Of a stretch of DNA of 39,595 nucleotides, positions 1 to 39,595 are shown in pieces. Below the pieces are notes generated by a model. The model was not told where the DNA came from and made no database searches. It was given only the letters and a program-made list of their open reading frames with translations. The DNA lies in NCBI GenBank assembly GCA_021413865.1, contig JAIOPN010000040.1, positions 1 to 39,595 of the forward strand, in the 5' to 3' direction. Origin of the DNA: Planctomycetota bacterium. GTDB taxonomy: Bacteria; Planctomycetota; Phycisphaerae; Phycisphaerales; Phycisphaeraceae. The translations under genes were made by a program, and so were the position numbers. The first letter of the stretch is position 1; each line of letters starts with the position of its first letter.

Positions 1-138
1 TGCGAGCGCGTCGCGCGAGGGGGACGGCTCTGTCGGCTGTTCGGGCGCGGGGACACGCTGCCGGCAGGGACCTTGCTACGGATCGGTCGTGAAGACCCGG
101 GTGCGTCCGGTCGCCCGTCGGCGGTCGTGCCCGCGTGA
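1..138 (+). other. possible 3' end of a truncated CDS
   Basis: Frame 1 is open from the left edge for 45 codons and stops at a TGA at 136-138, with mostly G or C at third positions. The stop falls inside the left arm of the hairpin at 126-170, as a terminator-proximal stop might. The frame is too short to show any domain, and high-GC DNA gives chance open frames of this length easily, so this may be non-coding. Confidence 0.2.
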
Positions 139-170
139 CTCATCGCTGCGCTAGTCGCCACGCGGGCACG
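126..170. terminator. perfect 12-bp stem hairpin
   Basis: Arms CGTGCCCGCGTG (126-137) and CACGCGGGCACG (159-170) pair perfectly. Further imperfect pairing occurs inside (GACT near 137-140 against AGTC near 153-156). There is no U-tract on either side, so it is either a Rho-assisted terminator or one more dispersed palindrome like those elsewhere in this window. Confidence 0.45.
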
Positions 171-207
171 GCAAGCAACAGTAGAACCGGATAAATCGAA
201 CATACAA

Positions 208-346
208 GGGTGCGTGGAGCAGAGCGCAACGCACCGCTCTTGCGCGGATCAGGCGGAAGAATCAAGAAAATACGACACGGCTCCCTGATGATGTGCGGCA
301 GGCGACAATTGGATGAATGGTGCGTTGCGCCCGCTCCGCGCACCCT
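208..346. repeat. inverted-repeat element with GGGTGCG ends
   Basis: The arms lie at 208-235 (starting GGGTGCGTGGAGC, ending GCGCAACGCACC) and 319-346 (starting GGTGCGTTGCGC, ending GCGCACCC). They are about 28 bp, nearly perfect inverted copies, with about 83 bp between them. There is no transposase inside. Its size and symmetry resemble a small non-autonomous palindromic element. Apart from this element and the hairpin at 126-170, nothing is seen between 139 and 360. Confidence 0.6.
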
Positions 347-360
347 ACCTCGCTGGCTTG

Positions 361-576
361 TTACGCTTTTTGCCCGCGATTGAAGGGGCAATGCCTGGTG
401 CGCTTGAGATACTCGATGTCACCTGAAGACATGCGCTTCATCTTTGATGTGTTGCCGAGGATTCTTTCCACGTTTGGAGCCGTGCGATGACGAACCCATC
501 CTCGTCCGGTCCGATCATCAGCGAATAGCTGATCGCAAATCGGGCACATCTTTCCAGACCATTGAGCCTTTGCCAT
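361..576 (-). CDS. small hypothetical protein with a CxxC pair
   Basis: A 71-residue protein that I do not recognise as a family. It carries Cys11 and Cys14 (MCPICDQLF) near the N-terminus and a further HCPF motif at about residues 62-65, which together could bind one zinc ion. The C-terminus is basic. The start is well supported: AAGGAGAC sits 5-6 bases upstream of the ATG at 576. It begins 9 bases after the stop of the 248-residue gene upstream on the same strand, so the two are probably co-transcribed. Base composition is visibly less GC-rich than the core genes further right, which suggests more recent arrival. Function is unknown. Confidence 0.6.
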   Translation of the reverse strand: MAKAQWSGKMCPICDQLFADDRTGRGWVRHRTAPNVERILGNTSKMKRMSSGDIEYLKRTRHCPFNRGQKA

Positions 577-585
577 ATTGTCTCC

Positions 586-1332
586 TTAGAAATAAGTGAG
601 GCCGAAGTCGTAAGACACTTCTATCTCGTCTCCAGACGGTGCATCGACTTCAGTGAAGTGAACCTTCGACATCGCAGCAAAATCGCTTGAGGTGAAAAAC
701 TGTTTAAGCCGCGTCTCGTCCCAGTTAGGGCTCTCTCGCAGCTCATGTGTGTTTTTTGATAGGATCACGACGCTGTATGGCCCGGGTTTGACGCCGCTGA
801 TCGTGGCTTTCCCATCACCGCCGATGATCGCAATATACGTTCCGTAGGCAGCCAAACGTTTTTTTGTTTCATCGATTGCAATACCCGCAATGCCGGGAGA
901 TACCCCTTCACCGGGAATCTTTTGAAGGAGATCCTTCGGGATTAGAACCGCCACCGCGTCAGTATCCGGCTTGTTACCCACAAAGTCGTTGTATTTCCAT
1001 GTCACCGTGAATCGGACTTTTCCGGGAGGAGGCGAAACTGGCAATTCACCTTTATTGCCGCCATCGCTATTGTTCACTAGAGCTTTATCAAGACGAAAAG
1101 ATATCAGCAGCATAGCGCCTTTGAAAGCAAATAGTGAGAAAATAATCAAAATTGTACCAGCTGTGATGCCAGCGAAAATCCACCGCATCTTATTTCTGGT
1201 TCGAAGCGGCGGAGCGGTATGCTGCCGTGCGAGTTTCTGAAAACATGCTTCGCATACGACGTTATCACGCCACACAAACGCTGTCTCAAGCTTCCCAATT
1301 GCAGTATCGCAGTTTGCACATCGCTCAGGCAT
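586..1332 (-). CDS. membrane-anchored hypothetical with N-terminal zinc ribbon
   Basis: A 248-residue protein. The N-terminus has two CxxC pairs (Cys5/Cys8 and Cys27/Cys30) that look like a treble-clef or zinc-ribbon module. A basic stretch follows (about 43-50) and then one hydrophobic membrane segment at about residues 51-76. The remaining 170 residues carry an ISGVKPGPYSVVILS stretch typical of a small beta-sandwich with a carboxypeptidase-regulatory-like flavour. The likely topology is a cytosolic zinc ribbon with the C-terminal domain outside the membrane. It is the first gene of a two-gene unit with the 71-residue protein downstream and shares its lower GC content. No enzymatic motif is visible and no specific function can be given. 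Confidence 0.65.
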   Translation of the reverse strand: MPERCANCDTAIGKLETAFVWRDNVVCEACFQKLARQHTAPPLRTRNKMRWIFAGITAGTILIIFSLFAFKGAMLLISFRLDKALVNNSDGGNKGELPVSPPPGKVRFTVTWKYNDFVGNKPDTDAVAVLIPKDLLQKIPGEGVSPGIAGIAIDETKKRLAAYGTYIAIIGGDGKATISGVKPGPYSVVILSKNTHELRESPNWDETRLKQFFTSSDFAAMSKVHFTEVDAPSGDEIEVSYDFGLTYF

Positions 1333-1539
1333 GGGCTACCTCTTTCAGCCGTTTATTGTCTGGGCCTGAGTGCTCTATGCCCAGTCTCTTATTGCGACCA
1401 TCTCTTCAGTTACTATATCACATCAGCAGATTTGACGATCGGTTGAGATGTCCTGCCTCTAATTCAATTCAGCCATGTGTCATGGAGGGCTCTGCCTCGG
1501 CCACTCATTGCAACACACCCATTCAAGTTCTCCATATCC

Positions 1540-4098
1540 TCAATTCTTCGCCTTCATCCCGGGTTTCTTGAGCTTATCAATCTCCGCCGTGATGACCGTG
1601 TCCAGGTGGCCGTGCTCCGGGCTGGCGGGCTTGTCGTCGTCCATCAGGATGTTGGTGATGTCGCCGGTGTCCTTGAGGGAGATGTCGTCGGCGGGGGCGC
1701 CCATGGGGCGGGGGGAGTGGGAGGCGGGGTCGGTGGAGCCGGGCATGTTTTCGGTGGCGGCGGGCGGGGTCTTGGCTTGGAACTGCACGGCGGCGGCGAG
1801 GATGCCCGAGCCCATGTTGCGGGAGTTGGCGGGGAGGCGGCGGACGGTTTCGCCCGAGGCGAGGCTCGCGGCGCGCTGCTCGGCGGTGGTGGCGACGGTC
1901 TGGAGCGTCAGGTCCCCCTCGGCGGCGCGGTTGAAGACGGTGCCGATGAGCTTCGCGCCGACCAATCTTAGATACGCCAGCGAGCGGTCGAAGCGGCTCT
2001 GCATCTCGCCGCGCGAGGCGACGAGGATGACGCCGTCCGCCTCGCCGGCGACGAAGAGGGCCTCGACGGAGCCGGGGATCGGGCCGGTGTCGAAGAGGAC
2101 CATGTCGTACTCGTCGCGGGCCTCCTCGATCAGGCGGCGGATGAACTGGCCGGACATGCGGCCGATGTGGGTGGCCTCGGCGGAGAGGGCGGGGAGGATG
2201 GAGAGGCCGGTGATGTTGGTCTCGACGGCGCAGTGGCGGAGCGGCTTGCCGTCGAGCATGCCCAGCAGGCCGACCTTGGCGTCGGCGGGGTAGAGGAATA
2301 TCTCGGCGTCGGTGCGGCTGAGGTAGCCCATGTCGAGCATGACCTGGTCGAGGCTCTGTCTGCCGACGGCGGGGGCGGTGTCGCCGCCGGCGCTCTTGCT
2401 CCCGTTGCCCGGTGCGTGCGGGTTGAGGACGCGGCTGGCGAGTTCGCAATCGACCAGGAGCGTGCGTGTGCCCGAGAGCGCGAGGGAGGAGGCCAGGCCG
2501 ACGGTGAGGCTGGTCTTGCCCGAGCCGGCGCTCGGGCTGGTGACGGCGAAGGTGCGTGCGTTGTCGGTCTTGGCGCGGGCCTGGAGCATGACGCGGATCT
2601 CGTGGATGGAGAGCGCGGTCAGGTCGAGGCTGCGCGGGTCGGTGGCGGCGGGGTCGATGATGGGGACGGCGCCGAGGAGGGGGAGGCCCAGGTCGTTGCG
2701 TGTGGCGTTGGCGGGGTTATGGAGGCGGCGGTCGGTGCCGGCGAAGAGGCCGGCGGCGAGCAGGCCGACGAAGAGGCCGATTACGCCGCCGATCGCGGCG
2801 CGGCGCGGGCGCGGGTTTTGATAGACCAGGACGCCAGAGTCGGCGCGGTCCACGACACTGACGCGTTCCCCCGCCTGCTCCGCCGAGGCCAGTTGCGCGA
2901 GCTGCGCGGTCGCCGCGTCAACCTGCTGCTGGAGCGCCGCGACGCGGCTTTCAATCGCCCGGAGATTGGCGAGGCGTTCGGAGATGGTTTTCACGTCGGT
3001 CTTGGCCTGTTCCTGCAACGCCTTGAGGCGTTGCAGGCGGTCGGCGGGGGGCTGGGCGGCGTCGCGCTGCCCGTTGCCGTTGTTGCCCGCCTGCGCCGCC
3101 TTGGCACGCGGGGCGTCGAGGCGGTGATCGATCTCGGTTTCCACCCAGGTCTGCTCGCGGCGCAGGGAGATCACCGCGGGGGCGTTATCGCCCATGCGTT
3201 GCAGGAGGCCGGCGAGCTGCTGCCTGATCGCCTCTCTGCGGATGAGGAGCCCGGCCAGCACGTTGTCGGAACGCGCCATGCGGGCGAGGGTTTCGTCGCG
3301 GGACATCATCACGCCGCGGCCGTTGCCGCCGTTGGCGTCGGTCTCGGCCTCGCGGGTGAGCACGGTCAGCGTGTTCAGCTCGGTCAGCTTCGAGGCGTAG
3401 AGGCTCTCCAGCGATACCGGCCCCTCGCCACGCTTCGCCGCCGCGAGCTCGCTACTGGCCTTGTCCAATGTCTCCGCGAGTGCGGCCCGCTTTTCTTCGA
3501 TGGCGGCCGCGCTCTCGGTCATGCCGGAGGCCGCCTGCGCCGTGGAGACGACGCGCGTGTACCCCTCGAGCAGGGCGCGCACGCCGCCGACGGCCGCGCG
3601 GGGGTCGCGGTCGTTGACGGAGAGCCGCACCTGGCTGCGGGTCCGCGAGACCTCCATGGATTCGCGCAGGCGTTGCGCGGCCGCGTCGTCGATGGGTCGG
3701 CCCAACTCGTGCCACGCGTCCGTCCGCAGCGCCGCCTGGATGACATCCTTCGATCCCAGGCGGGTCATCTGCCGTTCGATCAGGGCGTCGAACGCGGGGG
3801 TCTGCAGGGTAGGCTCATCCGCGCCGTCGAGGCCCGCGCCGCCGGGGGAAACCTGGATCACGCCCACGGCCCGGTAGATCGGCCGGGTGGTCAGCACGCC
3901 GATGAGTGCGCCGAGCACGACGCCCAGTGCGATGATCGACAGGAGCAGGCCGCCGCGCCCCTGGATGCGCCGCGCCCAGGTGGGGTGTGAGGGGAGAAGC
4001 TCAGCTTGCGCGAGAACCTGGGGCAGCGCGTCGCCGACGGTTTCCGGCGACGCCATGGGATCGGGGGCCGGGGAGTTCAGCTCATTGTCGAGGCTCAT
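1540..4098 (-). CDS. Wzz-type chain-length / BY-kinase-like polysaccharide copolymerase
   Basis: An 852-residue protein of the polysaccharide co-polymerase type, which controls chain length in exopolysaccharide export at the inner membrane. The order is: a proline-rich cytosolic start, membrane helix 1 at about 50-70, a Wzz-like extracellular region with long Ala/Gln/Glu-rich coiled coils (about 190-420), membrane helix 2 at about 433-455, then a CpsD/CapB-like ATPase. Walker A is SAGSGKTS with Lys528, Walker A' is LLVDCEL with Asp550, and Walker B is VLFDTGP with Asp670. Active BY-kinases end in a tyrosine cluster that is autophosphorylated; here the last hundred residues contain no tyrosine. 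It may therefore be a non-autophosphorylating ATPase. No glycosyltransferase or Wza-like exporter lies nearby. A GAGG sequence precedes the ATG at 4098. Confidence 0.88.
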   Translation of the reverse strand: MSLDNELNSPAPDPMASPETVGDALPQVLAQAELLPSHPTWARRIQGRGGLLLSIIALGVVLGALIGVLTTRPIYRAVGVIQVSPGGAGLDGADEPTLQTPAFDALIERQMTRLGSKDVIQAALRTDAWHELGRPIDDAAAQRLRESMEVSRTRSQVRLSVNDRDPRAAVGGVRALLEGYTRVVSTAQAASGMTESAAAIEEKRAALAETLDKASSELAAAKRGEGPVSLESLYASKLTELNTLTVLTREAETDANGGNGRGVMMSRDETLARMARSDNVLAGLLIRREAIRQQLAGLLQRMGDNAPAVISLRREQTWVETEIDHRLDAPRAKAAQAGNNGNGQRDAAQPPADRLQRLKALQEQAKTDVKTISERLANLRAIESRVAALQQQVDAATAQLAQLASAEQAGERVSVVDRADSGVLVYQNPRPRRAAIGGVIGLFVGLLAAGLFAGTDRRLHNPANATRNDLGLPLLGAVPIIDPAATDPRSLDLTALSIHEIRVMLQARAKTDNARTFAVTSPSAGSGKTSLTVGLASSLALSGTRTLLVDCELASRVLNPHAPGNGSKSAGGDTAPAVGRQSLDQVMLDMGYLSRTDAEIFLYPADAKVGLLGMLDGKPLRHCAVETNITGLSILPALSAEATHIGRMSGQFIRRLIEEARDEYDMVLFDTGPIPGSVEALFVAGEADGVILVASRGEMQSRFDRSLAYLRLVGAKLIGTVFNRAAEGDLTLQTVATTAEQRAASLASGETVRRLPANSRNMGSGILAAAVQFQAKTPPAATENMPGSTDPASHSPRPMGAPADDISLKDTGDITNILMDDDKPASPEHGHLDTVITAEIDKLKKPGMKAKN

Positions 4099-4310
4099 GC
4101 GGTACCTCGCTCGGGCGTGCGGGTCGGCGGGTGGATGAGTGCCCTGCGTCGGGCGGCCGCGCGACCCTGAATAGGATGCGATGAGATGTCAGCCCGGAAC
4201 CACAATGCACATTCCGTCACCCCTATCGTACCCGAAGCGCGCCACGATCAAAACGATCATCTCGCGGGGCTGGCGCGATTGTGCGGGCGGGTTCGTTCCG
4301 TGACGGCCGG

Positions 4311-4328
4311 TGAAGCTGTGGGGCTTCA
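4311..4328 (-). terminator. weak hairpin downstream of the LON-domain gene
   Basis: TGAAGC (4311-4316) and GCTTCA (4323-4328) form a 6-bp stem with a 6-base loop, just past the stop codon at 4336-4338 on the minus strand. There is no T-run. The rest of 4099-4310, between the autokinase-like gene and this hairpin, shows nothing recognisable apart from its probable promoter. Confidence 0.25.
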
Positions 4329-4335
4329 GCCTCAA

Positions 4336-5025
4336 TCAATTCAGGTTGATCCCATCGGGCATGTCCGGCGGGGCGAACCGCTGGGCGACCTCCAGCGAGC
4401 GGCGGGTGAGCTTGAGATAGTGCTCCAGCCACTGGGCGCGGGCGACGGCGTTGGGCTCGGCGAGGAGGCGGTAGCGGGACTCGTTGTCGTCGCACAGCGC
4501 CATCGACGCCAGATCGACCAGCGCGGTGGTCGGCACCTCCGCGGTGAGCCAGTGGCTGATGGCGCTGACGCCGGCGAGTTCCTTGAGGTGTTTGTCGGTG
4601 AGCAGCGACTCGATGCGGCGGCGGTGGTCGTCAAGGTCGCCGTCGGGCTCGCTGACGGTTTCGGTCGGGTCGAGCCGGGCCATGCGGTAGGGGGTGCTGG
4701 GCACTTCTTCGATCAGCCTCGCGCGGCAGAGGCCCTGGAGCAGGATGTGGTAGCGGTTGTTGGGCAGCGCCTCGTGGCGAACGATGTGGCCGAGGCAGAC
4801 GAACGGGCGCAGCGGGGGCGAGCCCTCGTAATCCTGCTTCCAGTCGTCGCCCTCGAAGGCGGACATGGCGATCATGCCGTGGCCGTCGAGCACGTCGGAG
4901 ACCATCTTGTAGTAGCGCGGCTCGAAGATATGCAGCGGGATGGTCGCGTGCGGGAGGAGGACGCATTGCGGGAGCGGGAAGAGCGGGAAGGGCTCGCTGA
5001 AGTTGATGGTGAGGGATTCGGTCAT
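4336..5025 (-). CDS. LON substrate-binding-domain protein
   Basis: A 229-residue stand-alone protein of the LON N-terminal (PF02190) fold. Visible hallmarks are LFPLPQCVLLPHATIPLHIF near residues 15-34 followed by EPRYYKMV, then the GxGxI-type segment GHGMIAMSAF and the HEALPNNRYHILLQGLCRARL stretch, which match the beta-barrel of this family. No AAA+ ATPase or Ser-Lys protease domain follows, as usual for the short bacterial members, whose role is poorly defined (proposed peptide or degron recognition). The C-terminal part is helical and ends ...PDMPDGINLN. It is divergent from pabB across a palindromic repeat. No strong Shine-Dalgarno is visible before the ATG. Confidence 0.82.
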   Translation of the reverse strand: MTESLTINFSEPFPLFPLPQCVLLPHATIPLHIFEPRYYKMVSDVLDGHGMIAMSAFEGDDWKQDYEGSPPLRPFVCLGHIVRHEALPNNRYHILLQGLCRARLIEEVPSTPYRMARLDPTETVSEPDGDLDDHRRRIESLLTDKHLKELAGVSAISHWLTAEVPTTALVDLASMALCDDNESRYRLLAEPNAVARAQWLEHYLKLTRRSLEVAQRFAPPDMPDGINLN

Positions 5026-5107
5026 GCCGGTGAATGATAGGCGGAAAGTTGTTTGGCGACGCCCCGGATGGGGCGGGTTTCTCGGGTGTGCATGCTCTTG
5101 AGCACGT

Positions 5108-5193
5108 CGGGGCAGGCGTCCCGCCTGCCGTCGGCCTTCCGAGGCCGATTGGATTTCTCAAGACAAAGAGACAGGCGGGACGCCTGCCCCACC
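5108..5193. repeat. palindromic repeat, family C, long copy
   Basis: A perfect 19-bp inverted repeat: GGGGCAGGCGTCCCGCCTG at 5109-5127 and its complement at 5172-5190. Between the arms is a GGCCTTCCGAGGCC mini-palindrome. The copy at 38401-38503 has the same arms and the same inner GGCCTTCCGAGG segment in the opposite orientation. It sits between the divergent LON-domain and pabB genes, close to the pabB start. Confidence 0.85.
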
Positions 5194-5221
5194 AGAAAAA
5201 TCCGGTGGTCCACGCATCGCT

Positions 5222-6598
5222 ATGATGCGCCCCATGTTCACGGACGGCCGAAACCTCCCGTGGGATTTCGATCCCCCCGAAGCGCTCCGCCGCTGGCCCA
5301 CCGAGCGCCGGCCGCTGCTGCTGCACTCGGGCCGGTTCGACGCACGCTGGGCGCGCCGCTCCATCCTCGCCGAGCCCGCGGGGGTGTTCCGCTTCCTATT
5401 AGATGGCGACGGGCAGCCGCGCAGCACGTGGACCGGTCCGGCCGGCGTCCTCGACGCCTCCGCGTTCCACCACCGGCCGTTCCACGACCTCCGCGCCATT
5501 CTCGCGCAGACGCCTGGCATCTGGATCGGCTGCCTCTCCTACGATTTAGGCCGTTTCATCGAGCGGGTCCCCACGCATGCCCGCGCCGACCGCGGCTGGC
5601 CCGTCATCGAGCTTGGCTGGTGCCCCGGCTGGCTCACGCATGACGCGGCGCGGGGGGCCTGGTCCGCGCACGGTTCGTGGGCCGTCGCCGACACCTTCCC
5701 GGACATCGCGAAACTCCCCACGCAAAACGCAACCTTTTCCGCCGGCGCGCCGGTCAGCGGCTTCGACCGCGCCGCTTATGAAACGGCGGTGCGGCGCGTC
5801 ATCGACTACATCGGAGCCGGCGACATCTTCCAGGCCAACCTCGCGCAGCGCTTCACGGCGCCGTTCCAGGGCCGGCCGCCGCACGCCGCCCGCTCGCTCT
5901 ACGACCGCCTCGCGCGGGTCTCCCCCGCGTGGTACGGGGCGTATCTCGAATGGGGCAACGACGGGTCGAGCGCCGCGTCCCCCTGGCGCGCCGCCGCCTC
6001 GACTTCGCCCGAGCTCTTCCTCGAGCTCGACGCAGGCCGGGTCGTCACGCGGCCCATCAAGGGCACGCGCCCCGCGAGCGTGAGCGCCGAGGAACTCCGC
6101 CGCAGCGCCAAGGACACCGCCGAGCTGAACATGATCGTCGATCTGCTGCGCAACGACTTTGGCCGGGTCTGCGCCTACGGCTCCGTCCGCGTCCCGCAGC
6201 CGCGTGAGATCGAGTCCCACCCGACGATACACCACGGCGTCGCCACCGTCACCGGCACGCTGCACCCGTCGTGCGACGTCGTCGATCTCCTCCGAGCCAC
6301 CATGCCCGGCGGCTCGGTCACCGGCGCGCCCAAGGTGCGGGCGATGGAGGTCATCGACGGGTTGGAGCCCGCCCGCCGCGGGCCGTACTGCGGCGCGATT
6401 GGATGGATCACGCGCGACGCCGCCTGCTTCAGCGTCGCCATCCGCACGATGCTCGTCGAGATGGACGGGAAGGGCGGCGGGCGGGTCGATTTCTCCGTCG
6501 GCGGGGGGATCGTCGCCGACTCCGACCCCGGGCACGAGTACCAGGAGACGCTCGACAAGGCCGCCGCGATGCTGCGGGCGCTGGAAGCGAAGTGGTGA
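5222..6598 (+). CDS. pabB: aminodeoxychorismate synthase component I
   Basis: A 458-residue chorismate-binding enzyme that, with a glutamine amidotransferase partner, converts chorismate to 4-amino-4-deoxychorismate for folate synthesis. The C-terminal catalytic domain shows GDIFQANLAQRF (about 200-212), PIKGTRPA with Lys280, MIVDLLRNDFGRV (about 304-316) and GGSVTGAPKVRAME (about 362-375). The PIKGT lysine is the residue that forms a covalent intermediate in PabB; anthranilate synthase TrpE has alanine there (PIAGT), so PabB is preferred. No PabA or PabC gene is adjacent, so the amidotransferase must be encoded elsewhere. ATGs at 5222, 5225 and 5234 are all possible starts; none has a strong Shine-Dalgarno. 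Confidence 0.9.
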   Translation: MMRPMFTDGRNLPWDFDPPEALRRWPTERRPLLLHSGRFDARWARRSILAEPAGVFRFLLDGDGQPRSTWTGPAGVLDASAFHHRPFHDLRAILAQTPGIWIGCLSYDLGRFIERVPTHARADRGWPVIELGWCPGWLTHDAARGAWSAHGSWAVADTFPDIAKLPTQNATFSAGAPVSGFDRAAYETAVRRVIDYIGAGDIFQANLAQRFTAPFQGRPPHAARSLYDRLARVSPAWYGAYLEWGNDGSSAASPWRAAASTSPELFLELDAGRVVTRPIKGTRPASVSAEELRRSAKDTAELNMIVDLLRNDFGRVCAYGSVRVPQPREIESHPTIHHGVATVTGTLHPSCDVVDLLRATMPGGSVTGAPKVRAMEVIDGLEPARRGPYCGAIGWITRDAACFSVAIRTMLVEMDGKGGGRVDFSVGGGIVADSDPGHEYQETLDKAAAMLRALEAKW

Positions 6599-6638
6599 CG
6601 ACGCTGCCCGCGAATAAATGGTAAAATAAGACATGGAG

Positions 6639-6647
6639 AAGGAGGGA
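6639..6647 (+). promoter_or_regulatory. ribosome binding site that sets the clpS start
   Basis: AAGGAGGGA lies 6 bases upstream of the ATG at 6654. It therefore favours that ATG over the in-frame ATG at 6633, which lies upstream of this site. Confidence 0.8.
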
Positions 6648-6653
6648 TCACCC

Positions 6654-7001
6654 ATGCCCGACAACGCCGCACAACCGCCCGCCGACGGCGAGCGCCAGCC
6701 CGAAGCGCAGACACCGGCCGCCACCGCGATAAAGCCCGCGCCGGCCAAGCCTCGCCCTCGCCACCTCCCGCCTTGGAAGGTTCTCCTGCACAACGACGAC
6801 GTCAACGAAGAAATCTACGTTGTTGAGACCATCGTCATGCTCACGACGCTCAACGAGCAGGACGCCACCGACCGCATGGTCGAGGCGCACACGTCCGGCG
6901 TCGCGCTGCTGCTCACGACCCACCGCGAGAGGGCGGAGCTGATTCAGCAGCAGTTCTCCAGCCGGAATCTGACGGTGACAATCGAGCCGGCGGAGGCGTA
7001 G
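6654..7001 (+). CDS. clpS: ATP-dependent Clp protease adaptor ClpS
   Basis: A 115-residue adaptor that delivers N-degron substrates to ClpA/ClpC-ClpP in the cytosol. After a Pro/Ala-rich linker of about 38 residues comes the ClpS core: WKVLLHNDDVN, with the Asn-Asp-Asp that contacts the substrate N-terminus, then a helix, then MVEAHTSGVALLLTTHRERAE, with the conserved His of the binding pocket. The long N-terminal extension is typical, since it feeds into the unfoldase. The start at 6654 is chosen for its strong ribosome site. It follows pabB by 55 bases on the same strand. No ClpA or ClpP gene is in this window. Confidence 0.93.
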   Translation: MPDNAAQPPADGERQPEAQTPAATAIKPAPAKPRPRHLPPWKVLLHNDDVNEEIYVVETIVMLTTLNEQDATDRMVEAHTSGVALLLTTHRERAELIQQQFSSRNLTVTIEPAEA

Positions 7002-7015
7002 GCCGCGCTCACCCG

Positions 7016-7037
7016 GGCACGCCCGCTTCAGCGTGCC
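7016..7037 (+). terminator. 7-bp stem hairpin after clpS
   Basis: GGCACGC (7016-7022) and GCGTGCC (7031-7037) form a perfect stem with an 8-base loop, 15 bases after the clpS stop. There is no T-tract. It could slow or end transcription before the metallophosphoesterase gene. Confidence 0.35.
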
Positions 7038-7048
7038 GTGCATACGCG

Positions 7049-7939
7049 ATGATGCCCATCCCCTCCCTCACCCCCCGCGGCCCCGGCCACCGCTTCATCG
7101 CCTACGGCGACTGCTGCTCGGGCACGCCCGGCGGGCCGCACGAAAAAATCTTTGCCTCGCTTAACGCGGTGATTCAACGGCTCGACCCGCGGCCCGAGTT
7201 CATCCTCTTCCCCGGCGATCACATCTTCGGCTCGATCCCCGACGCCGACACCCTCCGCGCGCAGTGGCGTTACTTCTTCGATCACGAGATGGCCTGGCTC
7301 GACCGCGGGGCCGTGCCGATCTATTCCACAACCAGCAACCACAACACCTACAGCCCGATGAGCGAAGCCATGTTCCGGGAGATATTCCCGGATATCCCGC
7401 GCAACGGCCCGCCGGACCAGCTTGGCCTCTCATATTGGGTCCGGCGCGGCGACCTGCTCGTTGTCGCCGCCAACACCTCCTTCACGGGTCTGGGGGGCAA
7501 CGGCCATGTCGAGACCGCCTGGCTCGATCGGGTTCTCGCCGATCACGCCGATGCGAAACACAAGCTTGTCACCGCGCACTACCCGGTCTGGCCGGTGAAC
7601 GGGTACGGCGAAAGCCCGCTCTGGCGCATCGTGCCGGACGAGGGGCGCGCGTTCTGGGTAGTGCTGGTCCGTCACCGCGTGACCGCCTATGTGTGCAGCC
7701 ACGTCATCGCCTTCGACGCCCAGGCGCACGACGGCGTTCTGCAACTCACCACGGGCGGTGCGGGCACGATCTATGGCCCGGGCGGTTTCATGGATGGCCC
7801 GGGGGAGTACCACCACCTCGTCGAGGGTGTCTTGGACGCCGACGGCCTGCGCTGCCGGACGCTCGACACCACCGGCGCGGTGCGGGAAGAGCTGCACTGG
7901 CGGGCGGGAGCGGGGCTGAGTCTTCGGCGCCTCTCGTAA
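7049..7939 (+). CDS. divergent calcineurin-like metallophosphoesterase
   Basis: A 296-residue protein with the order of motifs of a calcineurin-like phosphoesterase, but altered. Motif I reads YGDCCSG (D kept, the usual DxH histidine is Cys), motif II FPGDHIFG, motif III SNHNTY instead of GNHD, then TAHYPVWP, and finally CSHVIAFD where GHxH is expected. At least two metal ligands are therefore changed, so the metal site is modified or the activity differs from standard phosphodiesterases. There is no signal peptide and it is probably cytosolic. It follows clpS by 47 bases with a hairpin in the gap. ATGs at 7049 and 7052 are adjacent. Substrate unknown. Confidence 0.7.
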   Translation: MMPIPSLTPRGPGHRFIAYGDCCSGTPGGPHEKIFASLNAVIQRLDPRPEFILFPGDHIFGSIPDADTLRAQWRYFFDHEMAWLDRGAVPIYSTTSNHNTYSPMSEAMFREIFPDIPRNGPPDQLGLSYWVRRGDLLVVAANTSFTGLGGNGHVETAWLDRVLADHADAKHKLVTAHYPVWPVNGYGESPLWRIVPDEGRAFWVVLVRHRVTAYVCSHVIAFDAQAHDGVLQLTTGGAGTIYGPGGFMDGPGEYHHLVEGVLDADGLRCRTLDTTGAVREELHWRAGAGLSLRRLS

Positions 7940-8034
7940 CCGTGCGGCGAAAAATGTCGTACCCTTTGGGAACCAGGGGCTCACCGCGGCGTCCAACGCT
8001 GCGAGGGATTGTCGTTTCACGTTGAGGCTTCTTG

Positions 8035-8064
8035 CCGGTGGGGCGGGACCCCTGCCCCACCAGA
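8035..8064. repeat. palindromic repeat, family C, compact copy
   Basis: GGTGGGGC (8037-8044) and GCCCCACC (8054-8061) pair around a 9-base loop. It is a shortened relative of the 5108 and 38401 copies, keeping the outer GGTGGGGC ends. Because it lies in front of the DUF4139 gene, an open frame running through it is not evidence of coding. Confidence 0.7.
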
Positions 8065-8091
8065 CATGACCAGACAAGGATTCAACCGCCC

Positions 8092-9546
8092 ATGAACACG
8101 ATCACGCGATACACGGCGGCGCTGGCGGTCCTCCTGCTGGCCACGCTCTCGGCCCACGCCAAAAACATCGACCTCTCCACCGTGCCCAACCGTGCGACGG
8201 TCCAGCTCACCATCTACAACTCAGAGGACCTCACGCTGGTGCGCGAGACGCGCGTCGTGAGTTTCAATAAGGGCGTCAACCCACTCCAATTCTCCTGGGC
8301 CAACACGCTGATCGATCCGACGAGCGTCGAGCTGCGATTCGTCTCCACGCCCGACAAGCTCGAGCTCGTGGACACCACCTTCCCGCACGACAAGCCGCAG
8401 ATGCTCTACTGGAACGTGCAGAGCGAGATCGACGGCGACGCCACGATCGAGATCAGCTACTTCACCAGCGGTATCTCCTGGCGGGCGGACTACGTCGGCA
8501 TCGCCTCGGCGGACGAGACGACCATGAAGCTGGAAAACTTTGTCCGCGTGATCAATCGGTCCGGCGAGGATTATGAGGAGGCGCAGGTCCGGCTGGTGGT
8601 CGGCACGGTCAACCTCGTGGAAAAGATCGCGGCGCTGGCGCAGGTATCGATGAACCGAGTCAATGAACTAGAGGCCGGCGCACGGGAACGCCTGCGTCAG
8701 AACGCGGCGAAAGATGCAATCGAGAGAGCGGATAAGTCCGCTGCTTTCGGCATGGGTACCGGCGGCGGCTCGGGCAGGTATGAAATCGCCGCCAGGAAAC
8801 CCAAGGAGATCGTCAAGGAAGGGCTGAGCGAATACTTCATCTACACCATTGAGGGCACCGAGACGATCCCCAACGGTTGGTCGAAGCGGCTGCGTTCCTT
8901 CGAGGCGGCGGATGTGCCCTTCAAGGTGCAGTACCGCTACCGCCCGCGGGAGTACGGCGACCAGTTGGTGCGCATGTACATCCTCACCAACGACGTGAAG
9001 TCAAAGCTGGGCACGACGCCCATGCCCGACGGCATCGTCCGCATCTTCCGCGACAACGGCCGCGATGGTCTGAGCTTCCTCGCGTCACAGCAGACGAAAT
9101 ACGTCCCCATTGGCGACAAGATCGAGGTGAACCTGGGCGCGGACCCCGAGGTCATTTTTGAACTCATCAAGCTCCGCGCCTCGCGCGACAATATCTGGAT
9201 GCGGGTCAACGGCATCGACTTCTTCCGCCAGGTCGGCGGGCCGATCCAGATCGAGGAGAACTCGAGCGTTGCCGGCTGGGACGACCATGCGGTCTTCACG
9301 CAGCGCATCCGCAACTACACCGCCAAGCCGATCGAGGTGGAGGTGCGGCGGAGCTACGGCGGGCACGTGCTGTACCGCAGCGCTATCCCGGGCGTGAAGC
9401 GGCACGATTTCCAGACGGTGGAGTTCAAGACGACCGTCCCCGCCGGCCAGCGCGCCGACCTGCTGCACGAGGTGGTCACCTCGCAGGGCCGCAACGCGAA
9501 ACAGAGCAACGTGACGTTGCAGAAGGCGGATGTGCAGGCGGAGTAA
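8092..9546 (+). CDS. exported DUF4139-domain protein
   Basis: A 484-residue protein with a clear signal peptide (MNTITRYTAALAVLLLATLS, cleavage probably after AHA at about residue 23). The body matches the DUF4139 family: a first beta-rich domain with VQLTIYNSEDLTLVRETR, the WRADYVG motif typical of this family, LENFVRVINRSGEDYE, and a second beta domain with YRYRPREYGDQLVRMYIL. The family is widespread and its biochemical role is not established. I set the start at 8092 because the 20 codons upstream in the same frame come from a palindromic repeat, while the signal peptide begins exactly at this ATG; AAGGA lies 11 bases upstream. Probably periplasmic or surface-located. Confidence 0.8.
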   Translation: MNTITRYTAALAVLLLATLSAHAKNIDLSTVPNRATVQLTIYNSEDLTLVRETRVVSFNKGVNPLQFSWANTLIDPTSVELRFVSTPDKLELVDTTFPHDKPQMLYWNVQSEIDGDATIEISYFTSGISWRADYVGIASADETTMKLENFVRVINRSGEDYEEAQVRLVVGTVNLVEKIAALAQVSMNRVNELEAGARERLRQNAAKDAIERADKSAAFGMGTGGGSGRYEIAARKPKEIVKEGLSEYFIYTIEGTETIPNGWSKRLRSFEAADVPFKVQYRYRPREYGDQLVRMYILTNDVKSKLGTTPMPDGIVRIFRDNGRDGLSFLASQQTKYVPIGDKIEVNLGADPEVIFELIKLRASRDNIWMRVNGIDFFRQVGGPIQIEENSSVAGWDDHAVFTQRIRNYTAKPIEVEVRRSYGGHVLYRSAIPGVKRHDFQTVEFKTTVPAGQRADLLHEVVTSQGRNAKQSNVTLQKADVQAE

Positions 9547-9593
9547 GACGCTAAGCCGCGAGAGGCTTGCCCCGCGGCGGTGATGCCCCGATC

Positions 9594-11192
9594 ATGTCGC
9601 GCATGAACCGACCCGGTGAACTCATCGCCGTCACGCCCTACGACACGCAGGCCGCGGATGGCCACGTGATCGAATCGGTGTTTCTCGATTTCGACGACCG
9701 TTTTGGCCGGCGCTGCCGGGTGTACGCCTCGCGCTGCCTGCCGCTGAATGTGAGCGATGGCGCAAAGGTCCCGGCCGTGCTGCACCTGCCCGGCGGAGGG
9801 CAGACCGTCTTCCGCCGCGACCTGACGTGGTGGGCGATGCAGGGCTTTGCCGCGTACGGCTACGACTGGCAGATCGGAGCGGCGATGGTGCACGGCGAGG
9901 GGCGGTGCAGCCGGTGGCCCGAGGGCGTCGTCAACCAGGGTGCCGCGCACGACCGTGAGGAGCAGGCGGTGCTGCCGCTGGCGATCCGGGCGGCGGGGGT
10001 GGTGATCGACTGGATGTCGACCGACCCGCGCGTCGATGTGGGTCGCGTCGGCGTGACGGGCATCAGTTGGGGCGGGTATCTGACGTGGGCGGTGAACGCG
10101 CACGAGCCGCGGCTGCGCGCGGCCGCGCCGGTGTACGGCTGCGGCGGCCTGTTCCGGCCGGAGCACGCGTACAAGGTGCAGGGCGGGAGCACGCTGGCCG
10201 AGGCATGGCGGGGGGAGTGGGACGCCGAAGCGCTGGGCGCGCGGCAGCAAAGCCCGGTTTGCTACATCTCAAGCACCAACGATTTCTTCGGGTACCACAT
10301 GACGGCCGACGCGCTGGTCAGTGGCTTGACAGTGGCGCACCGCCGCTCGAGCGATCCGAACAACGACCATCATGTGGCTCCGGGCTCGTCGGCGCTGGGC
10401 GTGGCGTGGTTCCGCCACTATCTCGACGGCGGCCCGCCGGTCCCGCGCGAGCCGGTGCTGCGCGGCGATCTGATGGTGGACGCCGACGCCTCTGAGCCGA
10501 TCACGGCAACGGAGGTCTGGTGGACGCCGTCGGACACGCCGGATGACCAGCGCTGCTGGCTGAAGTCGCCCATCGACCGGGGCGCGGCGCGGCAGGCGTT
10601 CGGCCGGGTGCATTACGCGTCGGGCATCGCGCTCAACACGCCGACCGTCGTGGTGAATGCGAGGCCTGTGATCACGCAGATAAAAAGCGACACATGGCCG
10701 GACGCGACGGACGGCACCGCCTCGTGGTGGGGGATGCGATCGACGCAGTATTACCGCACGGACATTACGGTCACGCCTGTCGCGGGTGATGCGACTCGGG
10801 CGGTGTGGGAGGTGGATCGGCAGGGGGGCGGCCCGCTGGCGGTGCTGTTCCGCGGCTTGGCCGACCCGCGGTGGAACGACGGGAAGTTCGACGCGCTGGA
10901 GATCGAGATCGACCCGTGCGGCAAGAGTCTCGACGGCGCGCAGGCGGTGGGGAACTTCGTGATCGGGGTGGACCGCCGGCTGGAGGATGTCGTCTCGTTG
11001 ACGCCGGTGAGCGTCGAGGGCCGGCTGCGGTTCACGATCCGCCCGACCGATTTTCCCAAGCGGCCCGACGGCGCGGGTTGGGCGGAGCTGCGCCAGGTGA
11101 CGATCACCGGCACGCTGGGCGGAAATCGTTTCGTGTTCGGCCCGGTGCGGAAGGTCGGCGCAGCGCAGACGAACGCAAAGACAGAGCGGTAG
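9594..11192 (+). CDS. alpha/beta hydrolase (acetyl-xylan-esterase-like)
   Basis: About 532 residues. The N-terminal half is an alpha/beta hydrolase: LHLPGGGQTV forms the oxyanion-hole region, GISWGGY carries the nucleophile Ser158, SSTNDFF gives the probable acid Asp and DPNNDHH the His. The C-terminal 200 residues (from about LMVDADASEPI) form a beta-rich accessory domain containing two WWTPS/WWGMRSTQYY-type stretches. Family members cleave acyl esters from polysaccharides or small molecules; the substrate here is unknown. No signal peptide is visible. The start is uncertain: TTG 9567, ATG 9594 and ATG 9603 are in frame and none has a strong ribosome site. It lies 47 bases after the DUF4139 gene on the same strand. 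Confidence 0.75.
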   Translation: MSRMNRPGELIAVTPYDTQAADGHVIESVFLDFDDRFGRRCRVYASRCLPLNVSDGAKVPAVLHLPGGGQTVFRRDLTWWAMQGFAAYGYDWQIGAAMVHGEGRCSRWPEGVVNQGAAHDREEQAVLPLAIRAAGVVIDWMSTDPRVDVGRVGVTGISWGGYLTWAVNAHEPRLRAAAPVYGCGGLFRPEHAYKVQGGSTLAEAWRGEWDAEALGARQQSPVCYISSTNDFFGYHMTADALVSGLTVAHRRSSDPNNDHHVAPGSSALGVAWFRHYLDGGPPVPREPVLRGDLMVDADASEPITATEVWWTPSDTPDDQRCWLKSPIDRGAARQAFGRVHYASGIALNTPTVVVNARPVITQIKSDTWPDATDGTASWWGMRSTQYYRTDITVTPVAGDATRAVWEVDRQGGGPLAVLFRGLADPRWNDGKFDALEIEIDPCGKSLDGAQAVGNFVIGVDRRLEDVVSLTPVSVEGRLRFTIRPTDFPKRPDGAGWAELRQVTITGTLGGNRFVFGPVRKVGAAQTNAKTER

Positions 11193-11199
11193 TATCCTC

Positions 11200-11302
11200 A
11201 TTTGAATATCAGGGTGGCTGGGGCAGAGTCTTCGATGCCTTAGTCTGTTTCAGGCGCCGAACTGGGGCTTCGCAAAGCCTCAGCCCCAGCCACCCATTTC
11301 AA
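11200..11302. repeat. palindromic repeat, family B, copy 1
   Basis: The arms are GGGTGGCTGGGGC (from 11212) and GCCCCAGCCACCC (ending at 11295), flanked by ATTTGAA and ATTTCAA. The inner sequence CAGAGTCTTCGATGCC is shared with the copies at 19627 and 34058. It separates the alpha/beta hydrolase and DUF4838 genes. Confidence 0.85.
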
Positions 11303-11330
11303 CCCAATCCAATCCACTACATGGTGAGCG

Positions 11331-13172
11331 ATGAAGAAAAAAACAACCACGCTGACTCTCGCGGAAGGTGGCCAGACCCAATACGTCATCACGCTCGCCG
11401 CCGACGCGCCGGTGCAGGACCGCAACGCCGCCGAGGACCTTGCGGCGCACCTCACGCAGATCACCGGGACCGCGTTCCCTATCGAGAAGCCGAAGGCGGG
11501 GCAGAAGGGTCGGCGCATCGCCGTCGGGGCCGGCGCGGCGCGGGCGGCGGGCCTGCCCGCCAAGGCGCTGGCGGGTCTGGGTGACGAGGGCACGCTGATG
11601 CGCACGCTCGGGGGCGACCTCATCCTGACCGGCTCGGGTGCGCCGATCGGTTCGCGCGGGACGCTGTATGCCGTCTATGTCTTCCTCGAAGAGGTGCTTG
11701 GCTGCCGCTGGTGGACCGTGGCGGCGTCGCACATCCCGAAGCGTGAGAAGCTCGAAATCCCCGCGCTGAACCGCCGCCACGTGCCGGTCTTCGAGTACCG
11801 CGAATCGCTCTACCGGCAGAGCTGGGAGACGAAGTGGTGCGTGCGCAACCGCACCAACGGCCTGTGGGAATCGAGCGGCGGTGTGCCCGCGGAGTGGGGT
11901 GGCCACCACGCCTACGAGGGGTTTGTGCACACCTTCGCCGGCGTGCTCGTGCCGGAGGCGGAGTTCGCCGATCACCCGGAGTGGTTCGCGTTGTTCGACG
12001 GCAAGCGCACGGCCGAGCAGTTGTGCATGAGCAACCCGGAGGTGCTAGAGTTCGTCACGCGGCGCGTGAAGGAAAACCTGCGCAGGAACCCCGCGGCGAC
12101 GATCACCTCGGTCTCGCAGAACGACAACCACGTCTATTGCCGCTGCCCGCAATGCGAGGCGGTCAACCGGAGCGAGGGCAGCCCGGCCGGCCCGCTGCTG
12201 CGATTCGTCAACAGGGTGGCGGAGGCGATCGAAGAAGAGTTCCCGCGCGTGGCGGTGGACACGCTGGCGTATCTTTTCAGCCGTAAACCGCCGCGCACCA
12301 CCCGGCCGCGCCGCAATGTGATCGTCCGCCTCTGCTCGTTCGAGTGCGACTTCCTCCACTCGCTCGATCACGTCAACAACCGGGCGTTCCTGCGCGACCT
12401 GCGCGGGTGGTCCAGACTCTGCAAGCGGCTCTACGTCTGGGACTACGTCACCAACTACGCCCACTTCGTAATGCCGCACCCCAACTGGTACGCGCTGGGC
12501 GACAACGTGCGGATTTTCCGCGAACACAACGTGCGCGGTCTTTTCGAGCAGGCCAACAACAGCTCGCTGGGCGGCGAGATGGCGGAGATGCGGGCGTGGG
12601 TGCTGAGCAAATTGCTATGGAACCCCGGCCGCGACGAACAAACGTTGATCGCGGAATTTCTGGAGGGCTACTACGGCCGGGCGGCAATGCACATCGACGC
12701 CTACATGCGGTCGATCTACCGTGCGGCGGTGGCGGTCGCGTATCACCCCGGCTCGCAGGCGATCCAGGACTGTCTCAAAAAACGCGGCTACCCGTTGGGC
12801 AAGGCGGGGCTTTATCTCGACCTCAACGCGCAGCCCGACGCGCCGTTCCTCGCCGCCGACCGGGTGCTCGAAGCGATGCGGCATTTCGCCGCCGCACTCA
12901 GCGCGGTGCATGGCGATGCGGCACTGGCCGCGCGGGTGGAGTTGGCACGGATGCCGGTCTGGTACGTCGCGCTGTTGAGATGGGACGAGCTGCGCGGTCA
13001 CGCGGAGGCGACCGGGCAGCAGTGGCTGATGGCCGAGGATCGCATGGAGGCGTTCCACGCCTTCGCCGCGATCTACACCGCCAACGGCATCACGCACCTG
13101 GGCGAGGGGTGGAGCCACCGCGACCTGCCGTGGTTGCGGACGGTGTGTGAGGGGACGGGGAATGCGTGGTGA
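11331..13172 (+). CDS. DUF4838-domain, glycosidase-like protein
   Basis: A 613-residue protein. The N-terminal 120 residues resemble the alpha-glucuronidase/GH20b-type cap domain (AAEDLAAHLTQITGTAFPI, then GTLYAVYVFLEEVLGCRWW). The DUF4838 region follows, with ITSVSQNDN, CRCPQCEA and the FVNRVAEAIEEEFPRV...LAYLFSRKPP track that marks the family. These proteins are thought to be TIM-barrel glycoside hydrolases, mainly from Planctomycetota and Bacteroidota, and few have been tested. The Met-Lys-Lys-Lys start is not followed by a hydrophobic core, so there is no signal peptide and a cytosolic location is implied. The ATG at 11331 is preceded by GGTGAGCG. It converges with the exported protein at 13320 across a palindromic repeat. 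Confidence 0.82.
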   Translation: MKKKTTTLTLAEGGQTQYVITLAADAPVQDRNAAEDLAAHLTQITGTAFPIEKPKAGQKGRRIAVGAGAARAAGLPAKALAGLGDEGTLMRTLGGDLILTGSGAPIGSRGTLYAVYVFLEEVLGCRWWTVAASHIPKREKLEIPALNRRHVPVFEYRESLYRQSWETKWCVRNRTNGLWESSGGVPAEWGGHHAYEGFVHTFAGVLVPEAEFADHPEWFALFDGKRTAEQLCMSNPEVLEFVTRRVKENLRRNPAATITSVSQNDNHVYCRCPQCEAVNRSEGSPAGPLLRFVNRVAEAIEEEFPRVAVDTLAYLFSRKPPRTTRPRRNVIVRLCSFECDFLHSLDHVNNRAFLRDLRGWSRLCKRLYVWDYVTNYAHFVMPHPNWYALGDNVRIFREHNVRGLFEQANNSSLGGEMAEMRAWVLSKLLWNPGRDEQTLIAEFLEGYYGRAAMHIDAYMRSIYRAAVAVAYHPGSQAIQDCLKKRGYPLGKAGLYLDLNAQPDAPFLAADRVLEAMRHFAAALSAVHGDAALAARVELARMPVWYVALLRWDELRGHAEATGQQWLMAEDRMEAFHAFAAIYTANGITHLGEGWSHRDLPWLRTVCEGTGNAW

Positions 13173-13199
13173 GTTGTTCCCCGCACGGGTGTATTTCCC

Positions 13200-13316
13200 G
13201 CCCATAGCCCCCGGCTCCGCCGGGGGGGTTCTTGTTGGATATACGAACTTGCAGCGCGTGCAAGGTGTCCGGTGATCGCTCGCGGAACCCGCCGGCGGAG
13301 CCGGGGGTTATGGGAT
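13200..13316. repeat. palindromic repeat, family A, copy 1 (full length)
   Basis: The left end CCCATAGCCCCCGGC and right end GCCGGGGGTTATGGG are inverted copies. Each end is also a hairpin by itself (CCCCGGC-TCC-GCCGGGG). The interior contains TTCTTGTTGGAT and GATCGCTCGCGGAACCC, shared with the other full-length copies. It fills almost the whole gap between two convergent genes. Confidence 0.88.
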
Positions 13317-13319
13317 AAT

Positions 13320-14444
13320 TCACTTCAACGTGTAGCGCAGCACCGCGACCTCAAACGGCTCGAGCATCAACGTCGCGACGCCGTTCGTGAGTTCGATCTC
13401 CTCGCCGTCACCCATCGGCTTGAGCGTGCCGGCGGCGTGCGGGAGCCGGAGGGACTCTGTCTGTTTTTCGTGGCTCGGGTTGACGACCAGGAGCAGGCCC
13501 TCTTTGCCGTGGAGCGCCGCGCGGGCGCGGATCGGGCTGTGCCGGTCGGTCGCTTTCGCCGGGGCGACGGACTCGTCGCGTGTGGAGGTGATGAGGAACT
13601 CACCGACTTCGGCGGCCCGGGCGTTGAGGGGTTTGACGCTCTGCCAGAGCTCCACGGGCATCGGGTGTTTGGGGTTGTGGAGGGAGCCGTAGGTGTAGTA
13701 GCCGATGCCCTGCGCGCCGCGTGCGAGGGAGAGGAAGACCATGCAGCGCAGCTCGGCGGGCGTGGGATAGCGGTCGTTGTTCTCCCAGGTGAAGAGTTGG
13801 AGGATCGGGAGGACCATGCGTTTGCCGCCGCTGGCGTTGCGGGCGCGCTGGACGGCGTCGCCTACGGAATCGACGGGCTGGTGGGGCACCGGGTAGAGGT
13901 ACGGCGCGGCCACGTCGATCGACGCGGCAATCATCTCTTCGTATTTGTCCGCGCCCGGGAGGGTGCCGGCCTTCACGCCCTGCGGCTCGTTGAGCCAGTA
14001 ACCGATCGCGTTCATCACCGGCCTGCCCGGGCAGTTCGCCGCCGTCTGCCGGTTTGAGGCGGAGGTCTGCTCGATGAGTCTTGTCTTGAACGAGAGCGCC
14101 GGCGAATCGACGCCGACGGCCAGCAGCACGCCGGCGAGGTCCTGCCCCTTGGCGCCGGAATGGACCGCGCCGTAGAGCCCGTGCGCCGGCAGCGTGGCGG
14201 CCTCCCTGGCGGATGCGACGGTGAGCGTGTTGAACCCGAAGTCCACCACCTGCGTGAGCGTCGCGCCGTCGAGCGGGGCGTCGTAGAGGAGGATCGGGAA
14301 GAAGGGTTTGTTGTTGACGAGCAGGACGCCGTGGTCGTCGGTGTGGACGGAGGTGATCGGCGGGGCGGGGGCCGATTCCGCGGCGAGAGTGGGGTGGGGG
14401 AAGAGCAGAGCGACGGACACGCTGAAGTAGAGTAGTGTTTTCAT
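13320..14444 (-). CDS. exported TIM-barrel-like hypothetical protein
   Basis: A 374-residue protein with a signal peptide (MKTLLYFSVSVALLFPHPTL, cleavage near AAES). The mature part begins like many (beta/alpha)8 glycosidase-like proteins: ITSVHTDDHGVLLVNNKPFF with FPILLYDAPLDG, then NAIGYWLNEPQG, which could hold an acidic catalytic residue, and APYLYPVP. A C-terminal small beta domain (RARAALHGKEGLLLVVNPS ... GEEIELTNGVATLMLEPFEV) resembles those closing glycoside hydrolases. There is no exact family match, so hydrolase activity is inferred. It is one of only two proteins in this half of the window with a clear signal peptide. The start at 14444 lacks a good ribosome site. Confidence 0.65.
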   Translation of the reverse strand: MKTLLYFSVSVALLFPHPTLAAESAPAPPITSVHTDDHGVLLVNNKPFFPILLYDAPLDGATLTQVVDFGFNTLTVASAREAATLPAHGLYGAVHSGAKGQDLAGVLLAVGVDSPALSFKTRLIEQTSASNRQTAANCPGRPVMNAIGYWLNEPQGVKAGTLPGADKYEEMIAASIDVAAPYLYPVPHQPVDSVGDAVQRARNASGGKRMVLPILQLFTWENNDRYPTPAELRCMVFLSLARGAQGIGYYTYGSLHNPKHPMPVELWQSVKPLNARAAEVGEFLITSTRDESVAPAKATDRHSPIRARAALHGKEGLLLVVNPSHEKQTESLRLPHAAGTLKPMGDGEEIELTNGVATLMLEPFEVAVLRYTLK

Positions 14445-14578
14445 GCTTTTATTTTACGGTCTGCATGCCATACGGGCCCGAATCAATAATGTAGCTCTGC
14501 TTAGTTGCGTACCACCGCGGGAGCAGATGTACGGCTTGAAGAAGATTACTTATCACGGACGCCGGTTGTTAACTACAG

Positions 14579-15097
14579 CTACAGCGGTTGGTAGGTGATA
14601 CCTAGCATTGCGCAGGATTCTTGGATACGAGTGAGATCAACTTTGCCTTGGAGGGCCGCTCGCAAATGATCGCGTGCTTGTTCCCGAAGTGGCGATCCGG
14701 GCGACAGCAGGGCTTCGTCGGTTCTCCAAGCGTCGAACCACGGCTCGCCGATTTCACGACAGTATTTGTCCAGATCGTCCATGCATCGAGGAATCGTATC
14801 TTCATGAGCGTGAAAGCGCAAGTGGTACTTATGAAGCGGCCCGGGGGTTGTATCACTATCAAGACCATTCAGTATGGGGCTTGGGAAATCATCATTTAGC
14901 ACGTAAATACCGAAATGGACTCGAAACGCTGGTTCAAATGAGAATAGATGCAAGTGGATGAACTGGATGACGTTCTGGTGTTGTCGCGTCCAGAAGGTCG
15001 GCTTTGTTCGGGTGAAGCCGAGGTCGGCGATTCGGCGAGTGAAGGCTCGGCGTATCTTTTCCGCGTTCGACCGCTTGAGTTTTGCATCCATCGGCAT
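14579..15097 (-). CDS. DUF4304-like protein
   Basis: A 172-residue protein. The N-terminal half fits the DUF4304 pattern: a basic helix, LGFTRTKPTFWTRQ, then VIQFIHLHLFSFEPAFRVHFGIYV. The rest is acidic and helical with KYHLRFHAHEDTI and CREIGEPWFDAWR. Members occur sporadically, some next to polymorphic-toxin immunity genes; none of that context is seen here. No signal peptide. GC content is visibly lower than in the neighbouring genes, and lower-GC non-coding DNA lies on both sides, consistent with horizontal acquisition. Starts at 15097 or 15091 (MPMDAK) are equally possible. The gap 14445-14578 holds no recognisable element. Confidence 0.65.
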   Translation of the reverse strand: MPMDAKLKRSNAEKIRRAFTRRIADLGFTRTKPTFWTRQHQNVIQFIHLHLFSFEPAFRVHFGIYVLNDDFPSPILNGLDSDTTPGPLHKYHLRFHAHEDTIPRCMDDLDKYCREIGEPWFDAWRTDEALLSPGSPLREQARDHLRAALQGKVDLTRIQESCAMLGITYQPL

Positions 15098-15274
15098 GTG
15101 TCGCCCAATACTGTTTATGTGATCTACACGTGAAGAAATAACGTTTTAGCCAACTTGTCTTAATCCTAATTACAACTCGTATAGACGACAAGTGTTTATA
15201 AGCGTTGGGTACGGAGGCCGCAACCAGGGAATCTAGCGTGGTGCCCACATGAAGCCGGTCGAATAGGCTTGCGC

Positions 15275-15302
15275 TGTGACACAAGGAAATCGGTGTGACA
15301 CA
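15275..15302. promoter_or_regulatory. pair of TGTGACACA direct repeats
   Basis: TGTGACACA occurs at 15275-15283 and again at 15294-15302, start to start 19 bp, about two helical turns. Each copy is nearly palindromic (TGTG-A-CACA). The spacing and symmetry suit a dimeric regulator, but no regulator gene is near and the pair lies about 260 bases before the antiporter start. Confidence 0.3.
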
Positions 15303-15403
15303 TCCAGAGAGCCAAGTAATAATAGTTGTAATCAGAATTTGGGAACCGTCCGCGAATGCGCTCATGGCGGAGCGTCGCCGACCGTGGGTTACTGTGGCAT
15401 ATC

Positions 15404-15435
15404 AGGGCGTCCGGCGGGACGCCTGCCCTACCGGA
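15404..15435. repeat. palindromic repeat, family C, degenerate copy
   Basis: AGGGCGTC...GACGCCTGCCCT with the shared CGGCGGGACGCCTGCCCTACCGG edge of family C (positions 15412-15434). Only one arm is well kept, so it is a decayed or half copy. Confidence 0.55.
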
Positions 15436-15560
15436 TTCAAAAGAACACGCTGACGCGTCGCCGTCGTGCAAAAACACCTCTTGCCCGATCGCCACGGCAC
15501 GCTATCGTACGTCCCGCTCGCCGTCGTCCGATCCACCACCGACCCACCCACGGGACCGAC

Positions 15561-16835
15561 ATGCACCCCAGCCCGATTGAAATCCTGGCCTCGGTTCTCT
15601 TCGCCCTCGCGGTGCTGCACACGTTCTGCGTCAAGCGGTTCGCGCACTGGGCGCACCTGCGGCCCAAGGGGTCGGTGAGCGAGCAACTGCTCCACTTCCT
15701 GGCCGAGACGGAGGTCGTGTTCGGCCTGTGGGCGGCGGTGCTGGTCGTGGGCGTCGGGGCGGTGAAGGGGTCGTTTCACGCCTCAATCGAGTACATCGGC
15801 ACGCTCAACTTCACCGAGCCCAAGTTCGTCTTCGTCATCATGGTGGTCGCCGCGACGCGGCCGGTGGTGAAGCTGGCCGAGGCGTTCATCTCGACGGCGG
15901 CGCGGTTCCTGCCGCTCAAAGAGGGGCTCTCGTTCTACCTGGCGGCCCTGATGCTCGGGCCGCTGCTGGGCTCGTTCATCACCGAGCCGGCGGCGATGAC
16001 CCTGCTCGCCCTGGTCCTCAAGCGACGCTACTTCGACAACGGCATCTCGAAAAAACTCGCCTACGCGACCATCGGCCTGCTCTTCGTCAATGTCTCCATC
16101 GGCGGCACGCTCACGCACTTCGCCGCGCCGCCCGTGCTCATGGTCAGCACCAAGTGGGGCTGGAGCACGCTCTACATGCTGGAGCATTTCGGCTGGCGCT
16201 CGGCGGCGGCCTGCGCGGTCTCGACGCTCCTCTTCGCCTTCTACTTCCGCAAGGAACTCTCGGCGCTCTCGCCAGAGCGGGACGAGAGCGCGGGCATCCC
16301 GGTTTGGCTCACCGCGTCGCACGTGGCGACCCTCGCGCTGGTGGTGCTCTTCGCCCACGAGTCGGACATGTTCTTCGGCGTTTTCGTGTTGTTCCTGGGC
16401 CTGGTCACGGCCACCCAGACGCACCAGGACCCGCTCAAGCTGCGCGAGGGACTCATGGTCGGCTTCTTCCTGGCGGGCCTGGTCACGCTCGGTTCGCTCC
16501 AGCAGTACTGGCTCGAGCCGCTCATCAAGAGCCTGGGCGGCGGCTCGCTCTATTTCGGGGCCACCGCGCTGACCGCGATCACCGACAACGCGGCGCTCAC
16601 CTACCTGGGCTCGACGGTGGAGGGCATCACGCCGGAGTTGAAATACGCGCTGGTGGCGGGGGCCGTGACCGGCGGCGGATTGACCGTGATCGCCAACGCC
16701 CCCAACCCCGCCGGCGCGGGCATCCTGCAGAGCGCCAAGGTGTTCGCAGACGAGGGCATCAGCCCGCTGGGGCTGTTCCTCGGGGCGCTGATCCCCACGG
16801 CGGTGGCGATCGCGTTCTTCTGGTTCATCCCATAG
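15561..16835 (+). CDS. putative Na+/H+ antiporter (PF07399 type)
   Basis: A 424-residue integral membrane protein with about 11-12 hydrophobic segments. It carries the segments typical of the PF07399 family of putative Na+/H+ antiporters: LGSFITEPAAMTLLALVLKR, GGTLTHFAAPPVLMVSTKW, ALTAITDNAALTYLGSTVEG and GGGLTVIANAPNPAGAGIL. The acidic and polar residues in these broken helices (TEPAAM, TDNAAL) are the likely ion sites. The start at 15561 (MHPSPIEILASVLF) is chosen because upstream codons are repeat and spacer DNA. The last codons, TTC ATC CCA TAG, lie in a family A palindrome, whose CCCATAG supplies the stop. Upstream regulation is unclear. Confidence 0.85.
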   Translation: MHPSPIEILASVLFALAVLHTFCVKRFAHWAHLRPKGSVSEQLLHFLAETEVVFGLWAAVLVVGVGAVKGSFHASIEYIGTLNFTEPKFVFVIMVVAATRPVVKLAEAFISTAARFLPLKEGLSFYLAALMLGPLLGSFITEPAAMTLLALVLKRRYFDNGISKKLAYATIGLLFVNVSIGGTLTHFAAPPVLMVSTKWGWSTLYMLEHFGWRSAAACAVSTLLFAFYFRKELSALSPERDESAGIPVWLTASHVATLALVVLFAHESDMFFGVFVLFLGLVTATQTHQDPLKLREGLMVGFFLAGLVTLGSLQQYWLEPLIKSLGGGSLYFGATALTAITDNAALTYLGSTVEGITPELKYALVAGAVTGGGLTVIANAPNPAGAGILQSAKVFADEGISPLGLFLGALIPTAVAIAFFWFIP

Positions 16836-16943
16836 CCCCCGGCTCGGCCAGGGGGTTCTTCGTTGGATCAACATATTTACGGTGCATATGTAGTGTTCGG
16901 TGGTCGCTCGCGGAACCCCCGGCGGACCCGGGGGCTATGGGAT
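16827..16943. repeat. palindromic repeat, family A, copy 2 (overlaps antiporter stop)
   Basis: The left end ATCCCATAGCCCCCGGC starts inside the antiporter gene, and the TAG at 16833-16835 is that gene's stop codon. The right end CCGGGGGCTATGGGAT closes at 16943 and is followed by GAAATTC, as in the copy at 37702. The interior again has TTCTTCGTTGGATCA and GGTCGCTCGCGGAACCC. Confidence 0.88.
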
Positions 16944-17022
16944 GAAATTCCAACAAGCTCATACCGCACCCTTCGGGATGCAGTGTGGCACCCCCCGATA
17001 CATAATGTTTCCGGGTCCGCGT

Positions 17023-17030
17023 ACGGAGGC
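17023..17030 (+). promoter_or_regulatory. ribosome binding site of the beta-helix gene
   Basis: ACGGAGGC lies 6 bases before the ATG at 17037 and supports that start over upstream in-frame codons, which run through the family A repeat. Confidence 0.75.
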
Positions 17031-17036
17031 ACATCC

Positions 17037-18086
17037 ATGGCCGGCTCAACACCACGCACGTCCGTCCGCATCAAGGGGAAGACCTACGGCGCCAGCGCCG
17101 ACAAGCTCGGTCCGATCGGCGGCGGCCGTGGGTATCGGCGGGCGGTGGCGTCCGGCGACCACCGGGTCGGCACGATCGATGAATTGCTCGCCGCGCTGGG
17201 GGCCGCCAAAGCGGGCGAGGTGATCTTTCTCGACGGCGCCGCCGAGTTTGATTTCACCGAGCGGATTGCGATCGAGAAGACAGTGCTCGACATCCCCCCG
17301 GGCGTCACGCTCGCGAGCGACCGGGGCGTACGCGGGTCGAAGGGGGCGCTGGTCTGCTCCGATACGTTCGCCACGCGCCCCTTCCTGCGCACGATGGGCG
17401 ACGGGGTGCGCGTCACCGGCATACGCCTGCGCGGCCCGGACCCCAAGGCCCGGCTGCAGCACCACCGCCGCTGCGTCGAGAAGGCCGGCCCCGACGACCA
17501 CGGGTTCAATCACAAGTACTACTACGAGTTCCCCATCTCCGACGGCGTGCACACCACGCACGACAAGCTGGAGGTAGACAACTGCGAGGTCTCCGCCTTC
17601 AGCATCGCGGGGGTGAACATCGTCCGCGGCGCGGGGCAGCACATCCATCACTGCTTCATCCACCACTGCCAGTACAACGGCCTGGGGTACGGCGTCTGCC
17701 TCGACAAGGGCGAGGCGCACATCCACCACAACCTGTTCAACTTCAACCGCCACTCCATCGCGGCGACCGGCGCGCCGGCGTCGGGCTACGAGGCGCACGA
17801 CAACGTCGAGATCGGGGCTTCGCTCTCCCACTGCTTCGACATGCACGGCGGGTCGGAACGCGGCGACGGGACGAACATCGCCGGCGACTGGCTGAAGGTC
17901 CACCACAACACGTTCCGCTCGAAGATGCGTGCGCTGGCGATCCGCGGCGTGCCCGTGAAGGGGGCGGAGGTGCACCGCAACTGGTTCTCGCACGCCGACA
18001 CGGGCGAGCCGACGATTTATACGCAGGGGAATACGGCGATCCGCGATAATGCGTGCGGGGTGAAAAAACCGGTCATCGTGAAGTGA
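17037..18086 (+). CDS. right-handed parallel beta-helix protein (pectate-lyase-like fold)
   Basis: A 349-residue protein. After a variable start comes TIDELLAALGAAKAGEVIFL, the usual entry strand of a pectate-lyase-type helix, then short repeating strands with His/Asn/Gly turns: VDNCEVSAFSIAGVNIVRG, IHHCFIHHCQYNGLGYGV, IHHNLFNFNRHSIAATG, VHHNTFRSKM, VHRNWFSHAD. The many HHN turns and the CFDMHGG segment line one face, as in polysaccharide lyases or epimerases of this fold. There is no signal peptide although most relatives are secreted. It lies first in the glycan-processing block, convergent with the barrel protein at 18132. Lyase activity is plausible but not shown. Confidence 0.75.
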   Translation: MAGSTPRTSVRIKGKTYGASADKLGPIGGGRGYRRAVASGDHRVGTIDELLAALGAAKAGEVIFLDGAAEFDFTERIAIEKTVLDIPPGVTLASDRGVRGSKGALVCSDTFATRPFLRTMGDGVRVTGIRLRGPDPKARLQHHRRCVEKAGPDDHGFNHKYYYEFPISDGVHTTHDKLEVDNCEVSAFSIAGVNIVRGAGQHIHHCFIHHCQYNGLGYGVCLDKGEAHIHHNLFNFNRHSIAATGAPASGYEAHDNVEIGASLSHCFDMHGGSERGDGTNIAGDWLKVHHNTFRSKMRALAIRGVPVKGAEVHRNWFSHADTGEPTIYTQGNTAIRDNACGVKKPVIVK

Positions 18087-18095
18087 TGATGACCC

Positions 18096-18125
18096 CACGA
18101 CTCGCGGACTCGTCATCGGGCGTGG
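18096..18125. repeat. 30-bp dispersed repeat, copy 1
   Basis: The shared core CGGACTCGTCATCGGG lies here and again in the copy at 29977-30006; 27 of 30 positions agree. Its flanks CCACG and CGTGG pair in this copy. It fills the 45-base space between the two convergent genes. Confidence 0.7.
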
Positions 18126-18131
18126 CTTCGA

Positions 18132-19613
18132 TCAAATCACGCGTACGTCGATTGAGACGACGGTGAGGGCGTCGCCGTCGTTTTCGTTGCGGACCATGAA
18201 GAGGTTGCGGCCTTCGAGGATCGCCTTGGCGGGCAGGGCCCAGGTGGCGCGTCGGCCGGCGGGGGCGTCGGGGAGGGGCGTGACCGATCGGGCCTGGCCC
18301 AGCGAGAGCCGGTTGACGTGCAGCCAGAACTGGTCGGCGGTCGCCGGCCCGCCGGTGAAGACCACATCGACCTCGATCTGGACCGATTCCGCCTCCGCGG
18401 CGAGCAGCATCTCGAACGACCGCATCGTGCCGTAGTAAAACAGCGCCGGCACATGGAACGGCCCGTCGGTTTCCGCCTGCGAGCAGCCGCACGCCAGCGT
18501 GTAGGTCTTCGTCACGCCGCGCAGTGCATCAAGATTCCGTGACTCTCCCAGCGCGGCGAAGGCGGGCTCGCACAGGTCCGGGCCCCACGCCTCCTCACGG
18601 CTGCAGAAGAAGTTGAACACCTCGATACCGTCGGCGCCGGCGGCGAGGTTGCCCGCGGCGAACCCGCGGATAAAGATCGGGTTGTTCGAGAACGTCCGGC
18701 GGGGTAGGCCCGGCCGGCGGTCGGCGATGTAGTCCGAGCAGGCGTACACCGCGACGCGGGTGCCCACGATTTTCTTGTACTCGTCCACGGGGATGCACCA
18801 GTGCGTCGTCAGGAAGGCGCCGGGCGTGATCGCGTCCACCAGCCCCTCACGCGCCCACTGCGCCACGTCGAGCCCGAGCTCGACCGCCGACGCGGGGGTC
18901 ACCGGCACGCGGGCCGTCAACGTGATAGGCCGCTTGGCCGCGGCGAGCAGCGTGCGCACCTCGCGCAGGAAGCCGCTCATCGTCGCCGTGTGGGCCGCGC
19001 CCGTTGAGCGCGGGAAGTAGCAGTGGAACCGCAGGAAGTCGAGCTCGAGCACCTCCGTGTCGTATTCCATCACCAGCTCGCGGATCAGCGTGAGGTAATA
19101 ATCGCGGACCGGTTTGAAGGCGTAGTTCAGCCCACGCGCGCTCCAGCCGGGGAACACCCCGTTGTCCAGCCAGAGCTCCGGGTGCTCCATGTAGAACCGG
19201 CTGAAGAGGTGCGTGCCGGGCGTGGGGGCGTCGTGCATGTCGTTCATACGGACGGTCACGCCGGGGGCGATGCCCTTGTGTCGGCAGCGTGCCAGCGCCC
19301 GGGCGAGGTAGTCACACCCCTGGTCCGCCAGGCTCTTCATCGACTGCACGAACCGCGCCCGGTTGGCGAACTCGCTCTCGAGCACGGGGCCGAAGAATGT
19401 GTTGTCGCCCGGCGTGTAGCCGTCCCAGAACGTCTGCCAGACACGGCTGGGGTAGCAGACCCGCTGGGCGTTGGGGTTGATGAGCATCGCGTCCGCGCCG
19501 CCGTCGGCGACCTCGTCCACCATGCGATCGACGTGCGCCGGTGTGATCGGCTCTTTCGTTATCCCGAAGAGGTTGGTGCAGTCCTGGTTGTAGAGAACGC
19601 GGTAGGGTTTCAT
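18132..19613 (-). CDS. glycosidase-like TIM-barrel protein
   Basis: A 493-residue protein. The N-terminal 330 residues look like a (beta/alpha)8 barrel of the GHL10/GH10-like superfamily: MKPYRVLYNQDCTNLFGI, GADAMLINPNAQ, CLP-like basic segment GVTVRMNDMHDAP, EVLELDFLRFHCYFP with acidic residues at strand ends, ITLTARVPVTP, and VDAITPGAFLTTHW. A C-terminal beta domain (about 390-493) with AESVQIEVDVVF resembles a carbohydrate-binding sandwich. No signal peptide. AAGGA lies 9 bases before the ATG. It is probably the last gene of the minus-strand unit from 25462, separated from the creatininase-like gene by a family B palindrome. The exact reaction is unknown. Confidence 0.7.
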   Translation of the reverse strand: MKPYRVLYNQDCTNLFGITKEPITPAHVDRMVDEVADGGADAMLINPNAQRVCYPSRVWQTFWDGYTPGDNTFFGPVLESEFANRARFVQSMKSLADQGCDYLARALARCRHKGIAPGVTVRMNDMHDAPTPGTHLFSRFYMEHPELWLDNGVFPGWSARGLNYAFKPVRDYYLTLIRELVMEYDTEVLELDFLRFHCYFPRSTGAAHTATMSGFLREVRTLLAAAKRPITLTARVPVTPASAVELGLDVAQWAREGLVDAITPGAFLTTHWCIPVDEYKKIVGTRVAVYACSDYIADRRPGLPRRTFSNNPIFIRGFAAGNLAAGADGIEVFNFFCSREEAWGPDLCEPAFAALGESRNLDALRGVTKTYTLACGCSQAETDGPFHVPALFYYGTMRSFEMLLAAEAESVQIEVDVVFTGGPATADQFWLHVNRLSLGQARSVTPLPDAPAGRRATWALPAKAILEGRNLFMVRNENDGDALTVVSIDVRVI

Positions 19614-19626
19614 GGGTGATGTCCTT

Positions 19627-19728
19627 GTTTGGGTATCCGGGTGGCTGGGGCAGAGTCTTCGATGCCCCAGTCTTTTTCGAGTGCCAAACTGGGGCTTCGC
19701 AATGCCTCAGCCCCAGCCACCCATTTCA
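19627..19728. repeat. palindromic repeat, family B, copy 2
   Basis: GGGTGGCTGGGGC (from 19639) and GCCCCAGCCACCC are inverted, with CAGAGTCTTCGATGCCC inside the left arm and CTTCGCAATGCCTCA inside the right arm. It lies in the 133-base gap between two same-strand genes and could weaken transcription into the barrel gene. Confidence 0.85.
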
Positions 19729-19746
19729 GCCTGAACGCTGCCGGTC

Positions 19747-20508
19747 TTACACCATCCACCAGTGTTCCGGGCTGACGGCCGGGAGGCGGAAGGCTCGGTG
19801 CTCCGGGGGGAGGGAGGCGAGCAGCTCGCGCGCCTTTCGGCCGATGGATTCGGCGGCGAGATGGGACTTGCGTTCGCCGACCCGGGCGGAGGCGTGGAGG
19901 CGCGGGTCGAGGCCGCCGATGCCGTCGGGCGGGTTCATGTCGGGGGCGAGCGGCCCGGTGCCGAGCTGCGTGAGGTCCACGCAACCGGGGTAGAGGTGCA
20001 TCATGTCGGAGGTTTCCCACTTGGCGGCGTGATCGGAGGCGCACTCGTCGCCGGCGGCGAGGGAGAACTCCCAGAGGCCGATGCCGGCGATGGTGCCGTC
20101 CGCGGTGGCGGGTTCGAGGGCGCGGTTGATGAGCGTGATCTGCTGGGGGATGTTGTGGCCCGATACGCCGATGATGACGCGGGCGCCCAATAGTTTGATG
20201 CGCGAGAAGAGCGAGGTCATCATCGGCAGCTTCCAGGGCTCTTCATCGGCGCGGAAGTCGGCGGTGCCGGCGACGTACCAGGCGTGGGGGAAATAGACGG
20301 GCGGGAAGACGACACCGCCGGACTCGCTCGCGCAGCGGGTGAGGATGCCGTGCGACTTGAGCGCATCGGTGCCCAGGGGCAGGTGCTGGCCGTGCCACTC
20401 GATGCAGCCCAGGGGGACATAAACGACGGGGAATTTGCGCAGCGCCGCCTCGAGCTGGCGCGGGCGGAGGAACTGCATCTGCACGTCGGTGGGGAGCGTG
20501 GCGGACAT
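19747..20508 (-). CDS. creatininase-family amidohydrolase
   Basis: A 253-residue protein of the creatininase family (PF02633), metal-dependent enzymes that open cyclic or linear amides. VPLGCIEWHGQHLPLGTDAL gives Glu37, His39 and Asp48 as metal ligands; GVSGHN gives His118, in place of the usual NGHGGN; and DHAAKWETSDMM gives Glu165 near the active site. The length is standard. No signal peptide, so cytosolic. GAGGG precedes the ATG by 7 bases. The heparinase-like gene ends 37 bases upstream, so they probably share a transcript. True creatininases act on creatinine, but many relatives act on formamides or lactam-type intermediates; substrate unknown here. Confidence 0.85.
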   Translation of the reverse strand: MSATLPTDVQMQFLRPRQLEAALRKFPVVYVPLGCIEWHGQHLPLGTDALKSHGILTRCASESGGVVFPPVYFPHAWYVAGTADFRADEEPWKLPMMTSLFSRIKLLGARVIIGVSGHNIPQQITLINRALEPATADGTIAGIGLWEFSLAAGDECASDHAAKWETSDMMHLYPGCVDLTQLGTGPLAPDMNPPDGIGGLDPRLHASARVGERKSHLAAESIGRKARELLASLPPEHRAFRLPAVSPEHWWMV

Positions 20509-20545
20509 GGGCGGCCCTCGGGGCGTGGTGGCGGAGTGTACCGCG

Positions 20546-22300
20546 TTAATGCCCGCCGTCGGAGCGACGGGCTCTTTGCAGCAGGGGCGTGGTTTTCGCG
20601 TCGTGTCGGACTTCGAGAACCAACTCGCCGTCGCTCGGCGTCGCGGTCGCGGCGGGGTAGGTCAGGGGCGCGGGGTCGGGGAGTTTGAGCAGGCCCATGC
20701 CGGTGACGAGTCCGGGACGGTGGCCCTCGGGGTCGAAGGCGGTGAGCGTTCCTTTGCTGACACGGAGGCTCGTCTGGTCGGGCCAGCGGATCGTGTCGCC
20801 GTCGCGATGCGCGGGGCCGAAGCACCACCAGCGGACAGGGGTGTCGGTGCGGCGGACGATCGTGAGACGATTGGGGCGCTCGAGTGTCACCATCTGAGAA
20901 TGGAAACCGCTTTCCGCGACACCGTTGCAGCGGATCACGGCGGATCGGCCATCGTCGTTGAGTGTGAGATCGCTGACAGGGCGGCGCGGCGGCCAGTCGG
21001 GGGTGAAATCCACGAACACCGGTCGGCCGCCGGCATGGACTACGACATCGCCGCGCCTCAGTGCCACGGCAAGGTCGCCCGGTTCGTAGGACGACCGGGC
21101 GTAGGCCTCGTTCACGTGTGTCACCGGGTTGGGGTCGGGATCGGAGAAGAGGAACGAGAGCGGCAGGCCGGGCTCGATCTTCGCTTCGACGGCGGGGTCG
21201 TACCACGCGTAGGCGTAGCCGCCCCAGGCGAAGAGCATCCATTCGCCATGCGGGGTGGAGTAGCGGGACTTGGCGAGCGCCCCGATGGCGGGGTCCCACA
21301 TCGCCATGTACTGGAGGATCGGCCGGCGGTAGTGACGGGCGAGGCAGAGCAGCGCGGGCGACGCGTAGTCGATCTGGCCATACGAGGGGCCGATGAGCCA
21401 CGACTGATGGCTCTGCGGGTACTCGTCGGTCCTCACGCCGCGGCCGACCGCGCACGCCAGCGGGACGCGGATAGGCATGTCCCGCTCGTGCTCGGCGAAG
21501 AGGTCACGCCCCGTGACGCGGCGCAGCGCGTCCATGAACGCGCAGCGGTACTGCATGATGGAAATCCAGAAGTTCGAGGTCTGGTTGTGCGTGCCGCTGG
21601 GCGTGAGCGCGTAGGGGAGGAGCCAATCGACGTGCATGCGGACGCATAGGTCGAGCCACTCCTCGGCCTCGGAGATTTCGCCGAGCAGCGCGAGCGCCGC
21701 GAGGCCTAATGAAGCGGCTTCGACGCTGCCGTGGTGCGGCTCGTATCCGAGCCCGAAATGCGTCGCGGGGTCGGCGAAGAAGGCGGAGTATTTGCCGCCG
21801 ATCTGCCGCACGGCATGGAGGATGCGGCCACGGTCTTCCGCGGTAAGCCTGTCGTGGAGGAGGTCGTAGCTGACGGCGATGCCCTTGAGCAGCCGTGTGA
21901 CGGCGTAGGCCTTGCCCGCGTCGGCGTCGCCCTCGGCCTCGCGGCCCCAGACGTCGCACAGGGCCAGCGCCCAGGCGCGGGCGGCATCGAAATACCTCGT
22001 TTCACCGCTGTAGGCGTAGGCGAAGGCCAGGTGTTCGGCGACCGCCATGTCGTGCATCATGCCGTAGAAGCGGTCGTAGAGGTTTTCGTGGATCGGGTCC
22101 GGCGAGAGCGGCGCGATCCACCGCGTGCGCGGCGGGCGGGAGAGGCACCAGTCGGCGGAGCGGCGGAGGTTCTCCCAGATGCGGGCGTGGAAGCCCTCGG
22201 CGCGGAGCGTGCGCAGGCGGGCGAGTTCGTCGCGGGTGAAGAAGAGCCTGGGGTGGCCGGTGACGCGCGGGTCCATCCGTCGTTGCATGGGTCGGTTCAC
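20546..22300 (-). CDS. heparinase II/III-like (DUF4962-type) protein
   Basis: A 584-residue protein. The N-terminal 300 residues form an alpha/alpha-toroid: HPRLFFTRDELARLR is the classic opening of DUF4962/heparinase II/III proteins, followed by GKAYAVTRLLKGIAVSYDLLHDRL, HFGLGYEPHHGSVEA and THNQTSNFWISIMQYR, where the Asn, His and Tyr residues of the catalytic cleft usually lie. The C-terminal half is a beta-sandwich (LAVALRRGDVVVHAGG, SAVIRCNGVAE). Known relatives are uronic-acid polysaccharide lyases. There is no signal peptide, whereas most relatives are exported. The GTG at 22300 overlaps the upstream TGA (GTGA); ATGs at 22288 and 22276 are alternative starts. Activity is inferred. Confidence 0.8.
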   Translation of the reverse strand: MNRPMQRRMDPRVTGHPRLFFTRDELARLRTLRAEGFHARIWENLRRSADWCLSRPPRTRWIAPLSPDPIHENLYDRFYGMMHDMAVAEHLAFAYAYSGETRYFDAARAWALALCDVWGREAEGDADAGKAYAVTRLLKGIAVSYDLLHDRLTAEDRGRILHAVRQIGGKYSAFFADPATHFGLGYEPHHGSVEAASLGLAALALLGEISEAEEWLDLCVRMHVDWLLPYALTPSGTHNQTSNFWISIMQYRCAFMDALRRVTGRDLFAEHERDMPIRVPLACAVGRGVRTDEYPQSHQSWLIGPSYGQIDYASPALLCLARHYRRPILQYMAMWDPAIGALAKSRYSTPHGEWMLFAWGGYAYAWYDPAVEAKIEPGLPLSFLFSDPDPNPVTHVNEAYARSSYEPGDLAVALRRGDVVVHAGGRPVFVDFTPDWPPRRPVSDLTLNDDGRSAVIRCNGVAESGFHSQMVTLERPNRLTIVRRTDTPVRWWCFGPAHRDGDTIRWPDQTSLRVSKGTLTAFDPEGHRPGLVTGMGLLKLPDPAPLTYPAATATPSDGELVLEVRHDAKTTPLLQRARRSDGGH

Positions 22301-23574
22301 TTGCGGTTGCGCTCGGCGACGGCGCGGACGATCTGGACGGCGGTGGCGCAGTGCTCGTCGGTGTACTTGTCGCAGACGGTGACCCAGCGGATGAAGGTGT
22401 CGAGGAATGCAGCGGCGGTGGGGCAGTTGTCGGCGGAGTATTTGTAGCCGTGCGCGGTCGGGGGCGTGGAGAAGGGGTAAGTCTGGCTGGCGGCCATCTC
22501 CTGGAGGAAGGTGAGCGCGGCGGGCATGAGGTAGTAGCGAGCGGTGCCGGCGCCGGGGAGGCCCATCGCGTCACACTGTTGGGCGAACTCATCGACCGTG
22601 CAGGTGAAGGCGGTGGGGTCGATATTGAAGCCGAGCATCCAGCAGGAGTAGGTGTCGAGGTATTTGGGGATGGGCAGCGGGATGACGCCGGGGATTTTGG
22701 CGAGGCCGGAGGTGATGAGGCGGGCGATGCGGTCGCGGCGTTGGACGTTTTCGTGGACGATTTCGAGCTGCGCGAGAGAAATGGCGGCGGTGCAGAGGGG
22801 CATGCGGTGGGCGTAACCGGCGGCGGAGTGGATGCGGCCGAAGCCCGGTCGCATCTCCGCGCCGCGGCTGTGGCCGATGAAGCGTGCGTAGGAGGCCAGG
22901 TCGTCGTCGTTGGTCACGAGGCAGCCGCCGGTGTCGGAGCCCATGGTTTTTTCGGAGTCGAAGGAGAAGCCCGCGGCGTGGCCGAGCGTGCCGGCGAGCC
23001 GCCCCTTGTATCGGCCCATGACGGCCTGGCAGCAGTCTTCTATAACGATGAGCCCATGCTTCTTCGCGAGCGCGTTGATCGGGTCCATGTCGCAGATGAT
23101 GCCGGTCTTGTGCACGACGACGACCGCGCGGGTGCGACCGGTGATGCAGGGCTCGATGGTCTTGGCGCTGAGATTGATACTGCCCGGCGCGGTATCGGCA
23201 AAGACGGGGATGATGTCTTCCTTGATGAAACCCATGAGGGTTCCGTAGTCGGTGACGGGGCTGAAGATTACTTCGTCGCCGGGCTTGAGGCGGAGTGACG
23301 CGGCGAGCACGGCCAGCGCGGGTGTGCAGCCGGGGGTGGCGATGCAGTGTTTGACGCCGACAGTTTTGGCGAAGGCGGCCTCAAAGCGCTCGGTCATGTT
23401 GCAGGTCAGCCCGCTATCGACGACCTCCTTGAGATAGGCCATAGCGTTGCCGCCGATATGGCGCGGGAAGGGCGTGGGGATTTTTCCGCTAAGGCCTTCG
23501 TAGGCGGCGGCGCCGAACTTGGCGCGGTTGGTTTTCGCTCGCGGTGGCTTGGTGGCGGTGCGTTTGGCGTTCAT
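22297..23574 (-). CDS. DegT/DnrJ/EryC1/StrS-family PLP aminotransferase
   Basis: A 425-residue PLP enzyme of the sugar-aminotransferase family, which normally installs amino groups on keto-sugars. Visible residues: SGLTCNMTERFEAAFAK and VKHCIATPGCTPALAVLAAS (cofactor phosphate region), VIEDCCQAVMG with Asp180 and Gln183, and FSFDSEKTMGSDTGGCLV with the Schiff-base Lys209. The start is ATG 23574, which overlaps the upstream gene's TGA (ATGA) and is preceded by AAGGAAGAAGGG; the longer open frame upstream is the neighbour's reverse reading. It is odd to find this usually biosynthetic family inside a lyase/amidase/deacetylase unit. A dehydrating or cofactor-variant activity is also possible in this family. 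Confidence 0.88.
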   Translation of the reverse strand: MNAKRTATKPPRAKTNRAKFGAAAYEGLSGKIPTPFPRHIGGNAMAYLKEVVDSGLTCNMTERFEAAFAKTVGVKHCIATPGCTPALAVLAASLRLKPGDEVIFSPVTDYGTLMGFIKEDIIPVFADTAPGSINLSAKTIEPCITGRTRAVVVVHKTGIICDMDPINALAKKHGLIVIEDCCQAVMGRYKGRLAGTLGHAAGFSFDSEKTMGSDTGGCLVTNDDDLASYARFIGHSRGAEMRPGFGRIHSAAGYAHRMPLCTAAISLAQLEIVHENVQRRDRIARLITSGLAKIPGVIPLPIPKYLDTYSCWMLGFNIDPTAFTCTVDEFAQQCDAMGLPGAGTARYYLMPAALTFLQEMAASQTYPFSTPPTAHGYKYSADNCPTAAAFLDTFIRWVTVCDKYTDEHCATAVQIVRAVAERNRK

Positions 23575-24467
23575 CCCTTCTTCCTTGCGGGTGGTGAGGT
23601 TTTGGACGGCCCGCGGGCGTGGTGCGCGGGGGTGACGGGCTTGATGACCTCGCCGTAAAGCTCCGGCCGTCGCGTCTTGAAGAACGTCTCGCGCATGGTG
23701 GGGTACTCGTTGAGCATTTTGCCCTGGTACCACATCGGGTAGGTCTGATCGAGGTCCACCTCCGCGACCGCCACGCCCGGGAAGTGCCCCGTATCGGCGC
23801 GGACACGGCCCATGCAGTCGATGACCCTGCTGCGGCCGTAGCTCCTGCCGACCAGGTAGGGCAACTGGATGTAGTGGCTGCAGACGAAGAAGGCCTGGTT
23901 GTCGATGGCGCGGGCGTTGACGAGCGATTCGATGAGGTCGCCGGTGTAGTCCATCGCACCGCTGGGCCAGAAGATGACCTCCGCGCCGCGCAGCGCCAGG
24001 GCGGTGTAAAGCTCGGGGTAGTGGATGTCCATGCAGATGGTGACAGCGATGCGGCCAAAGTCGGTCTCGAAAACGGGCAACTCGTCGCCGGGGAGGAACT
24101 TCTCCCCCTCGCCGTGGCCCGGCAGGCAGAGGTGCGTCTTGCGGTAACGGCCGGCGATGCGCCCCTTGCGGTCGATCAGCACGGCGGTGTTGTAGGGCTT
24201 GTCACGCCCGTTCTCCTCCACCAGTGGCGTGATGACGAACATTTCATATTTGGCGGCGAGTCTCGCAAACTCCTCCGTGACCGGCCCGGGGACCGGGGTG
24301 GCGGACCACTGGCCATTGACGCAGTCCGAGCCGACGTACTCGGGCAGGCAGACGATGTCCGCGCCACGCTCGCCCGCCTCCTCCACCAGCCGCAGCGCCT
24401 GTGCGCGCTGCGTCTTGCTGAAGTCCGTCTCGACCGAACACGTCGCGATCTTCACGCGCCTGGTCAT
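23571..24467 (-). CDS. carbon-nitrogen hydrolase (nitrilase superfamily)
   Basis: A 298-residue cytosolic amidase-type enzyme. The full catalytic triad is present: Glu43 (CLPEYVG), Lys110 (RYRKTHL) and Cys145 (VTICMDIHYPE). The pattern fits aliphatic amidase or N-carbamoyl amidohydrolase branches rather than nitrilases, but the subfamily cannot be set by eye. AAGGAG lies 8 bases before the ATG. It overlaps by 4 bases both the upstream deacetylase (24464-24467) and the downstream aminotransferase (23571-23574), so translation is coupled. The C-terminal tail is basic (GPSKTSPPARKKG). Together with the creatininase-like gene it gives this unit two C-N bond hydrolases. Confidence 0.9.
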   Translation of the reverse strand: MTRRVKIATCSVETDFSKTQRAQALRLVEEAGERGADIVCLPEYVGSDCVNGQWSATPVPGPVTEEFARLAAKYEMFVITPLVEENGRDKPYNTAVLIDRKGRIAGRYRKTHLCLPGHGEGEKFLPGDELPVFETDFGRIAVTICMDIHYPELYTALALRGAEVIFWPSGAMDYTGDLIESLVNARAIDNQAFFVCSHYIQLPYLVGRSYGRSRVIDCMGRVRADTGHFPGVAVAEVDLDQTYPMWYQGKMLNEYPTMRETFFKTRRPELYGEVIKPVTPAHHARGPSKTSPPARKKG

Positions 24468-25462
24468 TGTGCGACTCCTTGATCCCCGCTGATCCGCAGC
24501 GTGCGCGGCCGGGAAAGGTCAACGTCGATCAGCAACAGCGGGCCGCGTTTGACGATCTCCACGCGCCGGCCGTCCACGTCCGCGGCCCGAGTCCCCTCCG
24601 GCAGCTCGAGGGTCACCGTACGCTTCCGCACCGCCGGGTGCAGCCCCGGCACGGCGACCGTGAACTCGCCGGCTCGCCCGGGCACGGCCTCGATCTTCGC
24701 CGCGCGGCGGGTATAGCGGTAGTCCACCGCCTCCTCGACCCGCGCCGCCCAGAGGTCCTCTCCGCCCTCGGCACGCACCGTCTCGATCCGCTCGCGGAGT
24801 TGGGCCGCCGAGCAGTCCTTGTTCGGGTGGACCGGTTGTTCGAGCGGGCAGTGCAGGTAGTCGATGATCCAGCCCCGGTCGCGCCGCGCGTGCGGGATGT
24901 TGCGGAAGGGGTCGAACTCGGAATAGAAAGGCGCGTAGCCCTGCGTGTGCAGGAAGGTGCGGTTGATCCAGAGCAGGTCGGCGTCTTCGGGCCGGTTAAG
25001 GGCGTCCGTAAGGCTCATCGCGCCCAGGTAACCGAACCGCCGGCAGGCCGCGAGCGCCCCGTCGTTCATATTGCTGTTGTCGCCCGAGGAGCAGTAGATG
25101 GTGATCGGTTCGCCAATCGCCTCTTCGAGCACCTCTTTGGCCCTGCCCAACTCCAGGTCGGCGGTCTGCGCGTTGGTCGCCTCGTGCGACCACGAATGAT
25201 TGCCCACGCCCCAGCCGCGCGCCAGCATCTCGCGCAATTCGTCGGGGCCCATGTGTTTGAAGCCGTTGTAGCTCGACGCGCCGATCTTCCGCACCTGCCC
25301 CATCTGGCCGACGACGACTTCCAGGTGCCCCGGTACGCGGAACTCGTCGAGGATGGGGATGGCGAACCGGTGCAGGTCGCTGAGCGCCTCGTCGAAGGTG
25401 ATCGAGTAAACCCACCGCTTGCCCCCGGGCCAGGGAGAGACCGTGACGCGCAGTTCCTGCAT
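24464..25462 (-). CDS. polysaccharide-deacetylase (NodB-fold) protein
   Basis: A 332-residue NodB-homology protein. YSITFDEALSD gives Asp24 as the catalytic base/metal ligand and GNHSWSHEA gives the metal ligands His89 and His93; the usual TFDD is TFDE here. A GYAPFYSEFDPFRNIPHARR segment and a C-terminal beta domain (from about 255) complete the protein. No signal peptide, so it would deacetylate a soluble cytosolic substrate rather than cell-surface polymer. The ATG at 25462 is preceded by GGAGG about 7 bases upstream; a longer upstream frame without a ribosome site was discarded. It is the promoter-proximal gene of the minus-strand unit and is divergent from the sulfatase. Confidence 0.85.
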   Translation of the reverse strand: MQELRVTVSPWPGGKRWVYSITFDEALSDLHRFAIPILDEFRVPGHLEVVVGQMGQVRKIGASSYNGFKHMGPDELREMLARGWGVGNHSWSHEATNAQTADLELGRAKEVLEEAIGEPITIYCSSGDNSNMNDGALAACRRFGYLGAMSLTDALNRPEDADLLWINRTFLHTQGYAPFYSEFDPFRNIPHARRDRGWIIDYLHCPLEQPVHPNKDCSAAQLRERIETVRAEGGEDLWAARVEEAVDYRYTRRAAKIEAVPGRAGEFTVAVPGLHPAVRKRTVTLELPEGTRAADVDGRRVEIVKRGPLLLIDVDLSRPRTLRISGDQGVAQ

Positions 25463-25703
25463 CGCTAATCCTCCGCGGCGCCGGTGTGCCGATCGGGAGA
25501 TGGAAAGGGTCGTTCCGACCGCGTGGCCACCATGATACAGGCGTGTCGGGGTAATATGACCCAGACCGTCGTCCGTCCAAGGGGCCTCGCATGCGGGACG
25601 TTCTCGCGCCAAAGACGCGGGACCGGTTCGACCGCGATCCGGCGGTCTTCGGGTCCGGGGTGTTGCGGCCGGACCATCTCGATGCCGCACGCAAAGGCTG
25701 ATC
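25463..25703. promoter_or_regulatory. divergent intergenic region, deacetylase unit / sulfatase
   Basis: A 241-base non-coding gap. It must carry the promoter of the minus-strand unit and probably that of the sulfatase. I see no palindromic repeat here, unlike most gaps in this window, and no strong sigma-70 match; GATACAGG and GTAATATG around 25533-25560 are the only AT-richer spots. Confidence 0.35.
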
Positions 25704-27071
25704 ATGCCCAAACGCCCCAACATCCTGTTCATCCTCAGCGACCAGCAGCGGTGGGACACTGTCAGTTGCTACGGGCAACCTCTGGGCGCGGACCTGAACC
25801 TGACGCCGAACCTGGACCATATGGCCGCGCTGGGCTTGCGGTTCAACCTCGCGTTCACCATGCAGCCGGTCTGCGGGCCGGCGCGGTCCTGTCTTCAGAC
25901 GGGCCTCTACGCTACGCAGACCGGGTGCATCAACAACAACGTCGCGCTGCCGCTCAACGCCAACACCATCGCGCGGCAGTTCACCGTCGGTGGGTACGAG
26001 ACGGCGTACATCGGCAAGTGGCATCTGGCGTCGGACAAGCAGAACGAGTACGACATCAAGGCCATCCCGCCCGAGCGCCGCGGCGGGTACCAGGACCACT
26101 GGCTGGCCGCCGACATCCTCGAGTTCACCAGCCACGGGTACGAGGGCTACATGTACGACGGCCAGGGCCGGCGCGTGGACTTCGAGGGGTACCGCGCCGA
26201 TGCGACCGCCAACTTCGTCATCGACTACCTGAACCAATACGCCGCGCGGCGGAGCGATCGGCCGTTCTTCTGCTTCGCCTCCTTCATCGAGCCGCACCAC
26301 CAGAACGACCTGGACCGCTTCGTGGGCCCGATCGGCTCCAAGCAGCGTTTCGCGCGGTACACCGTGCCCGGCGATCTCGTGGGCACGACACCCGAGCCGG
26401 GCCGGCGCTGCGACTGGCCCCAGCACATGCCCGACTACCTGGGCTGCTGCTCGAGCCTGGACCAGAACGTGGGCCGCATCCGCGAAACGCTCGAGAGGCT
26501 CGGCCTGGCGGACGACACGCTGGTGATCTACACCAGCGACCACGGCTGCCACTTCTGCACGCGCAACAAGGAGTACAAGCGGTCGTGCCACGAGAACTCG
26601 ATCCGCGTGCCGATGATCGCCTGCGGCCCGGGCTTCACGGGCGGAAGGGTCGTCGATGACGCGCTGGTCAGCCTGATCGACCTGCCGCGGACGGTGCTGA
26701 CGGCCGGGGGCATCGAGCCGCACGCCGCGATGCGCGGCCGGGCGCTGCAGGAGGTCGTCAACGGCGCCCCTGCCGACTGGCCCGATGACGTCTATGTGCA
26801 GATCAGCGAGTCGCAGGACGGCCGGGCGATCCGCACCGCGCGGTGGAAATACGGCGTGGACAACCCCGATCGGCACACAATCCCGGGGCCGGCGCGCCGC
26901 TTCGTCGAGCAGTATCTCTACGACCTGAACGCCGACCCCCACGAGCGGGAGAACCGCGTGGCGGACCCGTCGTTGGCTGGCGTCCGCGACGAGCTCGCTC
27001 AACGGCTCAAGCGCCGCATGGCCGAGACGGGCGAACCCGAGGCCGCGATCGAACCGGCGGCGCGGGTGTGA
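25704..27071 (+). CDS. formylglycine-dependent sulfatase
   Basis: A 455-residue type I sulfatase that removes sulfate esters. The modification motif is VCGPARSCLQTG, a CxPxR core with Cys57, Pro59 and Arg61; the cysteine would be converted to formylglycine by a separate enzyme not in this window. Metal ligands include Asp13 (LSDQQRWD) and Asp279-His280 (YTSDHGCHF); GKWHL at about residues 109-113 is the usual lysine/histidine segment. No signal peptide, so cytosolic or delivered otherwise. AAAGG lies 5-6 bases upstream of the ATG. It is divergent from the deacetylase unit and likely acts in the same pathway on a sulfated sugar. Confidence 0.9.
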   Translation: MPKRPNILFILSDQQRWDTVSCYGQPLGADLNLTPNLDHMAALGLRFNLAFTMQPVCGPARSCLQTGLYATQTGCINNNVALPLNANTIARQFTVGGYETAYIGKWHLASDKQNEYDIKAIPPERRGGYQDHWLAADILEFTSHGYEGYMYDGQGRRVDFEGYRADATANFVIDYLNQYAARRSDRPFFCFASFIEPHHQNDLDRFVGPIGSKQRFARYTVPGDLVGTTPEPGRRCDWPQHMPDYLGCCSSLDQNVGRIRETLERLGLADDTLVIYTSDHGCHFCTRNKEYKRSCHENSIRVPMIACGPGFTGGRVVDDALVSLIDLPRTVLTAGGIEPHAAMRGRALQEVVNGAPADWPDDVYVQISESQDGRAIRTARWKYGVDNPDRHTIPGPARRFVEQYLYDLNADPHERENRVADPSLAGVRDELAQRLKRRMAETGEPEAAIEPAARV

Positions 27072-27076
27072 TTTCC

Positions 27077-27113
27077 GCCGATGTCCCCGGCTCCACCTGC
27101 GGCTATGGGATCA
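27077..27113. repeat. degenerate family A palindrome
   Basis: CCCCGGCTCCACCTGCGGCTATGGGAT keeps the right end of family A (GGCTATGGGAT), but the left end is eroded. It occupies nearly all of the 39-base gap between the convergent sulfatase and MBL genes. Confidence 0.5.
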
Positions 27114-28961
27114 GAACATCTCGCCGCCGACCGTCATTAGCGCCTCGGCGACCTGGCCGAAGAGTTGCTCCCCGATGCGCAGGTCCACGGCGAAGGGTTG
27201 CCTGCGGCATGGGCCCGCGGGGGTGATGCGCATCGTCGTGGTCACTTCGGCGCGGGCCGGGGCGTCGAGCGTCACGCTCGTGCCCTTCCATCCGTCGGGG
27301 CCGACGAGGGTGAGTTCAAGCTTCGCCGGGCGCGGCAGCGGGTTGCGCACGGTGACCGTCACCTCCGCCGGTCCCGCCTTGGGCAGGTGCGTGCGGTAGG
27401 GCCATATCCAGCCGCCCCAACTGTCGAGATCGAAGTGCGCCTCGTCCGCGCCCAGCGGCATCACCTTTTCGTGCAGCGTGCGGTAGTCGTGGACCCACTG
27501 CTCGATGTGTTTGAAGAACTCCGCATCGGTAAAGAATGGGGGCTGGTGGCCCTGGATGACGATGTCCGGCCGCCAGTCGAGCATCCACCCGGCGCTCTGC
27601 TCGTAGCCGTCGAGCAGGGCGCCGTTGCGGTAAACGTGGTTCTGCAGGCGGCGGCGTTTTGTCCAGGGGGTTTTGTGGTCGCCGAAGTCCAGGAAGAAGT
27701 ATTGATCGCCGGTGTGGGCGTAGCGTTTGCCGTCGGCCTCGAAGCCGATCAGCGCGGAGAAGCGCGTGTGGCCGGTCATCGGGGCGAAGTGGAAGGTGTA
27801 CTCCTCCCACTGGACCTTTTCATTGAGGGGGATGCGGCGGTCGATCGTGATCTTCTGCGGCCAGTTGCAGGGGAAGCAGTGGGCCTCGGGGTGTTCGAGC
27901 AGGTGGGCGAAGTTTTTCGCGGCCCAGGCCCTGGTGCCGAACAGGCGTTGCAGCAGCGGGATGCCGCAGACGTGGTCGTCGTGGAAGTGGCTGATGAGGA
28001 CGGTGTCGATGCGGTCGATGCCGAACTGCTGTTTGAGGCCCTCGATGCCGTGCAGCAGCGGTCGGCGGTGGGGCGGGTTGGGGTAGCTTGGAAAGGACAT
28101 CACGCCCGCGAAATAGCCGTAGTCGATGACCAGCGCCTTGCCGGACTTGCTGACGACGTACCAGTTGAGGCTGCTCGACTCGGTGTCGCGCCAGACGTGG
28201 TCGGTGACTTTCTCCAGCGCGTGGTTGCCGACCTGCTTGATCATCTCCGGCAGGCCGTGGCGGACATCGCACATGGCGCGGAGGGAGTCCTGCGTGGCGG
28301 CGAGGGCGGCGTCGGCGTCGCGGAGGATCGGCGTGCCGAGGCTGGGCATCAGGGCGGTGGGTTTGTGGTCGCGGAGCTGTTGCAGCGACCAGTAGGTGTT
28401 GGTCGCGCCGCCCAGGTCGTTGTAGTTGTATTGGTAGGGCGCGACGCGCGGGACCTTGCCGGGCGAGTGGATCGTCTCGCCGCAGAAGACGACGCGGCCG
28501 GCCGGCAGCTCGACCGACAGGCCGACCTGCGTGAGCGTCGCGCCGGGCAGAGGCAGCACGTGGACCTTCAGGCCCGCGAGCGTGGTGGTGTCGTAGTCGA
28601 GCAAATCCCCGGCCACGGGCACGCCCTGGATCGGGGCGTAGAGGTTCCAGAGGTTGTCGTAGATGATGTAGGTCTCGCGGCGGCGGAAATGCTCGGCGGG
28701 GTCGGCGAATATCTCACGCTCGTAGGCGGGCACGAAAACGGGGATACCCCTGCGCGAGGCGGGGAGAGCCCCGGCGGCGTGGTCGCGGAAATAGTGGGTG
28801 CAGGCCAGCGCGGCGGGGGCGGCTGGCAGCTCATTCAGATGGTCCACCCACGCGCCGGTGCCCGCGTCGATGATGAGCATGCCCGTCGGGCCGTGGACCG
28901 CGTAAACATTGCAGCTATCGGGGAAGAGCCAGACGCCGGGGATGACGGGTTGCCACTTCAT
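27111..28961 (-). CDS. tandem metallo-beta-lactamase-fold protein
   Basis: A 616-residue protein with two MBL-type domains. The first (about 1-240) has LIIDAGTGAWVDHL and CTHYFRDHAAG, where His56, Asp60 and His61 are kept but the middle His of HxHxDH is Phe; GETIHSPG follows. The second (about 255-500) has VLISHFHDDHVCG, a perfect HxHxDH at 325-330, then MTGHTRFS, HTGDQYF and IQGHQPPF, the remaining ligands. The C-terminal 110 residues form a CARDB-like beta-sandwich (EVTVTVRNPLPRPAKLELTL). The first domain is thus probably metal-poor or structural and the second is a hydrolase. No signal peptide. AGGAA is 8 bases before the ATG. Substrate unknown. Confidence 0.82.
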   Translation of the reverse strand: MKWQPVIPGVWLFPDSCNVYAVHGPTGMLIIDAGTGAWVDHLNELPAAPAALACTHYFRDHAAGALPASRRGIPVFVPAYEREIFADPAEHFRRRETYIIYDNLWNLYAPIQGVPVAGDLLDYDTTTLAGLKVHVLPLPGATLTQVGLSVELPAGRVVFCGETIHSPGKVPRVAPYQYNYNDLGGATNTYWSLQQLRDHKPTALMPSLGTPILRDADAALAATQDSLRAMCDVRHGLPEMIKQVGNHALEKVTDHVWRDTESSSLNWYVVSKSGKALVIDYGYFAGVMSFPSYPNPPHRRPLLHGIEGLKQQFGIDRIDTVLISHFHDDHVCGIPLLQRLFGTRAWAAKNFAHLLEHPEAHCFPCNWPQKITIDRRIPLNEKVQWEEYTFHFAPMTGHTRFSALIGFEADGKRYAHTGDQYFFLDFGDHKTPWTKRRRLQNHVYRNGALLDGYEQSAGWMLDWRPDIVIQGHQPPFFTDAEFFKHIEQWVHDYRTLHEKVMPLGADEAHFDLDSWGGWIWPYRTHLPKAGPAEVTVTVRNPLPRPAKLELTLVGPDGWKGTSVTLDAPARAEVTTTMRITPAGPCRRQPFAVDLRIGEQLFGQVAEALMTVGGEMF

Positions 28962-29066
28962 CGCATCGCTTCCTGTGACATGAGCGAGCGGTCGTTATAA
29001 CACGGGCGGCGCACATTTGATTTGTTCTCCTCCCTGAGAGGAAGGGGATTTCAAAAGGGATTCGTG

Positions 29067-29960
29067 ATGGCACGCACACGGGATCGCAATCCGATGACGG
29101 AGCTCTCGGCCGCGCGGCCGCTCCGGGTGTTCACCATGAACATCTGGAACTTCGACGGGCCGTATGAGAAGCGGCAGAAGCTCCTGCGCGCGGGAATCCG
29201 CAAGCTCGACCCGGACCTCCTGGCGTTTCAGGAGGCGGGGCGCGACGGCAAGCGGGACCAGGTCGGCGACCTGCTCGAGGGCATGGGCTACCACGTCATG
29301 CACCAGTTCGAGGCGCCGGGTTCGCAGCCCGGGCGCGACGGCTGCTGCGTGGCCAGCCGCTGGCCGTTCGAGCTCCTCGAGGTGCTGCCGCTGGGGCCGA
29401 AGTATTACGCGGCGGTGGCGGTGCGGGTCGCCGCGCCCGAGCCGGTGGGGCCGATGGTCTTCGTCTGCCCCAAGCCGGCGTGGGAGCTGAACCGGGAACG
29501 CGAGCGCGAGTTGCAGGCGGTGGCGCTCGACGCGCTGGTCCGCCGGCACGCACGCCGCGCCGAGTTCCCCACCGTTATCGCCGGCGATTTCGACGCCACC
29601 CCGGACAGCGCCAGCATCCGGTTCCTGACCGGGATGCAGTCGTTGGAGGGCAGGAGTACGCAGTACCTCGACGCATGGCAGCAGGCGGGCGGCGCGTCGG
29701 CCGGCTACACGTGGAGCTACCGCAACGGCTTCGCGGCCGCGATCATCGACCAGTGTGTCCGCCAGCCGCGCCACGAGCGGCGCATCGATTACATCTTTCT
29801 CGGTTCGCCGCACGACCACGCGCGCTTCGCCCGTGTGCGTGCATGTCGTGTCGTGCTGGACAAGCCCGTGGCGGGGGTCTGGCCGAGCGATCACTACGGG
29901 GTTTATGCGGAGATCGAGGTTGTGCCGGGGGCTAAGAAGAATTTGACGCGACGACGGTAG
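29067..29960 (+). CDS. endonuclease/exonuclease/phosphatase (EEP)-fold protein
   Basis: A 297-residue protein of the EEP fold (phosphodiesterases, DNases, sphingomyelinases). Visible: FTMNIWNF with Asn25, LLAFQEAG with Glu56 (metal ligand), VIAGDFDATPDS with the catalytic Asp (usually GDFN), RRIDYIFLG, and WPSDHYGVYAEI with the SDH histidine. The central THL-type histidine is replaced: the segment reads MVFVCPKPAWELNRERERELQ. The active site is therefore mostly, not completely, conserved. No signal peptide. The ATG at 29067 has AAAGGGA 7 bases upstream; the frame extends to a TTG at 29022 without better support. It heads a plus-strand run with the PHP and sialidase-like genes. Confidence 0.82.
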   Translation: MARTRDRNPMTELSAARPLRVFTMNIWNFDGPYEKRQKLLRAGIRKLDPDLLAFQEAGRDGKRDQVGDLLEGMGYHVMHQFEAPGSQPGRDGCCVASRWPFELLEVLPLGPKYYAAVAVRVAAPEPVGPMVFVCPKPAWELNRERERELQAVALDALVRRHARRAEFPTVIAGDFDATPDSASIRFLTGMQSLEGRSTQYLDAWQQAGGASAGYTWSYRNGFAAAIIDQCVRQPRHERRIDYIFLGSPHDHARFARVRACRVVLDKPVAGVWPSDHYGVYAEIEVVPGAKKNLTRRR

Positions 29961-29976
29961 CGGGGTGGCGGACCTC

Positions 29977-30006
29977 GACGACTCACGGACTCGTCATCGG
30001 GAGTGG
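29977..30006. repeat. 30-bp dispersed repeat, copy 2
   Basis: Second copy of the sequence at 18096-18125, sharing CGGACTCGTCATCGGG, 27 of 30 identical. It lies between the EEP and PHP genes, which run in the same direction, 16 bases after the EEP stop codon. Confidence 0.7.
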
Positions 30007-30059
30007 TAAGAGTGGTTATATACTCCACAACCCCCGGGCGACCGTGCGGCGGAGACGGC

Positions 30060-30956
30060 ATGATCCGAATCGAACACCCGTATCACGACTTGGCCGGCGG
30101 CCGGTGGCTACGCGGCAACCTTCACGCGCACACCCTCCGCAGCGATGGCGAACGCGGGCCGGACGAGGTGATCGCCGACTACGCACGGCGCGGCTACGAC
30201 TTTCTGGCCATCACCGATCACGACATCACGACGACGGCAGAAGAGTGCGCCGCGTGGACCGCCGCACACGGCCTCGTGCTCATCCCGGGCAACGAGGTCA
30301 CGGCGGGCGGCCCGCACCTGCTGCACGTCGGTGCGGCGCGACACGTCGAGGCGCACACGGATCGGCAAGCGGTCATCGACAGGATCGCGGGCGGCGACGG
30401 GAACGCCGGCGGTTTTGTCGTCGTCAACCACCCCAGCTCCCACGCGAACTTCGACCAGTGCCCGATCGCCCTGATGCGGGCATGGACCGGCTACACCGGG
30501 ATCGAGATTTTCAACGGCGTCGCGGGGCGCGCGGACGGGAGCGACTACGCGCTGAACAAGTGGGACATGCTGCTCGCCGAGGGGCGGCGCGTCTGGGGGT
30601 TCGCCAACGACGATGCGCACGCGGCGGAGGGCGACGTCGAGCTGGGGTGGAACGTGGTCAACACCCCGTCGTGCACGCCGGAGGCCATAGTCGCCGCGCT
30701 CCGCGCCGGGCGGTTTTACGCCTCCACCGGCGTGACGATCGAGGCGGTCCATGTCGGCGATGACACGATCCGCATCGAGACCCGGGATGCCCAGCGGATT
30801 AATGCGCTGATGAACACCGGCCGGCGGTTCGCGCGGTCGGATGGCCGCGCAATCCAGGTGCGCGTGCCGGCCGATGCGACATACGTGCGGTTCGAGTGCT
30901 GGGGCGCCGGTGAGAGTTTTGCGTGGACGCAGCCGTTCTTCGTGACGCGGTCTTGA
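30060..30956 (+). CDS. PHP-domain phosphoesterase
   Basis: A 298-residue PHP protein, probably hydrolysing a phosphoester with a trinuclear metal site. Motif I is GNLHAHTLRSDG (His22, His24), motif II ITDHDI (Asp53, His54), motif III PGNEVT (Glu79), then VVVNHPSSH at about 135-143 and FANDDAHA at about 199-206, so all PHP metal ligands are present. The C-terminus (from about 225) is a beta domain with GRFYASTGV, as in PHP proteins with a carbohydrate-binding-like tail. GGAG lies 5-6 bases before the ATG at 30060. The next gene starts 5 bases after its stop. No signal peptide. Confidence 0.87.
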   Translation: MIRIEHPYHDLAGGRWLRGNLHAHTLRSDGERGPDEVIADYARRGYDFLAITDHDITTTAEECAAWTAAHGLVLIPGNEVTAGGPHLLHVGAARHVEAHTDRQAVIDRIAGGDGNAGGFVVVNHPSSHANFDQCPIALMRAWTGYTGIEIFNGVAGRADGSDYALNKWDMLLAEGRRVWGFANDDAHAAEGDVELGWNVVNTPSCTPEAIVAALRAGRFYASTGVTIEAVHVGDDTIRIETRDAQRINALMNTGRRFARSDGRAIQVRVPADATYVRFECWGAGESFAWTQPFFVTRS

Positions 30957-30960
30957 ACCA

Positions 30961-32370
30961 TTGACCACCAACCACCCATCAGCACCGTCGCCCACGGGCA
31001 TCACGCACGTCACGCGCGACCGTCTGCTGCTCTCCGCTCCGCCGGACCGGGCCGCGGAGGGGGTGCTGCGTTACGCGGTCGGGTTCCCGTTCCAGGCCGG
31101 CCCGCGCACGATGGGGATCATGGCGATGCGGACGATCGAGGCAACGCCGAACTACGGTCACCTCGACGGCTCCGACGTGATATTGCTCGACGGCCTCGCA
31201 CCGCCGCGGCCCGGCCAGGTCTTCGCCGCCACGCGCAACGAGGTCGAGCCCGGCGTCGGCGGCGCTCCCGCGCGGCTGATCCTCAAGGGGCCGCTGCTGG
31301 GCGGTTTCGTCCCGTTGGGCGCGCTGCGTGCCGACGGCTCGCCGCACCCGCACGCCGGCACGGGCTTCGGCATCGGGCAGGCGCAGCGGTTCCCGTTCAT
31401 CGACGGCCGGTTCAGTTGGGGCGACCCGCAACGCATCGACATGAACGAGGTCTATCAGCTCGCGTACGAGGGAAAGAGCTTCACGACGAGGCTCTCCCGA
31501 CGTGACATGCAGAACAGCGGCGAGCCCCTGCGCATCGGCGATACGGATTGGGCTGTGCTCACCGACTCCTTCTCGACGCCGATCCCCGACGGCGACGACC
31601 TGCTGCTGGCCTCGATCACGGCGCGGATGGATCGCTCGGCGGTGGGCGTCGGCGTGGTGCGCTGGGCGCGGCGCGGCGGCGCGTGGGGGCCGGTGGATTA
31701 CGACCCGGTCGAGGTCACGCAGGGCCCGGTGCCCGAGGGGCCCAACCCGAAGGAGCGCTGCCCATGGATGGAGCCGAGCCTGGCACGCGACGCGGACGGC
31801 ACGCTGCTGCTGGCGGCGCGCGGGGCGGACACGTTCCACGACGCGGGGCCGGGGGCCACGGGGTATCTGCTGCGCGTCTGGCGGTGGGCGGGTGTCGGGA
31901 GATGGGAGGTCGCGGTGGACGCGCCGACCATGCGGCTCAACTCACCGGTGACGGTCAGCGTCGCCGCCGACGGCTCGGCGTACCTGATCTCCAACCCGTA
32001 CGACCGCGCGTTCATCCCCGAGACGGATCAGACCGGGCGGGGGCGCGAGAAGATGGTTCTCTGGCCGTTGAACACGGCGCGGAGCGGCGTGCTGCCCGCG
32101 CTGCAGGTGCGTGACTGCCTGGGCGAGTTCGGCCCGCCGCCGACGCTCGGCGCGGCGGGCCAAGTGCCGGAGAAGTGGATGGTCGACCACGCCAACGGGG
32201 GGACGGTCCGCCTGGCGGATGGCCGGTGGCGGCATGTGCTCTGCTACCGCATCTGCCACTACCCGCGCTACCGCAACCACGGCACGCCGCCGTCACCGCA
32301 CAACGGCTGCGCGGTCGAAGAGGTCGTGACGACGGGCCCGGCGCGGGGGGTGTGGCGGTTCGCGGAGTGA
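30961..32370 (+). CDS. sialidase-like beta-propeller protein
   Basis: A 469-residue protein with the sequence character of the exo-alpha-sialidase/BNR-propeller superfamily: repeated blades with aromatic-rich turns, CPWMEPSLARDADGTLLLAARG (the EPSL...DGxL...R segment conserved in these proteins, with Glu and Arg that often bind the acid sugar), VVRWARRGGAWG, and SPVTVSVAADGSAYL. No signal peptide. The start is uncertain: TTG 30961 is the best candidate, 5 bases after the PHP stop; no ATG lies before the conserved core. Tight spacing implies co-transcription with the PHP gene. Sialidase activity is not proven; the fold also serves other glycosidases and lyases. Confidence 0.72.
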   Translation: MTTNHPSAPSPTGITHVTRDRLLLSAPPDRAAEGVLRYAVGFPFQAGPRTMGIMAMRTIEATPNYGHLDGSDVILLDGLAPPRPGQVFAATRNEVEPGVGGAPARLILKGPLLGGFVPLGALRADGSPHPHAGTGFGIGQAQRFPFIDGRFSWGDPQRIDMNEVYQLAYEGKSFTTRLSRRDMQNSGEPLRIGDTDWAVLTDSFSTPIPDGDDLLLASITARMDRSAVGVGVVRWARRGGAWGPVDYDPVEVTQGPVPEGPNPKERCPWMEPSLARDADGTLLLAARGADTFHDAGPGATGYLLRVWRWAGVGRWEVAVDAPTMRLNSPVTVSVAADGSAYLISNPYDRAFIPETDQTGRGREKMVLWPLNTARSGVLPALQVRDCLGEFGPPPTLGAAGQVPEKWMVDHANGGTVRLADGRWRHVLCYRICHYPRYRNHGTPPSPHNGCAVEEVVTTGPARGVWRFAE

Positions 32371-32378
32371 TGCCGCGG

Positions 32379-32415
32379 CGGGGGCGAGGCGATAACACGG
32401 GCGAGGCCGCCCCCG
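32379..32415 (+). terminator. possible hairpin after the sialidase-like gene
   Basis: CGGGGGC (32379-32385) and GCCCCCG (32409-32415) form a 7-bp GC stem with a 23-base loop that contains a second GGGCGAGGC copy. There is no T-tract. It is the only candidate terminator in the gap before the tRNA. Confidence 0.35.
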
Positions 32416-32514
32416 TGGTGAGGTTTGGATAAGTGAAAGAGGTGCGACACGGAAGCACAACGCCAAAAACCGCGCCAACAAAAATGACGCGCTTTGGACA
32501 CACCGAGAAAACAA

Positions 32515-32586
<72 letters not shown>

Positions 32587-32608
32587 ATGCGACAGGGCAT
32601 TGTCCCCG

Positions 32609-32636
32609 TCGGGTCGGGGGTGTCAAGCGATCGGGG
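32609..32636. repeat. 28-bp dispersed repeat, copy 1
   Basis: TCGGGTCGGGGGTGTC followed by AAGCGATCGGGG; 27 of 28 positions match 34185-34212. It lies just upstream of the tRNA-Gly gene (minus direction) and downstream of the DUF1428 gene. Confidence 0.65.
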
Positions 32637-32695
32637 GCTTGGGTCGTGGTTCGCGTTGGGTGAGCTAGCTGCTGGAGGAGTCGGGAGCATGCCCT

Positions 32696-33058
32696 TTACG
32701 CATGCACCAGCTCTTTGAAGCCACCGTAAGCCATGCGCTTGTAATCGAACAGCGGCCTGTCACTGCCCATGATCTCCTGGATTCGGGGGTCGGCCATGAT
32801 CTTCTGATTGGCCTGATCTCGGCGTTCACGGGATTCAAAGACGACCCACGCAAAGATCACGGTTTCGTCCGGGCCCGCTTGGGCGAGTTGCGAAAACGAA
32901 ACCATGCCTTCACTCACCAGGTCGTCGCCGACGCATTCCCAGTAATCGAGGGCGCCGTGATCTTTCCAGACCCGCGCCGCCTTCTCGGCCACGCGTCGAT
33001 AGTCGTCGATGCGATCCTTCGCCACGGGAATCACGAAGCCGTCGATGTACCGAGCCAT
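32696..33058 (-). CDS. DUF1428-family protein (YbaA-like)
   Basis: A 120-residue cytosolic protein of the dimeric alpha/beta-barrel DUF1428 family. Recognisable stretches are MARYIDGFVIPVAKD, YRRVAEKAARVWKDHGALDYWE, VIFAWVVFESRERRDQANQK and RMAYGGFKELV, which cover the full family length. The biochemical role of the family is not known. The ATG at 33058 has CGGAG 7 bases upstream. The 161-base gap before it (33059-33219) shows nothing recognisable except the probable promoter. Confidence 0.88.
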   Translation of the reverse strand: MARYIDGFVIPVAKDRIDDYRRVAEKAARVWKDHGALDYWECVGDDLVSEGMVSFSQLAQAGPDETVIFAWVVFESRERRDQANQKIMADPRIQEIMGSDRPLFDYKRMAYGGFKELVHA

Positions 33059-33219
33059 GGGTTACTCCGATTATTTTGAGAGCGATCTTCTGCCGCCGAA
33101 CGATCCGAACTCAGCGACCTGGTGCGCGGGAGGCAACGATTGCAACCGCGATGCCCCGCCGGGTTTGCTGCGGCGCATGGTTCGGCACGGCCGTGCTCCC
33201 TCGACAACGAGACGCGGAC

Positions 33220-33648
33220 TTACCCGCCCACAAACAAGGCGGGGCTGACCTTGAAGTGGCGGGCCAAGACTTGAATGTGGGCCTTGCTCAACTCCCGCTC
33301 GCCGCGCAGGAGCTTGGACCCCAGCGACCGGTTGCCTAGCAAATCACCCAGGGCAGAGGCGGTCAGGCCGTTCTCCTCCGCCAGATACCGCAGCGCATCC
33401 AGCGGGGTGAGGCGCGACAGATTCTTGGCGTGCTGCGCATCCTCGTAAGCCCCGACCAGTTCGGAGAGGGCTTCGAGGTAATCTTCCTGATCCTTGTTGA
33501 GCTTGTGGCCGGCCAGCGAGTGGATGACCTCGGTCGCGTTCTCCAGGCCCACCCCGTCGTGCACGGGGCGCAGGGGGAAATGGCGGCAGAGTTCGTCGAA
33601 CCGCTTGGGCAGGTCACGGAACGCGGCGGTGCGGTGCTTAGTCGTCAT
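33220..33648 (-). CDS. higA: HigA-type antitoxin with HTH domain
   Basis: A 142-residue antitoxin. The C-terminal 65 residues form the HTH: TPLDALRYLAEENGLTASAL, GDLLGNRSLGSKLLRGERE, LSKAHIQVLARHFKVSPALF. The N-terminal half (VGLENATEVIHSLAGHKLNK, DYLEALSELVGAYED) is the toxin-binding part usual in HigA proteins of this class. It would neutralise HigB and repress the pair's promoter. Gene order is toxin first, then antitoxin. Its ATG overlaps the toxin stop by ATGA (33645-33648), and GGAAGGA precedes it by 7 bases, so expression is coupled. Confidence 0.88.
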   Translation of the reverse strand: MTTKHRTAAFRDLPKRFDELCRHFPLRPVHDGVGLENATEVIHSLAGHKLNKDQEDYLEALSELVGAYEDAQHAKNLSRLTPLDALRYLAEENGLTASALGDLLGNRSLGSKLLRGERELSKAHIQVLARHFKVSPALFVGG

Positions 33649-33956
33649 AGCTCATCCTTCCAGAGTGCTCGGTCGTATTCCTTGTGGGTCATCAGCCGCA
33701 GGACGTAAACCATCCCGATGTTGAAATGGATCGCGGCGACCAGGCGGTGCGAGTTGCCCTGGATGTTGAAGACGTACACCGTGCGGCCGCTCTTGACGAT
33801 CACGGGGTCCACGTTGCCGAAACTCCGTTTCAGGTCGGCGGGGTTGCTCCATTGGGCCGTCATCACCACCTTTTCCCACCGGTCCAGCGACCGCTCCGCG
33901 TCGGGAAACCTGGCGGCGTACTCGCGCAGCCGCTTGGGGGTAATGATCCGTTTCAT
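33645..33956 (-). CDS. higB: HigB-type mRNA interferase toxin
   Basis: A 103-residue RelE-like toxin of the HigB class (PF09907), predicted to cleave mRNA on ribosomes. The family track is clear: KRLREYAARFPDAERSLDRW, then VYVFNIQGNSHRLVAAIHFN and MTHKEYDRALWKDEL, with the Asn-x-His-Arg-Leu core and the late His-Lys-Glu-Tyr-Asp. The ATG at 33956 is preferred to the in-frame TTG at 33974, which lies inside the predicted promoter. The ATG has no Shine-Dalgarno and sits about 7 bases after the -10 box, so the message may be leaderless. It is followed directly by higA. Confidence 0.88.
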   Translation of the reverse strand: MKRIITPKRLREYAARFPDAERSLDRWEKVVMTAQWSNPADLKRSFGNVDPVIVKSGRTVYVFNIQGNSHRLVAAIHFNIGMVYVLRLMTHKEYDRALWKDEL

Positions 33957-33962
33957 GCGTAC

Positions 33963-33990
33963 ATTATGTATCAATCGGCCGAAAAGTCCA
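33963..33990 (-). promoter_or_regulatory. predicted promoter of higBA
   Basis: On the minus strand, TGGACT (33985-33990) is a -35-like box and CATAAT (33963-33968) a -10-like box, 16 bases apart. The next start codon is the higB ATG at 33956, so transcription should begin at or next to that ATG. Confidence 0.45.
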
Positions 33991-34057
33991 GCCGCTTGAT
34001 CGGTTATTTCCGGGGTGGTTGAAACGAAGCCACGCCCCGAGCGGGCGATCCCTGGTG

Positions 34058-34180
34058 GTGTCCTAATTTGAAATAGTTCGGGTGGCTGGGGCAGAGTCTT
34101 CGATGCCCCGGCTCTTCGTGAGCCCCTTGTCGGGGCTGCGGAAGACCTTAGCCCCAGCCACCCATTTCAAAGTAGGACAC
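34058..34180. repeat. palindromic repeat, family B, copy 3 (longest)
   Basis: Outer terminal repeats GTGTCCTA (34058-34065) and TAGGACAC (34173-34180) enclose ATTTGAAAT and ATTTCAAA, then GGGTGGCTGGGGC and GCCCCAGCCACCC. It is 123 bp long, longer than the other two copies. This copy keeps ends that look like element termini. It lies between the higBA promoter region and the next gene. Confidence 0.85.
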
Positions 34181-34184
34181 TACC

Positions 34185-34212
34185 TCGGGTCGGGGGTGTC
34201 GAGCGATCGGGG
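34185..34212. repeat. 28-bp dispersed repeat, copy 2
   Basis: The same sequence as 32609-32636, except that it reads GAGCGATCGGGG after TCGGGTCGGGGGTGTC. It directly follows the family B element and abuts the stop of the gene at 34214. Confidence 0.65.
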
Positions 34213-34213
34213 T

Positions 34214-34627
34214 TTATGTTTGTTTCACCCACGCCGCGCGCCAGAGCGTCGGCGTGACGCGGCGCGCTTCCACGACGCCGGCGCAGCCGCGGAACCGCAG
34301 GTCGATCACGAATCGCTCGTCGCTCCAATCGAGCACGGCGAAGTCGCCCTCGTCGATGCGCGTAACCGAGCCGCGCGGCGTGCCGTTTTTGTCGGGGGTG
34401 AGCGGGCCTTCGAAAGTCAGATACGCCCGGCGGTGCGGCGGCAGGGGGGTGAGGTCCCATGCGTGCAGCGCGGGCCAGTCGCGGCTGGGCTGGATCACCC
34501 GTGCGGCCCAGAGCGGGGCGTCGGGGGAATTTACGGCCAGTGGGTCGTGGAGCAGCCAGTCGTGGTGCGTGCCCGCCGGCGCGTCGTGGCGGAGGAGCAC
34601 GGTGGGGTATCGGGGGAGCGGGGTCAT
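34214..34627 (-). CDS. small hypothetical protein
   Basis: A 137-residue protein, family not recognised. It opens MTPLPRYPTVLLRHDAPAGTHHDWLLHD and has AARVIQPSRDWPALHAWDLT, then RRAYLTFEGPLT and VLDWSDERFVIDLRFRGCAG. Alternating aromatic, acidic and short beta patterns suggest a compact beta-rich cytosolic domain. No signal peptide or membrane segment. The start ATG 34627 is chosen since the frame upstream runs into a family A palindrome. It is divergent from the TPR lipoprotein. No function can be inferred. Confidence 0.6.
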   Translation of the reverse strand: MTPLPRYPTVLLRHDAPAGTHHDWLLHDPLAVNSPDAPLWAARVIQPSRDWPALHAWDLTPLPPHRRAYLTFEGPLTPDKNGTPRGSVTRIDEGDFAVLDWSDERFVIDLRFRGCAGVVEARRVTPTLWRAAWVKQT

Positions 34628-34649
34628 GCGGTGGGCTTTCGGGTGCGGG

Positions 34650-34782
34650 CTTGTTTGAATTTCTTCCCATGGCCACCGGCTCTCTGCCGGGGTTCTTCGT
34701 TGGGTCAGCATATTGGCGGGGCATACATGGCGTTTGGTGATCGCTCGCGGAACCCCCCGTCGGAGCCGGGGGCTATGGGAAG
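34650..34782. repeat. palindromic repeat, family A, copy 3
   Basis: The left end TTCCCATGGCCACCGGCTC at 34664 is preceded by CTTGTTTGAATTTC, the inverse of the GAAATTC-AAACAAG that follows the right end of the short copy at 37702. The right end is GGAGCCGGGGGCTATGGGAAG. The interior has TTCTTCGTTGGGTCA and GATCGCTCGCGGAACCC. It fills much of the divergent gap before the TPR lipoprotein gene. Confidence 0.85.
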
Positions 34783-34921
34783 AGGCGGGTGTCTTGTCAG
34801 CGGCGCTCGCCCGTCTTATGCTCAACGCTCGCCTGTGCCGACGGGGTCGCCCGGTGACGGGTGACTCGGCCGGGCTCGATTCGGGAACCACGCACCGGCG
34901 TGGCGCAGAGGATTATCGCTG

Positions 34922-35614
34922 ATGGACGCCATCCGTCGAATGAGTCGCAGGGGATCGTTCGCTTCCTTCCTCCTGGTCGTCGGCGTTGCCGCGCTGCTGA
35001 CCGGCTGCAGCAACCCCTACCTGCGGCAGCAGGGCATCAACGCGCTGGAGGTCAACGACATCCCGCGCGCCGAGACGAACTTCGCCAAGGCGGTCAAGCA
35101 GGACGACACCGATTGGCGCGCGATGTACTACCTGGGCCTCGTGCGCAACCGGCAGCACCGGCCCAGCGAGGCGAAGGTGATCCTCGAGCGCGCCCTGACG
35201 CTCGCCCCCTCGCGCCCCGAGACGACCGACATCCTCGACGAGCTGGCGGAGTCGATCTACCAGCAGAACGAGCCGCCGCTGCTCTCGGCGATGCTGCAGA
35301 AGGCGTGCGAGGACTACGGCACGCCGCGCGACTACATGCGGCAGGGGAAATACCTGGGCAAGATCGGCGACCCGGACGGCGCCAAGGTCGCGTTCCGCAA
35401 GGCGATCCGCCGCTCCAACTTCAAGGACCCCGAGCCGTTCCTCGCGCTGGCGGATTATCTCGAATCCGTCGGTGACACCGAGGGCACCATCCTTAATCTG
35501 CGTTACGCCTACTACCTGCTGCCCAACAGCGGGCGGATCATGGAGCGGTTCCGGCAGTACGGCCTGGTCCCGGGCCCGACGCTCAAGCTCGAGCCCAAGC
35601 CGGACATCGAGTAA
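34922..35614 (+). CDS. TPR-repeat lipoprotein
   Basis: A 230-residue predicted lipoprotein. The N-terminus has Arg residues, a hydrophobic core (FLLVVGVAALLTG) and a lipobox ending at Cys29 (LLTGC), so it would be lipid-anchored on the outer face of the inner membrane or in the outer membrane. After that come three or four TPR-like helix pairs: GINALEVNDIPRAETNFAKAV, WRAMYYLGLVRNRQHRPSEA, YMRQGKYLGKIGDPDGAKVAF and FLALADYLESVGDTEGTI. Such proteins usually scaffold envelope complexes. GAGGA lies about 10 bases before the ATG. It converges with nuoC across a family A palindrome. Confidence 0.8.
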   Translation: MDAIRRMSRRGSFASFLLVVGVAALLTGCSNPYLRQQGINALEVNDIPRAETNFAKAVKQDDTDWRAMYYLGLVRNRQHRPSEAKVILERALTLAPSRPETTDILDELAESIYQQNEPPLLSAMLQKACEDYGTPRDYMRQGKYLGKIGDPDGAKVAFRKAIRRSNFKDPEPFLALADYLESVGDTEGTILNLRYAYYLLPNSGRIMERFRQYGLVPGPTLKLEPKPDIE

Positions 35615-35620
35615 ACATTT

Positions 35621-35741
35621 TCCCATAGCCCCCGGCTCGGCCGCGGGGTTCTTTTCTACGGACACAATGGATCAACGGACGCGCACCGCGCGATCGGTAA
35701 TTGCGCGCGGCCCCCCCGCGCGGAGCCGGGGGCTATGGGAT
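35621..35741. repeat. palindromic repeat, family A, copy 4 (diverged middle)
   Basis: The ends TCCCATAGCCCCCGGC and GAGCCGGGGGCTATGGGA are inverted and well kept. The middle has drifted from the shared GATCGCTCGCGG sequence to GCGCGATCGGTAATTGCGCG. It fills the gap between the convergent TPR lipoprotein and nuoC genes. Confidence 0.85.
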
Positions 35742-35758
35742 AGGAGCGGTCGCGCGGG

Positions 35759-36274
35759 TTACTTCGGGTAGTCCGACTGCTGCTGCCAGTCGGTCTCGTA
35801 GGTGCCGGGGATGCCGTGGTATTCGCGGGGGAAGACGTAGTCTTTGCGGAGGGGGTAGCCGACCCAGTCCTCGGGCAGGAGGATGCGGCGCATGTCGGTG
35901 TGGCCGTCGAAGATGATGCCCATCATGTCGAACGCCTCGCGCTCGTGCCAGTCGGCGGCGGGCCAGATGTCCATGACGGTGTGGATGTGCGGGTTGGCGC
36001 GGTCGGTCATCACCTTGACCGCGAACCAGTGCTTGTGCCGCATCGAGTAGAAGTCGTACACGGCGCAGAGCTGGTTGTCGGCGATGTAGTCCACGGCCGT
36101 GAGGCAGCCCAGCCAGTCGAACTCAAGCTCGGGGTCGTTGCGGAGGAACTCCGCGAGCGCCCGCCAGTCCTTGTCGAGGCAGTGCACGCGCGGGTGCTTG
36201 CCCTCGGGCACGCTCAGCGTGATGGCGGGGCCGAACTTGTCGGTGATCTTTTTGGCGATCTGCGTGGTTTGCAT
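35759..36274 (-). CDS. nuoC: NADH-quinone oxidoreductase subunit C
   Basis: A 171-residue complex I peripheral-arm subunit (30-kDa type). The signature near the end is unmistakable: WHEREAFDMMGIIFDGHTDM, RRILLPEDWVGYPLRKDY, plus LTAVDYI and MRHKHWFAVKV in the core. It is not fused to NuoD. The start at 36274 is set from the family length; the frame upstream is the spacer after the potassium-channel gene. It lies 71 bases after that gene on the same strand and is probably co-transcribed with it. NuoA, NuoB and NuoD are not beside it, unlike the usual nuo operon. Confidence 0.92.
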   Translation of the reverse strand: MQTTQIAKKITDKFGPAITLSVPEGKHPRVHCLDKDWRALAEFLRNDPELEFDWLGCLTAVDYIADNQLCAVYDFYSMRHKHWFAVKVMTDRANPHIHTVMDIWPAADWHEREAFDMMGIIFDGHTDMRRILLPEDWVGYPLRKDYVFPREYHGIPGTYETDWQQQSDYPK

Positions 36275-36345
36275 GGCGTTTGCCGTGGGCGGGGGTTTGA
36301 TGCGTGTGGTGAGGATCGTAACGCCGTTGCGCCGGCCGCTCAACC

Positions 36346-37641
36346 CTACGCCCTTGCCACCGTGAGCAGGACGAGCGGGCCGACGCGGCCCAGGAACATG
36401 GCGGCGATGAGCACGCACCGGCTCATCGCGGTGTACCCGCCCTCGCGCAGGGAGAGCCCGGTGTTGGTCGCGGCGCTGACGGCCTCGAAGGCCAGGTTGA
36501 GGAACGGGTAGGGCTCGATCAGGCAGAGCAGAAAGGTCGTCACGCCGATCAACGCCGTGAAGCCGACGAACATCACCGCCGCGGCGCGCACGACCGCGTC
36601 GTCGGTTTTCCGCCCGCGCAGGACCGCCACGACGGCGAGGAAGAGGATCGCGACGGTGGTGGTTTTCACGCCGCCCGCGGTGCCGCCTGGGGAGCCGCCG
36701 ACGAACATGAGCTGCATGAGCGTGAAGCGGGCCGCGGGCTCGATCTGGTCCATGGGGAGGGTGTTGAAGCCGGCGGTGCGTGAGGTGATCGACATGAAAC
36801 TCGCGTCGGCGGCCGTCGTGCCCAGGTCGCGGAGCGTGAGCGGCGGGAGTTCGCGGCGGTTCTCGGTGGCGCCGTAGAGGCGTTCATAGAGGTAGGGCTG
36901 GAGCTGCGCGGCGGCGAGGGCGGCCACGCCGCAGAGGTAGAGGCCCGCGGTGGTGCAGAGCACGAGGCGCGTGTGCCGGCTCAGGCTGGCGTCGGTGCGT
37001 TTTTGCAGTTTCGCCGCCGCGGCACGCCGCAGATCGGCATGCACGGGGAACCCCAGGCCACCCAGCACGATCAGCGGTGCGACGACCAGGTGCGCCAGCG
37101 GCGCGTAGCGGTAGGAGACGAGGCTGTCGCCGCGCAGCGTGAAGCCGGCGTTGCAGAAGGCGCTGACGCTGTGGAAGAGGCTCAGGCCGATGCGGTCGGC
37201 GGCGGTGACGCCGTCGCCCCAGAGCGGGTACATCAGCACCGCGCCGGCCAACTCGATCAGCAGCATTGAGGCCACGACCGCGCGGACGAGCCGGGCGACG
37301 CGGCCGCGCGTCTCCGATTCCTCGCGGGGCGTCATAAGGAACGCCGCAAAGATCATGACGCCTAGCCCGCTCGCCTGCATAATGAAGGCGATGATCGTCT
37401 GGCCGATCGCACTGAACCGGCTGGCGGTCTCCACGACCGTCAGCCCCGTGAGGGTCGCGGCGCTGGCGGCGGTGAAGAGGGCGTCGAGCCAGGTGAGCGT
37501 CATGCCCGGGGCGAGGGCGAAGGGGAGTTTCAGCAGCAGCGTGCCCGCGGCGATCAACCCGGCGATCAGCATCACCACGGTGACGGCCCGCACGCGGAGG
37601 GGCGTGCTCCGCGCTGGTTGTTCGGGGTCGAGCAGTGTCAT
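36346..37641 (-). CDS. TrkH/KtrB-type potassium transporter membrane subunit
   Basis: A 431-residue polytopic membrane protein of the Trk/Ktr superfamily, the K+-conducting subunit. All four pore-loop glycines are present: ATLTGLTVVE, SAFCNAGFTL, TSRTAGFNTLP and SAATNTGLSLRE, the TGL/AGF selectivity-filter pattern. FVGGSPGGTAGGVKTTT is the intramembrane loop typical of this family. Length fits KtrB better than TrkH. It needs a TrkA/KtrA regulatory partner, which is not in this window. About eight or more membrane segments are visible. It is divergent from nuoB and is followed closely by nuoC. Confidence 0.9.
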   Translation of the reverse strand: MTLLDPEQPARSTPLRVRAVTVVMLIAGLIAAGTLLLKLPFALAPGMTLTWLDALFTAASAATLTGLTVVETASRFSAIGQTIIAFIMQASGLGVMIFAAFLMTPREESETRGRVARLVRAVVASMLLIELAGAVLMYPLWGDGVTAADRIGLSLFHSVSAFCNAGFTLRGDSLVSYRYAPLAHLVVAPLIVLGGLGFPVHADLRRAAAAKLQKRTDASLSRHTRLVLCTTAGLYLCGVAALAAAQLQPYLYERLYGATENRRELPPLTLRDLGTTAADASFMSITSRTAGFNTLPMDQIEPAARFTLMQLMFVGGSPGGTAGGVKTTTVAILFLAVVAVLRGRKTDDAVVRAAAVMFVGFTALIGVTTFLLCLIEPYPFLNLAFEAVSAATNTGLSLREGGYTAMSRCVLIAAMFLGRVGPLVLLTVARA

Positions 37642-37701
37642 ACGCCGTCCGGTCGTGGGGGCGGGTGTAGTTTACGGTGCGGTGGGCGGTGAAGCCCCTC
37701 T

Positions 37702-37757
37702 CCCCATAGCCCCCGGCGGAGCCGGGGGCTATGGGATGAAATTCAAACAAGACCACT
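37702..37757. repeat. palindromic repeat, family A, minimal single-hairpin copy
   Basis: CCCATAGCCCCCGGC (37703-37717), loop GGA, GCCGGGGGCTATGGG (37721-37735): a perfect 15-bp stem, without the internal segment of the long copies. After it comes ATGAAATTCAAACAAG, shared with the edges of copies 2 and 3. It lies in the divergent gap before nuoB. Confidence 0.88.
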
Positions 37758-37854
37758 ACCGGGAAGAGCGCCACTGGCTGATCATTGGCGAAAGCCCTAC
37801 AATTCTTCCGATCAATCGTTCGCACGGGTCATCCGCGGGACACGAGGCACAAAC

Positions 37855-38400
37855 ATGAGCTGGATCGAGAACCGTTTCGAAGAGGGCATGATCATCACGA
37901 GCGTCGATTGGGCGATCAACTGGGCGCGCAAGTCCAGCCTCTGGCCCATGACGTTCGGCCTGGCGTGCTGCGCGATCGAGATGATGGCCTTCGGCGCGTC
38001 GCGCTTCGACGTGGACCGCTTCGGTGCCGGCGCCTTCCGCGCCACGCCCCGCCAGGCGGACCTGATGATCGTCGCCGGCACCGTCACCTACAAAATGGCC
38101 AGCCGCCTCCGCCGCCTCTACAACCAGATGCCCGATCCCAAGTACGTGATGGCGATGGGCGCCTGCACCGTCGGCGGCGGGCCGTACTTCAAGTATGGAT
38201 ACCACGTCGTCAAGGGCGTGGACATGGTTGTCCCCGTCGACATCTACATCCCCGGCTGCCCGCCGCGCCCCGAGGCCCTCATCGAGGGGCTGATGCGGCT
38301 GCAGGACAAGATCAGCGCCCAGACGATCGGCATGCCCGCAGGCTCCAAGCGCGCCGCCCGCGCCTACGACCTGCCCACGCCGACCCCGGTCGCCGTCTAA
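37855..38400 (+). CDS. nuoB: NADH-quinone oxidoreductase subunit B
   Basis: A 181-residue complex I subunit holding iron-sulfur cluster N2. The four cluster cysteines are visible: Cys38-Cys39 ([11 protein letters not shown]), Cys104 (MGACTVGGG) and Cys135 ([12 protein letters not shown]). The [31 protein letters not shown] core is typical of NuoB. GAGG lies 8 bases before the ATG. It stands alone: nuoC is on the opposite strand 1.6 kb away with a K+ channel gene between them, and no nuoA or nuoD is in view. It converges with the DUF309 gene across a family C palindrome. Confidence 0.95.
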
Positions 38401-38503
38401 TCCGGTGGGGCAGGCGTCCCGCCTGTCTCCTCTCCTATTCTTTTTTAATTACCGGGCCCGGCCTCGGAAGGCCGGAGGCAGGCGGGACGCCTGCCCCACC
38501 GGA
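38401..38503. repeat. palindromic repeat, family C, best copy
   Basis: The 25-bp arms at 38401-38425 and 38479-38503 are perfect inverse copies, sharing GGTGGGGCAGGCGTCCCGCC. The loop contains a T-run (38440-38446) and the inner GGCCTCGGAAGGCCGGAGG segment found inverted at 5128-5140. It sits between convergent nuoB and DUF309 genes, where it could terminate both. Confidence 0.88.
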
Positions 38504-38529
38504 GTCCAATGCCGTCCCGCAATGGCGGC

Positions 38530-38967
38530 TTAGCGCTCTTCCTTATCTTCCTTCAACTCAATCTTCGGCGCCGCCGCGAGATCGATCGGCAATTCCAGCC
38601 CGCGCCCCGCGCTGGGCAGCAGCATCTCGCGCGGCAGCTTCCGCACCGGATCGATAAACCGGTCGATCGCCGACAGCAGTTCCGTGATCCGCACGCCCAT
38701 GTAGGTTGCGGGCAGCGTGGTGAACTTGCTCTTGGCGCTGTCGAAGACGGTGAGCACGCCGCGCGGGTTGCCGCGGCGCACGTGTTCGAGCGTGACGGCG
38801 CACTGGATCAGCCCCTGGTAGAACAACTTCTTCGGCCCGGACGCCATGTTCCAGACGTCCTCCCACACCTCGTGTGCGTCAAACCACTCGCCCTCGTTGA
38901 AAAGCTCGACGCCCTCGTGGAAGAGGCGTGCCTCTGTTTCGGGGGACCAGTCGTCGTTGTCGGTCAT
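38530..38967 (-). CDS. DUF309-family protein
   Basis: A 145-residue helical protein of the DUF309 (PF03745) family. FHEGVELFNEGEWFDAHEVW, then EDVWNMASGPKKLFYQGLIQ and CAVTLEHVRRGNPRGVLTVF are the two family helices with their conserved acidic, Trp and His residues. The role of the family is unknown; the His/Glu-rich helices suggest metal or ligand binding. No signal peptide. It follows the STAS gene on the same strand, with a 9-bp hairpin in between, and has no clear ribosome site before its ATG at 38967. It could be translationally dependent on the upstream message structure. Confidence 0.87.
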   Translation of the reverse strand: MTDNDDWSPETEARLFHEGVELFNEGEWFDAHEVWEDVWNMASGPKKLFYQGLIQCAVTLEHVRRGNPRGVLTVFDSAKSKFTTLPATYMGVRITELLSAIDRFIDPVRKLPREMLLPSAGRGLELPIDLAAAPKIELKEDKEER

Positions 38968-38983
38968 GGGGGGAGCGGCTCTT

Positions 38984-39006
38984 CCCCTCTCCTTCCGGGA
39001 GAGGGG
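38984..39006 (-). terminator. 9-bp hairpin between STAS and DUF309 genes
   Basis: CCCCTCTCC (38984-38992), loop TTCCG, GGAGAGGGG (38998-39006): a perfect stem just after the STAS stop codon at 39010-39012 (minus strand). The minus-strand loop gives AAGGAG-like sequence, but too far from the DUF309 ATG for a normal ribosome site. Confidence 0.45.
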
Positions 39007-39009
39007 CGG

Positions 39010-39360
39010 TCAACCGTATTTCTTCACTGCGTCCTCGACGCTCTCCGCCAGGCCGATCAACTCGTTGAGCTTCGCCACCTCGAAGGCGCGGCGGATCATC
39101 GATTGGAGCCCGACGAGCACCACCTTGCCGCCGCTCACCTTGTTGACGACGTGGTAGAGCGAGACCAGCGACCCCATGGCGAGGCTCGAGACGAACGTGA
39201 CCTCGTGCATCTCGAAGATCGCCAGCCGGGGCTTTTTGGCGGCCACGCCGTTGATATAGACCTGGAACTCGTCCACGGCGGAGAGGGAGAGGTCCCCCGT
39301 CACGGTGACGATGACGGTCCCGGGCTCTTCCCTGACGCTGAACTTGACCGGAGCGGGCAT
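39010..39360 (-). CDS. STAS-domain protein (anti-sigma factor antagonist type)
   Basis: A 116-residue single STAS domain. FSVREEPGTVIVTVTGDLSL, VDEFQVYINGV, then LAIFEMHEVTFVSSLAMGSL and the later GKVVLVGLQSMIRRAFEVAK match the anti-sigma factor antagonist fold. Ser58 or Ser59 in VSSLAMG occupies the usual phosphorylation position. It would bind an anti-sigma factor kinase (RsbW type) in the cytosol; no such kinase or sigma factor is adjacent. The start at 39360 has AGGA 7-8 bases upstream; the longer frame to 39411 lacks this. It precedes DUF309 on the same strand. Confidence 0.85.
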   Translation of the reverse strand: MPAPVKFSVREEPGTVIVTVTGDLSLSAVDEFQVYINGVAAKKPRLAIFEMHEVTFVSSLAMGSLVSLYHVVNKVSGGKVVLVGLQSMIRRAFEVAKLNELIGLAESVEDAVKKYG

Positions 39361-39459
39361 GGTGGAATCCTGATCGCCGGATGTTTGTCGCTGATGAGTC
39401 CCCGAACACATTATCCACTTCGGCGGGCGGCGGGCAATCGCGAGGCGCTCTTTCCACTA

Positions 39460-39595
39460 GGCTCTGTCTGAAAACTCTGTGAATCGCCGATGTTGAGCAG
39501 GCCGGCAAGGAGGCCGGCCCTCATGCGACGACACGAACTGACAGATCAGGAATGGGAACTGGTTCATCCGCTCCTTCCTCCACGCACCGCCAGAA
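39460..39595 (+). mobile_element. IS5-type insertion sequence, left end, cut by window edge
   Basis: GGCTCTGTCTGAAAACTCTG at 39460-39479 reads like the terminal inverted repeat of IS5-group elements and is preceded by CTA. A GCCGGC/GGCCGGC mini-hairpin follows (39501-39519), then the transposase start at 39523. The right end is outside the window, so the size and target duplication cannot be given. Confidence 0.7.
39523..39595 (+). CDS. IS5-family transposase, N-terminal fragment
   Basis: The ATG at 39523 opens MRRHELTDQEWELVHPLLPP followed by RTAR and continues past the window edge. HELTDQEWELVxPLLPP is the standard opening of the N-terminal domain (DUF4096 type) of IS5-family transposases. 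Only 24 codons are visible, so it cannot be judged intact; many such elements express the enzyme in two overlapping frames. It reads away from the STAS gene, and the presumed terminal repeat is 63 bases upstream. Confidence 0.75.
   Translation, partial: MRRHELTDQEWELVHPLLPPRTAR

Follow-up and report, generated by a model that had tools for sequence, protein, structure and literature searches.

The genes B07, B06, B05 and B04 form a predicted minus-strand operon of enzymes with no visible export signals, within a run of twelve genes (B01–B12, positions 17037-32370) in a contig from a Planctomycetota bacterium (assembly GCA_021413865.1, contig JAIOPN010000040.1). The window, meaning the whole stretch of DNA that was analysed, is 39,595 nucleotides long. 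B03 is probably the next gene of this operon, and B02 is perhaps the last. The remaining genes of the stretch are neighbours, whose membership in the module is unsupported. Among the twelve, only the core B04–B07 looks like a real unit at the level of sequence comparison, because the same uncommon genes recur jointly in distant bacteria.

Gene content and transcription units

The gene families are itemized in Table 1. All twelve genes have the codon-position GC pattern of coding sequence. Families were assigned using Pfam, with 22 window genes scanned (part of the window open reading frames). The family labels given previously are upheld for B03–B10, and are weak or below cut-off for B01, B02 and B11. 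The label 'sialidase-like' for B12 is dropped, because B12 has no match to any Pfam family. The ATG of B01 is preceded by a GGAGG ribosome-binding site at a distance of 7 bases, while the start codons of B10, B11 and B12 are uncertain. An antisense open reading frame (17046-18116) was considered as the beta-helix gene and rejected as a decoy, because the Pfam match sits on the plus-strand reading frame. B08 contains the sequence C-x-P-x-R, which we take to be the sulfatase motif, and the second of the two metallo-beta-lactamase-fold domains of B09 is the stronger match.

Table 1. Genes of the stretch and its left flank, with position, strand and family evidence
Gene	Assignment	Placement	Position	Strand	Pfam evidence
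B01	right-handed beta-helix protein	neighbour	17037..18086	+	PF13229 E 5.5e-5, below cut-off
B02	GHL10-like barrel	possible operon member	18132..19613	-	PF02638 E 0.025 only
B03	creatininase-family hydrolase	probable operon member	19747..20508	-	PF02633 E 1.4e-22
B04	DUF4962, PL15-like (alpha/alpha) lyase-fold protein	core	20546..22300	-	PF16332 E 1.2e-9
B05	DegT-family PLP aminotransferase	core	22297..23574	-	PF01041 E 5.8e-65
B06	carbon-nitrogen hydrolase	core	23571..24467	-	PF00795 E 1e-44
B07	NodB/CE4-fold deacetylase, operon gene 1	core	24464..25462	-	PF01522 E 5.6e-11 (longer ORF)
B08	sulfatase	neighbour, divergent from B07	25704..27071	+	PF00884 E 6e-50
B09	double metallo-beta-lactamase-fold protein	neighbour	27111..28961	-	PF00753 E 2.6e-21
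B10	EEP	neighbour	29022-29960	+	match
B11	PHP-like	neighbour	30003-30956	+	match below cut-off
B12	no family	neighbour	30961-32370	+	no match
	DUF4838 protein	left of the stretch	11331..13172	+	PF16126 E 4.6e-107
	Na+/H+ antiporter-family gene		15276-16835 as called, likely start 15561	+ (strand of B01)	PF07399 E 1.3e-168

The twelve genes make up at least five transcription units. On the minus strand 4-base overlaps couple B07 to B06, B06 to B05 and B05 to B04. A ribosome-binding site lies 5′ of B07, and the overlapping starts at B05–B07 are provided with ribosome-binding sites. B03 starts 37 bases past B04, and B02 133 bases past B03. B10, B11 and B12 form a single plus-strand unit with spacings of 42 and 4 bases.

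No regulator is seen inside the block, in agreement with the earlier account. Its statement that there is no transporter holds for sugar transporters inside the block, but a Na+/H+ antiporter-family gene lies just upstream of B01. There is no SusC/SusD-type importer pair among the 22 genes scanned with Pfam, and no importer was found in the stretch. The proposal of a sulfated substrate draws its support from one gene, B08. The only RNA element in the window at gathering score is tRNA. A tRNA-borne island was rejected, the tRNA-Gly end having no exact repeat of >12 bases within the window, as was a role in defence, since B03, B05–B07 and B09–B12 gave no match in PADLOC at E 0.001.

Export signals in the stretch and in relatives

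Sec and lipoprotein signals were sought using a home-made score that is less sensitive than SignalP, and a second scan was made for Tat motifs and charge-free stretches. Besides the annotated starts, the scans took in alternative in-frame starts as far upstream as the preceding stop and 40-50 codons downstream. No Sec, lipoprotein or Tat signal was found in B01–B12 at any of these starts, and the home-made score was positive for all five of the window proteins used as controls, which have signals or membrane starts. The lack of N-terminal signal peptides reported previously for the twelve proteins is borne out at this sensitivity, alternative starts included. The second scan picked up charge-free stretches in B03 and B09, which by position fall within the catalytic domains. 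By the home-made score, genes lacking leaders extend to the left of 17037 (7049-7939, 9567-11192 and the DUF4838 gene), and signals were detected in 8032-9546 and 13320-14444.

Relatives of the same proteins are exported in some cases. The home-made score flags two out of four relatives of B01, one out of two of B04 and four out of four of the DUF4838 protein, and neither of two relatives of the sulfatase B08; the earlier statement that relatives of the helix, lyase and sulfatase families are exported is therefore sustained for the first two and not for the third. These counts leave out homologues matching only past query residue 60, include DUF4838 alone of the genes outside B01–B12, and contain one duplicate (L077 of L054). 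The leader on the B04 relative in genome G017 is of lipoprotein type, and the Tat scan finds a Tat leader on the B07 relative in G524. The home-made score misses some leaders, for example the Tat leader of L076. A distant B09 relative, L111, appears lipoprotein-like by eye and was missed by the score. Since some relatives of B01, B04, B07 and DUF4838 are exported, the missing signals seem to be partly special to this stretch. Clustered carbohydrate-type enzymes are likewise found in the CAZyme gene clusters of Planctomycetota, but signals are frequent there and none is visible in B01–B12; PMC11131199 describes most representatives as having signals on more than half of their CAZymes. In selfish uptake the imported polymer is kept out of the riboplasm, according to PMC5520146.

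The core proteins and their recurrence

The model of B07 (pLDDT 86.7) has NodB folds as its top structural matches, and compares with 4dwe at Z 20.9 over 293 residues (rmsd 5.0). B07 resembles the CE4/NodB polysaccharide deacetylases in its Pfam match, its fold and both metal histidines. Asp24, Glu25, His89 and His93 are invariant in 8 B07-type sequences, where His89 and His93 are the metal histidines. It differs from those enzymes in having Glu in place of the second MT1 Asp, so that MT1 remains acidic, and in lacking the MT3 Arg and a visible export signal. The MT3 Arg is missing in five B07 relatives; the MT3 Pro survives in the Omnitrophota and G506 rows alone, and the proteins of the window, G017 and G078 have lost it. 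NCBIfam gives no match for B07. ArnD is among its fold matches, as is PuuE (rank 5 in one search, Z 17.4 in another), a comparison that does not discriminate. The B07 rows aligned have Ser or Thr directly before the second His, and the PuuE-type NodB1.2 features tested are not present in B07. PMC10967932 describes PuuE as not metal-dependent, and the NodB1.2 group as lacking Ser/Thr before the second His.

In B06 the residues Glu43, Lys110 and Cys145, presumably the catalytic triad, are invariant in three relatives. The protein is similar to amidases of the nitrilase superfamily, N-carbamoylputrescine amidase and beta-ureidopropionase among them, and lies below the NCBIfam equivalog cut-offs for N-carbamoylputrescine amidase and other named enzymes of the superfamily (best 87 versus 410 bits). 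B05 belongs to the DegT/DnrJ/EryC1/StrS family (PF01041, 220.3 bits versus a cut-off of 19.8), and Lys210 in the alignment numbering, which we take to be the PLP lysine, is invariant in five relatives. Its best named NCBIfam matches are far below cut-off (WecE 152.7 versus 375 bits, ArnB 146 versus 631 bits). B03 is also below the equivalog cut-offs (creatininase 47.4/235, MftE 37/172 and IolN 26.4/245 bits); its family is one of cyclic-amide hydrolases.

The nearest solved relative of B04 is Atu3025 (3a0o; E 1.3e-18 by profile), with residues 12-271 matching at E 5.5e-12 by single sequence. B04 is thus like the PL15 oligo-alginate lyases and exo-heparinases (3a0o; 6lja) in sequence, and the catalytic His311 of Atu3025 aligns with His189, with His at this site in the G078 relative too. 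Tyr365, the catalytic acid, by contrast aligns with Phe244 in one pairwise alignment, and the G078 and G017 relatives likewise carry Phe in that motif. The catalytic Tyr is needed for activity, according to PMC11921355. The predicted structure of B04 is too weak for use (mean pLDDT 59.9).

A survey of 151 related genomes finds the B07, B05 and B04 subfamilies each in the same three. In one of these, G017, the relatives sit on three contigs, 2.6-5.9 kb from the contig ends, with B07 and B06 adjacent (75% and 70% identity). B05, B04 and B07 are consecutive in G078, with no B06 beside them. B06, B07 and B05 are contiguous in metagenome-assembled genomes recorded as Omnitrophota and in their relative G523. 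In the phylum of G512 (14 genomes) four of the five genomes that have B07 also have B05, whereas the nine that lack B07 all lack B05. Gene order and membership differ from genome to genome, and there are exceptions (B07 without B05 in G524, B05 without B07 in G209). The trees of B05 and B07 conflict, and therefore the set has been kept or rebuilt, not merely inherited as a block. The absences hold at the depth of the searches, since a limited number of first-look candidates was scored per genome (4-5, and up to 8-16 for B04, B05, B07 and B09); B08, B10, B11 and B12 were left out of these genome-wide searches.

B02 relatives occur in 14 of the 151 genomes (its own included; 20 of 45 listed places outside the window examined) and those of B09 in 11, and relatives of B01, B02 and B09 are located off the core in every region fetched. 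Linkage of B03 or B02 to the core was not seen in other genomes. The view of the twelve genes as one pathway is therefore not supported: B01, B02 and B09 are unlinked from the core in the regions fetched from relatives, while the core itself is not scattered. Some outer genes may make up a separate guild, because G025 groups homologues of B01, B08 and B11 within one 15-kb stretch (L109), and of B02, B09 and DUF4838 within about 5 kb (L033). The N-terminal part of the B01 relatives L108 and L110 has no Pfam name; a correspondence with the isochorismatase proteins L060 and L076 was rejected (no BLAST match at 1e-3).

A candidate function and its alternatives

The reading that we favour, tentatively and at slightly below even likelihood, is that the module acts in the cytosol on an amide-bearing amino sugar or short oligosaccharide, removing acyl or amide groups and the amine. 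B07 would take an N-acyl group off the amino sugar, B06 (and B03) would hydrolyse another amide or cyclic amide, and B05, with PLP, would transfer the liberated amine either to a keto group or from one. B04 would handle a uronic-acid-type oligosaccharide, after which the sugar skeleton would pass into general metabolism. Joint occurrence in three genomes, recurrence of the set in distant genomes, the PL15 likeness of B04 and a sugar context (in G078 lactonase-family and enolase-superfamily genes, the latter also in G209, and Gfo/Idh in G506) speak for cytosolic catabolism. Against it are the Phe at the PL15 Tyr site, the lost MT3 residues of B07, the separability of B07 and B05, the missing B06 in G078, the failure to find an importer in the stretch, the absence of a B03 or B02 link to the core in other genomes, and polysaccharide-building genes seen by eye in three genomes: glycosyltransferase and ABC-exporter genes beside B05 in G017, glycosyltransferases beside the B06-B07-B05 trio in G512, and exporter genes about 5 kb past B05 in G506. 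To our knowledge characterised DegT enzymes are biosynthetic, which also counts against a catabolic role.

Those same neighbours favour the main alternative, in which B05 makes an amino sugar and B07 and B06 trim N-substituents for a surface glycan, an ArnB/ArnD-like function that we consider unlikely. ArnB and ArnD of lipid A modification similarly pair a DegT with a NodB enzyme, and WecE, ArnB and ArnD appear among the sub-threshold or fold matches of B05 and B07. However, B07 has no NCBIfam match and B05 none at cut-off, they are accompanied here by an amidase and by a lyase-like protein with an exported relative, the core lacks a nucleotide-sugar enzyme, and the contexts in G078 and G209 look catabolic. 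The Tat leader on the G524 protein is unfit for a cytosolic nucleotide-sugar or lipid-linked substrate; a nutrient is favoured over a nucleotide sugar because of this and the lipoprotein-type B04 relative.

It is improbable that the genes are a loose catabolic collection in which even the core shares no pathway. The off-core relatives of B01, B02 and B09, the differing histories of B05 and B07, and the variable order and membership would suit this, but not the overlapping starts with their ribosome-binding sites, the coincidence of three genes in three of 151 genomes, or recurrence in a second phylum. Least probable, by a small margin, is a glycan-free ureide or cyclic-imide pathway (B07 a PuuE-like allantoinase, B06 beta-ureidopropionase-like, B05 transaminating the product), to which the likenesses of B06, the PuuE fold match, the family of B03 and an isochorismatase-fold gene adjoining or near B07 in G506 and G524 point, but which B04, the sugar-acid neighbours and the retention in B07 and relatives of both His and Ser/Thr, unlike NodB1.2 PuuE as described in PMC10967932, do not fit. 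The isochorismatase fold includes N-carbamoylsarcosine hydrolase. Reductive pyrimidine or hydantoin catabolism combines a cyclic-amide hydrolase, a ureidopropionase-like enzyme and an aminotransferase, as here, but the enzyme subfamilies and the sugar context differ.

A more specific form of the catabolic reading is possible though doubtful. The core would be a mobile, undescribed module that strips nitrogen substituents off an amidated amino-uronic sugar. Its DegT aminotransferase would run degradatively, alongside a NodB deacylase in the cytosol, an amidase and a lyase-fold protein whose chemistry is altered, and some lineages would have moved the same job across the membrane (the lipoprotein-type B04 of G017 and Tat-type B07 of G524). 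In the open-licence literature of PubMed Central no paper was found on a gene set of DegT, deacetylase, C-N hydrolase, creatininase and lyase type. Carbohydrate genes with no known pathway are numerous in genomes like this one, and a small, rare set that recurs across phyla with reshuffled members offers a practical entry point, of four proteins. Such an entry could tell whether the cytosol is where amidated amino sugars are taken apart, and whether breakdown is among the roles of DegT enzymes.

Organisation and conservation of the block

The genome measures 4.37 Mb in 67 contigs, and contig C30 makes up the window. Open reading frames, codon-position GC and Pfam matches define twelve genes in the block, from left to right a beta-helix protein (B01), a GHL10-like barrel (B02), a creatininase-family protein (B03), a DUF4962 protein with a PL15-like lyase fold (B04), a DegT aminotransferase (B05), a carbon-nitrogen hydrolase (B06), a NodB/CE4-fold deacetylase (B07), a sulfatase (B08), a double metallo-beta-lactamase fold (B09), EEP (B10) and PHP-like (B11) proteins, and B12, formerly termed sialidase-like, which matched no Pfam family. 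Strand and spacing divide these into five or more units: B01 (+), B07-B02 (-), B08 (+), B09 (-) and B10-B12 (+). Within the minus-strand unit there are 4-base overlaps at B07/B06, B06/B05 and B05/B04; 37 bases separate B04 from B03, and 133 separate B03 from B02. A purine-rich stretch lies 7-9 bases 5′ of the start of B01, B02, B03, B05, B06, B07 and B09. B04, B08 and B10-B12 lack one, which leaves start positions uncertain, chiefly those of B10-B12.

Coordinates of features in the window and in fetched regions (L-numbers)
Feature	Position	Strand	Observation
Chain-length determinant / tyrosine kinase of exopolysaccharide synthesis	1540-4098	-	by eye; ~20 kb from B04-B07
DUF4838 gene	11331-13172	+	left of block
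Na+/H+ antiporter-family gene (PF07399)	15276-16835	+	immediately 5′ of B01, same strand
B01 beta-helix gene	17037-18086	+	ORF, codon-position GC, Pfam
HigB-type toxin (PF09907, E 9.9e-24) and HTH antitoxin-like genes	33220-33974	-	match PADLOC PD-Lambda-2 A and B models
nuoC-like (-) and nuoB-like (+) genes	35759-38400		by eye; flank TrkH-like transporter gene; opposite strands unusual for these subunits
B01 paralogue, own genome (C11)	L036:9233-11131		signal peptide; extra N-terminal domain, carbohydrate-binding by eye
B01 relative, G017	L108:8338-10455		added N-terminal domain (~280 residues), isochorismatase-like by eye, no Pfam name; 51% identity to L110 relative, full length
B01 relative, G007	L110:8513-10558		added domain as in L108
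B04 relative, G017	L137:9550-13805		lipoprotein-type leader; overlaps upstream gene, a large glycosidase by eye
Isochorismatase-fold gene, G506	L060:4549-6405	-	fused to lectin-like (Laminin_G_3) domain; apparent signal peptide; adjoins B07 relative

The preliminary description read the twelve genes as pointing to one intracellular glycan pathway. The block is not conserved as twelve, and B01, B02 and B09 have relatives without adjacent B04-B07 (the core). Searches of 151 related genomes with these three genes found B02 relatives in 14, B09 matches in 11 and B01 in 4. Of the 20 regions fetched, 19 surround B02 relatives, which takes in 20 of the 45 places listed beyond the window, and the last surrounds the B01 paralogue; B04-B07 occur in none of the 20. 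Nor do they lie beside the B01 and B09 relatives in the regions fetched, bar a distant DegT (29%) located 7 kb from the G007 B01 relative. One genome speaks against a wholly random grouping. In G025 a 15-kb stretch (L109) carries B01, B08-like and B11-like genes, and a stretch of about 5 kb (L033) carries those for B02, B09-like and DUF4838 proteins. Judged from these groupings the outer genes may form a separate guild, although we give them little weight because sulfatases are common.

Export signals

The lack of signal peptides in B01-B12 that was originally noted is upheld by two scans. A custom score (not SignalP) found no export signal from annotated or alternative starts; it overlooked one Tat leader, recovered by the second scan. 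The latter, for Tat motifs and charge-free stretches, was negative for the twelve proteins except for stretches in B03 and B09, which sit within catalytic domains. Five controls from the window were picked up by the first scan and two from relatives by the second. By the custom score the genes at 7049, 9567 and 11331, to the left of the block, likewise have no leader.

Among homologues in the fetched regions, leaders were flagged in 2/4 for B01, 1/2 for B04, 4/4 for DUF4838 and 2/14 for B02 (one of the 14 is truncated at the 5′ end). None was flagged for B05 (11 rows), B06 (4), B09 (6) or B08 (2). Of nine B07 rows one, L076 from G524, carries a Tat leader, with Pfam TAT_signal below cut-off, and the own-genome B01 paralogue bears a signal. 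Thus the leaderless B01, B04 and DUF4838 proteins depart from their relatives, while those of B02, B05, B06 and B09 are mostly leaderless anyway.

Co-occurrence and phylogeny of the core genes

Among the 151 relatives B07 is found in the query genome, G017 and G078; the B05 subfamily is in the same three (805, 601 and 557 bits; next 232), and B04 in exactly these. The chance of sharing the other two of 150 genomes is 1 in 11,175 per gene pair, where the query genome always counts and kinship is ignored. G078 entered the set via B02 and then B04, and its sequence is in two of the three profiles. The cleaner case is G017: it is absent from all three, and its three genes are on separate contigs (C99, C249 and C251). 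The distance from these genes to contig ends is 2.6-5.9 kb, and they may still be close on the chromosome.

In a 392-genome sample of the window's phylum B05 is found in three (E 1e-70) and B07 in two (1e-25). Within the 14 genomes of G512's phylum five have B07, and the B05 subfamily (>360 bits) is present in four of these and in none of the nine others, G514 B05 being counted from two contig-end pieces. Scanning named genomes for B05 produced three loci, every one from a record titled Candidatus Omnitrophota (identity 64-65% for two complete genes, the third cut by a contig end), and B06 and B07 homologues adjoin B05 at each. No description of the four-gene module was found in open-licence PubMed Central.

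Arrangement of core genes by genome
Genome	Order	Remarks
Window	B07-B06-B05-B04-B03	
G078	B05-B04-B07	
G512, G513, G514	B06-B07-B05	probably one event, as flanks look alike by eye
G523	B06-B07-B05	
G017	B07-B06	B05, B04 elsewhere
G506	B07, B05	~5 kb apart, opposite strands; isochorismatase-fold, Gfo/Idh, DUF4838 genes present
G209	B05	adjoins enolase-superfamily gene; without B07
G524	B07	adjoins isochorismatase-fold gene; without B05

The window B07 groups with G017 and G078 (100/100), and the window B05 with G209, G523, G512 and G513 (100/99). Constraining the window B05 with G017 and G078 was rejected (p-AU 3e-38), as was the window B07 with G512, G513 and G523 (p 0.001); these p-values are not strict, the groups having been chosen after a first tree. 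The conflict could be caused by transfer or old paralogy.

Possible function of the core

For B01-B10 no named NCBIfam enzyme is matched at cut-off. Family-expected residues, whose functional roles we presume, are kept as the lysine of B05, the Glu-Lys-Cys of B06 and two histidines of B07. The B07 model is good (pLDDT 86.7) and has a NodB fold; its closest match is 4dwe (no assigned function), followed by others that include PuuE, ArnD and peptidoglycan deacetylases. B04 is nearest to PL15 lyases, for which passages of PMC11921355 and PMC12088678 name catalytic residues. The catalytic His is kept in B04, whereas the Tyr is aligned with Phe, found in the same motif in the G078 and G017 relatives.

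Three amide-type hydrolase families beside an aminotransferase suggest that nitrogen substituents are removed, and a sugar context is indicated by B04 and the neighbours in G078, G209 and G506. We tentatively favour breakdown, at a little under an even chance; a cytosolic core would strip nitrogen substituents from a sugar, with a substrate, direction and uptake that we infer. The leaders on G017 B04 and G524 B07 speak for a nutrient rather than a nucleotide sugar as the substrate. Weighing against breakdown, B05 or the trio B06-B07-B05 lies near polysaccharide-building genes (by eye) in G017, G506 and G512. We consider synthesis rather unlikely. That the core is an assemblage is improbable, and that it serves a ureide route slightly more so. 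What remains after the twelve-gene pathway is dropped is a rare, recurring module of four genes, for which breakdown is the reading we prefer.
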